In this document: positions 1-64,000 of the stretch, piece after piece | How positions within the stretch are numbered: position 1 is the first letter of the stretch | Layout: each line of letters opens with the position of its first letter | Assembly: GCA_024663395.1 (NCBI GenBank) | Contig: JANFAH010000001.1 | Coordinates: 2,604,001-2,668,000 of the forward strand | Source: Pisolithus tinctorius | Lineage: Eukaryota > Basidiomycota > Agaricomycetes > Boletales > Pisolithaceae | Direction of reading: 5' to 3' | Length of the DNA: 64,000 nucleotides | The notes under the pieces: generated by a model | What the model was told of the DNA's origin: nothing | The model's input: only the letters and a program-made list of their open reading frames with translations | The model's database searches: none | Made by a program: the position numbers and the translations under genes

Positions 1-148
1 TCTGGACTTAGCCCCTGACCTCCGGCCTTGACTCTGGTCTAACTGGACTTGGCCCCTGTCTCCCGGCCTTGATTCTGGCCACTCGGACTTGGCCCCTGTC
101 ACCCGGTCTTGAAGCCTGGTCACTCCGAGGGTAAACCCATACTTCACA
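1..148 (+). repeat. LTR-E terminal fragment
   Basis: The first 148 bases match the reverse complement of the outer part of the complete solo LTR at 41711-42612, by eye at about 85-90 percent. They end at the same terminus, ACTTCACA. The fragment is made of repeated GGACTT-GGCCCCTGTC-CCGG-type units. The window begins inside this LTR, so it cannot be said whether it belongs to a full element to the left. Confidence 0.8.
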
Positions 149-357
149 GACAAAAGCGTTGCAATGCACATTTTGGAAAGAATAGGGTGTATCTCCGCAT
201 GTATTGCTTTGTTTTGACTGAACCTTAGTGCTCTGGAAAGCTTAGAGTCACCCCCTTCCATTGGTATAGGTATCATGATTATCTGTGCAGAATAGACCAA
301 GCTACATCAGCAACAAGTCACACCTCACAAACATTGCAACACTTTTGTCCCTCACTG
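147..357 (+). mobile_element. MITE-like Tc1 terminal arm
   Basis: About 210 bp bracketed by converging copies of a Tc1-like terminal motif. The right end reads TTGCAACACTTTTGTCCCTCACTG and is followed by TA (motif quoted in part: ACACTTTTGTCCCTCACTG). The left copy (CAGACAAAAGCGTTGCAATG) is damaged and overlaps the LTR-E end. The same 210-bp unit forms the outer arms of the foldback elements at 50260-51775 and 51853-53165. It separates the LTR fragment from the Harbinger transposase. Confidence 0.7.
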
Positions 358-359
358 TA

Positions 360-1245
360 ATCATTCTAGGTACTTCAAAAAAATTCTGTTTGCATTCTCA
401 TCTCATGATATATACAGCAAGTATGTATGATTGCTGCACAGTGATGCCCCCATCCACCCAATGATTCATGATAACCCCAAATTTTTCCCATTCTTCACTG
501 ATGCTATTGGTGCAATTGATGGGATGCACATCACGTGTGCTCCCAGTTCAGAGGAAAGGGATGTGATGCGAAATTGCAAAGGTTTCACCTCCCAGAATTG
601 CCTGCTCTGCTGTGATTTTGATATGTGCTTCACATATGTCCTTAGCAGGTGGGAAGGATCTGTGGCTGACTTGTCAGTCTATCACAATGTGCAGCTGAGT
701 GAGCTTGCTATTCCAGACAGCAAGTACTACCTTGCTGATGCAGGGTTCACCAATTGCCCCCAACTCCTGACTCCATTCTGAGGGCAATGATACCATCTTG
801 CAGAATGGGGCCACACACACATATGGTAAGTATCTCTATTGATGTTTTTATTTACTCATAATTTATTGGAATTTACAGACCAGTAAATGCCAAGGAATGC
901 TACAACCTTTGCCATGTGCAGCTTTGAAACATGATTGAATGGATAATCAGAGTCATCAAACATTGCTTCCAAATTCTTGTTGTGCCTCCAGAGTATGGCA
1001 TGGACATCCAGGCCCATATTCCTCCCACTTTGTGTTGTATTCACAACATCATCCACATGTAAAATCCATTGGAATTAGACAACATTGAAGGCTTCATATC
1101 ACCTCTGCTGCCAGATAAGTCAGAGGAGGTGATTGGCATGATTTCCAATGGCATTACAAGTGCTGCAGAATGCCTTTGGATGTCAGAGAGGTGGGGTGCA
1201 ATCATGCAAAACATTTGGAATAGTTACATTGCCAAACAAGTATGA
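360..1245 (+). pseudogene. PIF/Harbinger DDE transposase, broken
   Basis: DDE_Tnp_4-type transposase, which would cut and paste a PIF/Harbinger element. The DDE residues are visible: Asp in AIDGMHI (about 505-525), Asp in YYLADAGF (about 725-745), and Glu in NMIEWIIRVIK (about 930-960), followed by a PPEYGMD motif typical of the family. A 53-bp intron (826-878, GTAAGT...TTTACAG) lies at a plausible place. In-frame TGA stops at about 422, 779, 791 and 915 all fall where Arg is expected, so CGA to TGA is the likely cause. The N-terminus is missing, cut by the MITE at 357. The C-terminal part reads to about 1240 (ERWGAIMQNIW). The copy is non-functional. It pairs with the minus-strand gene now split across the window. 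Confidence 0.9.
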
Positions 1246-1433
1246 AGGGGAGAGTTCATTGCAGATTAGCATTTATATGCTATCATTTCTCTCTACATTA
1301 CACTACCCATACAATCTGAATTGCAGTTCTTTGAGTTCCAATCTCCAGAGGCAGAGTTTGAGAACCAAAATGCTGATGATATTGCAACAAACATCAAGGT
1401 AAAAAGTGGAACTACAAGCTACAAGTACAACAA
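1246..1433. other. Harbinger internal spacer
   Basis: No gene seen. The stretch lies between the converging transposase and the minus-strand second gene and presumably belongs to the same element. It is AT-rich without clear repeats. Confidence 0.5.
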
Positions 1434-1585
1434 TTATTGGTTACATCTCCCAATCTCATTGAGCTTTGCCTCAAGCCATGCATGCTGAACTGTAGCCATA
1501 CAGTCAGGATTGCTAGCAAATGATAAGTACAGACTGGCATGGGAAACATTTCCCTCAAAGTGATTTGCAATCCTAATGATGTCAG
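1434..1585 (-). pseudogene. Harbinger second gene, C-terminal part
   Basis: C-terminal end of the accessory protein that accompanies fungal Harbinger transposases (SANT/Myb-like DNA-binding partner in the family). The minus-strand reading is IIRIANHFEGN...YLSFASNPDCMATVQHAWLEAKLNEI. It begins exactly at the copia target duplication (1581-1585). If the copia block (1586-49573) and one GTCAG copy are removed, this reading joins in frame to the minus-strand reading that ends MDKFLPTD at 49579. That is direct evidence that the two pieces were once one gene. Confidence 0.8.
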
Positions 1586-1962
1586 TGTCAACAAGTGACA
1601 AGGTTACATAAGTGGCCAGCAGATGAACCTCTGACAAACCTTAGACAAACCTTAGACAAACCAGCCTTTTTTCCTGTGCCTCTATTTTTTGACAGGTTAT
1701 GTATCACTGCTAGTATCTTTTCTTACCCCTTGCCCCTTGTTCTTACAAGCTCGTTTTCACATATATATACTTCACTTCTCTCACTTACAAAACCCTCAGT
1801 CATCTTGCCCATACTCAGGCAGTGGCTGAGGTATAGTTATCCCTTGTATTTGCTTTACACTTTACTAATTGTATGTTAGCTATTTTCTACTTAGGTGAAC
1901 AACCTAGTTGTCTTACCCATACTCAGGCAGTGGCTGAGCTATTTTCTACTTAGTTTTTGTCA
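1586..1962 (+). mobile_element. Ty1/copia 5' LTR
   Basis: A 377-bp LTR beginning TGTCAACAAG and ending TTTTTGTCA. It is nearly identical to the 355-bp LTR at 49219-49573. The size difference is explained by an 11-bp unit (ACAAACCTTAG) present in extra copies near 1640. It is preceded by GTCAG (1581-1585), which recurs directly after the other LTR (49574-49578), giving a perfect 5-bp target duplication. A TATA-like run (ATATATATACTT) lies near 1760. The sequence after the LTR (GGTTATGAGCCCC) is the expected position of the primer-binding site. Confidence 0.92.
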
Positions 1963-2101
1963 GGTTATGAGCCCCAAGGGTGCATCCTAGCTCCTCACAC
2001 AACACCAGATTACTCACACCCCAAAAAAATTTTCCCACCCCAAAACTCCTTTGGTTTGCTGATCTACCAGCATAACAGGCACCTGAGCTTCACTACTCAA
2101 G

Positions 2102-3116
2102 ATGTCAGCTACTACTAGCACCACCACAACTGACTCACCCATACTAACAGGGCCAAACAATTATGAGATTTGGAAACTCTGAATCACTGTCTGACTTTGC
2201 CATGAAAAGGTCTTAGGGGTTGTACTAGGCACAGACCTCAAACCTGGCTCAAGCCCAGCCACCAGTACCAGCACTGGCACATCTACATCCAAGTCTGGCA
2301 CAAACACCAGCATTCCCACTTCCACCCCAGACCCAGAGGAACTCTGGAAGTAGACTGAACACAATGAAAAGGCACATGGCATCATACAAGATCAACTATC
2401 AGATGCCCTCCTCATCAAAACCCAAAAACACACCACAGCAAAGTCCCTATATGATGCACTGTTAGTGCTACATGAAGATTCGAACCTTGCCAGTGCCTAC
2501 TATCTGTACCAGCAATTACTAGACTCCACCTGGGATGGCACAACCAGCATATCTGACCACATTGCTGGTATGAGGACCACAGAATCCTGGCTTGCCAGCA
2601 TGAAGTTTGCTGTTGACACCAAACTACTCACATTCACTTTACTCAATTCACTACCAAAAACCCCAGAATGGAGTGCATTCACCTCTGCCATTATCAACAC
2701 TGTTGAACCAGACAAGTTGATCTTTGATATGGTAGAAACTTGCATTGTGTCTGAGGCTGGCTGACTGACACTCTCTGGGGCACCAGAAACTCGCCTTAAG
2801 GCTCAAGTAAAGGGGTCAACTGGAGACAAATGGTGTGAGCACCATCAGAGCTCTGGCCACAGCACTGACAACTGTTGGTCCTACCAAAAGTGGGTAAAGG
2901 AGCTGCAGAAGGGAAGGGCAGGTAGAAGACAAGCTAAGAAGGGCAAAAAGTCAAATATGGCTGAGACACCACCAGACACCAGTCCACTGGACTCTGCTCA
3001 TGTAGCTACCACATCTGTATCCTGAAAGCTAATCAACTGCATTCATGCTTACCTATTGACTGAGCTGGCTCCTGAAAAAACCCCAAACATCATCATTGAC
3101 TCTGGAGCCACATCAC
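2102..3116 (+). pseudogene. Ty1/copia Gag and protease start, broken
   Basis: Gag domain of a copia polyprotein. The reading starts MSATTSTTTT and contains LTGPNNYEIWKL near 2150, the usual copia Gag N-terminal motif, then a helical Gag core (2465-2760), a basic zinc-knuckle-like segment (WCEHHQSSGHSTDNC, about 2831-2875), and the protease start IIIDSGATS (about 3090-3116). Several TGA stops interrupt it, most at Arg-type codons. The reading is cut at 3116 by an LTR-B fragment. Integrase and reverse transcriptase are absent from the window. The RNase H end resumes at 49060. The copy is dead. Confidence 0.88.
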
Positions 3117-4676
3117 TGTGAGTCAAAGTGTGGAAAGCTGGTGAAAACCAAACAAATCCAACACCAAAGACAAATATAGAGCAAGTGGTGGTGTACTTCC
3201 ACAGAACCTGGAGTGCAGAAAGATCTAGTGTGGGGGAATTTAAATGGCAGGTGCTCCTAGCACAAGTTGTCGATGAGTTACACAAGAGCAGATGAATGAG
3301 TGATGATTGAATGGGGGATGCTGAACAGAGTGAAGGTGTTCAGCCAAAAGTATTCTGGAATAAAATGTGCTGCCAGTGCAAGTCAATGACAAGTTACACA
3401 GGAGTGGAAGAATGACTAAGCAAACAGTTGCTGACTAAGCACTGATGATATTGCTGATGATGAATAGAGGTAGACAGACCCTTGATGGAGCCTCAACTAC
3501 CAAGGATAATGGATGGTGACAGATAGACCCTTCCAAATGAGCCTCAACTGTTGATGATGAGATATGCACTGAAAGAGCTGAACTGACTTCTGGATTGCTT
3601 GGGGGTGTAGCTAAGTACATGGGGGTTTATATACTGTGGGGGGAGCACAGCTTGTGACAAACAAGGCACAAACACTTGGTAAGTAATGAGTAAGGACTGA
3701 GTAATCATGATGAGTAAGCAAGAAATGAGAAGTAAGCAAGCAAAGAAGATTGGTAAGTATTGGCAATGAACAAGTCAAGGACAGTCAAAACATCACAGAA
3801 TGAGTCAAATGGAGTCAGAAACTGAGTAAGCACACTGATATCACATTAGGGGGGTGGCAATGCAAGTCAGATCTTGGCAGAGACATCTCTAGATCCAAAG
3901 ATGGCATAATAGATGGATGGTGTTTCCAGATAGGGAAGTATTAATTCCAGAATTCAAGGCCATGAGTCAGGTGTCAAAGGGGCTAGGGCATTGGGGGTCT
4001 GTGGGGCAATGGGAGCATATGTGATTGTGTCTCCCACCCATTCATCCTCCCAGCAAAGTTAATAAAAGCTTCATGGATGGGGATCTGACAGAGGAGGAGG
4101 AGAAGGGGGGATGTCTTCTGCTGGATCTTGCAGTAAGAAGACAAGATGCACGTCATACTCATCATGAATGCAATCAGGGAGGCTGGAGAACAGTAGACTA
4201 TGCTGCAGCTGTCACAATGTGGGGAGAATGATGGATGAGATTGGAATAAAGACAGTGCAGGGAGCAGGGAGGAATGATCCATATGCTTCATCAACTGGGG
4301 AGACCAAAACAACCACATAAGACCTTTCTAACCAAGTGACAGACCTGAGGTGACCAAACAACATCCTTCTGGAAGTCATACTGACAAGGAGAACATGCTG
4401 ACCAAGCTGCATGGGATGAGATGGGGCTGACAATGATTGGATGAACCAGGGGGCTTCAGGATGAAAGCTGGTGGGAATGCCTGGCAGATATACATAGCCA
4501 CTGTCTCTGGCAAATGAGACAAGTGAGATGATCAATGAAGAGGTGGCCATGATTGATGGACTTAGTGAAATGAGCATCTGATAGATGGAGTGCTGTAGAA
4601 ATGCATAGGGTGCAAGGATCCTCTCCAAATTTGGAAGGCAGAATTGCATGGCTGAGCACTTTAAGCGAGTGTGAGA
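3117..4676 (-). repeat. LTR-B fragment, reversed
   Basis: Begins TGTGAGTCAAAG, the reversed 3' end of LTR-B, and follows the complete solo copy at 6158-7986 base for base with moderate divergence up to about 4676. It then switches to LTR-C sequence. The TGTCACACACC end of LTR-B is missing. It is inserted in the copia protease codons. Confidence 0.85.
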
Positions 4677-4774
4677 ACAGAGTAAGACCAAGGGGCTCCT
4701 ATAGCCTGAGCAAAGTAAAGATGGGGGTGAAAGACTGTCTGGGGCAGTCTGGGGCAGTCTTAAACTTATTCTTG
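4677..4774 (-). repeat. LTR-C piece, left of the giant transposon
   Basis: The segment from GTAAGACCAAGG to TTATTCTTG matches the middle of the complete LTR-C at 48719-49059. It stops abruptly at 4774. The remainder of the same LTR resumes at 45294 with CATTCTTGTCTTTT. The 40.5 kb between therefore interrupt one LTR. Confidence 0.75.
4767..4774 (+). other. Target duplication, left copy (TATTCTTG)
   Basis: Eight bases flanking the left end of the giant element. The right copy is CATTCTTG at 45294-45301, 7 of 8 identical. An 8-bp duplication fits what is reported for KDZ/Zisupton and hAT transposons. The exact ends are uncertain by about one base because the outermost bases of the two termini differ. 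Confidence 0.6.
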
Positions 4775-4839
4775 CACATAGTGTAGTCACACTTAGTCAC
4801 AACACATGGGCAGCCTATGCACCAAAACACCAACACTTA

Positions 4840-5641
4840 TATAGACCCCAAGACGGGCCTGCCTAAATAGATCAGCCGGTACACATGGACAGGCCTGAGG
4901 GGCTAAAGTGAGAGCAACATATGTACAGGCCCATAAGTGCATTACCACAACTTATGGGAGGGCCTGTGGTGGATAAGGATGTTGAAACATTTAGATGGGC
5001 CTGTGACCAATTAAGTATACTGAGCTGCTGTAAGACATGGACAGGCCCATCCTAGTAGGTTACACCCCTGGCACAACATCAAAGCAGGCCCACCTATCAT
5101 AACATGGAGAGGGTCACAACATAAGGACAGGCCCATCTATGATTAGAATACAAAGTTGGCAACATATGGATGGGCCCAGGAGTAATATCATTTATGGTGT
5201 TGCAACATGAAGACAGGCCCATCAGTAATGTCATTTCATAATGTCACAACATATGTATGGGCCTGTCAACAGTAAGATGTACCACTGTTGAAACATAAAG
5301 ACAGGCCCATCACTAGTATCATTTAATAGAGTCACAACATAAGGTCAGGCCCATCAGTAGTATTATGCAACATATGGACAGGCCCATCCACAGTAAGATG
5401 TACCTCTGACAAAACATAAAGATGGGCCTGTCAGTAATCTCATGTATAGCATCGCAACATATGGATGGGCCCTTCAGTAGTATTATTTATATCATCACAA
5501 CATATGGGTGGGCCCAGCCCCAGTAAGATGTACCCTGTCAAAACATAAAGATGGGCCTGTCACTAGTATCATTTAATACAGTCACAACATATGGATGGGC
5601 CCTTCAGTAGTATTATTTATATTGTCACAACTTATGGATGG
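4840..5641 (+). repeat. Palindrome-core tandem array, left end part 1
   Basis: About 18 units of roughly 43 bp. Each reads approximately CACAACATATGG-A[CT][GA]GGCC[CT][GA]TC-AGTAATATCATTTATA. The core variants (GACAGGCCCATC, GATGGGCCTGTC, GATGGGCCCATC) all derive from one 12-bp palindrome, GACGGGCCCGTC, by CpG transitions. A partly undecayed core (GACGGGCCTG) survives near 4847. The array lies next to the element end, as transposase-binding subterminal repeats would. Confidence 0.85.
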
Positions 5642-6110
5642 TGTAAGAACATGTGTTCTGACGGCCGAGAACTCTGACTCTGGAAGAGGTAGGTTCCGCT
5701 CGAGTTGGGTTGACCCTGAAGGGGCTTCGGTCTGGATGCAGGGTAAGTACTTTAGACGAACGCAAAGGGAACTCGCCCGAGAAATATAATTCTTGACTCT
5801 AGAGAAGAACCTTGGCAAGAAAGGGGAGCTGAAGTGTGTTCTCTCAAAGGCAAGAGCACAGAGTAAAATGGTGGTAGCTAGTGTAGTGCAGTCCTCCCTG
5901 AGGTACCATAGTTGTCAAGTGACATGACACGCGCCATGACCACCTGCACGCTTAGTCAGCTCTCTATGTTTCGACACCAAGTCCCTTTTCAGCCACAACC
6001 CCTAAGCCCAAATCCTCCTTGACTCTCTCTTACATCCTTCACCCTCAAACCTTCCCTTTGACCCAACCGAAGCATGACTTCTCATAGGGAAAAGGTTCGC
6101 ATTCCCTACA
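5642..6110 (-). mobile_element. Solo LTR-A
   Basis: A 469-bp LTR, reversed, from TGTAAGAACATG to CATTCCCTACA. It matches the LTRs of the full element at 25066-37824. Flanks are ATGG (5638-5641) and ACGG (6111-6114): a 4-bp duplication of ACGG in which one copy has lost its CpG. It is inserted precisely in the palindromic core of a repeat unit. CpG-rich compared with its surroundings, so comparatively recent. Confidence 0.92.
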
Positions 6111-6157
6111 ACGGGCCTGTCAGTAATCTCATGTATAGCATCATGACATATGGATGG
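6111..6157 (+). repeat. Single array unit between two LTRs
   Basis: One repeat unit (ACGGGCCTGTCAGTAATC...ACATATGGATGG) left between the solo LTR-A and the solo LTR-B. It keeps an undecayed ACGGGCC core. Confidence 0.85.
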
Positions 6158-7986
6158 TGTGAGTCAAAGTGTGGAAAGCTGGTGAAAACCAACCAAAACC
6201 AACACAAAAGACAAATGTAGAGTGAGTGGTGGTGTGCCTCCATGGAACCTGGAGTGCAGAAAACCTAAGAGGGGGAAACTTCAATGGCAGGTGCTCCTAG
6301 CACAAGTCATCGACAAGTTATGCAGGAGTAGATGAATGGATGCTGATTGAGAAGGGGATGCTGAACAGAGTGAAGGTGTTCAGCCAAAAGTATTCTGGAA
6401 TAAAATGTGCTCCAAGCACAAGTCGTCAATGAGTTATGCAGGAGTGGCAGAATGACTAAGCAAACAGTTGCTGACTAAGCATGGATGGAGCTTCAGATGA
6501 ATGAAGGTAGACAGACCCTTGATGGAGCCTCAACTACCTAGGATGATGAATGGGGACAGTTAGACTCTTCCAAATGAGCCTCAACTGTTGACAATGAGAT
6601 AGGCACTGAACTGACTTCTGGACTGCTTCTGATTGCTTGGGGTGTAGCTAAGTACATGGGGGTTTATATACTGTGGGGGGAGCACAGCTTGTGACAAACA
6701 AGGCACAAACACTTGGTGAGTAATGAGTAAGGACTGAGTAATCATGATGAGTAAGTGAGAAATGAAAAGTAAGCAAGCAAAGAAGATTGGTGAGTATTGG
6801 CAATGAACAAGTCAAGGATAGTCAAAATATCACAGAATGAGTCAAATGGAGTCAGAAACTGAGTAAGCGCACTGAGATCACATTAGGGGGTGGTGATGCA
6901 AGTCAGATCTTGGCAGAGACATCTCTAGATCCAAAGATGGCATGACAGATGGATGGTGTTTCCAGATAGGGAAGTATTAATTCCAGAATTCAAGGACATG
7001 AGTCAGGCATCAAAGGGGGCTAGGGCATTGGGGGTCTGTGGGGCAATGGGAGCATAAGCAATTGCATCTCCCACCCTTCCATCCTCTCAGTGAAGTTAAC
7101 GAAAGCTTCATGGACAGGGCTCTGAAGGAGGAGGAGAAGAAGGGGGGATGTCTTCTGCTGGATCTTGCAGTAAGAAGACAAGATGCACATCATACTCATC
7201 ATGGATGTGATCAGGGAGGCTGGAGAACAGTAGATTATGCTGCAGCTGTCACAATGCAGGAAGAATCATGGACAAGATTGGAATAAAGATGGTGCAGGGA
7301 GAGGAACAATCCATATGCTTCATCAACTGGGGAGACTGAAATGACCACATAAGACCTTTCTAACCAAGTGACAGACCTGAGGTGACCAAACAACATCCTT
7401 CTGGAAGTCATACTGACAAGGAGAACATACTGACCAAGCTGCATGGGATGAGATGGGGCTGACAATGATGGGATGAACCAGGGGGCTTCAGGACAGAAGC
7501 TGGTGGGAATGCCTGGCAGATATATGTAGCCACTGTCTCTGGCAAATGAGACAAGTGAGACGATTGATGAAGAGGTGGCCATGATTGATGGACTTAGTGA
7601 AATGAGCATCTGATGGATGGAGTGCTGTAGAAATGCATAGGGTGTGAGGATCCTCTCCAAATTTGGAAGGCAGAATCATGTGGCTGAGCACTTTAAGTGA
7701 GTGTGAGAATGGAGTCAATATCTTTGGAAATGGTGGAGATACAACAAAAACCAGAATGCTGTACACAGGCACTAAAAACCTTTAGTGCGTGCTTAACTTG
7801 CTTTCTCTTTTCTCTTTAGCACTGATGACTCATTCTTGTGTGAAGGATGACTGCTCACATCCAGCAGTCTTTCTATGCATGAGGCCTTTAGTCTTCATCT
7901 GCATGGCATGGGCATTGTGTGCAACTTGTTGACAAGTTAGGCAGAGTCAGCTGTAACCATGTCCACAACACCTTTGGTGTGTGACA
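6158..7986 (-). mobile_element. Complete solo LTR-B
   Basis: An 1829-bp LTR, reversed, from TGTGAGTCAAAG to TTGGTGTGTGACA. Flanks are ATGG (6154-6157) and ACAG (7987-7990), both one CpG transition from ACGG, so a decayed 4-bp duplication at the same core position used by the LTR-A next door. The unit contains copies of a palindrome of the form ACAACTCGTCGACGAGTTGT, decayed, near 6300, 6418 and 7922. It shows no coding domain that I recognise, although an open minus-strand reading runs through 7235-7770 and is conserved between LTR-B copies. Confidence 0.9.
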
Positions 7987-9170
7987 ACAGGCCCATCACT
8001 AGTATCATTTAGTAGAGTCACAATATATGGACAGGCCTGTCAGTAATCTCATGTATAGCATCACAACATATGGACAGGCCCTTCAGTAGTATTATTTATA
8101 TTGTCACAACATATGGGCAGGCCCAGCCCCAGTAAGATGTACCCTCTTGAAACATAAAGGTGGGCCTGTCACTAGTATCATTTAATAGAGTCACAACATA
8201 TGGATGGGCCCTTCAGTAGTATTATTTATACTGTCACAGCATATGGATGGGCCCATCCACAGTAAGATGTACCTCTGACAAAACATAAAGACAGGCCCAT
8301 CAGTAATCTCATGTATAGCATCACAACATATGGACAGGCCCTTCAGTAGTATTATTTATATCGTCACAACATATGGGCAGGCCTGGCTCCAGTAAGATGT
8401 ACCCTCTTGAAACATAAAGGCAGGCCCATCACTAATATCATTTAATAGAGTCACAACATATGGACAGGACCTTCAGTAGTATTATTTATATTGTCACAGC
8501 ATATGGATGGGCCCATCACTAGTATCATTCAATAGAGTCACAACATATGGATGGGCCCTTCAGTAGTATTATTTATATCATCACAACATATGGGCAGGCC
8601 TGGCCCCAGTACAATGTACCCTGTCAAAACATAAAGACAGGCCCATCACTAATATCATTTAATAGAGTCACAACATATGGACAGGCCCTTCAGTAGTATT
8701 ATTTATATTGTCACAGCATATGGATGGGCCTGTCCACAGTAAGATGTACCCCTGATGCAACATAAAGACAGGCCTTCTGTAGTATCATGTATATTGTCAC
8801 AACAAATGGATGGGCCCATCTAGCCAGATGCACCCCTGTCACAACATAAGGACAAGTCCATGTATGGTATTCTTAGGCAGCAGAAAGGGAGATCCAAGCT
8901 ATCTACATAAGGACGACCCATGTAAGGCATTCTCAGGCAGCAGAAAGGGAGATCAAAGGGATCTACATAAGGATGGGCCCATCCATGGTATTCTCAGGCA
9001 GCAGATAAGGGAAAACAAAAACTGGTGTTACAACATAAGATGGGCTGATCTGTCCATCACAGGATTACAAACCCTTGGCACCACATAGGGTGGGCCAATC
9101 CGTCATATCATAGATAGCTCACTGCAAATGGACAGGCCTATCCATATTGGGTTATCCCCCTGTCACAATA
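7987..9170 (+). repeat. Palindrome-core tandem array, left end part 2
   Basis: Continuation of the array, about 25 units of roughly 43 bp, highly regular between 7990 and 8800. Two alternating unit types are seen: one ends AGTAATCTCATGTATAGCATC, the other AGTAGTATTATTTATATTGTC. From about 8820 the units degrade and include a short local repeat (GGTATTCTTAGGCAGCAGAAAGGGAGATC, about 65-bp period, 8868-9010; motif GGCAGCAGAAAGGGAGATC). The array is interrupted at 9171 by a Tc1 element and ends near 11265. Confidence 0.85.
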
Positions 9171-9535
9171 TACAGTGACTTCCAAAATTGATTCAATGTT
9201 TGCACATTTTGGGTTGTTTGTTGAATTGATCAGGAACAAAGACAAATAAGACCAAAGTGTAAGTTGATGACATAAACCATTTGCACAGGGCTATCCATCA
9301 AAAAAAAGATTATGTAATTTGAATTAGTATCCATGGCAATATACTTGATTTAAATCACCATGTCATTGAATCAATTTTGGAACTATGTATTGGATCCATC
9401 AGAATCCAACCAATATCACATAAAACAATTTCAAAAATCATCAAAGATGGTTGCAATGGTTATTGTACCTTAGCAATCATTTCAGTCCAAGCTATTTAAC
9501 CACTGTCTATGTTGTCAATGCTTCCTAACTATACT

Positions 9536-11009
9536 ATGCACCCCATCTCCTCTGTGTTACACTCGACCGAAGTCAAGACGTAGGGAGAGCTCAAACGCAG
9601 ACTAAGGTTTCTACCGAGCAACGACTGCGGTAACCTCTGTAAACAACAGAGGATTTAAGGCAACGCCTGGTAAGAGTGGTCCTAGTAAGGGACACTGAGG
9701 GCGAAGTTCTGAGAACGCTGCGTATGATTGAGCAGCTCAAGTCTGGGTTTCCAAGACTTGAGCCGGTAGTCTAAATACTACACAGAGACGGACCATGAGG
9801 CGTCCGCATGTAACGAGGTAACTACGCCTTTGGTTGAACAATGGCGACACATGTCCTAAGCATGTAGCGAGCTAGTAACGCTAGTGGTGGAAATAGAGAG
9901 CCGTCGGATCAGAGAGAAGACGGCTCTAAAAGGAAACTAAGTCCAACGGATCACAAACGAGGCAAATGTACAGTAAGAAGGGAAAGTTTAGGGGCAAAAC
10001 GTAACACTCTGCCCAGAAGGCAAACATCATTTCTCTGGCCTGTAATGGTCATTCTACTCACACTATTGCCTCCAGGCTGGGTATCAGCCAGCCTACAGTC
10101 TCCAGGGTGCTCAAGAACCTTCTTCCTGATCAACAAGCACCTTCTTCTGGATGTCCTGCTAAGCTTTCATCCACCTCTCAGCATGCTATTATTACACAAA
10201 TCACCACAGGCAAGGCCACCAATGCTGTTGAGGTTACAAAGAATATCAATTCCATAATCTCCAATCCAGTCTCCTCACAAACAGTCAGAAGGGTCCTCAG
10301 AAAACATTCATTCAAGGCTGTAACAAAGAAGAAAAAACCACTCCTTTCTATAACTCACAGGAAGAAGCAATTAGCCTTTGCTCTGAAATACAAAGAATGG
10401 ACTGTGGAGGACTGCAGAAGGGTTATCTGGTCAGATGAGACCAAATTCAATAGGATTGGGTCAGATGGGAAGGTTTGGGTGTGGAAACAGGCAGGAGAGG
10501 GGCTTATTGAGAGAGAGATACAGGGAACAGTCAAGCATGGAGGAGGGAACATTATGGTATGGGGATGTATGGGCTGGGAAGGTGTTGGCCACCTTGCAGA
10601 GATTGAGGGGAGGATGGATGCCAACCAATATGTGGACATTTTGGAGAGCCAGTTGCTTCCTAGCTTGGAAGATTCTGGAATTCCTTTGAAGGATGTTATC
10701 TTTCAACAGGACAATGACCCAAAACATACCTCCAAAAAGGCCAAGAAGTGGTTGGAGGACAACAATATCAATGCTCTAGACTGGCCTCCACAGTCTCCAG
10801 ATATGAACCCCATTGAACACCTCTGGGATCACATCAAACAGGAGCTCAACAAGTATTCAACACAGCCAAAGGGAGTTTGGGAGGTTTGGGAGAGAGTGGC
10901 AGTGGTGTGGAATAATATAGACCCAGGGGTGTGTCAGAGTTTAATTGAAAGTATGCCTAGAAGGGTCCAAGCAGTGATAAAAGCCAAGGGAGGTCATACA
11001 AAGTATTAA
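9536..11009 (+). pseudogene. Tc1 transposase, DD34E, split by a solo LTR
   Basis: A cut-and-paste transposase. The start ATG is at 9536. After 19 coding bases a solo LTR with its target duplication intervenes, and coding resumes in frame at 10012 to the stop at 11009. Without the insertion the gene would have 338 codons, the usual Tc1 length. N-terminal helix-turn-helix: HTIASRLGISQPTVSRVLK (about 10050-10120). Catalytic triad: WSDETKFN (about 10425), QQDNDPKH (about 10705), and NPIEHLW (about 10805). Spacing from the second Asp to the Glu is 34, giving DD34E. No other stop or frameshift is seen, so this was an intact copy before the LTR landed. Confidence 0.95.
9555..10006 (+). mobile_element. 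Solo LTR with perfect 5-bp duplication
   Basis: A 452-bp, CpG-rich block from TGTTACACTCGACC to CAAAACGTAACA, flanked by CTCTG on both sides (9550-9554; 10007-10011). The TG...CA ends and duplication identify a solo LTR. It has no other copy in this window. Orientation is not established. Confidence 0.92.
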
Positions 11010-11250
11010 AATTATCAATTTCTATATCTCTGATACACACTTCCAAAATTGATTCAATGACATGGCAATTTAAATTGTATATACCTTTATGGATACTAAT
11101 CCAAATTACATAATTCTTTTTTTGATGGATAGTCCTGTGCAAATGGCTTATGTCATCAACTTACACTTTGGTCTTATTTGTCTTTGTTCTTGATAAATTC
11201 AACAAACAACCCAAAATGTGCAAACATTGGATCAATTTTGGAAGTCACTG

Positions 11251-11681
11251 TAAGATGGGCCCAGGAAGACAAGAAATGAAGAAAGTGGAACCTCTTGCAC
11301 TATGAAGTATCTGAATTTCCCACTATAAATTGTGTTTCATGTTGGATGATTTGCTTATTCAGTTGGAATCTCAGGTGCTGGTCTATGTAGCCACAAGCCA
11401 GGACTCTGCCATTGGAGCAGATGGGATACACACAAAACAAATGGCAATGCTATTCAGAACAATGCATAATATTTTTATCTGAGTCTCTGCTTCATATATG
11501 CATTCAGGTTTATGGACTTGTACCAGTATTGCCATCATGCCATGGGAATCATTCATAGGTGGGATAAAAAATGCAACATCCACATATCTCATTGTCCATC
11601 TTTAACCTCTGACTCTTCCTCTCTCCAATCACCATCACCACTCTCACTGTTGAATTACCCCATCATCTCATCATCAGAAAC
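11251..11681. other. Array remnant and spacer
   Basis: The first 15 bases after the Tc1 element (TAAGATGGGCCCAGG) continue the repeat array. The rest holds no gene that I recognise and leads into the upstream region of the next gene. A pyrimidine-rich run at 11600-11680 precedes its start codon. Confidence 0.5.
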
Positions 11682-13397
11682 ATGTTGTCATCATCATCAT
11701 CTCACAAGCTCTTCAAGAAATCGCCTGAGCTTGATGCTGCAGCCAACCGCATTCTTCAAATTTACTTCAAGGATATCGTGGAAAGCAGCAAGCTGGGAAA
11801 GGCAGACAAGATTGCAAAGTGGAGAGGCACCATCAAGGTGATAAATGATGAACTAGTGTGTCATAGCCTCATCACACTTTTTCACTAACTGATGTATTCA
11901 GGATGCTGTATGCAACCTCATCGCTAGGATGGATGAGATTCTGATGACCCTCATCAGCATTGACATGTTCTTAAAGTGGCATGAAGACCTTGGCTCAATC
12001 AACCACCTGTGGCCTGAGTGGAAGACCACCCTAGCCCCTTCCAAAACTGACATCGCCAACCACAAGTGGCTTGACATTGTCAAGCATCAATATGACTACC
12101 ACTGGTTGGGCCTCCCTATTCCCCATGTGGTGCCAACACCAACACCACCCACTCAAGAGACCGAAATGCCTACAAGTGACAAAGGCAAATGGAAAGTGAC
12201 CAAGGTGGAGGTGGAGCAAATGATAGTGGAGGGCTCGCACAGGATGGAGGTGGATGATGAGGGTGAAGATGAGGTGCCAGAGAAGGAGGACAATGAGGAA
12301 GAACCAGTATGAGGCAGGCAGAAGTGCCAAGCTGCTGCAAAAACAACAACCCATCAATCCTGCTCTATGAAGGCAACAGCAGAAACTGTCAATGAAGATG
12401 ACGTTTCCACTCAAGGCCAATCAAAATGCAAGCCTTGTCCACCATTGGATGGACTATATGGTTGTACTGCCTTAGCTTTCAGAAGGACACCTTCCCCTGA
12501 CCCCCATTCCTGCAAGTTGTGCCACAGACGCAAGGTCCAATGCTACAGGAACCCTGGGAAGTCCTGCTTCCTGTGCAATGGTCACAAGATTTGATGCAGC
12601 CATGCCAATGGCAGCATTACTGCTCCAACTTGATGGAATCCATCACAAGCCAGGGGGAAAAAGCAAGCTCAAAGTCTGTCCCTGACAATGGAGGCCCAAG
12701 AATCCCAAAGCCCAAAGGAACATCCCCAAAAGCAACATGTTTCGATGGCTTCCAAAGCCATTGATGCTGGGGTTGGGCCCTCCAACCAGGGAAAGATGAT
12801 CCCTGAGGGATCTTCACTCAGTACATTTCCAATTTCATGTATTTACCACTGACTCAAATTTTATTCAGAGATTCATATTCCTGCATTCAAATGCAGGGAT
12901 TCCTGCCCAATCCCAGCTGCTGTACAAGCAGATTCAATCATCAAGGTTGGCCCATCCATTGCACAGGAGGTAGAGGAATCTATGGTAGCAGGTACATTTA
13001 ATCACTCCACATCTATGCTAAGTATCATCGTTAACCCTTGTATTCAAAGCAGAAACCTGCCTGTTGACAACAGCAGCACCCACTGCAACTCCCAGCACAT
13101 GGTCACCCATCTGTGCCCCAATCACTGATGTTTCACAAACATCCAACACAATTGAACAGTGAATTGAAGATTTGGAACGTTGACTCCACAATGCTGAGGC
13201 CCACTGCCAATACTATGAGGATCAAATGTATGATTTCCAAATACAACAGGATGAGACCACACAGACACTGGACAGGATGGCATGTGAGCTGGAGGCTCTG
13301 CATATTTGGGTGTATGGATGAGCATTGGGTGATGACCTCATTGTTCTCTTTGGGCCTCTGGCAGATGAGACAAGGGCAGATAGGACAGCAGGGTGAA
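11682..13397 (+). pseudogene. Zn2Cys6-type cysteine-cluster protein A, broken
   Basis: Exon 1 11682-11837, intron 11838-11901 (GTGATA...TTCAG, 64 bp), exon 2 from 11902, in phase. Acidic segment at 12235-12310. The cluster at 12511-12597 has the spacing C-x2-C-x6-C-x7-C-x2-C-x6-C, which fits the fungal Zn2Cys6 DNA-binding consensus. Two further introns are likely at about 12818-12867 and 12993-13051. The C-terminal part (about 13150-13380) is a predicted coiled coil (IEDLERRLHNAEAHCQYYED). The in-frame stops seen (after EEEPV, in the cluster at 12592, and after TAPT) are TGA at Arg positions. Probably a DNA-binding regulator in life; target unknown. Same cluster as at 24865 and 34938. Likely cargo of the giant element. 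Confidence 0.7.
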
Positions 13398-13497
13398 TGA
13401 GGCTGTCTATAATTTTACTCCTCCATGGTATATACAATGTCTTTTTATATTTCGCATTTTAATTGACCACTGCAGCTGCATCATATACTCAACATTT

Positions 13498-13965
13498 ACT
13501 TAGAGTGAGAAAAAGACAATGGCTAGACAGCCAACAGAATTGTGAAGGATAATCTCATTCTACTAAAACAACTGCTGATGTATCCTGATAGGTGGAAGCT
13601 TAGTGAATGCATGGCTTTGCAATATAGCATAGTTAACATGAAACGTAAAAAATGAGATAGCAGGATGGTCTCATTCTGCTAAAACCAGAATTGATGGAGC
13701 CTGATAGACAGAACCCGAATGTGCAGGCTATGCTATTTACAGCATTCACTTGGGATTTACAAAACATGATAATGGCTAATAATAGGATAACAATGCAAAG
13801 AAAGATGTCAGCCTGTGAAAACAGCATTCCATGGATCCTGATAGACACATCTGAGTCTGCTAATACAGCTGCTGATGAATCCCAATAGATGGACACCTGG
13901 TGAATGAGCAGCTATGCTATTTACAGCATTCACTTGGGAGTTACAAAACAAGATAATGGCTAATA
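13498..13965 (+). repeat. Degenerate repeats between cargo genes, part 1
   Basis: Irregular direct repeats of about 100-200 bp marked by GGATCCTGATAGATGGAACC-like boxes and by ATGCTATTTACAGCATTCAC (13726 and 13915). No coding sequence recognised. The series continues beyond the foldback element that interrupts it. Confidence 0.6.
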
Positions 13966-15305
13966 CAGTGGCTCAAAAAAGTGTCCCAATGTTGGGTGAT
14001 TTTGGAAAGAGTTGAGATTTGTGAGAGAGCCAATAGGAATTAGTTCAAACCCCTGCAGGACCAAAAATAGTACTAACTGTTGCCTTGACAACAAGTGCTT
14101 GCTTATGTAATTTGGTTCACATGGAACCAAGATATAACCATTTTAAAATGACATGTCATTGGGACACTTTTTTGAGCATGATGTTGTCAGTCATTATTTA
14201 GTAAATAACTTGAAAATTTGACAACTTCTGAGGGATTTTGTGCATCAACCCCAATTGATTATGTAATGTACATAATCCTGAGCCATAAAAATGGCTTGGG
14301 TCCCACTCAACTAACCCTACTTCACCATGAAATACATTTTTGCCTCTGCTAGCACAAATATCCATCTTCATTTTGAATCTGGCCTTTCTGCTCATCAAAT
14401 CTCCTCTACAACTGGTCAGGGGAGCTCTACTGTGGCCAGGGTCATCAAAGAGTTCCAGCTAGATTAAGGGAAACCTCAAACTAGGACATGCTTACAATGA
14501 CTGGACTAGGGTCATCTGGTCAGTTGAACCCAAGATCAATAGTATGGGGCCAGATGGAAGGAAATATGTGTGGAAAATGGTAGGGAAGTGTTTTCAGGAT
14601 AATTCTCCTGCTTGATTACAGCCTTCAGGGATGCAGAATTGAGGACACTGCAAACAGTTTGGGAAGTGACAGGAGAGGAAAGGGCCACACATTATATGGG
14701 TAGCCTGGACAGCATTTTCAGCTCTTCCAGAGGTCATACTAGAGACCATTCTCCTCTACCAGGAGAGGAAGGCTGGTAAGCATGTCCTAGTTTGAGGTTT
14801 CCCTTAATCTAGCTGGAACTCTTTGATGACCCTGGCCACAGTAGAGCTCCCCTGACCAGTTGTAGAGGAGATTTGATGAGCAGAAAGGCCAGATTCAAAA
14901 TGAAGATGGATATTTGTGCTAGCAGAGGCAAAAATGTATTTCATGGTGAAGTAGGGTTAGTTGAGTGGGACCCAAGCCATTTTTATGGCTCAGGATTATG
15001 TACATTACATAATCAATTGGGGTTGATGCACAAAATCCCTCAGAAGTTGTCAAATTTTCAAGTTATTTACTAAATAATGACTGACAACATCATGCTCAAA
15101 AAAGTGTCCCAATGACATGTCATTTTAAAATGGTTATATCTTGGTTCCATGTGAACCAAATTACATAAGCAAGCACTTGTTGTCAAGGCAACAGTTAGTA
15201 CTATTTTTAGTCCTGCAGGGGTTTGAACTAATTCCTATTGGCTCTCTCACAAATCTCAACTCTTTCCAAAATCACCCAACATTGGGACACTTTTTTGAGC
15301 CACTG
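13966..15305. mobile_element. Tc1-like foldback element
   Basis: A 1340-bp palindrome with ends CAGTGGCTCAAAAAAGTGTC flanked by TA (13964-13965; 15306-15307). The two arms of about 620 bp are near-identical inverted copies centred near 14636. Each arm starts with a 200-bp segment bracketed by converging terminal motifs (inner copy CATTGGGACACTTTTTTGAG near 14157). The arms contain a fragment resembling Tc1 transposase (VIWSVEPKINSMGPDGRKYVW near 14508), so this is probably a deletion-inversion derivative of a Tc1 element. No intact gene. Confidence 0.9.
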
Positions 15306-16050
15306 TAATAGGATAACAATACAAAGGAAGATGTCAGCCTGTGAAAACAGCATTCCACAGATCCCAATAGATGGAACCCTTCCAAATGAGCAGCCTGCAC
15401 AATATGCAAGGTTGATATGGACTGTCTCAACCTGCTAACATGGCATTCAATGGATCCTGATAGATGGAACCCTTCAAAGTGAGCAGACTGTGTGAGATGC
15501 AAGGCTGAGAGCAATTGGTCATCAGATGCAAATGCAAAGCAATATTCTCATTGCACTAACGTAGGATCCAAGGTATGCCCACAGGTGGGACATGTGCAAA
15601 CAAGTGGAGTGTGAGATTCGCAAGGTTCAATTGAGGGAAAAAGTTGCATTCTGCTATTGCAGGAGCCAATGTATCTCAATAGGCAGAAGCTTGGCAAATG
15701 AGTGGATAAATATTTCTCAGCAGATGGAAATACAACCAAGGGCATTCAGCCAGTCACTAGTGCCCAATTCACCCTCTGCAGTGAGCAATAAATATTCTGT
15801 TTCCCAACAATGGTTTGTTGCCATTCATCTCAGCCTGCGGACGCATGAGCCTTTCCAGACAGACAATATATGTACTCATGTCATACCAGACATATCCACA
15901 ATGGAAATAAAACATGTGAAAGGTGAATGAATGGGCTAGCTTGCCACTGGACATCTCCTGTGAAGTACCCACTGACCCACCCATCAGCTACAGGGCAGAA
16001 TGCAAGGGCAGGGGATGGAAACTGCAGGTTCACATTGAGCTAACATTTAA
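15306..16050. repeat. Degenerate repeats part 2 and spacer
   Basis: Up to about 15740 the same GGATCC/GATAGATGGAACCC repeat boxes recur (15360, 15450). From 15740 to 16050 I see no gene. The stretch runs up to the stop codon of the KDZ transposase. Confidence 0.55.
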
Positions 16051-18170
16051 CTACAAATCTTTCTCCAGGACAAACTGAATATCAGTTGCATTCATGGCCT
16101 GCCATTTGTATTCAGCATGCTTGGCCAACCTTGAATACATCATCCTCTGCCTTGCTGCATAACACTGCACCCCAGGAGCTCCAATAGTGCTGCTTCCCAT
16201 CTGTATCTTATGCCATTCTTTTGCTCGAAATCTGAAGAAACTTATAGCCCATTGAAATTCTGATATTACGAGCTCTTCCTCTTCTTCCCAACAATCTTTG
16301 ATGGATTTTGCTCACAGCCAATGAATGCAATAAACTAATTGAAGAAAGTTCATCAACCTTAAAGCACTGTTGAACAGTAAGGTCAACATACATTCAGACA
16401 TCCAACTCTTTGATTCTGTGTCCCATGGGATGTCAATCGACCAAAACCATGGAAGATGGGTTCTGCAGTGCTCCTGTGCATTTTGGGAGAAGGCTGCTGT
16501 CTGCACAGCCAGGTCTTCATTATGAAGCTCTTGATAATGTCCTAAGATATCTGCACCTGCACCAAGTGCAACCATGGCATCTCTGCATCAATTATAAATC
16601 ATGGCCTGTTTTTTTACTGAGACATTGATAGCATGGATCATATCCCAGGCCCAAGTTTTTGTAGAATAGCTCTTAGTCGTGCACACCACCCCCTGAAAGA
16701 CAGCTGCCTTGTCTGCCAATGTAAGACAGAGGCCATGTAGCACATCATTAGCTTGACCTGTGCAAATCTTCAGCTCCATTTCTGCAAGATTTTGAATCCC
16801 TCAAGCTCAACATGCATCAATGCCAAGAGTGGATGGAAGTGGCAATTTGTCCTGCAGTCCTGCCAGGGTTCCATCTGAGGCAGGCAACTCATCCCCCACA
16901 TTGTCCAGCCAACCATCATCTGAAGCATAATCCTGCTCAGAATTTGCATCAAGAAATGCAGTCGGCTGTATGGATTCACTGGCAGAAGTGTTGGAGCCCA
17001 CTTCAAGGTGCAGCTTCAAGTAAATCATGGCATCCATGATAAAACCCAATTGTTCAGATGAAATGCAATCAGCATGGCATGCCATAGCCAATTTTTTCAA
17101 TTCCAATGCCCATTCCCTGACATCCTTTCTGTCCATGTGAAGTGAGGTTATGGCCTCTTCTAAGTGTAAACTGCACACTAGCCAACTAGCTGCTCCATGT
17201 AGGCTTCCGCTGGGTCTGGGTTCCTCCAATAACACTAGTTCAATGGCATGCACTGTTGGTGCTTCTTGTGATATGTAAGTATTTTGCATTTATCCAAAAA
17301 GGCAGACACCATACCTGCCCTTAATTGAACTTCAAAGATGTCCATGGCAGATGGGTCATCAACACAATCTTGCAGTGCACAAATCTCTTGCATTTGCCAG
17401 CTGTCTTGCTGCTCTGCAGTCAAGGCTTCATCTAGCTTTATATATGCCTGCCTCACCAATGGCACTGCTGCTCAAGCCACTTTGAGCTTCTGCAATAGGC
17501 TATCCACTTAGTCTTGGATGTCAGAGAGTGCACTGCAAGTGGATCCTCAGACTAACCAATCCAAATCATCTTCATGAAGTTGGAATCATTCATCTGGAAA
17601 TCCAGCAGTTCTTGGCAATGTGGTGAGGTCATCCCACATGCAGATGTGGATGCCACGTTAAGGACAGACCACAACATTTCAATGATTTCTCCATCTACCC
17701 ATCTGCCCCCCTTGATGAACAGCAGGGCATACCATGCATAACATTCCTTCTTGTGCCCATGCACATGCCATATGCTGATTCCAGGGATAATCTGAAGTGA
17801 CAACAGGATATCAATCAACTCACTTCAACCCACACACTTCCACAGATTCATCATGTAGGAGCAGTTAATGTCATAGAAGCAAACCACTTGTTTGATCCCT
17901 TCCATATTGTATCCCAACACATTTGCCAAAGAGTAGTCCATGTTCAACTGTCTGCAGCACCATCAGTGGGTGTCAAAATTGACGATTCAACCTCATACCT
18001 TTCTCCTTTTTGGAAGTCAACAACACAATGCAGATAAAAGCATCCATGCCATGCACATGCAGTTGCCCCAATTCCAGTCACATGAAGCTTTCCCTGGGCT
18101 GCATTTTGAACTACAGGACCACTCAGAATACACAGATGCAGATGGATTGGAGAGCATTCCTTTCACTGAC
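16051..18170 (-). pseudogene. KDZ-superfamily transposase, broken
   Basis: The minus-strand reading carries the KDZ signature in order: TACAWHGCF and VVDFQKGER (about 18000-18070), a 51-bp intron (17948-17998), MDYSLANVLGY and CFYDINCSY (17860-17945), GISIWHVHGHKKECYAWY (about 17760), the catalytic-region motif VDGEIIEMLW (about 17690), and HCQELLDFQMNDSNF. The long C-terminal region follows: LPLPSTLG (about 16840), GQANDVLHGLCLTLADKAAVFQ (cut into QANDVLHGLCLTLADK, about 16710), LPWFWSIDI (about 16440), and a final stretch ending FVLEKDL at 16054. Several stops and frameshifts are present, so it is inactive. KDZ elements are known as large DNA transposons of fungi that carry cargo genes. The N-terminus beyond 18170 is not clear. 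Confidence 0.85.
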
Positions 18171-18364
18171 CTCCCAACTGAGGAGGGGTCAATGAGCAGA
18201 AATAAAGGCAGAAAGCTGAAATCCACCCTGAAGTGCACACACAAGGCAAGTTCGGTCATGTTGAATCAGTTGTCATGGCTAACAAGTTTGCACTGTGTGT
18301 TAAGTAGGCTCTGTCAGAATCGAGTGAGCCAGACATGAATTGACATTGACCTAGGGCCAAATAC

Positions 18365-18556
18365 TTGTCCAAGTCCAACAATAATGGATCTGTGACCTCC
18401 AATGCAGCATCCACAAATGTGAAACAGGGCGTCCCTGGGAGCACCTGGAACCCACCTCATGTCAGAAAGGCCCCTGCAAGGCCAGATGCAGATACTCCAT
18501 CTCCTGATGTAAAGAGATTGCACAAGCAAACAGGCAGCAATCAGAAGCAGAAGTAG
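18365..18556 (+). pseudogene. Hypothetical basic reading frame
   Basis: A 63-codon open stretch (SKSNNNGSVTSNAASTNVKQ... to KRLHKQTGSNQKQK), rich in Ser, Asn, Pro and basic residues. It resembles a low-complexity tail of a longer decayed gene. No family recognised. It may connect to the repeat protein downstream, but the intervening 400 bp are full of stops. Confidence 0.3.
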
Positions 18557-19139
18557 TTGTTGAATCCCTCAAACATTCAGAGCAGAAACCTTTTTTGGAA
18601 CTTGTGTATGGTCTATAGAGGGCTTAGCCTAGTTTTACACATTAGAATACAAGTGTATGGAATGTACAGTAGCTCATGACACCATGGTGGTTGTGAGAGG
18701 CATCTTTGATATCAGAGAGAGGGATAGTTAAGCAGGATGGTTGAGCAGGACAATTGAGTGGAAAGCTGAGTGGGACAGGTCTACATATTCGCCATGTGGA
18801 AGTGACTGGTAGCTATCTATGTAGGGAGATATTGCTGCTCATCTCCCATGTATTGCTGTTACCCAAAATTTGGCTCTGTCTGCCATTGTCCAACCTTGCT
18901 TCCCACAGTGTGAATGATATTCTCGCCATTGTTCCTACAAGTTTAAACCTTGATTGATCATTGAGCTATCAGTGAACCCATCATCATCAAATATGTCCAC
19001 CAAACAGTCCCACCAAGTTCGTTTCTGTTGTCAAGATGAGGTTGTCTTCATTGTTGGATCCAGTGACCTAAGCCATCCACAGCTAATGTAAGACCAATTG
19101 AGCCAAGGCAGTCTAGCTCCCATGTGAAGCAGTCCAAAT

Positions 19140-19955
19140 CTGGAGGAGAGGCTAGTATGACTGCATGAGTTGCAAGAGCCAACCCTGCCACCAATTGTCT
19201 CAAGTGGAAGGGTGGATATGGTGGGGTCAAACATCGATATCATGGCCAGTGAGTGAACATGATTTCTCTCCAAGCTCAACAACAAAGTTCATTCACTATA
19301 GATTCATCCAAAAGTTTGCTGGCTCAGTTCCTGCAGGAAAGGGAGCCAACCACTCTGGCAGAGGGTGGAATCGTGGCCAGTGAGTTGGCACAATTGCCCT
19401 TCAAGCTAATGAACAAACTAATTTTCTAGTAATGGATCCACATGAAAACTTGATGAATCAGTTCCTGAATGAATGGGAACCAACTGCTCCCCCAGTGGAT
19501 GGTATGAACATGGATCTACTTGAGCAATTGCTGAATGTGCAGGAACCATTGGCACTGCCAGTCACAGACAAGAAATTAAACAGGATGGATGGGTCTTCAA
19601 CACCTGCACAAGATGTTACTATGCAGGTCAATTTTCTGGCAGACTTGCAGAATGTGCGGGAACCATCTCCTCTGCCCATCACCTGCAAATCATCAAATCT
19701 GAGGGACTGATCTCCTTGACCCAATTCTCTGACTAACCTGCTTGCTCAATTGCAGGATATGAGGGAACCAACACCTCCCCCACACATTTCAAATGTACCC
19801 ATTGAATCTTTTGACTTGGCAGTGGATGAGGACAATGGCACAAACTGTTTGACTTTTGGCATGCCCGAACAATCAGAGATGAGGGATCTTTTTGAAGAAA
19901 TATGCAACAGTGAGCATTTATTTGGTTCTATTCATGTGATCGGTGATATCCACTG
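19140..19955 (+). pseudogene. Hypothetical protein with L-Q-REP-PPP repeats
   Basis: Six copies of an about 18-residue repeat of the form NLL-QLQN-REPTPPPVT start near 19148, 19313, 19447, 19513, 19630 and 19735. The last four share one frame, broken only by TGA codons at Arg-type positions (19708, 19717). The C-terminal part (FDLAVDEDNGTNCLTFGMPE) runs to the stop at 19954. Upstream copies are in other frames, so an intron or frameshift intervenes. I do not recognise the family. Repeats with Leu spacing and Pro tails suggest an interaction surface. Position next to the KDZ relic suggests cargo. Confidence 0.5.
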
Positions 19956-20069
19956 ATTATGTAGGTGAACTTCCATCTGAACAGCAATCTCTTCAAATGG
20001 AACAATGGGGATTGGCACCTGTTCCATGTTGTGATCAGGGTATGGGCATGAGCTTAATCTGATACACCA

Positions 20070-20564
20070 TTGACATTGATAAGTTTAGTCCTGTGTGCCT
20101 TACATGCCGCAGTATCTCACTACCACAGAAACACCACTCCCAACAACATGCCATTCAATCCCACCCTCAATAGGCACCTTGTGTGTGCTGTGAATGCCAT
20201 TGTGAGAGAATTGGGCACAGCTGCAAGGGACCAGTATGGTGCAGCATCTCAGGGCCTTCGACTTGTCAATATGCTCGATTTGATGGAAGTCATTTGTTAT
20301 CTGCATTCCACCTTTGAAAATTGTCTGGAGCCATTCATCACCAGCCAATCACACCCATCTCACCAGTCTGTGGTAGAGATGGGTATCATCTACTTGGCAT
20401 GCCAGATCAAGGTGGCCTCTGTACATTTGAAGCAGACTGCCAATATTGTGGGATGGCCCATGCATTGGTTTGCAAACCTAGCAATGGACTTGGTAGGTTT
20501 TACATCAATTTTTCACAATGTGGAACTGATACATAATTCCTTCAGAATCAGCTTAATAGCTTGA
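20070..20564 (+). pseudogene. Hypothetical helical protein
   Basis: An open reading of about 165 codons without stops, well above chance in this stop-rich region. It contains helical segments (MPFNPTLNRHLVCAVNAIV; HSTFENCLEPFIT). The start is uncertain: the in-frame ATG at 20151 is as plausible as 20070. No family recognised. It may continue into the next frame through an intron near 20490-20570. Confidence 0.4.
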
Positions 20565-20929
20565 TTCTGGTGATGGTGTCGCATGCCAGTTATACTCCTC
20601 CCCTCCCAGTGTGCTACCATGTGTACCTCAGACACCAAGATGATGAGGTTGGCGTCTGTGAGCAAATGCAGCTAATTCCCCTTAGCACATTTTGCATAAT
20701 TGACAATATCAGTGCCATTGTCCCACATTGGACCCCACACACAGCTGATTCCAATTCCAGCTTTGCATTCCCTTGGTGGCTATATCATTCTGAGGAATAT
20801 GCAGCAGATTCCCAAAGATTGCAAGGCAAAGGATTGTTTTCTGCAGCCTGGGATTTTTTTAAGGTATGCTGCTTATTCCCATTGCTGCAAATAGTTGATG
20901 ATGGCCCAGGGCTTGTGGCCATTGCCTGA
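20561..20929 (+). pseudogene. Hypothetical protein, C-terminal-like segment
   Basis: About 122 codons open, containing WWLYHSEEYAADSQRLQGK and WDFFKVCCLFPLLQIVDDGP. Composition looks like real protein with buried aromatic helices. Not recognised. Probably another exon of the gene at 20070, as the two frames abut. Confidence 0.4.
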
Positions 20930-21385
20930 GGCACCAATCACAGACTGTCTTGATGGCCATATTGAGGAGCAGGTAAACTACTGCATTGAAAATATTTGGA
21001 AATATGCCAATGTTGTCAATGGTTGGGGTCAACAAATCAACCATTTCTACACTAGGGGGTGGGCATTGCATGGGTTGTTGGGCATGCTGCTTCAATAGTT
21101 TACATGTTTTTGACTGTGGAGTTGGTTGTATATACATTGCTGTAAATGTTGATCATTTATGAGATGCTGCCCATTCACATGATGTCTGAACCCCCACCCA
21201 TCCATGTGATGTCTCACAATCTGCCCATCTGCATGATGTCCTGAGTAGTTTTACTTTTGTTGCAGTTTATGATGCAAACCCTTTAGCTCTGAGTACCCAC
21301 CCAATCTATGATGTCTAAGCACCTGCCCATTTGCAAAATCTTGGCAACACTGCCTGTCCAAAGTTCAAGAGCCAGCATATCCTAA
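20930..21385. other. Spacer with short CCCATC-CATGATGTC repeats
   Basis: No gene seen. Between 21160 and 21330 there are four loosely spaced copies of a box close to GCCCATC-G-CATGATGTCT (21167, 21199, 21224, 21300). They could be the remains of another subterminal repeat set of the DNA transposon. Cut at 21386 by an LTR. Confidence 0.4.
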
Positions 21386-21908
21386 TGTCATGGTCATGTC
21401 TTGACCCTGGCCAGACTCAGCCTTGCACTTGTTCAGTCTGGCCTCAGCCTCACCAATTCCACATCTCCAGTTGGTCTAGCACAGTAAGCACTGCTTTGCA
21501 GTGTGTCATTTCAGTTAGGTCCTGCCTGGTCATGTCCCCAGTCCACTCTGTCCTGGTCTCTGTCATCTTAGTCATATCTTACTAATACCTGTCTTACCAA
21601 TCACCTTAGCAATCTTTGTGAGACCAGTGTTACTGGTCTCTGTACTATAGTTGTTTCTAGTATATAAGCTCGTAGATATTCAGCCTGTAACCCTCAGTCG
21701 GAAATCAACTAAGTAAACTCTGATAACCCTGTCTTGGCCTCAGGCTTGGACTGAGACCCACACAAGGGAATAGTGCTATACTCTCAGTCGCTAAGTCCAA
21801 ACAGTCCAACTATCTGTATCCTCGACTTCACTCCTGATCCCGACCCCTTGGCTTTGTGCCCGCTTCAGTCTCTGGTCTGGCCTCAACCTGGACATCCCGA
21901 ACTTGACA
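21386..21908 (+). mobile_element. Gypsy LTR-F (copy 1)
   Basis: A 523-bp LTR from TGTCATGGTCATG to CCCGAACTTGACA. It matches the 586-bp copy at 54020-54605 in order and in landmarks (AGTATATAAGC TATA-type box near 21660; GAGACCCACACAAGGGAATAG near 21750). It directly precedes a gag gene, so this is a 5' LTR. No matching 3' LTR is found, so the element is truncated. Confidence 0.85.
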
Positions 21909-21946
21909 GTATTTCTGACTCACCACTTGTGTGGGTCTAAACCATC

Positions 21947-23272
21947 ATGGCAACCAAGACTTGTTTTCAACCTCCCCATGGCTGCTCTGCCACCAACCCC
22001 AACTCTGCTTCAGCCAGTGGGGCTTGCCACGAAACAGCTCTAGCTGTGTTGGGCACCACTAGGCACTCCCCAGACCCCGTCAGTCCTTTCAGGGGCTTTT
22101 CAGCCCAGACATCTAATACCCCCACCCCACATTGTCCCACTGCTCCCATCCCTGAGGGTGACCCTGGCAATGATGGGCCGGGTGACGATGATGACAACAA
22201 CCCAGATGATAATGATCCCGATGATAATGGTCCCGGTGATGACAATCCAGATGATGATGATCCAGTGGATGAACCAGACTTCCCAGATCCAGACACTGAG
22301 CCTGCCATTACAGTCTTGGACAACCTTGCATCGGCCATCAAACTGTTGGCTCATAATGCCTGTACTAGCCCTGAGTCCTCAAGCAGGACCAAGCTGCACG
22401 AGCCTGACACTTTCAATGGCACCAACCCAAAGAAACTTCGTGCTTTCTTTATCCAGTGCGAGCTCAACTTCCAAGACTGACCCCAGGCTTTTAGGACTGA
22501 CCACACCAAGGTCATCTTCACCCAATCATACCTCAAAGGCATGGCCTTAGGGTGGTTCAAGCTGGACTTGCTTGGGCTCGATGACCCCAATGATCAGCCT
22601 CTCTGGATGGACTCCTGGAGGGAGTTTGTCCTAGAGTTGCAAACCACCTTTGGCCCCCATGACCCAGTTGCTGATGCTGAGAGTCAGCTTGACCATCTAC
22701 ATATGAAGGAAAGTCAGTGCATCAACAAATACATAGTTGACTTTAATCAGCTTGCCTTGCAAGTCTGAGGCTACGGAGATGGTGCACTGCGCCATCATTT
22801 CTATTCTGGTCTCCCAGACCAAATCAAGGATGAGGTCTGTTAGGTTGGCAAGCCCTGGACACTTCACAAGCTCTGCCACCTCACCCAGGAAATAGATGCA
22901 TGCTATTGGGAGCACAAGGAAGAAGTCCAGCAGGCGAGTAAGCACCAAGGCTCGTCCAACTCTGGTAACAACAAGTCTAGTGGCTCTGGCAACAATAGTC
23001 AGTCCAAGACCAGCCAAGATAAAGCCAAGACCAGCAATAACAACAACCCCAGATCCTCCCCCAAGCTGGCTTCATCGAAGCCAGGCAACAATAATAATAG
23101 CAATTCATCCAAGCCCAAGCCTAGCAAACTTGGCAAAGATGGAAAGCTTACCGCCAAGGAACGCAAGCATCGCATAGATGGAAACCTCTGCATGTTCTGT
23201 GGAGGGTCCAGTCACTTTGCTGACAAATGCCCTAAGAAAGCTGGTGTAGGAAAAGTCCAAGTAGCTGTATAA
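21947..23272 (+). pseudogene. Gypsy Gag (LTR-F element), broken
   Basis: Capsid protein of a gypsy element. It starts MATKTCFQPPHG at 21947 and has an acidic repeat segment of Asp-Asp-Asn-Pro units (22160-22275). The Gag core runs from about 22400 to 22830 (FNGTNPKKLRAFFIQCELNF, GWFKLDLLGLDD, LQTTFGPHDP). A Ser/Asn/Lys-rich linker follows, then a CCHC zinc knuckle CMFCGGSSHFADKC near 23190. Three in-frame stops (22478, 22766, 22840), two of them TGA at Arg-type codons. The end at 23270 lies in foreign LTR-H sequence, and no pol follows. Confidence 0.88.
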
Positions 23273-23903
23273 TACGAGCTAAATGGCTTAGATAACAACA
23301 ATAAAAATGAAGGGAACGAAATGTTCGTCCCAAGGGATTCTGGACTGTCGAGACTAGGAGGTGAGACCCAGCACTTTGTAGCAGTAGTGTTTAGTGACAT
23401 GTGCGGCATGGTCCGCAGAATAGTACTGGCGATGTGAGCGGTGCGAGTGGTATACATAGTTCGAGCGCGGTAGAATGCGAGATGTGCAGTGTAGACAAAG
23501 CAGAAAAGAAACTCATGGTGACCTTCTGAGTGCCAAAAGGTATCATTCTGTACCTAAGTACAGGGTTTTATAGTCCAGGCAAACCTGGAACCTAAGTAAG
23601 ACAAGGTACAGTAAGGGAAAACCATGCAACAGTGCGTACACATAAGACAGGACAAGCCGGAACAGAGACCAAGGGTATACTACTAACAAAAAGGAACAGA
23701 GACCGCAGTAAAATGAAGGGTCCAAGGGAAAGGAAGGGACTGGAGCACAGCGGCCATGGGTATAGCATCATGCAAGAGGGAGTGAGGGCGTGGGAAGGTA
23801 GTGCATGAATGACAGTGAATGTGAGAGGGGAGTGGACATAACAGTAGTCACAGAACGGTTAATGATAGGGGCTTACACATCCAGGGAGTGTGGATTCCTC
23901 ACA
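23266..23903 (-). mobile_element. LTR-H, reversed
   Basis: A 638-bp, relatively CpG-rich block from TGTATAATACGAG to TTCCTCACA, with LTR-type ends. In sense orientation it begins TGTGAGGAATCC. No target duplication is seen because the right side (23904 onward) is internal sequence of the same minus-strand element. That sequence (CCTGCAGGGGACTTAGATGC) matches the one next to the LTR-C at 45495. Confidence 0.6.
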
Positions 23904-24214
23904 CCTGCAGGGGACTTAGATGCTGACTGTCCCTGGTCAGCCACATGGTGCGGAGGACATAAATAGCTTGCTGCATGGTGATGGCAACAGTGTGGTGCCA
24001 AGGGTTCAAGAACACTGGATGATTCTGCATAGAAGCGAAGCAAGTGTGGAGCTGAGGAACATGAGGAGACCATTGAATGCTGCATATAGGCATCTGGACC
24101 AATGACATAAGCACCTCATGGCCACTAAGTATATAATTGTTAGTGCACAACTCAAACCTTGGCATTGACTTGATTCTTTCCTCCCCTCCATCCATTGCAT
24201 CTAATACTCTCACC
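23904..24214 (-). other. Internal remnant of the LTR-H element and upstream region
   Basis: The first about 230 bp read on the minus strand as the end of a retroelement internal region adjoining its 3' LTR. A minus-strand open reading crosses it but I recognise no domain. From about 24130 the sequence is the pyrimidine-rich leader of the next plus-strand gene. Confidence 0.45.
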
Positions 24215-25035
24215 ATGTCTGCCAACTGTGCCCCCCACCTGTCCCAGCTCATATGCATGGCCACCCCCGACCCGATTGAAGCGGAGAAGACTGCTTTAAA
24301 GGCAAAGTTCATCGTTGCCTCCGCGGCTCTGGTTGCTGAGGCGAGGTGCCTCCCAGATGACAAGGAGGAGCTTTGGGAGGAGAAGGTCATGTGGATGTGC
24401 CAATGGGAGGAGAGAACAGTAAGTGGGCAAGCCATCTGAGACCCACAGTATTGACTGTCTTCTAGGGGGAGGTGTACCCCATCATTGAGTGCGGGCAAGA
24501 ACTGGGCATCAACACCAAGATAGATGCAGCAGATGGACCCACTATCGCAGAGGCCAATGAGGCCTACGAGAGGTGGGTGGCCGAGGAGATTGCACACAGA
24601 AAGGCTGATGAGGATGTGCAGATGGGCGAGGAGGCTGTCAGTGAGCAAGGTGCGAGTGTGACGGTGCTGGTGGTGACAGCGAAGATGTCGCATGTCGAGG
24701 TTGTAGCCCAGCCAGTTCGAAAGGTGAGTGTGTGGGTTGTATGGTGGTGCAATAATGGCTGACACTGGAGTCTCAAGCGATCGCAGCAGACTATTGCTGA
24801 GAGCAAGGACAAGGGTGAGCCGAAGATCAACATCCCACCCGGTTCGATTCTCCACAAGGTGCCCTGTGCACATTGCCTGGTCAGGAATGCCATGTGCATG
24901 GGTCCCACCAGCCACATGTGCAATGGCTGTGCATGGATGAAGCAAAGGTGTGAGAAGTCAATGAAGGCTGCAGGGAAGAGAGCACAGGCAGGCGCTGTCA
25001 CACACCAAAGGTGTTGTGGACATGGTTACAGCTGA
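24215..25035 (+). CDS. Zn2Cys6-type cysteine-cluster protein B
   Basis: Three exons, 24215-24418, 24466-24723 and 24787-25035, with introns of 47 and 63 bp (GTAAGT...TCTAG; GTGAGT...CGCAG), all in phase 0. The encoded protein has about 236 residues. The N-terminal half is acidic and helical. The cluster at 24865-24951 (CAHCLVRNAMCM...CNGCAWMKQRC) has the spacing C-x2-C-x6-C-x7-C-x2-C-x6-C. No premature stop is present. The last 13 codons come from LTR-B sequence (from 24996), so the original C-terminus, where gene A has a coiled coil, is lost. Probably a truncated DNA-binding regulator; function unknown. Confidence 0.6.
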
Positions 25036-25065
25036 CTCTGCCTAACTCGTCAACGAGTTGCACAC
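24996..25065 (+). repeat. LTR-B, left piece of a copy split by LTR-A element
   Basis: TGTCACACACCAAAGG starts an LTR-B identical in layout to 55134 onward. After 70 bp it is interrupted by the LTR-A element and resumes at 37825. It includes a decayed copy of the ACAACTCGTCGACGAGTTGT palindrome at 25042-25063, right next to the insertion point. Confidence 0.9.
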
Positions 25066-25535
25066 TGTAGGGAACGCGAACCTTTTCCCTACGAGAAGTC
25101 GCACTTCTGTTGGGTCGAAGGGAAGGTTTGAGGGTGAAGGATGTAAGAGAGAGTCAAGGAGGATTCAGGCTTAGGGGTTGTGGCTGAAAAGGGACTTGGT
25201 GTCGAAACATAGGGAGCTGACTAAGCGCGCAAGTGGTCACGGCGCGTGCCACGTCACTTAACAACTACGGTACAGCATGGACAAAATACTGTACTAGTCA
25301 TCTCGGCCTACTCTGTGTCTTGCTTGGAGGAGCAAAATTTTCACTACTTCAGCTCTTTTCTGCCAAGGTTCTTCTTTAGAGTCAAGAATTATATTCTCAG
25401 GCGAGTTCCCTTTGCGTTCGTCTAAAGTACTTACCCTGCATCCAGACCGAAGCCCCTTCAGGGTCGACCCGACTCGAGCGGAACCTACCTCTTCCAGAGT
25501 CGGAGTTCTCGGCCAACAGAAAACACTATCTTACA
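25066..25535 (+). mobile_element. LTR-A 5' LTR
   Basis: 470 bp, TGTAGGGAACGCG to CTATCTTACA. The first 26 bases can form a hairpin (GTAGGGAA ... TTCCCTAC). By eye it differs from the 3' LTR at about 18 sites, nearly all of them C/T or G/A at CpG. Confidence 0.93.
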
Positions 25536-25537
25536 CT

Positions 25538-25555
25538 TGGAGCCCACCGCGAGGG
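25538..25555 (+). promoter_or_regulatory. Primer-binding site
   Basis: TGGAGCCCACCGCGAGGG lies two bases after the 5' LTR and starts with TGG, the complement of a tRNA CCA end. The same site follows LTR-B at 56994 and, reversed, LTR-C at 48716. The tRNA was not identified. Confidence 0.8.
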
Positions 25556-27883
25556 GCTTCAACCGACAAACAGGAAGTAAAGTACAACCTCAGGCGAACG
25601 GCAGCTAGGGTCGCCCACAAGGAGAGACATAAGAAAGCGAAAGAGGCACTCAGAGCAAGGAAGAAAGCAACGCCTCCCCGTTTAGCTAAGTCATCTCTTG
25701 AGAAGCTCCCCACTGAAGTTCCTCTTCCAGAATCCCCAGAACCGGAGGGGCCGAAACAGATCCAAGAACCCACCTTCACAGAATACCAAACACCGGCGCC
25801 GGTCATCGGATCAAACTCAGAAACATCGTTCGGTTCGACAGAAGAAGCAGCGAAGCTACTACAAGAACCACCTTCACCGCTCACGGAATTACCTCTCACA
25901 GTATTCATAGAGGAGTCCAAAGACATTCCATTTTCCATTCCTACGTTTACAGGCGCAAAAGTTGATACTACCGGCTTAGAGGACATGTACGAAGCGATCT
26001 GGGACGACGGGCGACCGACGAGCTCGTCGAGGTTCACGATGCCTAAGAAAGAAAAGGAAGAAGAATTACCGCCGTTTACGACCTACTGGGACAAAGGAAA
26101 GGAAAGGGCGACAGAGCAGCCGCCTGACAGAATCTACGTCAACGAACCAAAAGCTGCGGTCCACCGAGGACGGACCAGAGAAAGGTCGAGAAGCAGAGGA
26201 AGGTCGCCCTCGAGGTCGAGGACAAGGGCGAGGTCGAGACATAGGTCGGGACGTAGGGAGAGGTCGTCCTCGAGGTCGAGGTCGAGGCACGAATACAAGT
26301 ACAGATCGACTTCCAGGTCGAGTTATAGAACGAGGCACAGGTCGAAGTCCTGTCGCCACGGACATAGAAGGTCGGACAAGTCGAGGAGTAGACGCCATAG
26401 GAGGTCCTACTCCACAGACAGTTCATCGAGCGACTCGAGCGGGGAAGAAGAAAGAAGAAGGTATCACAGGCGCAAGGAGAAAAGATGCGAGAAGGAACAT
26501 CGCTCGAGATATAGATCTCTGTCTACGGAAGCACGGGAGCCGAGGAGGAGAACGGCCCAGCCAGAAGAACTGTCTGAAGGGCAATGTATCCTTAGGCTTC
26601 TCGGACAAGGTGCCCTGGCATCTGACAAACCCAAGCTGCTCGAGAAAATGCCCTCTAGGTCTTCAGACAAAGCGCCCAAGTTTTCAGGGAAAACAGCTGA
26701 TCTGGTTCGTTACCTGGAAGAAATTCATCACCTGTGTAAGAAGGCAGGGTGTACAGACGAGTATGAGTGGCCAAAGTGGGCCATATGGTACCTGGACAAC
26801 AATACGGCGAACTTGTGGACGCAACTTTTAGAAGAGACGACAGGTAGATGGGACGAGTTCATGGAAGTGCTGGCGAATGTGTACCCAGGCGCAGGGGAAC
26901 GAGAGAAGAGATACGTTAAAGCGGACCTGGTCGATCTCATTTGAGCGCAGTCCAGGAAGGCTATAGCGATGGAAGAGGACCTCGGAGAGTATCTTCGACA
27001 GTATGAGACCATAGCGGGCTATCTTAACAGACGCTACAAGCTCACTCAGGAGGACTACGACGGTTACTTCTGGGAGGGCTTGGATCTGGAACTTCAGAAA
27101 GATACGCTCGAAAACCTGAAGTTTAGAAACGGCTTACGCGATTCGGACGACCCCTGGCCTATGAACAAGGTCCTACGAGAAATAAAAGAGTTGCTGAGGC
27201 ACGGGCACCATACGACGAGAAGCCGTGCTGCGAGGAGGGGTGTCATTCAGTTATCGCCCGGAGAGGAAGCCGGGAGGATAGTGCGTGATTTGGTCCAGAG
27301 GCAGCCTCAGGTTCGGGCGGAAGCACAGGCCCAGAGAAGGGCAGCGCCTGTACTGGCCAGAAACGTTGTCGAAGGAGCACGTGAACTGCCTCGAGAAATA
27401 ATTTGCTTTTTCTGTTTCCTTCAAGGACACCGCACGAGGACTTGTCGCATGTTGGAAAGATATCGCGCGGCTGGCAGGTGTGTCGTCGAAGATGATAGGG
27501 TAAAGTTCAACGACGGCACGCGCGTTCCTCGAACGGACGAGCCGATGTACCAGTTGATAGACGAATGGATGGCAAGGGACAGGAGGAGGAGAGAGGAGCA
27601 GCAAGCACCCATCGTTCGCATCGAGCACGAAGAGGATCCTCCGATGAATGTGAATATGTTCGTAGCAGCGCACAACGCCTTCCAATACGTCGAGAGAGCC
27701 AGGATCGAAGAGTATGTTTCAGAAGGAGAGGACATGGCCGAGGAGGTCATCTCGGAGACGGAGTATGAAGCGCGACAGGCAGGAACAGAACAGGCGCTCG
27801 CAGCAGCTCGAAGGGAAGAGAATAAGCAGCAGCGAAAGACCCCAAAGTTCGATGGGGTAGCGGTACCTGGGAAAGAGAGATGA
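25556..27883 (+). pseudogene. LTR-A Gag with an Arg/Ser-rich domain
   Basis: One frame, split by a single TGA (26942-26944) at an Arg-type codon. The reading is open from within the LTR; candidate starts are ATG at 25984 or 26039. Residues encoded at 26160-26560 form a long RS-repeat tract (RERSRSRGRSPSRSRTRARS type), unusual for Gag. The capsid-like core follows: FSGKTADLVRYLEEI (about 26680), WAIWYLDNNTANLW (about 26775), and YKLTQEDYDGYFWEGL (about 27035). A CCHC zinc knuckle, CFFCFLQGHRTRTC, lies at about 27405-27446. The C-terminal region is charged. Packages element RNA in the family; this copy is blocked by the stop. A further TGA at 27881 separates it from protease in the same frame. 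Confidence 0.88.
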
Positions 27884-28726
27884 ACAGCGACCTCGACAGC
27901 GGAACAACCAGGACCTAGTCGGTCCGGCTCGATGGACGCTCCCGAAGCAAGCCCGAAGGACAAGGGAAAGCAACCAGACAGAAGTGCCAGCGGGTCGCAA
28001 GGACCTACCTCTGTGCCAAAGACCCAGCCACGCGTCACGGAAGATCAAGATGCGGGAAAGAGAGGTTATAGGTATACGAGTCTGTTCGAAGACCCTACAG
28101 CAGCGATGAGGGTTTTGAACCAGTACTTGGACCAGTCTGTTACGATTCCAGGAAGGGATCTACTCGCTATAAGTCCGGACGTTCGGAGAGAGTTCAAGGA
28201 CAGAGCAATGACGAAGAGAGTAGCGCTCGGTGCAACCTTATCAGGCGCATCAGATATGTTAGAAGGGTTGCCGCAGTCGATTGACGTGAGGGCGTTTGAG
28301 TGCGGTATAGGAGAAGAGAGGTACATGCAGACGGATTCGATGCCACTTACGATGGTAGAGGTCGAGCTGGCTGGGAAGGTCATGCTCGAAGGGATTCTCG
28401 ACAGCGGTTCGCAAATAGTGGCTTTGCGACAGGAAATCACTGAAGTTCTGCATCTCCCCATCGAGAGAGATAGCCGAATCATTATGGAAGCCGCGAACAA
28501 GTCGAAGGACAAAACGCTGGGCCTGGTGCGAGATGCTTCGCTCAGGATCAGTCCAGTGGAAGTGCAAGTGCCGATTCAAGTCATCAAGTCGGCTCCCTTC
28601 AATATCCTTCTAGGCAGGCCGTTCCTATGCGCGATTCGGGCTAGGACACAAGACTTTAGGAACAGACAACAGACGCTCGAGTTTACGGATCCGGAGACAG
28701 ACAAGAGGATCCAGATCTCACCGTGA
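27884..28726 (+). pseudogene. LTR-A retropepsin-like protease
   Basis: In the same frame as Gag, so a Gag-protease fusion before the TGA at 27881. The protease core is at about 28340-28640: VEVELAGKVMLEGI, active-site motif LDSGSQIVAL (about 28395-28425), and the conserved FNILLGRPFLC (about 28595). The N-terminal 130 residues are a linker. The frame ends with TGA at 28724. Confidence 0.85.
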
Positions 28727-29274
28727 CCGAGAAGGTCCCTTGCCCAGCTCCCTCAGTTTAGAGACGCGGTGTTGCAGAGGGAGTATATACGGAGGATTGG
28801 GCGCAAACCCCATAGGATGCAATGTCAACCGCAGGACGAGGGTTTTTAGACTTCGTCCAGGACTCGAATAGCCAGCGAGGAGACGTTTCGATGGGATTGG
28901 CCACCCCTGTAAGGCTGGGATATCTCGCTCAGCCTATAGCAGTATATAAGAACGAAGCAAGTACATACGTCTCAGACTTCGACTCGCAGTTTCAAGATAT
29001 AACTGGAAACAGAAAACAAGAATCGACATTAGACATAGAGGCGACCGGCCATAGAGTTTCTTTTAGATCGAGCATGAATAATGCACTGACTTTTCCCGCA
29101 GGTATAGAAATAGAATTGCAAGATGTTTATCGCAAGGATGCAGGACAGTACCGAAGAGATGAATCCTTTCATAAGGGATGCGAAGAAGGAGGAATGGATA
29201 GAAGCATCGAGGAAGAAGGTTGAAGTGAAGAAACAGAGGTTGAGCGCCCAGGGGCAAAACCGAAAGGTTACAAG
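28727..29274 (+). pseudogene. Protease-to-RT linker, frameshifted
   Basis: Open readings switch frame here. One runs from 28822 to 29223 (133 codons, VSMGLATPVRLGYLAQPI), and a second frame reads EMNPFIRDAKKEEWIEASRKK near 29155. The linker of related elements is poorly conserved, so the position of the frameshift is uncertain. No separate gene is proposed. Confidence 0.5.
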
Positions 29275-30282
29275 ATGATATTTGCGATGACAGAGGAGGA
29301 CTTCGAGTCCTTGGGTTTACGTTTCGAATCTTATTTGGTGGAGAGTCTGACCACTGAGCTACAGGACGAGGAGGAATGGATAAAGCAAGTGATGAAGTAC
29401 AAACCCATGGCGAAGAAGGTTCGGCCGGTAGCGACAGAGACACCGGCCGAGTTTAGAGTCGAGAGGAGGGAAGTGGGGAACCCGTTGGCTAACCTCCCCC
29501 AGATACCAGTTAAACCCCCAGAGTTCACACCCGGGGAACGACTTACCCAGGAGCGAGCAGACAAGTTCAAATGGGACCCAGGCGGATTTTTGTGGCCCGA
29601 AGAACTCAAACTAGTCAAGTGGCTAGTAAGGATCCACGAGAAGGCTTTCACTTGGGACACGAGCGAAAGGGGGACGTTCAGAGAGGATATGTTTCCGCCT
29701 CTCAAGATTCTGACAGTCCCGCATAAGCCATGGGTGTATTGGAATATACCCATTCCACCAGCGATCTATGGGGACGTTGTGCAAATAATCAAGGAAAAGA
29801 TCGCAGCAGGAGTTTACGAACCGTCAACTTCGTCTTATCGATCGAGATGGTTTTGCGTAGTGAAGAAGGATGGGAAATCGTTGCGACTGGTCCACGACTT
29901 ACAGCCGCTCAATGCGGTTTCGATACAGGATTCAGGAGTTCCTCCGCACGTGGATAGTATCGCAGAAGAGTTCGCAGGACATTCAGTGTATGGCATGTAC
30001 GACCTTATGGTCGGTTACGACCACTGAGTGATCCACGAAGACTATTGAGACCTTACGACCTTTCAAACGCCAATCGGCACATTCAGGTTGACCAAACTCC
30101 CCATGGGCTACACGAACGCTGTACAAGTGTTCCATGGGGATGTGTCGTTTACACTCAGAGAGGAAACACCGGAAGTAACCATGCCATTCATTGACGACAT
30201 ACCAGTAAAAGGACCGCAAACGAGGTACATGAGAGAGGATGGAACGTATGAAACGATCGAAGGGAATTCGGGGATCAGGAGG
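29275..30282 (+). pseudogene. LTR-A reverse transcriptase, N-terminal part
   Basis: Gypsy RT: the conserved lead-in WPEELKLVKWLV (about 29595), PPEFTPG, KIAAGVYEPSTSSYRSRWFCV (about 29795-29860; split motif YEPSTSSYRSRWF), DLQPLNAVSIQDSG (about 29900), LPMGYTNAVQVF (about 30100), and the active site MPFIDDIPVKG (about 30182-30215) with both Asp residues intact. Two TGA stops at about 30025 and 30046, where related sequences have Arg. The frame ends at SGIRR (30282), where a palindromic insert begins. Thumb, connection and RNase H are missing. Confidence 0.9.
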
Positions 30283-32798
30283 CAGCCGTATCAGCTGATT
30301 TTGACCAAATGACCATGGTAATTACCACAAAAGCAGTTACAGAATTCATGGCAACTACCACTTCCCAATATAGACAATGCCCCCTGAGTGACAACCTCTG
30401 TCGGTGTTTGAAAAAAATTCAGATTGGAATGTTCCCACGGTGGGTTACCCTGTCACAAATATTGATAATTTGCACCTGTACTGTGGCTATACAGATGAGC
30501 ATGTGACCAGTAGATGTGATGGTCACATGATGAGTGACATAAGCAGGGATGACCCTAGATCACGTGATTTTTACGTAATTGATTACGTGATGACGATCCT
30601 CCGGAGCGTTCTGTTACGTAATTTATCACGTGATCGTGGGAAAATATGCATGTGACTTAATCAATGTCACATGACAAGGTACAATCATAGATCATCCAAC
30701 CTATTACATAATGATCACATGTCAGTTTCTCCCCAGAACACTTGGTTATGTAATGGGTCACATGATTGTGTGACAATAGACATGTGACCACTCCTGCAGC
30801 ATCACATGACAAGGTACAATTATAGATCATGTGACCTTTTACATAATGATCATATGGCAATAACTCTCCGGACCATTGGCTTATGTAATAGGTCACATGA
30901 CTGTACTCATCATGTGATCTCACCTCTAGCACTCTGCACATGACTCAATCCATATCACATGACCAGCAATCCCACCCCTATTCGCATGCTGGGCATTTGT
31001 GGCTGTGCTAAAAATGCGAATTGTGTCCCCACCCATTCAATTCTTGACATATGGATCTGAATGTTTGTGTGTAGAATAGGCTACCATGTTGCTACACATT
31101 GTCAAAGGCACAGCTGGTCTTGTCCAGTAGTTGCTGAGATATCATGGAAATGAAAATGCTAACAAAACATCACATCATTCATCTTACACATCCTTCATGC
31201 CACATCTGAAACTTCAGAAGGGTTGAAGAAGATTCCTTCAATGCATTTCCAAAGTTTCAAGTTTATCCATTTAGAATTGAGTGAACAGCAAGCCAAATAC
31301 TGATCCCAGAAGCGTGGGAAAGCTTCAAAAAGAGAAAATAAAATAGTGGAGATTTTGAAAACATATCAAAAACATAGCACAGCACATCCCACAGTGCAGC
31401 TACCACTACCAGAACTTAGGTGAGGAATATTGGGACATGGTGGAAGATATTAGTAACAAGTGCCTGATGTGATACTCACTGCAAATGGTCAAAAATGCGA
31501 AATGGTACACTTGACTCATTGAGACAATGGGAGATTTATGCCAGTGCAAGGTCAACACCACTATCCCATTGCACACATTTTCGCAATTTTGACATGTTTA
31601 AGTGGATATCTCACCAGGCACATGGTGCCAACATGGTAGGCCATATTGCTGCATTCCTCACCCAAAGTCTGGGGTTGGCAGGGTCACTGTGATGTGTGCA
31701 AATCCACATTTTTGATATGTTTTCAAAATCTCCATATGTTATTTTGTGACTTTTTCCCATTTTCCCACACTCTTGAATCTTTATTTTGCATCTTGCTCTC
31801 TCAGACCTGAGTGGGGTGACACCAAACTTTGTCTATGAATTGATATGCATGTGACCAACCCTTCTGAAGTGTCAGATATGGTATGAAGGATGTGTAAGAT
31901 GAATGATGTGATGTTTTGTTAGCATTTTCATTTCCATGATATCTCAGCAACTACTGGACAAGACCAGCTGTGCCTTTGACAATGTGTAGCAACATGGTAG
32001 CCTATTCTACACACAAACATTCAGATCCATATGTCAAGAATTGAATGGGTGGGGACACAATTCGCATTTTTAGCACAGCCACAAATGCCCAGCATGCGAA
32101 TAGGGGTGGGATTGCTGGTCATGTGATATGGATTGAGTCATGTGCAGAGTGCTAGAGGTGAGATCACATGATGAGTACAGTCATGTGACCTATTACATAA
32201 GCCAATGGTCCGGAGAGTTATTGCCATATGATCATTATGTAAAAGGTCACATGATCTATAATTGTACCTTGTCATGTGATGCTGCAGGAGTGGTCACATG
32301 TCTATTGTCACACAATCATGTGACCCATTACATAACCAAGTGTTCTGGGGAGAAACTGACATGTGATCATTATGTAATAGGTTGGATGATCTATGATTGT
32401 ACCTTGTCATGTGACATTGATTAAGTCACATGCATATTTTCCCACGATCACGTGATAAATTACGTAACAGAACGCTCCGGAGGATCGTCATCACGTAATC
32501 AATTACGTAAAAATCACGTGATCTAGGGTCATCCCTGCTTATGTCACTCATCATGTGACCATCACATCTACTGGTCACATGCTCATCTGTATAGCCACAG
32601 TACAGGTGCAAATTATCAATATTTGTGACAGGGTAACCCACCGTGGGAACATTCCAATCTGAATTTTTTTCAAACACCGACAGAGGTTGTCACTCAGGGG
32701 GCATTGTCTATATTGGGAAGTGGTAGTTGCCATGAATTCTGTAACTGCTTTTGTGGTAATTACCATGGTCATTTGGTCAAAATCAGCTGATATGGCTG
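30283..32798. mobile_element. 2.5-kb palindromic (foldback) element
   Basis: Near-perfect inverted arms of about 900 bp (30283-31210; 31860-32798) start CAGCC[GA]TATCAGCTGATT. A central 650 bp is also inverted but diverged. The arms are packed with copies of TCACATGA/CACGTGAT and of ATTACATAA/TTACGTAA, in direct and inverted order. No transposase is seen; open readings inside are mirror copies. No target duplication is evident. It occupies the place of the RNase H coding sequence of the host element, so its arrival involved a deletion of about 1 kb. Superfamily not identified. Confidence 0.85.
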
Positions 32799-34210
32799 GC
32801 TACCACTGATATAGAAATCCCTAGGACAGAGAAAGGGAGGCGACAAGACGAACGGTTGGAAGTAGTTCGCAAATTCCTCGAAGATCAACAGCAACCGCCT
32901 GGAATGTCGGACTTGGATCTGAACTCGTTAATCAAATATGCGGCAAGATTCTTCCTGAAGAATGCAGAACTGTGGCACCGGGAACCGAGGGGACAGCATC
33001 AAGTAGTACCCGCGTACGAGAAACGCCTGGAGTTGATGAAGCAAGCACATGACGATTTGGGTCACAAGGGAGTGTTCCCCACTAAGTCGAGATTACTGAT
33101 CCGCTTTTGGTGGCCGTTGCTAGATCGAGATGTACGATGGTTCCTCCGTACCTGCCATGAGTGTCAAATTCGACGTATGGACAAGATCCACATCCCACCT
33201 GTCGTAGCCATGCCAGAGCCTCTGTTTTACAAGGCATACATGGATTCGATGGTGATGCCGAAGTCGAATGGATTCCGGTACATAGTGCAAGCTAGGTGTT
33301 CTCTGACTTCATATCCTGAGTGGCAGATGCTGCGTGCAGAGACAGGACAGACCTTAGGACGGTTCATATTCGAACAGATCTTGTGTCGGTGGGGTGCTGT
33401 AGGAGAGATTGTCACGGACAACGGCTCCGCGTTCAAACAGGCCCTCGCCTACCTTGCAAAGAAGTATGATATCAGGCATATAAAGATTTCAGCATACAAT
33501 TCTCAAGTCAATGGAGTTGTCAAGAGAAGACATCTAACCGTTCGAGAAGCTCTCGTCAAGACTTGCGAGGGCGAAGTGGGCAAATGGTCGTCGTACGCAC
33601 CGTCGGTGTTCTGGGCTGAAAGGGTGACAACACAAAAGTCGACGAAACTTTCGCCATATCAGATGGTCCATGGAATCGAGCCGAGATTGCCGTTTGACTT
33701 CGCCGAAGCGACTTTTCTGATGAATTGGGACAAGGATAAGTATTCGACCGAAGAACTGATATCGTATAGGTGCCGCCAGCTGCAGCGAAGGCAGGAAGAC
33801 TTACGGCGGGTTCGTCAACAAGTATACAAGGCACGGTGCCAGACAGCAAAGGAGTTCGAACAGAGGGTGAAAGGGTCGATATGAAGCTACGAGTTCGAAC
33901 CAGGAGCGCTAGTCCTAGCCCACAATACGAGAATCGAGAAGGAACTCGATCGCAAAACGAAGCCAAGATACCTAGGCCCTATGGTAGTCGTCAGGCGAAC
34001 TGAAGGGGGTTCATACCTATTAGCTGAGCTTGACGGCTCGATTTCCCGACTTTGATACGCCGCTTTTCGCTTACTCCCTTATTACTCTAGGAAACGAATC
34101 TCGATAGCAGTAGAAGAACTCACGAACCGAAGTAAAGAAGAGCTGCGCAGGCTCGAAGAAGAATCGATAGAGGACGGATCGAACCCCGAAGCCGAAGACA
34201 TCTTATGAGA
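32799..34210 (+). pseudogene. LTR-A integrase
   Basis: Resumes at DIEIPRTEKGRRQDER (about 32815). HHCC zinc-binding domain: HDDLGHKGVF ... CHECQIRR (33045-33175). Catalytic core: first Asp in YMDSMVMPKS (about 33240), second in VTDNGSAF (about 33415). The third acidic residue, expected in NGVVERRH, is Lys here (NGVVKRRH, about 33510), consistent with a G-to-A change at a CpG. The C-terminal SH3-like part, [20 protein letters not shown] (about 33905-33965), follows a TGA at 33882. A second TGA lies at 34054. The tail is acidic. Not active as it stands. Confidence 0.9.
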
Positions 34211-34492
34211 AGAGGACGTCAAAGAGAGCGAGTCAGGTGAGAGTATCTGAGACCTCCAGTTGTAGATATTGGTGTGCTCGTTCAACCAAGGCACTTTGAC
34301 TATCGGCTCGAATTCGAGCGTAATTCGGTGCGACTTGCACCCCGACTTGCACATTCTACTTCAAAAAAAAAAAAAAAAGTCACAGCTTTTGGACGATTCG
34401 AAAAGCGCTGATCAATTCTGTGTTGGACAGGGATATACATGAGGTACAACGACGGGGCTGTTGAAGCCCAGAAAAGAGATAGTGCAAGATAC
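34211..34492. other. Spacer with a 16-base A run
   Basis: Contains a poly(A) run at 34362-34377. No gene recognised. Separates the integrase from the antisense gene, whose stop is at 34493. Confidence 0.6.
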
Positions 34493-35900
34493 TTAATCAC
34501 GCGATTTCCTCTTGCCCAAAGCCTTCTCGGATGCGACGTGGCCCTTTGAGGCCTGGTCTAACACTTCGGTCACAGCGTGAAGGGCTTTGCGAAGTACGAC
34601 CAGCATCTCGGCGTTGGAAAGCGAAGGCAGCGAAGGAGGGGAACTGGAAGTCGAAGGGGTTGGTGCTGAGTTAGAAGAGGAGGCGCCAGAAGTTGAAGGG
34701 GGAGGAGTCAGACTGGGAGATGGAGACTTGACACGAGCGCGTTTCGAGGCGCGAGCAGGCCTTTGGGTGATCTCAACTACAGGCTTGGCAGGGTAACGAG
34801 GAGGGGTGATAGCGGGAGGAGTAGAGCCCGTGCAAAGTGCCTGGACCCAGGCTCGGGACTGTGCCGAGTCGTTCTGGAGCGGTGTCAGCAAGACGCTCTA
34901 GGACGAAAAGAGAGCGAGCAACACGCACGTATAAGGGACAAGTATAGCGAAGTTGACGACATCGCGTGCATTTGAGCCCCAAGGCTCCAGAGCAGACAGC
35001 TCGAGCGACGCGACAACGATCGCAGGGGATGGGCGGGTAGATGGGGAAGCCGCCATCCTTCGAAGTACATTCGACGAGCTTGATGTGCCAATCGGGACGG
35101 TAGACTCGCCATTGGAGACCGGACTCCCCGAGACGGTCTGCGTTCTGGATCTCGAAGAGTCAGCTATGGGACGAAGAAGAATGAGAGAAGTTAAAACGCA
35201 CTGAAGGGTGATCAAGGGATGCGTGGCCAGTCAATGGAGAGTCGGCAGGAAGACACTCAAGGCCAGACTCGGAAACGTTGAGTGTCTGGCGGGTGGGCGT
35301 GGTAGGATCCGCAGGTGCAGCAGTGTCTGGGACAGAGACCAGACGATCGGGCGAAACGGTTGGTGTAAGAGGAGAAGGAGGGTCCAAGGGACCCGGGGGC
35401 AAGGGAGAGGGCGTACGAGAAGGCGCGATGGTGGACGTGGACGTGGATGTGGATGACAGAGCGTCCGGGAGCGTGTCGAAGGTGGGAAGGTCGAGAGTAG
35501 GGCTGGGGTCCGGTTCCTGGACGACAGCGGTCGCGGGCGTGGGCTCTGCGAGGGTGTGGTCGACTGGGGCGGCGGTAGTTGCGGGAGCCGGTTCGTCTTG
35601 GACAATGTCAGCAGGAGGAGCGTCGACCGGTAGTGCAGGAGAGGAAGTGGCTTGAGGTTCGGGAGCCATAGGAGCCAGCGATGGGCCCTGTAGCGACGGG
35701 GTAGCGTCAACGAAATGACCGTCAAGGAAAAGAAAAAGACCACGCACCATCAACGACCCCAGATGCGCCAACAGCACGTTTCTCGACTCAGTGTCTCCCT
35801 GCGACGATCCCAGCAGGAGCTGGAGGATGGAGGCAGTGCGCGTGAGGTCGTCAGCCGGGACACCAACGTTGGGAGGCGAGTCATTGGGGTTGGACGACAT
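34493..35900 (-). CDS. Antisense Zn2Cys6-type gene inside the LTR-A element
   Basis: Four exons on the strand opposite to gag-pol: 35748-35900, 35202-35687, 34929-35144 and 34493-34897, with introns of 60, 57 and 31 bp. All begin GTGCGT and end AG, and all are in phase 0. The third is shorter than usual, so its borders are the weakest. The product has about 419 residues. The N-terminal segment is helical (TRTASILQLLLGSSQ), then a long Pro/Ser/Thr-rich region. The cysteine cluster CDRCRVARAVC...CTRCRQLRYTC lies at 34938-35024 with spacing C-x2-C-x6-C-x7-C-x2-C-x6-C. A basic stretch (ASKRARVKSPSPS) may be a nuclear signal. The C-terminus is helical. No stop or frameshift. Predicted nuclear DNA-binding protein; target unknown. 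Confidence 0.72.
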
Positions 35901-37354
35901 GAGAGCGAGGGCGAGAAGGAGAAAGATGGGGAAGGAAAAAATAGAAGGAACACGCGGGGTAGCTTAGATAAGAAGGAGGGGAAAATGGTGGGAAGTTGAT
36001 TGAAACGGATCGATTATCACCAGAAGTCGGAACCTTCGCTCGAAGCAGCGGCAGTCTTACGGTCTCGGCGCACTCAAAGAGTCATGGCGTTCTCGCCATA
36101 TTCTAGTCTATTTTCCTTTTGCATTATGGTGCTCACTAACGTTCTACACTAGGAAAGACGACAGTTCGAATTCGAACAAGCAAACTGACTGCGAAGGGTA
36201 ATGACCGGCTGTGAAGGAAACGTTAGACTCCATGACGTTCTCGGAGCTATGGCATGGGTAGGAAGGGTCGCTACAGGAGAGGTATGCCGAGCTGGAACGA
36301 GTGAGAAGGGACACGAACCAAGCAGAAACGACACTGGAAGAGAGCTTGGCCAGGGTAGACACGCTGACAGGTGACCTTTCCGTTTCAGTTTGAACGCGTT
36401 TTATGGTGGGGAACAGGTATCTCGGCGCAAGAAAAAGTGGATTGACGGAGGGCGAATGTCCGAGGTCGAGCGAGAGCTCGTGTTTGTACCTGTCGAGGTC
36501 GAAGACCTATCTTCGAAGCGGGATCGAGATGCTACAAGTTCAAGCGTCGGAAAAGGTGGAAAGTGGGAATGTAAAGCTCCCAGAGGTACATACGAAGAGC
36601 CGAGAATATTAGAAACGCGAGTCGAAGGCCGCTGGTATCATTATGCGCCACGAAATTCGTTCCTGCACGCGAGGTGCCGGTACAGGAGCTGAGAAAAAGG
36701 GGGGGGGCCGGAGAACCATAGAAAGGACGCAGTATAGGGTAGAAGGAGTCTCCCGAGGGCCCAAGGTTTTGTTTTCCTTGGTTTCGTTTCCACTAATGTC
36801 GTCTTAAGGACGGAATAGAGTCGAGAGCACACAATGCACTCTCGTAGGATTGTGAATACGTCACTGATAGGGGGTTTACAGGTATAAAATAATCTTCGAG
36901 CTGGGTCATAGTTCTACTGCCAGCTGCGTTTTGACGAGCCGTTTCTACCTCGCACCGCACTCGATTTATCACCCGCTTGTTTGCGCGTTCGAAGCGCTAT
37001 GATCGTCACCCGGGCTAAGGGGGTTGGCTTCGGAGGTGTGGAAAATCGAGGGCGTGAGGTGATGGAGAAGGTACAGGAGAGTGGCTGCGAGGGGTCTCGG
37101 GGACGTTGATGAGAGTGAGAGAGAGGTTCGAGGAGCGCAGTGCAGGTTCGGGATCGAAGGGGCACGTTGACGGAGGAAGGAGTTGTTGAGTGCGGGGTGG
37201 AAGGTGATGTGAGGTACAGTGGGCGAGGGGAAGGCTAGGAGAGTCAGAGGGCAAGGGTACGAAGGGGAAGCTAGTGAGGATGGGTACGAAGCCGAGGACG
37301 TCTACACGAGGAAGGGGACGACCGAGGATGGTCGGCATCTAAACCCCCCTCGGA
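35901..37354. other. LTR-A 3' region before the LTR
   Basis: About 1.45 kb with no domain recognised. A plus-strand stretch near 36280-36360 reads RYAELERVRRDTNQAETTLE, a likely coiled coil, and a further open stretch runs 36390-36692 (100 codons). A G9-run lies at 36700. The sequence just before the 3' LTR, GCATCTAAACCCCCCTCGGA, is C-rich rather than a classical purine tract and has counterparts next to LTR-C and LTR-H. Promoter sequence for the antisense gene would lie at about 35900-36100. Confidence 0.5.
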
Positions 37355-37824
37355 TGTAGGGAATGTGAACCTTTTCCCTATGAGAAGTCGCACTTCTGTT
37401 GGGTCGAAGGGAAGGTTTGAGGGTGAAGGATGTAAGAGAGAGTCAAGGAGGATTCAGGCTTAGGGGTTGTGGCTGAAAAGGGACTTGGTGTCGAAACATA
37501 GGGAGCTGACTAAGTGCGCGAGTGGTCACGGCGTGTGCCACATCACTTAACAACTACGGTACAGCACGGACAAAATACTGTACTAGTCATCTCGGCCTAC
37601 TCTGTGTCTTGCTTGGAGGAGCAAAATTTTCACTACTTCAGCTCTTTTCTGCCAAGGTTCTTCTTTAGAGTCAAGAATTATATTCTCGGGCAAGTTCCCT
37701 TTGCATTCATCTAAAGTACTTACCCTGCATCCAGACTGAAGCCCCTTCAGGGTCGACCCGACTCGAGTGGAACCTACCTCTTCCGGAGTTGGAGGTCTCG
37801 GCCAACAGAAAACACTATCTTACA
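37355..37824 (+). mobile_element. LTR-A 3' LTR
   Basis: 470 bp, same length as the 5' LTR. By eye about 18 differences, all but one being transitions at CpG. Followed by GCGC, the undecayed target duplication. Confidence 0.93.
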
Positions 37825-39559
37825 GCGCAATGCCCATGCATGCAGATGAAGACTAAAGGCCTCATGCGTAGAAAGACTGTTGGATGTTAACAGTCATCCT
37901 TCGCACAAGATCGAGTCATCAGTGCTAAAGAGAAAAGAGGAAGCGAGTTAAGCGCACGTTAAAGGTTTTTAGCGCCCGTGTACAGCATTCTGGTTTTCGT
38001 CGTATCTCTGCCGTTTCCAAAGATATCAACTCGGTTCGCATGCTCGCTTAAAGTGCTCAGCCCCACGATTCTTCCTTCCAAATTTGGAAAGGATCCTCGC
38101 ACCCTACGCATTTCTACAGCACTCCATCCATCAGACGCTCATTTTGCGAAGTCCATCAATCATGGCCACCTCTTCGTCAGTCATCTCGCTTGTCTCATTT
38201 GCCAGAGACAATGGCTACATATATCTGCCAGGCGTTCCCACCAGCTTCCGTCCTGAAGCCCCCTGGTTCATCCCATCATTGTCAGCCCCATCCCATCCCA
38301 TGCAGCTTGGACAGCGTGTTCTCCTTGTCAGTCTGACTTCCAGAAGGACGTTCTTTGGTCGCCTCAGGTCTGTCACTCGGTTAGAAAGGTCTTATGTGGT
38401 CGTTTCAGTCTCCCCTCTTGATGAAGCATATGGATCGTTCCTCCCTGCTCCCTGCACCGTCTTTATTCCAATCTTGTCCGTCATTCTTCCCGCATTGTGA
38501 CAGCTGCAGTGTAATCTACTGTCCTCCAGCCTCCCTGATCACATTCATGATGAGTATGACGTGCAACTTGCCTTCCTACTGCAAGATCCAGCAGAAGACA
38601 TCCCTCCTTCTCCTCCTCCTCCATCAGAACCCCATCCATGAAGTTTTTGTTAACTTCGCTGAGAGGATGAAAGGGTGGGAGATGCGATCGCGTATGCTCT
38701 CATAGCCCCACAGACCCCCAATGCCCTAGCCCCCTTTGACGCCTGACTCATGCCCTTCAATTCTGGAATTAATACTTCCCTGTCTGGAAACACTGTCCAT
38801 CTGTCATGCCATCTTTGGATCTAGAGATGTCTCCGCCGAGATCTGACTTGCATCACCGCCCCCTAATGTGATGTCAGTGCACTTACTCAGTTTCAGACTC
38901 TATTTGACTCGTTCTGTGATATTTTGACTGTCCTTGACTTGTTCATTGCCAATACTTACCAATCCTCCTTGCTTGCTTACTTTTCATTTCTCGCTTACTC
39001 ATCATGGTTACTCAGTCCTTACTCATTACTTACCAAGTGTTTGTGCCTTGTTTGTCACAAGCTGTGCTCCCCCCATAGTATATAAACCCCCATGTACTTA
39101 GCTACCCACAATCAATCAAGAAGTCACTCAGAAGTCAGCTCAGCTCAGCATATCTTATCGTCGACAGTTGAGGCTCATTTGGAAGAGTCTATCTGTCTTC
39201 ATTCATATCATTGTATCATCTGTGCTCTGTCAGCACACCTGCTTAGTCATCCATTCACTCCTGCGTAACTCGTCATCGACTTGTGCCAGGAGCATATTCT
39301 ATCAAAAGTCCATTACCCCCAAGTACTTTCGGCTGAACACCTTCACTCTGTTCAGCATCCCCTTCCCAATCATCGTCCATTCGTCTTCTCCTGCGTAACT
39401 CATCGACGACTTGCGCCAGGAGCACCTCCACTTGAAGTCTTCCCCACTTTAGGTTTCTCTGCCCTCCAGGTTCTGCAGAGGTAAACCACCACTCGCACAT
39501 ATTTGTCTTTTGTGTTGGATTTGTTTGGTTTATACCAGCATTCCACACTTTGACTCACA
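37825..39559 (+). repeat. LTR-B, right piece of the split copy
   Basis: Continues the LTR-B begun at 24996 and runs to the LTR end TTTGACTCACA. The joined copy would be about 1.8 kb, like the complete copies. It keeps many CpGs where other copies have TG or CA, so it is a young copy. Two copies of the ACAACTCGTCGACGAGTTGT-type palindrome lie at 39263-39286 and 39393-39416. The flanks (GCGC before 24996, GCGG after 39559) do not form a clear duplication, and no primer-binding site follows. It is thus not a normal 5' LTR or clean solo LTR. Confidence 0.88.
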
Positions 39560-41700
39560 GCGGTGGGAGGTTTGCCCAATGGTAAGTGGGTGGTGGTAGG
39601 GAATGGCAATCTTGACTGGAAAGTGACATAGGAGGCGGGCAGTCATTGACAACCTGTGTAGAGAAAGAGTAAAAACAGTCCAGCCAATCCTCATGGTCGT
39701 CATCCTTGGGCGGGTCAAGCTCCGACTGCAGATGGCAGGATAAGCCATCAGGGCTGGCATGCTTGTCCATGGGAACATGGATGAGCTTGAACGAGAAGAG
39801 GAGGACACCAGCGATCCAGCGATTGATCATCGCATTAGGCTGCAGATCTGGGTTATTTATCATGCCCTTAATAAACTTTGCAACTACCTCCACAGTGAAG
39901 TTAGTGAGACTGAAGATGTATATGCATACCATGCACAACACGCGGAAGAGACCGTACAACTCAAGCTTGGCCTGGGAGTAGCAGCTTTCCACCTCATTGA
40001 GGGTGATGGACCTGAAGCGACTTGGGTACCGTCTGCCATCTTCACCGAGCTGGTAGAGGATGTAGCCAACTGCGATGACCGATGTGTCGACTGCTAGAAT
40101 TACTTTGCGACTGCACTCATAGTCAATTCTTTGGAGTGTGGGGGACTTTACAATTTTTTCCTTGAGTCGTTGCATGGCAGCACGTTGCAGCTTGTCCCAT
40201 GTGAATGGTATGTCTCTCTGCATGAGCGCAACTAGTGGCTGCGCAATCTTGGCGAAGTCTTTGATGAAGATGTGTAGCACACCGCAGACACTGGGGAAAC
40301 TGTGAACCTGTGTCAGGTTGTGGCACTCGGGCCAGTCACGGATCTTCTGCACTTTGCACTCTTCTGGAATGCAACCTTCAAAGGTGCACTTGTGGCCAAC
40401 GATCACAGTGGACAGAGCAGCTAGCACAAACTTCTTTGCCGAGACAGTGGCTCCAATGTTCTGCAAACGCTGAAGGATACGGTTAATGACTATACAGTGA
40501 TTCCAGATAAATTTCCAAATCCCAGGATTCTCTGGGATAGTCTCATAGGGCCTGTCTGCATGCTGATAGCAGGTGGTCTCGGATTTTACGGGGACGTCAT
40601 CTATGAAGGGCAGGGTATGATGTGGGATCTCATCCTGGAGAACAAACGCAGTATCTCCCTGGTATACCTGTACTGCGTTCGCATGACCTTGTGGCAGAGT
40701 AGTAAGCCAGTGTGGTCCAAGCGGGGTACCAAAAGTGGTGAGGTCACAGGAATCCACGTGAAGTGCATGCTAGTCATACCCAGAGTAGAGGTCCATCATC
40801 ACATATACTGTGTACCTGGCAAAGGATTCTGCGAGATGTTCTATGAAGGGCAGAACAGATGTGTCGAGGATGGTCACTGCATTCAGGGGCTGTAAGTCAT
40901 GCACAAGGCAAAGAGACTTTCCGTCTTTCTTTACTATGCAGAACCAGTGGGAGTGGTAAGCCACTGTAGAAGGTTCATACATGCCGGACTTGATGTGATC
41001 TTTAATCATGTCTATGACTTGGGTATGTATTGTGTTCGGAATAGGGATATTGCATTGGACCCAAGGCGTGTGCAGAATCATAGGAATCTTTACTGGTGGA
41101 AAATAGCATTCATCTAGGTGTCTGCGCTCTGTAATGTCCCAAGTGAATGCGAGCTCATGGACTGAAACAAGCCAAATTACAAGTTTAAGTTCTTCTGGCC
41201 AAAGCCAATCTGCAGGATCAAGGTCAAGTTCCATGGCCTGTTTGGCAGTGAAGTGGATGCCTGGAGCGAAGTCTGGTGGATGGGTTGGAAGTGGTTGGAG
41301 ACCAGTGAGCAGGTCATCAGGCAGGCTGCGCACAATGCAGTATTCTTCTGCCATCAGGGCAGGTACCATCTGAACCTTCTTGGCAACTGGCTTGTAAACA
41401 AGGGTGTGAACTGTGGGATCTAGTTGATAAATGCTGCTGAATGCAGCTATAGCAGAGGGGTTTAGTATTGTCTGAGTGGAGGAGAGGAAAGCGAAAGCAG
41501 GCGGGGGTATTCCAGTGGGTATGTTCTGTGGTATAGGTGCCATGGGCGAAGAGAAGGTTGTCGAAGTGAAGGCTAGTGATGAGACAGTAGGACTGAGGAA
41601 TGGATAACAGTGGCTAAATAGGAAACAGGACATCTTAGTAGGCTCTCCCCAACTGTTTGGTGGATCATTGATATTCAAAAACCCCATTCAACTATACTTT
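39560..41700 (-). pseudogene. Gypsy pol fragment: RT and RNase H
   Basis: Minus-strand polyprotein. The linker start is at about 41690 (MGFLNINDPPNSWGE), then WPEELKLVIWLVSVHELAFTW (shown in part: WPEELKLVIWLV, about 41200), KSGMYEPSTVAYHSHWFC (about 40985), DLQPLNAVTILDTSV (about 40880), and a TAG stop at 40769. RT continues with FIDDVPVK (about 40605), intact. RNase H: VDTSVIAVGYIL (about 40080), KLELYGLF (about 39965), then the connection to the integrase (INRWIAGVLLFSFKLIHVP, about 39815). Only one stop in about 700 codons, so well preserved. Cut at 39560 by the LTR-B end before the integrase. Closest in this window to the LTR-A pol. Confidence 0.9.
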
Positions 41701-41710
41701 GGTGGCTATG

Positions 41711-42612
41711 TGTGAAGTACGGGTTTACCCTCGGGTGACCAGGCTTCAAGACTGGGTGACAGGGGTTAAGTCCAAGTGGCCAAAGTCAAGGCTGAGAGAC
41801 AGGGGCCAAGTCCAGTTGGACCAGAGTTGAGGCCAGAGGTTAGGGGCTAAGTCCGGAGGGCCGGACTTAAGACTGGGAGTGCGGGAATAAGGCCAGTAGC
41901 ATGGGAAACCGACCGGTCTTGGAGTGCACACAAGGGGAAGCCGGTCCAGGGTTGGATCTACCTCTCTTGGTCTCAGCTTATGTGCTGTACCCTTATGCAA
42001 GCTGGGGAGAGGTCTGGGACAGGGGTCGGGGATAGCTTAAGGCTTGGCCTTAGCTATAGAGTAGATCAAGGGGTAACACAGAGTTGAGGGTAATACTAAG
42101 TTGATATTCTGACTGAGGGTGCTACAAAGTATGTACAGGGGTTAAATACATGAGGCCAGTCCAGGATAACAAACATAGAGCTGGACTTGTTAACAAGCTA
42201 TTAGCAAGAAGATTAGCAAGAGAGTGGATAGCCATAGTGGCTGTGCCAAGGCTAATAGCCAAAGTCCGGGTGACTGGCATACTGGGGTCAGACACAGGAT
42301 TTGTACAGTAAGCAAAGTCAGATGAACGGGCTAGACTAAATATAGTACAAACAAAGGGAAACAGACCGGAGTTATGTCCGGGTGACCCAGACATGGACCT
42401 AGGAGGACCAGGGTGGAGCAGTGCAAGGCCGGGAGGCCGAAATGGACCGGAGATAGGGGTAAAACACCGGGCTTGAGTTATGCAGGCCAGAGTTGAGTTA
42501 TCTAGGGCCAGGATTGGGTTTTCTAGGCTGGACCAGGACCGGACTTGACCGGAGATAGGGGCTAGGGGTCCGGACTGGACCGAGTCCGAGTCCGAGAGTC
42601 ATGGATATGACA
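41711..42612 (-). mobile_element. Complete solo LTR-E
   Basis: 902 bp from TGTGAAGTACGGG to GGATATGACA, flanked by GCTATG on both sides (41705-41710; 42613-42618), a 6-bp duplication. Its outer 150 bp match window positions 1-148. It separates the protease from the RT of the surrounding minus-strand pol fragment. Orientation is inferred from the copy at the window start. Confidence 0.9.
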
Positions 42613-43205
42613 GCTATGGCAGTGCTTGCTGCACTTGCAGTGCAGACAGCCCTCGCGCCATGGGCATGTGGGCAGAGTGTACTCGCAGCCGTTGTTCAGG
42701 TCTCAGAGAGTGATCCATTGTCCACTGTCAGGATAATCATTTGTTACTGCACTCATAAGGCAAATGAACGGATGTCCGAGGAGCATGTCAAAGTTGGCAT
42801 CCTCAATTACTTGAACCTGTAGCATGACTGGCCTGGCTCCAAAGTCAAGTTTCAGGTTCTCTAGAACACCTACAGTAGTGTCTTTAGACATATTAGCAGA
42901 TGTCATAGCCATGAGATGATCACAGTGCAATGGAAGCCTGATCTTTTCCCAAACATGCCTGGGCATGGTGACGATTTCTGAACTGGAATCTAGTATGCAG
43001 TTGATTGTGATGTCGGTCCCAGGGACCTTGGCTTTGATGCAGTGGAGCAGCAGAGTGTGGTGAGCTACGATGGAGCTGTCGTCACCATGGATAACATGGT
43101 CTCTGTATTCACGCATGGTTCTTTGAGGATCGCAGCTGGTCAGCTCATATGACAGAGAGGCAGTGCTGATGTGATGCCAATATAGTACATCCAAAAGCAG
43201 ACAGG
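42613..43205 (-). pseudogene. Gypsy protease fragment
   Basis: Minus-strand protease of the same element as 39560-41700. Reads VPGTDITINCILDSSSEIVTMP (shown in part: CILDSSSEIV, about 42975-43005), then ANFDMLLGHPFICL (about 42760). The active site is normally DSG. Here the Gly codon reads AGT (Ser), one G-to-A change at a CpG. Gag is missing, cut at about 43205 by an LTR-B fragment. Confidence 0.82.
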
Positions 43206-44176
43206 GTGAGTCAGATGTCAACAGGGGTCAAGCTTTGGGGGTCTGTGGGGTGACAGGAGCATAGGGGATTGCAACTTTCCCCCCCAAACCATCCTCTCAG
43301 TGAAGCAAATAGGTACTTCATGAATGAGGCTCTGTTGGAAGAGAGGATGAAGGGGGAGTGTCTTCTGCTGTATCTTGCAACAAGGAGGCAAGATGTGCAT
43401 CATACTCATCATGGATGCGATCAGGGAGAGTGGAGAACAGTAGATTATACTGTAGCTGTTGCAATTTTGGGAGAATGATGGATGAGACTGGTATGAAGAC
43501 ATTGCAGGGAGCAGGGAGGAAGGATCCATATGCTTCTTGGACTGGAGAGACTGAAATGACCACATAAGACCTTTCCAAATGAATGACAGACCTGAGGCTA
43601 CCAAAGAATGTCCTCCTAGAAGTCTTACTGACAAAAAGAACATGCTGTCCAAGCTGGATGGGCTGGGAGGGGGCAGATGAGGATGGGATGTACCAGGACA
43701 CTTCAGGATGGAAGCTGGTAGGAACTCCTAGTAGATATACATAGCCATGGTCCCTAGCAAAGGGGACAAGCAAAATGATTGATGTGGAGGTGGCCATATC
43801 AGAAGAATTAGCAAAATGAGTGTCTTTTGGAGGGAGTGCTGTAGAAACATGTGGAGTGTGCAGATCCTCTCCAATTTTGGAAGGTAGGATCACATGGCTG
43901 AGCACTACAAGTGAGTGTGGGAATGGTTTCAGTATCTGCAGAAATGGTGGAGATATGTTGAAAACTGGAATGCCATACATGGGCACTTAAGAATTTTAAC
44001 CAGCACTTAACTCGCTTTCTCCTTTTCTCTTCTTTGGCATTGATGACTCATTCTTGTGCAAGGGATGACTGCTGGCATTTCTGGCTGTCCTTCCTCACAT
44101 GAGGGCTATGGTCTTCATCTCCATTTATCAGCTATATCCATGTCCACCTCACCAAACACCTTTGGTGTGTGACAGT
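43206..44176 (-). repeat. LTR-B fragment, reversed
   Basis: Matches the inner half of LTR-B (compare 7010-7986) from GGGGGTCTGTGGGG to TTGGTGTGTGACA. About half of the LTR, its 3' side, is missing at the left. CpG-poor and more diverged than the other copies, so an older insertion. Confidence 0.82.
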
Positions 44177-44400
44177 GCAAGGTCTGCTGAATACCTCCTC
44201 TTGAAATCTGGCTTTCATGTATGATGCAATGCAGTCTGTTAGTTCCATTCACCATCTGTGGGGGATTTTAGACATGTCTTGCATAGTATTCATGCTTGGG
44301 GTGGATGAGGTCAGAGTTGTATAGTGGGCAAGCTGCTTGCAGCTTGTTGGAAAATTATGGCATGTCAGGACACTTGCCTCAATATTTTACTGTGATCCAA
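44177..44400. other. Spacer of the giant element
   Basis: No gene seen. Unique sequence between the LTR-B fragment and the right-hand repeat array. Confidence 0.5.
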
Positions 44401-45293
44401 TCAATATGTTGTGATGCTATACATGCTATTGGTGTTGGGCCTGCCTTATGTTGCAACAGGAGTGGATCTTACTAGACAGACCCATCCTTGTTTTATGGCA
44501 ATATAAAAGATATTACTGAAGGGCTGTCCATATGTTATGACCATATAAATAATACTGCTGAAGGGCCCATGCTTATGTTGTGACCAATGGGCCTGTCTTT
44601 ATGTTGTGACAGGCATACATGTTGCTATTGACAAGCCCATCCATGTGTTGTGACCATGTAATTGATATTACTGATGGGCCCATCTTTATGTTGCAACAGG
44701 CATATGTGTTGCTATTGACAGGCCCATCCATGTGTTGTGACCATGTAATTGATGTTACTGATGGGCCTGTCTATGTGTTGTGACGCTGTCAATGATATTA
44801 CTGATGGGCCCATCCTTATGTTGTGACAGGTGTACATCTTGCTATGGATGGGCCCATCTATATGTTGTGACAGGGGTATATTATCCCAAAGACAGGCCCT
44901 TCCATATGTTGCCAACTCTGTAATCTATCATAGAGGGGCCCCTCTTTATGTTGTGACCCTATAAAGCATATGATGGGCGGGCCTGTCCATATGCTGCGAC
45001 CTTCTTCATGATACAATAGGCGGGCCTGTCCATGTCTTACAGTAGCTCAGCATACTTACTTGGTCATGGGCCCATCTATATATTGCAGCATCCTTACCCT
45101 CCACAGGCCCTCCCATATGTTGTGGAATTGCACTTACAGGCCCATACATATGTTGCTCTCACTATAGGCCCTCAGGCCTGTCCATGTGTCATGGCTAATC
45201 TATTTAGACAGGCCCATCATGGGGTCTATATAAGTGTTGGCATTTTGGCATGCAGGCTACCTATATGTTGTGACTAAATGGACTACATGGGGT
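44401..45293 (-). repeat. Palindrome-core array, right end (inverted)
   Basis: About 17 units of the same GGGCC-core repeat, in reverse orientation to the left array, ending in a terminal segment that matches 4775-5090 reversed (landmarks: GGGGTCTATATAAGTGTTGG; TTGCTCTCACTATAGGCC). This is the right inverted end of the giant element. A repeated TATGTTGCAACAGGCATA-type unit lies at 44590-44720. Confidence 0.88.
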
Positions 45294-45494
45294 CATTCTT
45301 GTCTTTTGGGGGTAACTCATCTATTGGTAAAAACTTACAGTACAAACAAACTGTAAGTGAGTGCTGACTAAGCACATAAAAAGTGAACTATGGTACTCAA
45401 GTATAGTACCCACAACAGTAAGTAAAGAAACCATAAAACAAATAAAATAGAAATTAATACCCAATCCCATAGTAAGGAGATCTCTCTCCTTACA
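45294..45494 (-). repeat. LTR-C, right piece (3' LTR of the gag-only element)
   Basis: Continues the LTR-C broken at 4774 and ends TCTCTCCTTACA. By eye near-identical to 48860-49059. Adjoining internal sequence (45495 onward: CCTGAGGGGAGCTTTAGATG) resembles that next to LTR-H and LTR-A. Confidence 0.85.
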
Positions 45495-45599
45495 CCTGAG
45501 GGGAGCTTTAGATGTTGACTGTCCCCAGTCAACCCGAAGAGAGGAAGCACCAGCACTAGCGAGCATAAACGCTGAATGACCAAGACCCTCAACGAGGGA

Positions 45600-47060
45600 T
45601 GTGAAGGAAGGGGGACTGTTGATCAACAACAACGACTCGAAGCGCTACAAGCCGAGAGGGGGCGACGGAGGGAACTGCGACGAACCAGTCACAAAAGGAT
45701 TGAAGGGAAATGGAGCACCCAGTCCCAAGATACTCGTGAACTCATCCAAAAATGCATCCATCCACAAAACAGAGCATATCTCTGCAACGACGGTGGAGAA
45801 TATCACGAATGCGGTGTCGAATGGAAGGGCTTGTCGAGGGGAGCACCCGCTCGAAAAAGCGACAGGTGCGACGGCGAAACGGGCAAGCTATGCGTGAAAG
45901 TGTTCGGGGGGAGGGGGAGAGGAAGACTCTCGCGCGACAACGGTCCAGGCGATCGGCACAAAACTTTGGATGACGGTAGGCGGCTCCTAGACGGGCTGGG
46001 ATAAAAATGAATCGCGTCGATCGGAACACCCTTTCTTGAGACATCCACAGTGTTGTTCTCGCAGGCCTCTGAATGCGAAAATGGCCATATCTCGACAATG
46101 GCTGCACACAACATCACGAACAAGAGTCGATGGGAAGAACTCATCGAGGAGAGTGCGCTACCTAAAAAGTGAGATGCGCGACAGCGAAACGAGCGAGCCA
46201 CACAAGAAGGTCTTCAAGGGTGTGCCCTCCCACAAACCACAGAATTTCTCTGGAACCGCTTGGCACATCGAAGCGTTCTAGGTATCGTTGGAGAGCTCTC
46301 ATCAAACAGCACAAACACGCGGAAAAGCGAGAGGCACGATGGTGAAGCGAGCGAGATACACGAGGAAGTGTCTGGGGGGAGGGGGAGAGGAAGACCCTCG
46401 CGCGACAACGGTTTGTGCGATCAACACGAAACCTCGGGTGCTTACTAACGACCCGTGGACGAGCTGTGATCAAAAGGAATCATATCAATCCAACTTCCCA
46501 ACCTCGAGATATTTGCAAAGTTGTTTTGCAGACCTCTGAAAGCGAACACGGCCATATCTCAACAACAACTGTGCGAAACTCCATGAACAGGGAGTCAATG
46601 GGAAGGGCTCATCGAGAGGGATGAACGACCCAAAAAGCGAGAGGAGCGACGCAGAACTGTGCGAGCAACTATGGTAAGACCTCGAGGATGGGTCTTTGCA
46701 CAAAAATGCAAATACCTCTGGATCCACTGGGCACGCCAAGACATTCTTGGGATCTTTGGAAAGGTCTTGTCGTGTAGAACAAGTCTGCAAAAAAGCGAGA
46801 GACACGGCGCAGAATTGCGCGAGATACAGCTAGAAGACTTTGTACACACAAAACATGGAACAACTCCGGAACCTCTGAGCGCACTGAAACGTTCCCGGGG
46901 TCCCTGGAAAGCACTCGCCAAGTAGTATGAGGTCGCGGAAAAGCGAGAGGCACGATGGGGAAATGCGCGAGATATGGCCTTGATGCGATGGATGTTGCCA
47001 GCTTGGGATGGGGACGAGTGCACGTACGAACAGAAAAACTAAGTAACACAAAAATGACCA
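45600..47060. repeat. Degenerate tandem array of about 155-bp units
   Basis: CpG-rich repeat. The box ATATCTC-ACAA or its variants recurs near 45776, 46086, 46241, 46551, 46706 and 46861 (multiples of about 155). A purine block recurs at 45906 and 46374 (three units apart). Other landmarks in each unit are AAAAAGCGAGAGGCGCGA and GGGAAGGGCTCATCGAGA. No stop-free frame is conserved across units, so I do not treat it as coding. It occupies the place of pol in the gag-only element. Confidence 0.7.
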
Positions 47061-47099
47061 AAGAAAAATGATGACAAGCGAAGTCTACATAGCACACAA

Positions 47100-48640
47100 A
47101 AGAGGCCATGCTGAAGCGAGGTCACCACTCTATGAGGTCCACTGTTTCGGGTGGAACTGGTGGTGGACGAGGCCATACAGTGGCTTGCTCCATGACCAGC
47201 TGCATGAGTGCATGAGGCAGTGGTGGCAAGCAACTGTGAGGGCGCAAGTGCGATGGAGCACGGGTGTATGCAGCTGGTACAGCAACTGGGCATGCTGACA
47301 ATGTGACTGGGTGGCATATGGGCAACAGACTGCGAGCATGCATAGTCAGTGGTGTGACCTCCAAAATCTGCATGCTCAATGACTCCAAATGAGGGCCAGG
47401 TGGCAACAGCTTGCTGGACAGCCCACCTGGTGCTGCGAGACTGGGCCTACCCTTCGATGGCACAGCCACTTTAGCTGGTACATATGATAGCAGGTTGACT
47501 GAGTCACAAGAAGGCAGGAGCGGGGGTGAACATGAGCACAAGAGTGGTCAAGTGGGCAAGTGAGTGGGTGATGAGACCATTTGAGCCTGATGCACACAAC
47601 CTCCTTCCTCCAGCTGTGTGCACGTGACAGATGGAGGCTCGCATACTAAGGAATACTCAGGTTGGCTCATGAGCAAGGCCCAGTTGTCTAGACAGTCTCA
47701 CAGGGTCCTTCCAGTGACCTCATGCAGGATTTTGTGCCCAGTAGGTAGTACAACATGGCCATTTACAAGACAGCACTTCCCCATAGCTAGATATGACTTA
47801 TATGAATGGCAGCTCACCCATATATGACCTGAAAGTCCACAGAAGAAGCAGAATGAGTATGAATGGTGGGTGGTGGGGTGGGTGATTGTCCGAGCTGTGT
47901 GGTGGCTGCATGCCCAAGTTGTCGACCTTCGAACACTTCCAGAGGCCATTCCCAAGTGCGAGAATCTGTTTTGCTGCACCTATGATACTACCCACAGTAA
48001 GCGCTTCATCTGGCGAGTCGCTGTGACACTTGAGCAGCTTGTGTCTGAACTCTGGTGGGAACCTGAAATAAAACATCTCAGGTAGACAAGATGTCAACCC
48101 TTTCTGCTTTTCGAGAGACTGCCAATGACAACAAAAACTGCGAAAATACTCACTGAGAGAAGATACAGAGACAGTGTCTGAGCCTGCAAGTGCACCTCTA
48201 AGCCTGAAAAACTGGTTCCTGCAAGACTGCTCTAGCTCTGGGTACAGTCAGACCACTTCTGAGGTAAAACATATCCAGTCTCCACCACTCTCCTCCACAA
48301 AATGTGACCAGAGGTTGGCCAACTCAAAAGGTGCATATTTGAGTGTGAATTTGATGCGTGTGAGTCCATCCAAGAGCCTGTATCCATCACAGAAGTCACT
48401 TATGTCATCAAAATAATGTTGAAGGTCCTCAGGGTGCCCAGAGAAGCTTGGAGCTTTGGGAGAGCCTCGACATGGAATTCTAAGGCCAAGCATGATGTTG
48501 GGGGGTAATATGAGTGTGAATAGTTGATATGCGAGTGTGTGTGAGCGAGAAAACATGAATATGCGACTAATGCAAGTGCAAAAGCAAGACTGAGAGGTGA
48601 AACTGCTAAACTGAGCCTGAAAAATGTGAAAACAAAGCCA
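47100..48640 (-). pseudogene. Gag of the gag-only LTR-C element, broken
   Basis: Minus-strand Gag: SFSGHPEDLQHYFDDISDFC (about 48390-48450) and LKYAPFELANLWSHFVEESGG (shown in part, about 48300) resemble the core of the LTR-A Gag. LPEMFYFRFPPEFRHKL lies at about 48050, and a CCHC knuckle CFFCGLSGHIWVSC at about 47830. A C-terminal extension of low similarity runs to about 47100. Several frameshifts and stops. No protease, RT or integrase follows. Confidence 0.8.
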
Positions 48641-48698
48641 GAAACTGTGAAAACAATTCTGAGAAGGTTGGGGAGGGGTGCCAGGCTAAGACAGAAGC

Positions 48699-48716
48699 CC
48701 CTTGCAGTGGGCTCCA
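48699..48716 (-). promoter_or_regulatory. Primer-binding site of the LTR-C element
   Basis: On the minus strand it reads TGGAGCCCACTGCAAGGG, two bases from the LTR end. Same site as in the LTR-A and LTR-B elements apart from CpG-type changes. It proves that the LTR at 48719 is the 5' LTR of a minus-strand element. Confidence 0.8.
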
Positions 48717-48718
48717 GA

Positions 48719-49059
48719 TGTGAGGAAATATAATAGTGTGAATTGAGGATGGGGTAGGATCTGAGAGGGAGTGAGTAAGACCAAGGGGCTCCTATAGCCT
48801 GAGCAAAGAGTGTAGAGGGATTGGAAGCTGTCTAGGGCTGTCTGGGGCAGTCTTTCTCTTGTTCTTGTCTGTGGGGGTAACTTGTCTATTGGTAAAAACT
48901 TACAGTATGAACAAACTGTAAGTAAGTGCTGACTAAGCATATAAAAAGCGAACTATGGTACTCAAGTATAGTACCCACAACAGTAAGTAAAGAAACCATA
49001 AAACAAATAAAATAGAAATTAATACCCAATCCCACAGTAAGGAGATCTCTCTCCTTACA
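48719..49059 (-). mobile_element. LTR-C 5' LTR
   Basis: 341 bp from TGTGAGGAAATA to TCTCCTTACA. In sense orientation its first 24 bases form a hairpin (GTAAGGAG...CTCCTTAC). Abuts copia RNase H sequence at 49060. Confidence 0.88.
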
Positions 49060-49230
49060 CCATCATGTACAGGATGATCTTGTAGCAAATAAGGAAGCTG
49101 CTGTCTGGTATGTCCCAACCAGAGACATGGTAGCTGACATCATGACCAAGGCTCTTGTTCACAAACAACATTGGAAGTTCATCAAGGCTATGGGACTTCA
49201 ACTTCACTCAAGTGGGAGTGTCAACAAGTG
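49060..49230 (+). pseudogene. Ty1/copia RNase H, C-terminal end
   Basis: Reads HHVQDDLVANKEAAVWYVPT then RDMVADIMTKAL and HWKFIKAMGL, the standard C-terminal motif of copia RNase H. The stop lies just inside the LTR. It is the 3' remnant of the element whose Gag lies at 2102-3116. Integrase, RT and most of RNase H were lost where the LTR-C block now sits. Confidence 0.93.
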
Positions 49231-49573
49231 ACAAGGTTACATAAGTGGCCAGCAGATGAACCTCTGATGAACCAGCCTTTTTTCCCATGCCTCTATTTTT
49301 TGACAGGTTATGTATCACTGCTAGTATCTTTTCTTACCCCTTTCCCCTTGTTCTTATGAGCTTGTTTTCACATATATATACTTCACTTCTCTCACTTACA
49401 AAACCCTCAGTCATCTTGCCCATACTCAGGCAGTGGCTGAGGTATAGTTATCCCTTGTATTTGTTTTACACTTTACTAATTGTATGTTAGCTATTTTCTA
49501 CTTAGGTGAACAACCTAGTCATCTTGCCCATACTCAGGCAGTGGCTGAGCTATTTTCTACTTAGTTTTTGTCA
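49219..49573 (+). mobile_element. Ty1/copia 3' LTR
   Basis: 355 bp, TGTCAACAAG to TTTTTGTCA, followed by GTCAG (49574-49578), which also precedes the 5' LTR at 1581-1585. The preceding ACTTCACTCAAGTGGGAG is the polypurine-tract position. Confidence 0.93.
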
Positions 49574-50259
49574 GTCAGTTGGCAAGAACTTATCCATGTC
49601 CAACAGCAACAGCTTCTGTGTCACCTCAGTCACCAACAGATGGACCAGGTCTTGGCAGGAATCAGGCTTGGGATTGGCTGCAGGTTGAATGGTTGCAGGT
49701 GACTCTGCAAGGGATGTGATTGCATGAGTGAAGGCATTCATATGCATGTGGACTGTACCATGGATACCTCCAACTTCCTCTTCCACTCATTCAAGTATCA
49801 TGTTCCCTGTGCATTGCTTTCATGCTGATGAGGCAGTTGAAGCCCCAGTGCTTGAAAGAGCACCCAATATGATGGATTGATTGACATCATTGTCTGCCTT
49901 CCACTTTTTGGAGTGCTCCATACAAGCTGAAATACTGGAGGATGGCTTGACAGAGCTGACAGATGAGCCATTGAATGACAACAGGGCAGTTGGAGGGGTG
50001 AAGTTTGATGGTGTGCCAGGGGGGGGCAGCAGACTGGTCTGAGTGCCAGTTAAAAGTAGATCTGCTATGAGCTGAAGCAATGGTAGATGGTGCCAGGTGA
50101 TGGGAAGTTGTTAGTGTAGGGGGGATGGGATTTCCAGCTGCCAATGAGTGGAATAAGGGTTGATTAACAGATGGCCACAATGGTTGAGCATAGGAAGTTG
50201 TTGGCATACTGAAGCCAGCACTTCCAGTTGCAAATGGGTGGAAAATCAGTTGGTTTGTA
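49574..50259 (-). pseudogene. Harbinger second gene, middle part
   Basis: Minus-strand reading: Pro/Ser/Thr-rich segment (PPGTPSNFTPPTALLSFNGS, about 49990), then HVHMNAFTHAITSLAESPAT (about 49700), then LVHLLVTEVTQKLLLLDMDKFLPTD up to 49579 (shown in part: LLLDMDKFLPTD). It continues in frame in 1434-1585. Stops and frame changes are present. The upstream part continues beyond the foldback element, at 51778-51852. Confidence 0.7.
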
Positions 50260-51775
50260 CAGTGAGGGACAAAAGTGTTGCAATGTTTGTGAGGTGTGAC
50301 TTGTTGCTGATGTAGCTTGGGCTATTCTGCACAGATGATCATGATACCTATACCATTGGAAAGGGGTGACTCTAAGCTTTCCATCGCACTAAGGTTCAGT
50401 CAAAACAAAGCAATACATGCTGAGATATACCCTATTCTTTCCAAAAGGTGCATTGCAACACTTTTGTCCCTGACTGGTGAAATCATGAAATGTGACCTTT
50501 TGATGGGATTGAGGGCATGAAGGATGGGAAAAAATGATTACATAATAAACCACATGATTGACAAACATTGGACTTGTACCATTAATCCTCCCTCTTTTAC
50601 CACAACTCATGAAATCATCTCTCTAGCTCACATGGTCATTTTCTCAAGGAATTCTTATCAAATACTGGTGGCCACCACAGTGCCATCAGCATAACATGCT
50701 CTCAGAACCATCAGTCCCTTAAAAAACCTGCTGTCAGTCATTTCCTGGACTGTTTCCCCCCCCCCCATGCTTGATGTGTTCTGGGACTAATCAGTACTTG
50801 AAAGGCTGAAAATGTTATGGAGGTCAATCTGGCATTTCATAACATGATGTACAAACCAGCCCCCTCTCAACCAATGCATTTCTGGCACAGGAACACTGAT
50901 ATGGAAGTTGGGGTGAGACAAAACCTCCCTGTGCTCTGAGCACCATTACAGGGTTCACTAGATCTTGCTCTGATCTGAACTGTAGATGACTGGGGAAGGA
51001 TTATTTGGTCATATGTGACCAAAGGCAATATTCAGGGCCAGATGGAAGCACAGGATTCTGCTCCATGGCAGTTCAGTAGCATATCCTTCTGATGACACCC
51101 AGGGGTAAAGAGGATTTTGTCTTGCCCTAACCTCCATACCACTGTCCCTGTGCCAGAAATGCATTGGTTGAGAGGGGACTGGTTTGTACATCATGTTCTG
51201 AAGTGCCAGATTGACCTCCATAACATTTTCAGCCTTCCAAATACTAATTAGTCCCAGAACACATCAAGCATGGGGGGGGAAACAGTCCAGGAAATGACTG
51301 ACAGCAGGTTTTTTAAGGGACTGATGGTTCTGAGAGCATGTTATGCTGATGGCACTGTGGTGGCCACCAGTATTTGATAAGAATTCCTTGAGAAAATGAC
51401 CATGTGAGCTAGAGAGATGATTTCATGAGTTGTGGTAAAAGAGGGAGGATTAATGGTACAAGTCCAATGTTTGTCAATCATGTGGTTTATTATGTAATCA
51501 TTTTTTCCCATCCTTCATGCCCTCAATCCCATCAAAAGGTCACATTTCATGATTTCACCAGTCAGGGACAAAAGTGTTGCAATGCACCTTTTGGAAAGAA
51601 TAGGGTATATCTCAGCATGTATTGCTTTGTTTTGACTGAACCTTAGTGCGATGGAAAGCTTAGAGTCACCCCTTTCCAATGGTATAGGTATCATGATCAT
51701 CTGTGTAGAATAGCCCAAGCTACATCAGCAACAAGTCACACCTCACAAACATTGCAACACTTTTGTCCCTCACTG
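50260..51775. mobile_element. Tc1-like foldback element 1
   Basis: A 1516-bp palindrome flanked by TA (50258-50259; 51776-51777), ends CAGTGAGGGACAAAAGTGTT. Arms of about 750 bp are near-identical, centred near 51017. The outer 220 bp of each arm is itself bracketed by inverted terminal motifs (inner copy ACACTTTTGTCCCTGACTG at 50459-50477). A short inner segment resembles Tc1 transposase (RIIWSYVTKGNIQGQMEA-like, about 50998). No intact gene. A 10-base C run lies near 50756. Confidence 0.92.
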
Positions 51776-51777
51776 TA

Positions 51778-51852
51778 GATGGCAATGCTGATGGAATGAT
51801 GGGCAACATATCCACATTGTTACTGGTTGCTGGTGCACTAGGTGCACTTCTG
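51778..51852 (-). pseudogene. Harbinger second gene, further fragment
   Basis: Minus-strand reading RSAPSAPATSNNVDMLPIIPSALPS joins through the TA site to the reading at 50257 (NQLIFHPFATGSAG) when foldback element 1 is removed (readings shown in part). Cut on its upstream side by foldback element 2. Confidence 0.6.
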
Positions 51853-53165
51853 AAGGATGGGAAAATATGATTACATAATAAACCACATGATCTTCCAGAT
51901 GATTTATCAGCATGTAAACAATGACAAACATTGGACTTGTACCATTAACCCTCCCTCTTTTATCACAACTCATGAAATCATCTCTCTAGCTCACATGGTC
52001 ATTTTCGCAAGGAATTCTTATCAAATACTGGTGGCCACCACAGTGCCATCAGTATAACATGCTCTCAGAACCATCAGTCCCTTAAAAAACCTGCTGTCAT
52101 TCCTTCCCTGGACTGTTTCCCCCCACATGCCTGATGTGTGCTAGGACTAATCAGTACTTGGAAGGCTGAAAATGTTTTGGAGGTCAATCTGGCACTTCAG
52201 AACATGATGGACAAACCAGTACCCTCTCAACCAATGCATTTCTGGCACAAGGGCAGTGGTATGGAAGCTAGGGCAAGACAAAATCCTCTTTACCCCTGGG
52301 TGTCATCAGAAGGATATGCTACTGAACTGCCATGGAGCAGAATCCTGTGCTTCCATCTGGCCTTGAATATTGCCTTTGGTCACATATGACCAAATAATCC
52401 TTCCCCAGTCATCTACAGTTCAGATCAGAGCAAGATCTAGTGAGCCCTCTTATGGTGCTCAGAGCACAGGGAGGTTTTGTCTCACCCCAACTTCCATACC
52501 AGTGTTCCTGTGCCAGAAATGCATTGGTTGAGAGGGTACTGGTTTGTCCATCATGTTCTGAAGTGCCAGATTGACCTCCAAAACATTTTCAGCCTTCCAA
52601 GTACTGATTAGTCCTAGCACACATCAGGCATGTGGGGGGAAACAGTCCAGGGAAGGAATGACAGCAGGTTTTTTAAGGGACTGATGGTTCTGAGAGCATG
52701 TTATACTGATGGCACTGTGGTGGCCACCAGTATTTGATAAGAATTCCTTGAAAAAATGACCATGTGAGCTAGAGAGATGATTTCATGAGTTGTGATAAAA
52801 GAGGGAGGGTTAATGGTACAAGTCCAATGTTTGTCATTGTTTACATGCTGGTAAATCATCTGGAAGATCATGTGGTTTATTATGTAATCATATTTTCCCA
52901 TCCTTCATGCCCTCAATCCCATCAAAAGGTCACTTTTCACTATTTCACCAGTCAGGGACAAAAGTGTTGCAATGCACTTTTCAGAAAGAATAGGGTGTAT
53001 CTTGGAATGTATTGCTTTGTTTTGACTGACCCTTGGTGTGATGGAAAGCTTAGAGTCACCCCTTTCCAATGGTATAGGTATCATGATTATATGTGCAGAA
53101 TTGCCCAAGCTACATCAGCAGCAATTCACACCTCACAAACATTGCAACACTTTTGTCCCTCACTG
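51853..53165. mobile_element. Tc1-like foldback element 2, left end lost
   Basis: Same family as 50260-51775. The right end is complete (ACACTTTTGTCCCTCACTG, then TA at 53166). The left arm starts internally at GAAGGATGGGAAAATATG, about 300 bp short. Centre near 52375. It keeps a 36-bp segment (about 51890-51925 and its mirror) absent from element 1. Confidence 0.9.
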
Positions 53166-53167
53166 TA

Positions 53168-54019
53168 CTGCCTGTTTTTGCAGAATATTCCAACATACAA
53201 ATGGAAAAGTCACATCCTGTGCAAAGGGTGAGTCCACTTGCTGTAAAAAATTTAGAAGCTGTTGCTGGAACAAAATTTGTTGATCAGGTTGCCACACAGG
53301 ATGATTAAAGCCACCAATGCCCCAAGGGTCCAAGTGTGGAAATACCACAGTCAAAATTCAGGTGAGTTCTCATTCAGCAACTCTGAACCTGCATGGCTCA
53401 CTATAAACTTTTTGTGACTTAGTGCATGGCCCAGTGCAGTTGCCTTCATGGCCTACTGTGAGTGCTTAGAATGATCACCATCAGTGTATGCAATGGTCTC
53501 CATGACAAGATCAGTCACTAATGCAGACCAATCCACACCACCATTGGCATCAGCAGACCCATCCTCATTCTGAAGATGGGTGATCTCTATCCCCTGTAAC
53601 ACACCAGCATCCTCCACACCACTCACCAACAATGTTAAATTCTCCTTGCTGAATGTGATTCCCTTCTTCATATACCATTCATTATTTGATATTAACCATT
53701 CAATCATAGACTTCACTCTGTTTTTACTAACAAGCACAGGTGGAAATTTACACAAGGCCTCTGCAGTTGGACAGAACACCCCACCTGCAAAAACCATGCA
53801 CACTGCCCCACAAAGATTGCACTGCATCAGAGGGAGGACATCTGACAACCCAGTTGGATCTTGAGGTAGAAGTGTGACATTACCTCTGTTGAAATACTGG
53901 CTGGCTTCTTCTGGAATACAACCCCCTTGAATACTTTTTGTCTGATAATGATGTGTAACCACAGTGGCCTGACAGGCAGCAACCAACATTAATTCCAATG
54001 GACTCACACTCTGAATACT
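53168..54019 (-). pseudogene. Helitron helicase-like fragment
   Basis: Minus-strand reading of the N-terminal region of a fungal Helitron protein: VAACQATVVTHHYQTKS, RGNVTLLPQDPTGLSDVLP (about 53840-53890), KFPPVLVSKNRVKSMIEWLI (about 53710), NEWYMKKGITF, then after a frameshift FPHLDPWGIGGFNHPVWQPD (about 53300) and FVCWNILQKQA (about 53180). These match the region before the Rep motifs in rolling-circle Helitrons. Rep and helicase motifs are absent. Truncated by LTR-F at one end and foldback element 2 at the other. Confidence 0.8.
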
Positions 54020-54605
54020 TGTCATGACCATGTCCAGACCACCCTAGACTGGCTCTACACTGGTCTTGACTGGTCCCATCCAACCCTTGCCCCGGTCCCA
54101 GCCTTCACCCTTCAACCCAGAAACATGCTAACTCATGTGGCACTGCAAGGCAGTGCCCAGTCGAGTTGTTTGCTCAGTTGGTACCAGGCCAGTGTAATAC
54201 CTGGCCCAGTCACTAGTCCTGCCCTGGTTCCCAGTAATCCCTTTGTTCACACTCTTGCTTGATAATATTCTTTGTAACACTACTTACCAATCTGTTTACC
54301 AATCATTGCTGTACTGGTGCAGACTGGTCTCCAGTGCTACATTACACTTAGGTTACTCCTAGTATTTAAGCCATAGGATAATCTGTTCTAGCCTCAGTCT
54401 GAAATCAATCTAGTCTCATCTTAACCCAGTCCCTCTTGTCCTCTATCTTCTGCCTCTCAACCAGACTATGGCCCACACAAGGGAATAGCACTGCACCATC
54501 AGTTGCTAAGTCCAATAGTCCAAGTCCCTTATTGTCTCATACTACCCTCTGACCCCCAACCAGACTCTGGACTGGCTCTGGACTGGTGAAGACCCAGACT
54601 TAACA
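54020..54605 (+). mobile_element. Gypsy LTR-F (copy 2)
   Basis: 586 bp, TGTCATGACCATG to CCCAGACTTAACA. Shares order and landmarks with 21386-21908. 5' LTR, because gag follows at 54674. Confidence 0.85.
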
Positions 54606-54673
54606 GTATTTCAGACTTGCACTCATGTGGGTCACCACCTTTCTGTCCAGGTCTTGAACAATACTCTCTCAGC

Positions 54674-55133
54674 ATGCCTACCCAAACCAGAACTCAAGCA
54701 GCATGGGCACGTGCTACCACCAACCCAGATTCCACCTCTGCAGTCAACCTATGCCACACTGCTGCCCTGGTGTCCTTAGGGACAGCCAGAAGGTTGCCTG
54801 GTGAAGTTAATAACTTCAGGGGCTTCTCAGCCCATAAATCCACTACCCCCATTCCTAACCAACCCCTCACACCCACTAATGATCTGGATGATGAACTGGA
54901 CCTGGACAAACCAGATGACTTCAATCCCAGGGGTAATGACCCTGGTGATGATGGTCCTGGTGATGACAGACCAGGAGATGACCTGGATAATGATGATGAA
55001 GAACCCCTCCCAGAGGATGATGTTGAGCCTGGTGTAACCATGCTTGACAATCTTGCCAAAGCCATTGAGCTCCTCACATGCAATGCTCACACCAGCTCTG
55101 AATTGCCCTCCAGAACCAAGTTGCACGAACCAG
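54674..55133 (+). pseudogene. Gypsy Gag (LTR-F element), truncated
   Basis: N-terminal Gag from MPTQTRTQAAWARA to SSELPSRTKLHEP, with an acidic Asp-Pro-Gly-Asp repeat tract (54880-55020) equivalent to that at 22160-22275. No internal stop. Cut after KLHEP by the LTR-B element at 55134, at the codon matching 22399 in the other copy. The rest of the element lies beyond the window if it survives. Confidence 0.88.
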
Positions 55134-56991
55134 TGTCACACACCAAAGGTGTTGTGGACATGGTTACAGCTGACTCTGCCTAACTCATCGACAAGTTGCA
55201 TGCAATGCCCATGCCATGCAGATGAAGACTAAAGGCCTCATGCATAGAAAGACTGCTGGATGTAAGCAGTCATCCTTCACACAAGAACAAGTTGTCAGTG
55301 CTAAAGAGAAAAGAGGAAGCAAGTTAAGCACACATTAAAGGTTTTTAGCACCCATGTATGGCATTCTGGTTTTCATCATATCTCCACCATTTCCAAAGAT
55401 ATCAACTCCATTCTCACATTTGCTTAAAGTGCTCAGCCATGCAATTCTGCCTTCCAAATTTGGAAAGGATCCTTGCACCCTATGCATTTCTACAGCACTC
55501 CATCCATCAGATGCTCATTTTGCTAAGTCCATCAATCATGGCTACCTCTTTGTCGATCATCTCACTTGTCTCATTTGCCAGAGACAGTGGCTATGTATAT
55601 CTGCCAGGCATTCCCACCAGCTTCTGTCCTGAAACCCCCTGGTCCATCCCATTGTTGTCAGCCCCATCTCATCCCATGCAGCTTGGTCAGCATGTTCTCC
55701 TTGTCAGTATGACTTCCAGAAGGATGTTCTTTGGTTGCCTCAGGTCTGTCACTCAGTTAGAAAGGTCTTATGTGGTCATTTCAGTCTCCCCAGTTGATGA
55801 AGCATATGGATCATTCCTCCCTGCTCCCTGCACCATCTTTATTCCAATCTTGTCCATCATTCTTCCCACATTGTGACAGCTGCAGCATAATCTACTGTTC
55901 TCCAGCCTCCCTGATTGCATTCACAATGAGTATGATGTGCATCTTGCCTTCTTACTGCAAGATCCAGCAGAAGACATCCCCCCTTCTCCTCCTCCTCCAT
56001 CAGAGCCCTGTCCACGAAGCTTTTGTTAACTTCGCTGAGAGGATAGAAGGGTGGGTGACATGATTGCATATGCTCCCATTGCCCCACAGACCCCCAATGC
56101 CCTAACCCCCTTTGATGCCTGACTCATGCCCTTCAATTCTGGAATTAATACTTCCCTATCTGGAAACACCATCCATCTGTCATGCCATCTTTGGATCTAG
56201 AGATGTCTCCACTGAGATCTGACTTGCATTGCCACCCCCTAATGCAATATCAGTGTGCTTACTCAGTTTCTGACTCCATTTGACTCATTCTGTGATATTT
56301 TGACTGTCCTTGACTCGTTCATTGCCAATACTTACCAATCTTCTTTGCTTGCTTACTTTTCATTTCTCACTTACTCATCATGATTACTCAGTCCTTACTC
56401 ATTACTTACCAAGTGTTTGTGCCTTGTTTGTCACAAGCTGTGCTCCCCCCACAGTATATAAGCCCCCATGTACTTAGCTACCCACAAGTGAACCAGAAGC
56501 CATTCACTCAGCAGTCAGTCAGTTCAGCTCAGCATATCTTGTTGTCAACAGTTGAGGCTCATTTGGAAGAGTCTATCTGTCATCATTCATATCATTGGTA
56601 GTTGAGGCTCCATCAAGGGTCTATCTACCTTCATTCATTATCTGAAGTATCATCTGTGCTTTGTCAGCACATCTGCTTAGTCATCCATCTACTCCTGCAT
56701 AACTCATCAACAACTTGCACCAGGAGCACATCCAAAAGATCATCACACCAGAGTACTTTTGGCTGAATACCTTCACTCCATTCAGCATTCCCCTTCCAGT
56801 CATCACTCAGTCATCTTCTCCTGCATAACTTGTCAATGACTTGTGCTAGGAGCACCTCTACTTGAAGTCCCCCCCCACATTTAGGTTTCTCCGCCCTCCA
56901 GGTTCTGTGGAGGTAAACCACCACTCACTCATATTTGTCTTTGGTGTTGGATTTGTTTGGTTTTCACCAGCTTTCCACACTTTGACTCACA
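55134..56991 (+). mobile_element. LTR-B 5' LTR
   Basis: 1858 bp, TGTCACACACC to TTTGACTCACA, the most complete LTR-B here. CAGTATATAAGCCCCC near 56453 is a TATA-type core promoter. Copies of the ACAACTCGTCGACGAGTTGT-type palindrome lie near 55184, 56697 and 56824. An open plus-strand reading at 55358-55876 (172 codons) is conserved in all LTR-B copies; no domain is recognised. Confidence 0.93.
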
Positions 56992-56993
56992 TC

Positions 56994-57012
56994 TGGAGCC
57001 CACCACGAGGGG
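56994..57012 (+). promoter_or_regulatory. Primer-binding site of the LTR-B element
   Basis: TGGAGCCCACCACGAGGGG, two bases after the LTR. Identical to the LTR-A site except for one CpG change. Confidence 0.82.
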
Positions 57013-57149
57013 TGGTTATTCCTGGATCAAGAACCCTGCTCACTCAGCCTATTGAAACTTGTCTCTAAAAACCCACTTGATATCTCATTACTATGTCATC
57101 CACCATCCCCACTATCTATCCTCCTACATAATCAGCAGTTCCAGTAGCT

Positions 57150-58238
57150 ATGGCTGCTCCCCCTGCTTGCTCTGTCCTCACTATGCCCTTGCTTGGCATG
57201 AAGTCTGCTCCTGAACTCTTCCAAGGAGACCATACCCATGTTCACTCCTTCTTGGACCACTATGAACATCTCTGTGCCTACCACAATGTCACTTCTGACC
57301 AGGAAATGGTCAAATCAATCCTCCAGTACTGCAATGCTTGTGTTAGGGAGATTATTGAAGGAATGGCTCACTACTACACTCCTGATTGGGCTAACTTGAA
57401 GGCTGATCTCCTCAAGTACTTTGATGCTGATCTGTCAGATGAAAGGTTCTTTGAAAGGCATCTCAAGAGCTTTTCTTTGGAGTCTAGGATGCAGCCCATC
57501 ATGACACTTCAAGACTTTAGGGCTTACAATTGTGGCTTCATTCACATTGGAGGTTGGTTGAAGAATAAAGGAAGGATCTCAGTTGATGAATATAATTGCT
57601 ACTTCTGGACTGGTTTGTCTCCAGTCTTTCGTGGCTTGGTTGAAACTCATCTCAGGACAAAAGATCCCAACCTTGACATCAGCAGGCCATTCCCCTATGA
57701 TGATGTATGCCAGTCAGCTGAAGAGGTCCTTCACCATGATTGCTTTGATGCAGATGATCTTGACTTCCTTGGCCCTCATGCTGTCCCTGCTCCTCAGGCC
57801 CAGCCTAGTGCTTCTCATCACTCAGATGGAAGAGATGACAGTGTTTGCCCTCTGCTCCCTTCCCATGAAGCCAGAAGAAACCTTGAAAATTTGGAGAAAG
57901 AAGGTCCTACTGCTGACAAGCAAGATGAAGTTGAGACCCTAATCAAGTCCCTCTCTTACATGTCACTCAATGACCCAGACTACTCCCTCCTCTACTATCA
58001 TGCTATCAAGATGGATCCTGATGCTGCAAAGGTGCTTTGTGCCCCTTCCCTTCATCCTGCTCCTGCATCTACTCCTGCATCCACTGCCCCTGCTGCTACT
58101 TCCTCATCCCAGACCCATCCTGCTAGGAGGACCATCACTTGTTATGGCTGTGGTGTTGAAGGCCATGGTGTTGAGAGTTGTCAGGCAGTTAATGATCTCA
58201 TTCAGAAGGGTTCCTTGGCACATGATGAAAACCATTGA
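57150..58238 (+). pseudogene. LTR-B Gag
   Basis: 363 codons from MAAPPACSVL. Capsid core: FLDHYEHLCAYHNV (about 57255), DLLKYFDADLSDERFFERHL (about 57408-57465), and DEYNCYFWTGLSPVFRGLVE (about 57586-57645). A CCHC zinc knuckle CYGCGVEGHGVESC lies at about 58142-58183. It ends at a TGA (58236) that replaces an Arg-type codon. The same frame continues into protease, so Gag and protease form one polyprotein. Confidence 0.9.
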
Positions 58239-61034
58239 GTCATCTACCCCAATGGCCAGCACATTTACCACAATGGAAAAGAGACTATCCTGCAAGCCTA
58301 TGAGTGCACTAAAGCTGTTGCTCAGCCTGCCAATGCAGTTTGCTTTGTTATCCATGAAGAGGCTGAAGAAGAGTCTAGTGCTGAGATCTATGAGTTGGAA
58401 GAAGAACCCCTTGTTGCTGCTGTGGATCACTCTAACAAGGTTACCAAAGAGAAGAGAAAGGCTGTCTTTGACAGTGTCCTTGTCCCACCTCATTCACATG
58501 GCAAGGAGAAAGAGAGTCAAGAACCAAAGCCCTCATCCTCTGCATCTATCCCTGCTCCACAGAAAGCACCACTTGCCCCCACCTTTGTGCCAGTTGATGT
58601 TCATCCCCCTGTCTTTGATGGAACTAGAGATGATGCTATTATGGAAGATGCCTCTGTCCCCAAGCCATCTGGACATGCCACTGATTCTGCAGACAGGTCT
58701 AAGAAATCCAAGCCCCCTCCTACCACTTCCCTGTCTTCATCACTTTTGCAGTCTGCCAACTCTAAAGCCATTGTAGAGTGCATTCTTTCTACTCCCTTGA
58801 CTGTATCTGTTGGGGAGGTCATTGGATCATCTAGGGATGTTTCTCAGCACCTTCAGGAGCTTATGCAATTCAAGAGACAGCCCCTGGCTCAGCCTGTCAG
58901 GTCTGTTACAGCTGTTGAAGGAACTCCTCCTGCATCCTCCTACTTGGCCTTGACTTCTAGCCCCCTCATCACTATCAATCTGACTTGCAATGGTCATTGT
59001 GTAACAGGTATCATTGACTCTGGATCCACCCTCAACATTGTTTGTGCAGGTATAGCCCAGTTGGTCATTTGCATGCCCATTGATATGTTGCAGACCATCA
59101 ATATGCAAGATGCAAAAGGAGGTATCTCTACACTGAAAGGTCTGGTACAAGATGTCCCTCTCTTCTGTGGTGCTGCCAAGACTTGGACCAATCTGTTTGT
59201 TGCCCCAGACACTAATGCAGGCTTTGATCTCCTCCTTGGTTGTCCTTGGGCCCTTGGGAACTTGGTTAGCATTGTTGAAAGAGAGTCTGGAACTTATGTT
59301 GTCTTTGGAGCTGATTCAGATCAGCCCCTGGAGATGTGTGTTACTGAAGGCCAGCTTGAGTCTGTTGCAGATACCCTTATGGCGACTCTAGAGCCTGTCC
59401 ATCCTCAGCAAGAGGCTGATGAACCTATGAGAGATGTAGCAGTTGGTACCCCTCATCATGTCTTGCCTACAGTCTTTGCTCCACCCCCATCAACTTTGCA
59501 GTCACCCCCTCAGACACTTGATTCTACTCTGCTGTATCCTGAATCACCCCCAGATGGGTTTGATGTTGCCTCAGCCTTTCCTGCATTCCATCCTGTTCCT
59601 GTCCAAGCATTCCCACCTCCTACCAGTCCCTTTCCTTCAGAGTTTGTTGGTCAGCTTACCCAAGAGTTACAGTCCACTGATGTGAGTGGATTGGAGGATA
59701 ATCCTACCCTTGCCCAGATTCACTGCTGGATTAGAAGAGAAGAGTGCCAGTCACTTGTCTCGCTTCTTACTAGTCTTGCTCATCACACTCCCCATCTATC
59801 CTCACTTTATCTTGACTCAAACCATGCACTTGCTGGAGAAAGAGGTACTGATGAATCAGGAGTCTACTTCCAAGACTTCCTTATGCTTGATGTTTGCTTA
59901 GTCCAACAGGTTCCTGCCCCACTTGAGCATTACCATGAGCTTGAAGGTTCTGCCTATGTCAGATTCTATCCTTGTCTACTCCCACAGGCATCTCCCACTC
60001 AGAGCAATGCATCTCCACCTCCAGACCTGCCATCTGACTCAAGTCTACCTGCCTCACATGTACTTTCTAATGGCATTACTGCTCTGCCTCAGACTCCCTC
60101 TCCCCCATCCCCAGATCCAGTTATCATTCAAGAAGAGCCTGCCAATGGTTCCCACCAGGCATCACTTCTGTTCTGTAGAGACACTGTCACTCCAGACTCT
60201 GAAGCCACATTCTCCATCTTCAATACTTCCTACTGCAGTTCAGTTGCCCCTACTGTCCATGATGCTTGCCATGACTCTCAGTCCATGCAACTTGGCAATG
60301 AGTTGTGCAGAGATCCATATGCACCCAGTCCATCCACCTGTCATCAGTCTGCACAACTCAACAATGACTTGTGCAGCCATGTGCAGTTGTCTGGTTCATT
60401 GTCAGATATAGGTCATGACTCTCAGCCCATGCAACTCGTTGATGAGTTGTGTGTGTCCCACCACTTGTCCAGTCTGTCCCCAGATATACCCACCACACTT
60501 TCACCACTTGACTCTGATATGTTCAACACTAGTGTTGGCTCTCACTTCTGTCTGCCTATCCCATCCTTGCTTCAGTCTGCACAACTTGATGATGACTTAC
60601 ACAGGCATCAGCATTCATCTAGTCCAACTCTTCCTATGCCATTGCTACCCTCAGCTCCCCAAGCCATGTCTAATGCTGTTGTTGGTGAAGAGTCAGTTTC
60701 CATGCCAGAGCCTTACAGCAATGTTGTCATGTGTCATACCCCTACTGGATGGGTTGCTCATTTGCAGGAAGCTGCAGAAGACCATTCAGGTGATGTGGAT
60801 GAAGAGGACCCAGATGCATTACAAAACTCCAATCTTCATATCCTTGCCAGTGCAGTTGCTTTTGCCTCAGCCTCAGTGCATCCTCCCCCTTTCAAAGCAG
60901 TTTCATACCCAAACCACTTTCCTGCTTCCACTTCTTCAGATTCAACTCAAGACAGGTCCGATGATCTTTTCAGATGTGTTCCTCCACTTTCTCCCATATC
61001 TCATCATTTATTTCTCCAGCTCTTTGAAGATTGA
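58239..61034 (+). pseudogene. LTR-B protease and long Ser/Pro-rich linker
   Basis: In frame with Gag. Protease core at about 58960-59320: CVTGIIDSGSTLNIVCAGIA with the DSG active site at about 59015-59030, and GFDLLLGCPWAL near 59222. It is followed by about 570 residues of Pro/Ser/Thr/Gln-rich linker, uncommon in length. The linker contains repeated motifs of the type QSMQLGNELC, QSAQLNNDLC, QPMQLVDELC and QSAQLDDDLH (about 60280-60600). At DNA level these are the ACAACTCGTCGACGAGTTGT-type palindrome also found in the LTR. Open for 930 codons without a stop until 61032. Confidence 0.88.
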
Positions 61035-61578
61035 TTCATATGTCCCCTCTTGTACTTATAGTTTCTCTTGTTCTTCGCCTGCTCACTTTGACTGAGAAGT
61101 CATTAAACTCCTAAACCCACAGATATCATTTCTTTGCTCAGATACTCCTATAACATCACTTACTATGCCTCCTTCAGTTTCAGATTTCCAGAGTTCCTTT
61201 TATCTTGATGTCTTTTCTTCTTTGTTATCTAATCCTTCAAAAGCACCAGATCTGCTTCCTATTCAGAAAACTGAAAAACAGCTTCATTTTTACTATTCTC
61301 TATCTGACTTTCTTGATTTGTTACATTTTAGAAAAGGCCTTGCTACAGATACAGAGGACTCAGCCAATGAAACAGGTCAGCCAGTATATGGAGTATACAA
61401 GCACATCAATTGTAAGGTCAAGCCAGTGCCTGGAGTCTATCCAGAAGACACTCAGGTCCATCACTGGTTTCCAGAACACCCTCGTGCATCACTCACACCT
61501 CTCACTTGTCACCCTCCTGTATTCATTCCCACAAGGAAGCTTACTCAAGAGTGCCTTACTCCATGAAGATTAACACTG
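61035..61578 (+). pseudogene. LTR-B linker before RT
   Basis: After the stop at 61032 the reading resumes at 61165 (MPPSVSDFQSSFYLDVFSSL) to 61566. It contains YKHINCKVKPVPGVYPEDTQV and ERLTP-like sequence leading to RT. A short homopolymer length change near 61610 shifts the frame. No separate gene. Confidence 0.6.
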
Positions 61579-63184
61579 ATGGCTTTCTCTGTCCAGAAGA
61601 GGAAAAACATTTTTTTGCATGTCATGAAGCTTAATGAGCATGCCTTGGTGTTTGATGAATTGGAGAGAGGAAACTTCCATTCAGACTACTTTTTGCCTTA
61701 CATCATTCCTGTCCTGCCACATGAACCATGGGAGTTTCATAACATTCCAATTCCCCCTGGCATACAAGAACATGTCATACAGCTTCTTTGGGAGAAGATT
61801 GCTGCTGGTCTTTATGAGCCAGCCCAGTCATCCTATCACTCCAAATGGTTCTGCATTATGAAAAAGAACAGCAAGATCTGTATCATTCATGATCTACAGC
61901 CTCTGAATAGGGTTACCATTCGAGATGCTGGTGTTCTGCCAATATTGGATGACTTTGTGGAGCCATTTGCTGGTTGTCAATGCTACATGGTCTTTGATCT
62001 ATTTTCAGGATTTGATGCACACCAGCTCCATCCCGATAGCTGAGATCTGATGTCCTTCATGATGCCTCTTGGCTTACTGCACCATACTGCCATGCCTCAA
62101 GGCTACACCAACTCGCCATTGGAGTTTCAGAATTGTACAGCTTTTATTCTACAGGACAAAATCCCTCATGTTGCCAATGTTTTCATCGACAATCTGCCAG
62201 TCAAAGGCCCTGCAACCTGCTATGAAGATGCTGATGGCAATGCCAAAATGTTACCTGAGAATCCTGGCATACATTGCTTCATTTGCGAACATGCTGTAGA
62301 CATGCATAGAGTCATGCATTGGTTTGCTCATGCTGGCAGAACATTTTCTGGCTTGAAATCTCAGATCTGCCAGCCTCATGTTATCATTCTTGGTCAAGCA
62401 TGCCATCCTCATGGTCACTCTCCTGACAACCACAAGGTGAAGAAGGTCATCAACTGGCCAACACTCGCTATGCCCAAAGATGTTCACTCATTCCTAGGTC
62501 TCTGTGGTACTGTTCATATCTGGATTGCAAACTACTCACAGTTGGCTTGCCCACTTGTTGACCTTTATCACAAGAATGCTCCATTTGTTTGGGGTCAGCC
62601 CCAGCAAGATGTGTTTGATGCCTTGAAGCTCACCATCTTGTCTGCTCCTGCCCTTCACCCCATTGACTACTCATCTGACCTGCCAGTCATTCTTTCTGTT
62701 GACACCAGTAACATTGCCATTGGATTCATTCTCTCTCAGTATGATGAAGAAGGTTGCAAATGTCCTGCTTGCTATGGCTCACTCCCCATCAATGAACATG
62801 AATCTTGCTACAGTCAGCCTAAGCTTGAGCTCTATAGTCTTTTCAGAGCACTTTGTCACTACCATCTATATCTCTATGGTGTTTGTCATCTATGGGTAGA
62901 GGTTGATGTGAAGTACATCAAAGGTATGCTCAATGATCCAGATCTTCAACCTAATGCTACTGTCAATCGCTGGATTGAGGGTATACTTCTCTTTGACTTT
63001 AAGCTCATTCACGTCCCTGCTGTTCATCATCAAGCCCCAGATGCCCTTTCCAGACATCAACCTACAGCAGAAGAGTATGAAGAAGGTGAAGCTGATGCAG
63101 GAGAGGCTGATGAGTGGTTGGAGAGTATTCTTTTTACAGATGCCCATCCATCTTCAGTTTGCACAACTCATTGATGACTTGCAC
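61579..63184 (+). pseudogene. LTR-B reverse transcriptase and RNase H
   Basis: Two segments of one frame series (61579-62043; 62044-63184), separated by TGA at 62041 at an Arg-type codon. RT motifs: IAAGLYEPAQSSYHSKWFCI (about 61800-61860), DLQPLNRVTIRDAGV (about 61890), MPQGYTNSPLEFQ (about 62090). The active site reads FIDNLPVKGP (about 62182-62212): the second catalytic Asp of the usual FIDD is Asn, a G-to-A change at a CpG. RNase H: VILSVDTSNIAIGFIL (about 62690), KLELYSLFRAL (about 62825), VEVDVKYIKGML (about 62900), QAPDALSRH (about 63030). Ends at the solo LTR-C insertion. Confidence 0.92.
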
Positions 63185-63520
63185 TGAAGGATTAGTATTT
63201 TGTTGGTGATTGGGGAGGACTGTAGATTCTGAGGGGGCAAGTCAGTCCAGAGGGGCTACTATAGCCTGAGCAAATGATGAGGGTGACATCTGGCAACTTC
63301 TAAGGCAGTCCATGAGCTCCACTCAAACTCTTCTTGTCTTGGGGTGACTCCTCTATTGTTTTTAAAAGAAACTAAGTACAGTGAGTACTAGCTAGGGCTG
63401 ACTAAGCAACCCAAAAAGCGAACTCCTAAGTACCACTAACAGAAAAACACCTAAAATGAAAACTAAATAAAATGAACAAAATAACACAAATGCTCTAGTA
63501 GGGAAATTACATTCCCTACA
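63185..63520 (-). mobile_element. Solo LTR-C in the LTR-B pol gene
   Basis: 336 bp from TGAAGGATTAG to CATTCCCTACA, reversed, flanked by GCAC on both sides (63181-63184; 63521-63524). Its sense 5' end forms a hairpin (GTAGGGAA...TTCCCTAC). Removing it and one GCAC restores the pol frame. It lies at the edge of a palindrome copy (63161-63184). Confidence 0.9.
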
Positions 63521-64000
63521 GCACATGAATCCATGTATGCCATTACCCTCCCATCGTTCCTTTCCAATGATACATCTCAAGATGTCCTTTTACATTGCAT
63601 CCTACACTTCCTTTGTACTACAGAACTTCCCCCATTCCCTTCCAATACTGCTCACAAGCACTTCATTCACAGATCCCTCCAGTTCTTCCTTCGTGGAGAC
63701 CAGCTCTTTAAACATCGAGGTCCTTATCCTCCAGCCAAGGTCATTTTTGATCCCCATCTCCATGTCCAGATCCTCAGTCATGCTCATGAAGAACTCAGTC
63801 ATTGTGGAGTTTTTGGAGTCTTTCATACAGTCAGACAGTACTTTTACTGGCCTCAGATGTACCAGGATGTTGCCCATCATGTCCACTCTTGCCATGAATG
63901 CCAGATCTGAAGCACTCATAAAGCAGAGGTTCCCATCACCATTTCTGCTTCCCCCAGAATCTTTATGAAGGTCTACATTGACATCATGCTCATGCCCAAA
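63521..64000 (+). pseudogene. LTR-B integrase, N-terminal part
   Basis: Continues pol after the solo LTR. HHCC zinc-binding domain: AHEELSHCGVFGVFHTVRQY (about 63781-63840) and HSCHECQI (about 63885-63908). A TGA at 63908 stands at an Arg-type codon. The catalytic core begins FMKVYIDIMLMPK, with the first Asp at about 63980. The window ends there. Confidence 0.88.

Follow-up and report, generated by a model that had tools for sequence, protein, structure and literature searches.

Arrays of a CpG-bearing palindrome at the inverted ends of a KDZ transposon of Pisolithus tinctorius may address the element's own demethylation

Introduction

How do the TET enzymes encoded by fungal transposons find their targets? 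A 2025 survey speculates in its text that those of mushroom transposons act without target specificity (PMC12730594). In plants, VANC proteins have been described that bind a tandemly repeated motif in the VANDAL elements encoding them and bring about loss of methylation (PMC5735166). We analyzed a 64,000-nucleotide stretch of the basidiomycete Pisolithus tinctorius (here called the window), in which positions 4775 to 45294 hold a single, decayed member of a KDZ DNA transposon family of high copy number. This family offers a concrete alternative to untargeted action, i.e., dozens of like CpG-bearing sites per end at a fixed helical spacing and the gene for a Gal4-class-type binder in the same element. 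If true, this would be a separate fungal invention of what VANDAL elements do in plants. Because word, candidate readers and enzyme can all be named, the addressing question is reduced to binding and methylation.

Results

The two ends of the window copy are inverted copies made of tandem repeats, as a previous sequence-only reading of the locus had claimed (4790-5048 against 45022-45280, 85% complementary). The right border, which that reading had put at 45293, lies at 45294, and the proposed 8-bp target duplication is one of 7 bp, ATTCTTG, found at 4768-4774 and 45295-45301 on the plus strand with 7 of 7 bases identical, the eighth base being T versus C. Each end does lie in one half of a single repeat. 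When the flanks are joined, they match positions 48773-49061 (plus strand), a paralogous empty site inside the window, in an alignment of 292 columns (91.4%) that runs through the junction without a break.

From the left, the element starts with its tip (CACATAGTGTAGTC...) and the first part of an array of GACGGGCCCGTC-type cores (4775-5640, plus strand), which later insertions of other dispersed repeats (5641-7986) split from the second part (7987-9172, plus strand). A Tc1/mariner-like element is nested at 9171-11252 (plus strand; inverted repeats 9171-9390/11033-11252; DDE_3 open reading frame 10005-11009). It is followed by an element segment with the relic of a Zn2Cys6 gene (11251-13965, plus strand), whose cluster (12499-12759) and coiled-coil-like stretch (13109-13318) both contain stops, and by a nested foldback repeat with perfect 536-nt arms (13960-15311). 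The next segment (15306-18106, minus strand) carries the transposase relic. Its KDZ core, noticed previously, lies at 17555-17962 (minus strand, 86.8% identity, one stop) and a downstream exon at 16054-17286 (87% identity, four TGA); the CxC2 part was not found in this segment. An internal deletion of about 4.3 kb at 18106/18107 leads to a segment (18107-21386, plus strand) matching about 12.5-15.8 kb of another copy, C53. Positions 21387-44176 are nested sequence that includes other repeats and the RNase H and integrase genes of retroelements, and the TET-bearing stretch, at about 15.8-17.0 kb of C53, is missing. The inverted right array and right tip (reverse complement GACCCCATGTAGTCC...) close the element at 44177-45294 on the minus strand. 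The window copy lacks some 4.3 kb and another 1.2 kb of the element, CxC2 and TET parts included. Its span of 40.5 kb is due to nested repeats of other kinds, these later insertions making up most of that length, and a native size of 40 kb is not supported. A Zn2Cys6-type gene had been reported inside the element with no place given. The window contains such a cysteine pattern three times; the one at 12511 belongs to the element itself, while those at 24865 and 34938 lie in nested sequence.

The tips are sharp family borders that recur throughout the genome, with 131 left and 115 right matches at up to 3 mismatches and none for reversed control patterns. Using the 100 left and 100 right tips listed, 59 left tips had a right-tip partner within 120 kb in the element arrangement, 9 in the outward arrangement and 16 on the same strand; for pairs below 20 kb among these listed tips, the counts were 27 versus 0 and 1. 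This search for paired inverted tips had been proposed by the sequence-only reading. Twelve of the 59 pairs measured 17.8-19.0 kb, a size at odds with a native length of 40 kb, and near-intact copies were mostly 18.3-19.0 kb, within the 10-20 kb predicted for them. The flank duplications expected at other copies were found as well: for the 52 pairs tested (seven of the 59 lacked a flank), 47 matched at 6 or 7 of 7 bases versus 6 of 2,652 cross-pairings. Thirty-nine of the 52 were exact, and read as 8-bp duplications every pair matched at 5 of 8 bases at most. Copies were compared over aligned body stretches only (6.1-10.2 kb for the window copy), and the sequence of copy C29 was taken without its left tip.

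Association of the tips with KDZ genes was assessed from the gene side. At least one tip was present on the expected side within 45 kb for 43 of 52 genes of the transposase clade (both tips for 31), nine had none, and a wrong-side tip occurred in two; these counts use 97 of 114 rows, the other 17 being further pieces of genes already counted. A second set of 84 of 150 rows was picked by frame length and position, so that a proportion of 43 in 84 cannot be read as unbiased. The fear that the tips occur mostly without KDZ genes was not borne out by these genes. Short copies without transposase exist as well. Ten pairs among the listed tips were below 10 kb, nine of them with a target duplication in which at least 6 of 7 bases agree, and a 1,211-bp copy, almost tips and arrays alone, has a perfect duplication. 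The idea of a KDZ element survived the tests set for it; the observation behind it is confirmed in part, and its interpretation overall is partly supported.

In copies that have decayed less, about 18.5 kb long, the two inverted terminal arrays enclose genes for a Zn2Cys6-type protein, a CxC2-KDZ transposase and a TET/JBP dioxygenase. Profile matches in copy C2 were 2e-26 for CxC2 (PF18803), 6.2e-27 for KDZ (PF18758) and 6e-20 for Tet_JBP. The closest solved relative of the TET/JBP protein is CcTET (9.4e-25), whose residues H326, D328, G331 and D337 align with identical residues. This gene, missing from the window copy and present in others, had been overlooked by the sequence-only reading, along with the published TET-carrying Kyakuja elements. 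The cysteine pattern CX2CX6CX7CX2CX6C occurs in 7 of 7 copies of subfamily A (one with an internal stop) and in the subfamily B and C copies; random sequences of window length contained a mean of 0 (n=10). The Pfam Zn_clus score, 18.4 bits, is below the curated cut-off of 21, and one of 13 homologues matched this profile (E 0.0022). A cluster fold is tentatively predicted; Foldseek alone gave a best E of 4.5, and PDB sequence searches with the cluster returned 1 and 5 matches at E up to 1, all of them Zn2Cys6 proteins and none significant. A coiled-coil-like stretch lies downstream of the cluster. Since the first cluster loop differs between subfamilies A and B, which share the core, this loop is not favored as the core reader.

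All 39 ends examined have the palindrome GACGGGCCCGTC arrayed at intervals of 42-44 bp, with opposite orientation at the two ends of an element. They hold 9-36 cores in the 1.5 kb within the border, against 0-2 in as much as 1.4 kb of flank. These ends come from the best-scored matches, duplicated loci included, and those of the 1,211-bp copy overlap each other. Core spacings were near a multiple of 42.8 bp in 804 of 1,066 cases, and left and right ends align in inverted orientation over 536-590 bases at 77-81%. Four copies in which cores were counted had 27-54 per end, and among the matches listed, all 50 exact double cores lie in these elements. The core contains CGG-N2-CCG, and each core word holds two CpGs.

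Subfamily B, known from one copy, has the core and spacing of subfamily A with unrelated spacers. At its right end Tandem Repeats Finder reported no tandem repeat, yet there are 34 cores versus 1.6 expected, with 28 of 33 spacings in phase; its left end does show tandem repeats (three rows). The single subfamily C copy has arrays of another CpG motif, which is enriched in the element body as well; its pairs involved 27 left and 22 right borders chosen by hand. Subfamilies A and B have the word GACGGGCCCGTC at 42-44 bp, and C has a CCGG-type word that is spaced differently. At the level of sequence, we regard the tips, the 7-bp duplications, the gene set, the confinement of the arrays to the element and the conservation of core and spacing as established.

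The KDZ (PF18758) and CxC2 (PF18803) domains of copy C2 place the family in the KDZ superfamily, of which the window copy keeps the KDZ relic only. Within it, the 7-bp duplication, as in Laccaria Kyakuja, and the AG-type (CcTET-like) TET/JBP gene point to Kyakuja. The window holds a dead member of a TET-carrying KDZ cut-and-paste transposon family, most likely of Kyakuja type; Kyakuja is named as most likely only, because a 3′ end in TC and inverted ends depart from a description with CA..TG termini and no TIRs, the 5′ CA being present. That description is of two Laccaria families and is no definition of Kyakuja. Zisupton and Dileera, for which an 8-bp duplication is expected, were rejected because none of the 52 pairs agrees at more than 5 of 8 bases. 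VANDAL/VANC membership was likewise rejected, as it requires a MuDR-type element and the transposase here is KDZ.

Discussion

The family resembles the TET-carrying Kyakuja of Agaricomycetes (Kojima 2025, PMC12730594), represented in the text of that survey by two Laccaria families with CA..TG termini and no TIRs. Both have a KDZ transposase, a CcTET-like TET/JBP gene, 7-bp duplications and a 5′-CA start in an Agaricomycete host, Boletales being among the orders listed. Unlike the Laccaria elements as described there, the present family has a 3′ tip in ..TC and inverted ends, each of them a core array. The ends, as arrays of GACGGGCCCGTC in inverted orientation, look new: the survey text covered here mentions neither subterminal repeats, zinc proteins nor Pisolithus, and reports no tandem or palindromic arrays in Kyakuja, and literature searches likewise returned none.

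These features suggest that the element may address its own demethylation. Each GACGGGCCCGTC core would be bound by an element-encoded dimer, for which the Zn2Cys6 protein is the best candidate because the core holds CGG-N2-CCG, with the CxC2 part of the transposase as an alternative. A spacing of 42-44 bp, about four helical turns, would align dozens of dimers along the same side of the DNA. When occupied, the arrays would label the element's own ends for its transposase and draw the TET enzyme to the methylated CpGs there, a form of sequence-addressed counter-silencing; once core CpGs are mutated, sites would be lost and the copy would die. The arrays would be docking sites through which an element-encoded protein guides transposase and/or TET to the element, much as VANC does in plant VANDAL elements. 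To this model as a whole (a dead TET-carrying KDZ copy, cores bound by an element dimer, arrays addressing transposase and TET) we assign a probability of about 0.5. We propose more tentatively, somewhat short of even odds, a full kit, in which the element's own Zn2Cys6 dimer reads the end arrays, its own TET demethylates there, and reader and word change together, such that each subfamily would unsilence and mobilize itself only.

The arrays might instead be transposase-binding subterminal repeats only, the CxC2-KDZ protein reading the core and many sites joining ends at least 18 kb apart, with the TET enzyme unaddressed and acting on the genome at large. The perfect duplication of the 1,211-bp copy and the target duplications at nine of the ten pairs below 10 kb fit this explanation, as does oxidised methylcytosine in Coprinopsis and Laccaria, which covers retrotransposons too and is read as untargeted in the text of PMC12730594. 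However, single copies of deletion derivatives are no proof of movement after deletion, and no role is left for the Zn2Cys6 gene, which each of the three examined subfamilies has. We consider a transposase-only function unlikely, if still a serious contender.

Host Zn2Cys6 factors also bind CGG repeats, and a host DNA-binding protein, silencer or activator, might read the cores, the sites being acquired by the element or a burden on it. We find this improbable, as the listed exact double cores fall 50 out of 50 in these elements and the motif of subfamily C differs, as expected if reader and site co-change. Slightly more improbable still is a neutral satellite that expanded within the ends through slippage or unequal crossing-over and hitch-hikes with them. 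Tandem arrays expand easily, unit number does vary (27-54 cores per end in four copies), and the left end of the B copy has tandem repeats. Nevertheless, core and spacing persist in B with spacers that differ from those of A, and its right end keeps 34 cores in place of 1.6, 28 of 33 spacings in phase, where Tandem Repeats Finder is empty; we set a neutral origin aside on this evidence.

An element-addressed model finds its nearest counterpart in the Arabidopsis VANDAL/VANC system, as far as described in PMC5735166 and PMC10398659. In both, a short motif is arrayed in tandem, mostly in non-coding DNA of the element, and differs between related elements, and there is a tie to removal of DNA methylation, which here is proposed. 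VANDAL elements are described there as MuDR-type, with VANC proteins and no TET, in contrast with the KDZ transposase, Zn2Cys6-type protein and own TET gene found here, and the arrays lie at the extreme ends here, unlike those described for VANDAL. Galileo and Foldback-like elements (PMC3573991) are another of the closest known systems. The element's Zn2Cys6-type protein shares with Gal4-class regulators (Gal4, PPR1, HAP1, LAC9, Leu3, Put3) the pattern CX2CX6CX7CX2CX6C, a coiled-coil-like stretch further on and a CGG-containing palindromic site, and a cluster fold is tentatively predicted for it; those regulators are host proteins, whereas this gene lies inside a transposon. To our knowledge, CGG-N2-CCG spacing can be assigned to no studied Zn2Cys6 factor. 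Galileo and Foldback-like elements have a P-element-type transposase and animal hosts, and we know of no TET gene or CpG palindrome word in them.

In the three most CpG-depleted copies (C12, C4 and the window copy), the arrays are depleted of CpG as much as the body or more, so no TET protection is visible in their sequence. The stop-codon set (n=106) includes duplicated loci and one further piece. CpG-biased mutation was dismissed as a new finding in mushrooms, being already in PMC6980582 and PMC4014442; the text of PMC12730594 cites work in which hypermutation went undetected in Agaricomycotina. In the window copy, nearly all core CpGs are lost.

Tips, pairs and target duplications

The ends of the decayed KDZ transposon at 4775-45294 belong to a family, subfamily A, that is dispersed in the genome of Pisolithus tinctorius, an ectomycorrhizal fungus of the Boletales. 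With 4775-5090 as a DNA query, 40 copies were scored at at least 91% identity (the best 40 of 271 candidates), and the right-end query behaved similarly (270 candidates). Both borders are sharp: the flanking sequence varies between copies as far as CACATAGTGTAGTC at the left border and GACCCCATGTAGTCC (reverse complement) at the right one. At up to 3 mismatches the genome contains 131 left and 115 right tips, and the reversed tip patterns used as controls gave 0 matches for both. A right tip was found in element arrangement within 120 kb for 59 of the 100 listed left tips, compared with 9 in outward and 16 in same-strand arrangement; below 20 kb, the corresponding numbers were 27, 0 and 1. Lengths of 17.8-19.0 kb were measured for twelve of these 59 pairs; the window pair measures 40,520 bp.

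Of the 59 pairs, 52 had sequence available from both flanks. All seven flanking bases were identical in 39 of these and at least six in 47, as against 0 and 6, respectively, among 2,652 cross-pairings of flanks. The five pairs with fewer than six matching bases are C46:328702 (1/7), C7:2295288 (0/7), C5:2736160 (1/7), C1:1827613 (3/7) and C37:430525 (5/7); the duplication is perfect in a pair on C6 that spans 102.7 kb. The window copy is flanked on both sides by ATTCTTG, and positions 48773-49061 represent a paralogous empty site. The 8-bp duplication initially claimed for it had to be shortened to these 7 bp, since the eighth base is mismatched.

Short copies are present at C1:432368-438270 and C16:1186587-1192186, along with ten subfamily A pairs below 10 kb, in which there was no scored transposase match of the clade and which look like non-autonomous derivatives. 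A 1,211-bp copy on C2, flanked by a perfect target duplication, consists of nearly nothing but tips and arrays. Four right ends (L032-L035, on C120, C43, C13 and at C2:6520311) share an identical outside flank, as if one insertion lay within a larger duplicated segment; for those on C2 and C43, the distance to a contig end is about 27 kb.

Association of transposase genes with the ends

Around the 52 transposase genes of the clade (at least 67% identical in a 412-residue exon), tips within 45 kb on the expected sides numbered both for 31 genes, left only for 7, right only for 5 and none for 9; a tip on the wrong side was found for 2. The proposed pairing of a KDZ transposase with these ends therefore withstood the possibility that intact elements of the clade have unrelated ends. 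Among 30 genes of the related subfamily B (46-55% identical), 20 had at least one tip, 10 had none and 1 had a wrong-side tip, and 14 of 15 more distant genes had none. The genome is very rich in KDZ and TET/JBP genes (best 160 scored of 463 candidates and best 150 of 186, respectively).

What the sequences show is a KDZ element that is mobile and whose tips, duplications, genes and arrays are defined. It is almost certainly a TET-bearing KDZ element, and very probably a Kyakuja rather than a member of another KDZ group. TET-bearing Kyakuja with 7-bp duplications are known from five orders of Agaricomycotina, including Boletales, and two Laccaria families are described as having CA..TG ends without TIRs (PMC12730594). 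The portions of that article consulted mention neither subterminal repeats, zinc proteins nor Pisolithus, and describe no tandem or palindromic arrays in Kyakuja.

Terminal arrays of a palindromic core

In subfamily A, repeat units extend inward from the tips; each is 42-44 bp long and has the palindrome GACGGGCCCGTC (the core) at its centre. Sufficient sequence was available for 39 ends (9 left, 30 right), and all of them had 9-36 cores in the first 1.5 kb inside versus 0-2 in up to 1.4 kb outside. Of 1,066 core spacings, 804 deviated by at most 3 bp from a multiple of 42.8 bp, where about 16% would be expected. The bodies of four copies contained 4-11 cores in about 14 kb (expected 5.1-6.1). 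Exact matches to the double core number 69 in the genome; of the 50 listed, 45 are inside listed pairs, and the other 5 are no more than 6.5 kb away from a family transposase gene. Left and right ends aligned in inverted orientation over 536-590 columns at 77-81% in three copies. Information per position was 1.25-1.28 bits in the core versus 0.46-0.51 in the spacer, a contrast that is partly built in because cores, unlike spacing, were a search criterion.

In one subfamily B copy, on C9, whose transposase exon is 55% identical, the left end has 44 cores and the right end 34 (expected 1.5 and 1.6), in phase at the spacing of subfamily A (34 of 43 and 28 of 33 spacings), with spacers unlike those of A. 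Tandem Repeats Finder gave three rows for its left end and reported no tandem repeat at its right end. A third subfamily, C, is represented on C27 by a 17,522-bp copy with the duplication AATCACG, tips CACATAATGTACC and GAGCCCATGCACC, and Zn2Cys6-pattern, CxC2-KDZ-like and TET-like ORFs. Repeats at both its ends are built on another CpG word, CCGG (34 in 1.45 kb, 5.9 expected; 34 in 1.32 kb, 6.5 expected), with a period of 223 bp at one end; the periods of the opposite end are shorter. As CCGG is also enriched in the body (108 in 11 kb versus 35 expected), ends and body contrast less strongly than they do in A and B. Border coordinates yielded 22 subfamily C end pairs, 6 of them 17,497-17,522 bp long. 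Judging from sequence, we regard the arrays as putative protein-binding arrays under selection, with a probability of about 0.85.

Candidate readers of the arrays

The cores would be bound by an element-encoded dimer. That the binder is encoded by the element at all appears likely from the sequence; that it is the Zn2Cys6 protein may be put at even odds. This protein would suit because the core contains CGG-N2-CCG, because a palindrome suits a dimer, and because the gene is present in all three subfamilies examined. Its first cluster loop, however, differs between A and B although their core is identical, which counts against it. The main rival reader is the CxC2 part of the transposase.

The boldest step of the proposal is that the arrays would recruit TET to the element, and such addressing of TET is put at somewhat less than even odds. 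The CpG ratio of the arrays was at or below that of the body in the three most depleted copies, and thus gives no sequence sign of TET protecting the arrays; in copies that are better preserved, the ratio of the right array was at or above that of the body. In Arabidopsis, VANDAL elements carry tandem motif arrays to which VANC proteins encoded by the elements themselves bind; methylation is lost, and motif and protein change together (PMC5735166, PMC10398659). The P. tinctorius elements would parallel VANDAL and VANC in a fungus, with an enzyme in addition.

Decay of the window copy

The window copy is dead. Its pieces lie at 4775-5640, 7987-9172, 11251-13965, 15306-18106, 18107-21386 and 44177-45294. 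Between them are a Tc1/mariner-like element, a foldback repeat, genes of retroelements and further repeats, and a search of this copy for the CxC2 and TET parts did not find them. Its array parts hold 57 cores, with 21 more elsewhere in the window, and only 3 of 114 core CpGs in the array parts are intact. Relative to copy C53, transitions affect 46.4% of 933 CpG bases, which would correspond to some 93% of CpG sites with a single changed base in each, versus 2.9% transitions and 1.0% transversions at non-CpG sites. Comparison with copy C1a gave 46.7% of 670 CpG bases, versus 1.6% and 0.7%. In the clade A transposase exons, 94 of 106 stop codons are TGA, as CGA-to-TGA changes would give. This CpG-biased decay is strong and graded among copies (window copy and L039-L052), with body CpG ratios from 0.10 to 0.85.

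In the foldback repeat inserted in the element (13960-15311), a loop of 280 nt separates two perfect arms of 536 nt each. An inverted repeat of 946 nt, 99% complementary and 630 nt apart (30280-32801), adjoins integrase-bearing retroelement sequence. Two more Zn2Cys6-type cysteine patterns, at 24865 (+) and 34938 (-), are in nested sequence outside the Kyakuja-like element, and 50257-53168 holds a cluster of inverted and direct repeats that overlap one another and are nearly perfect (95-100%).
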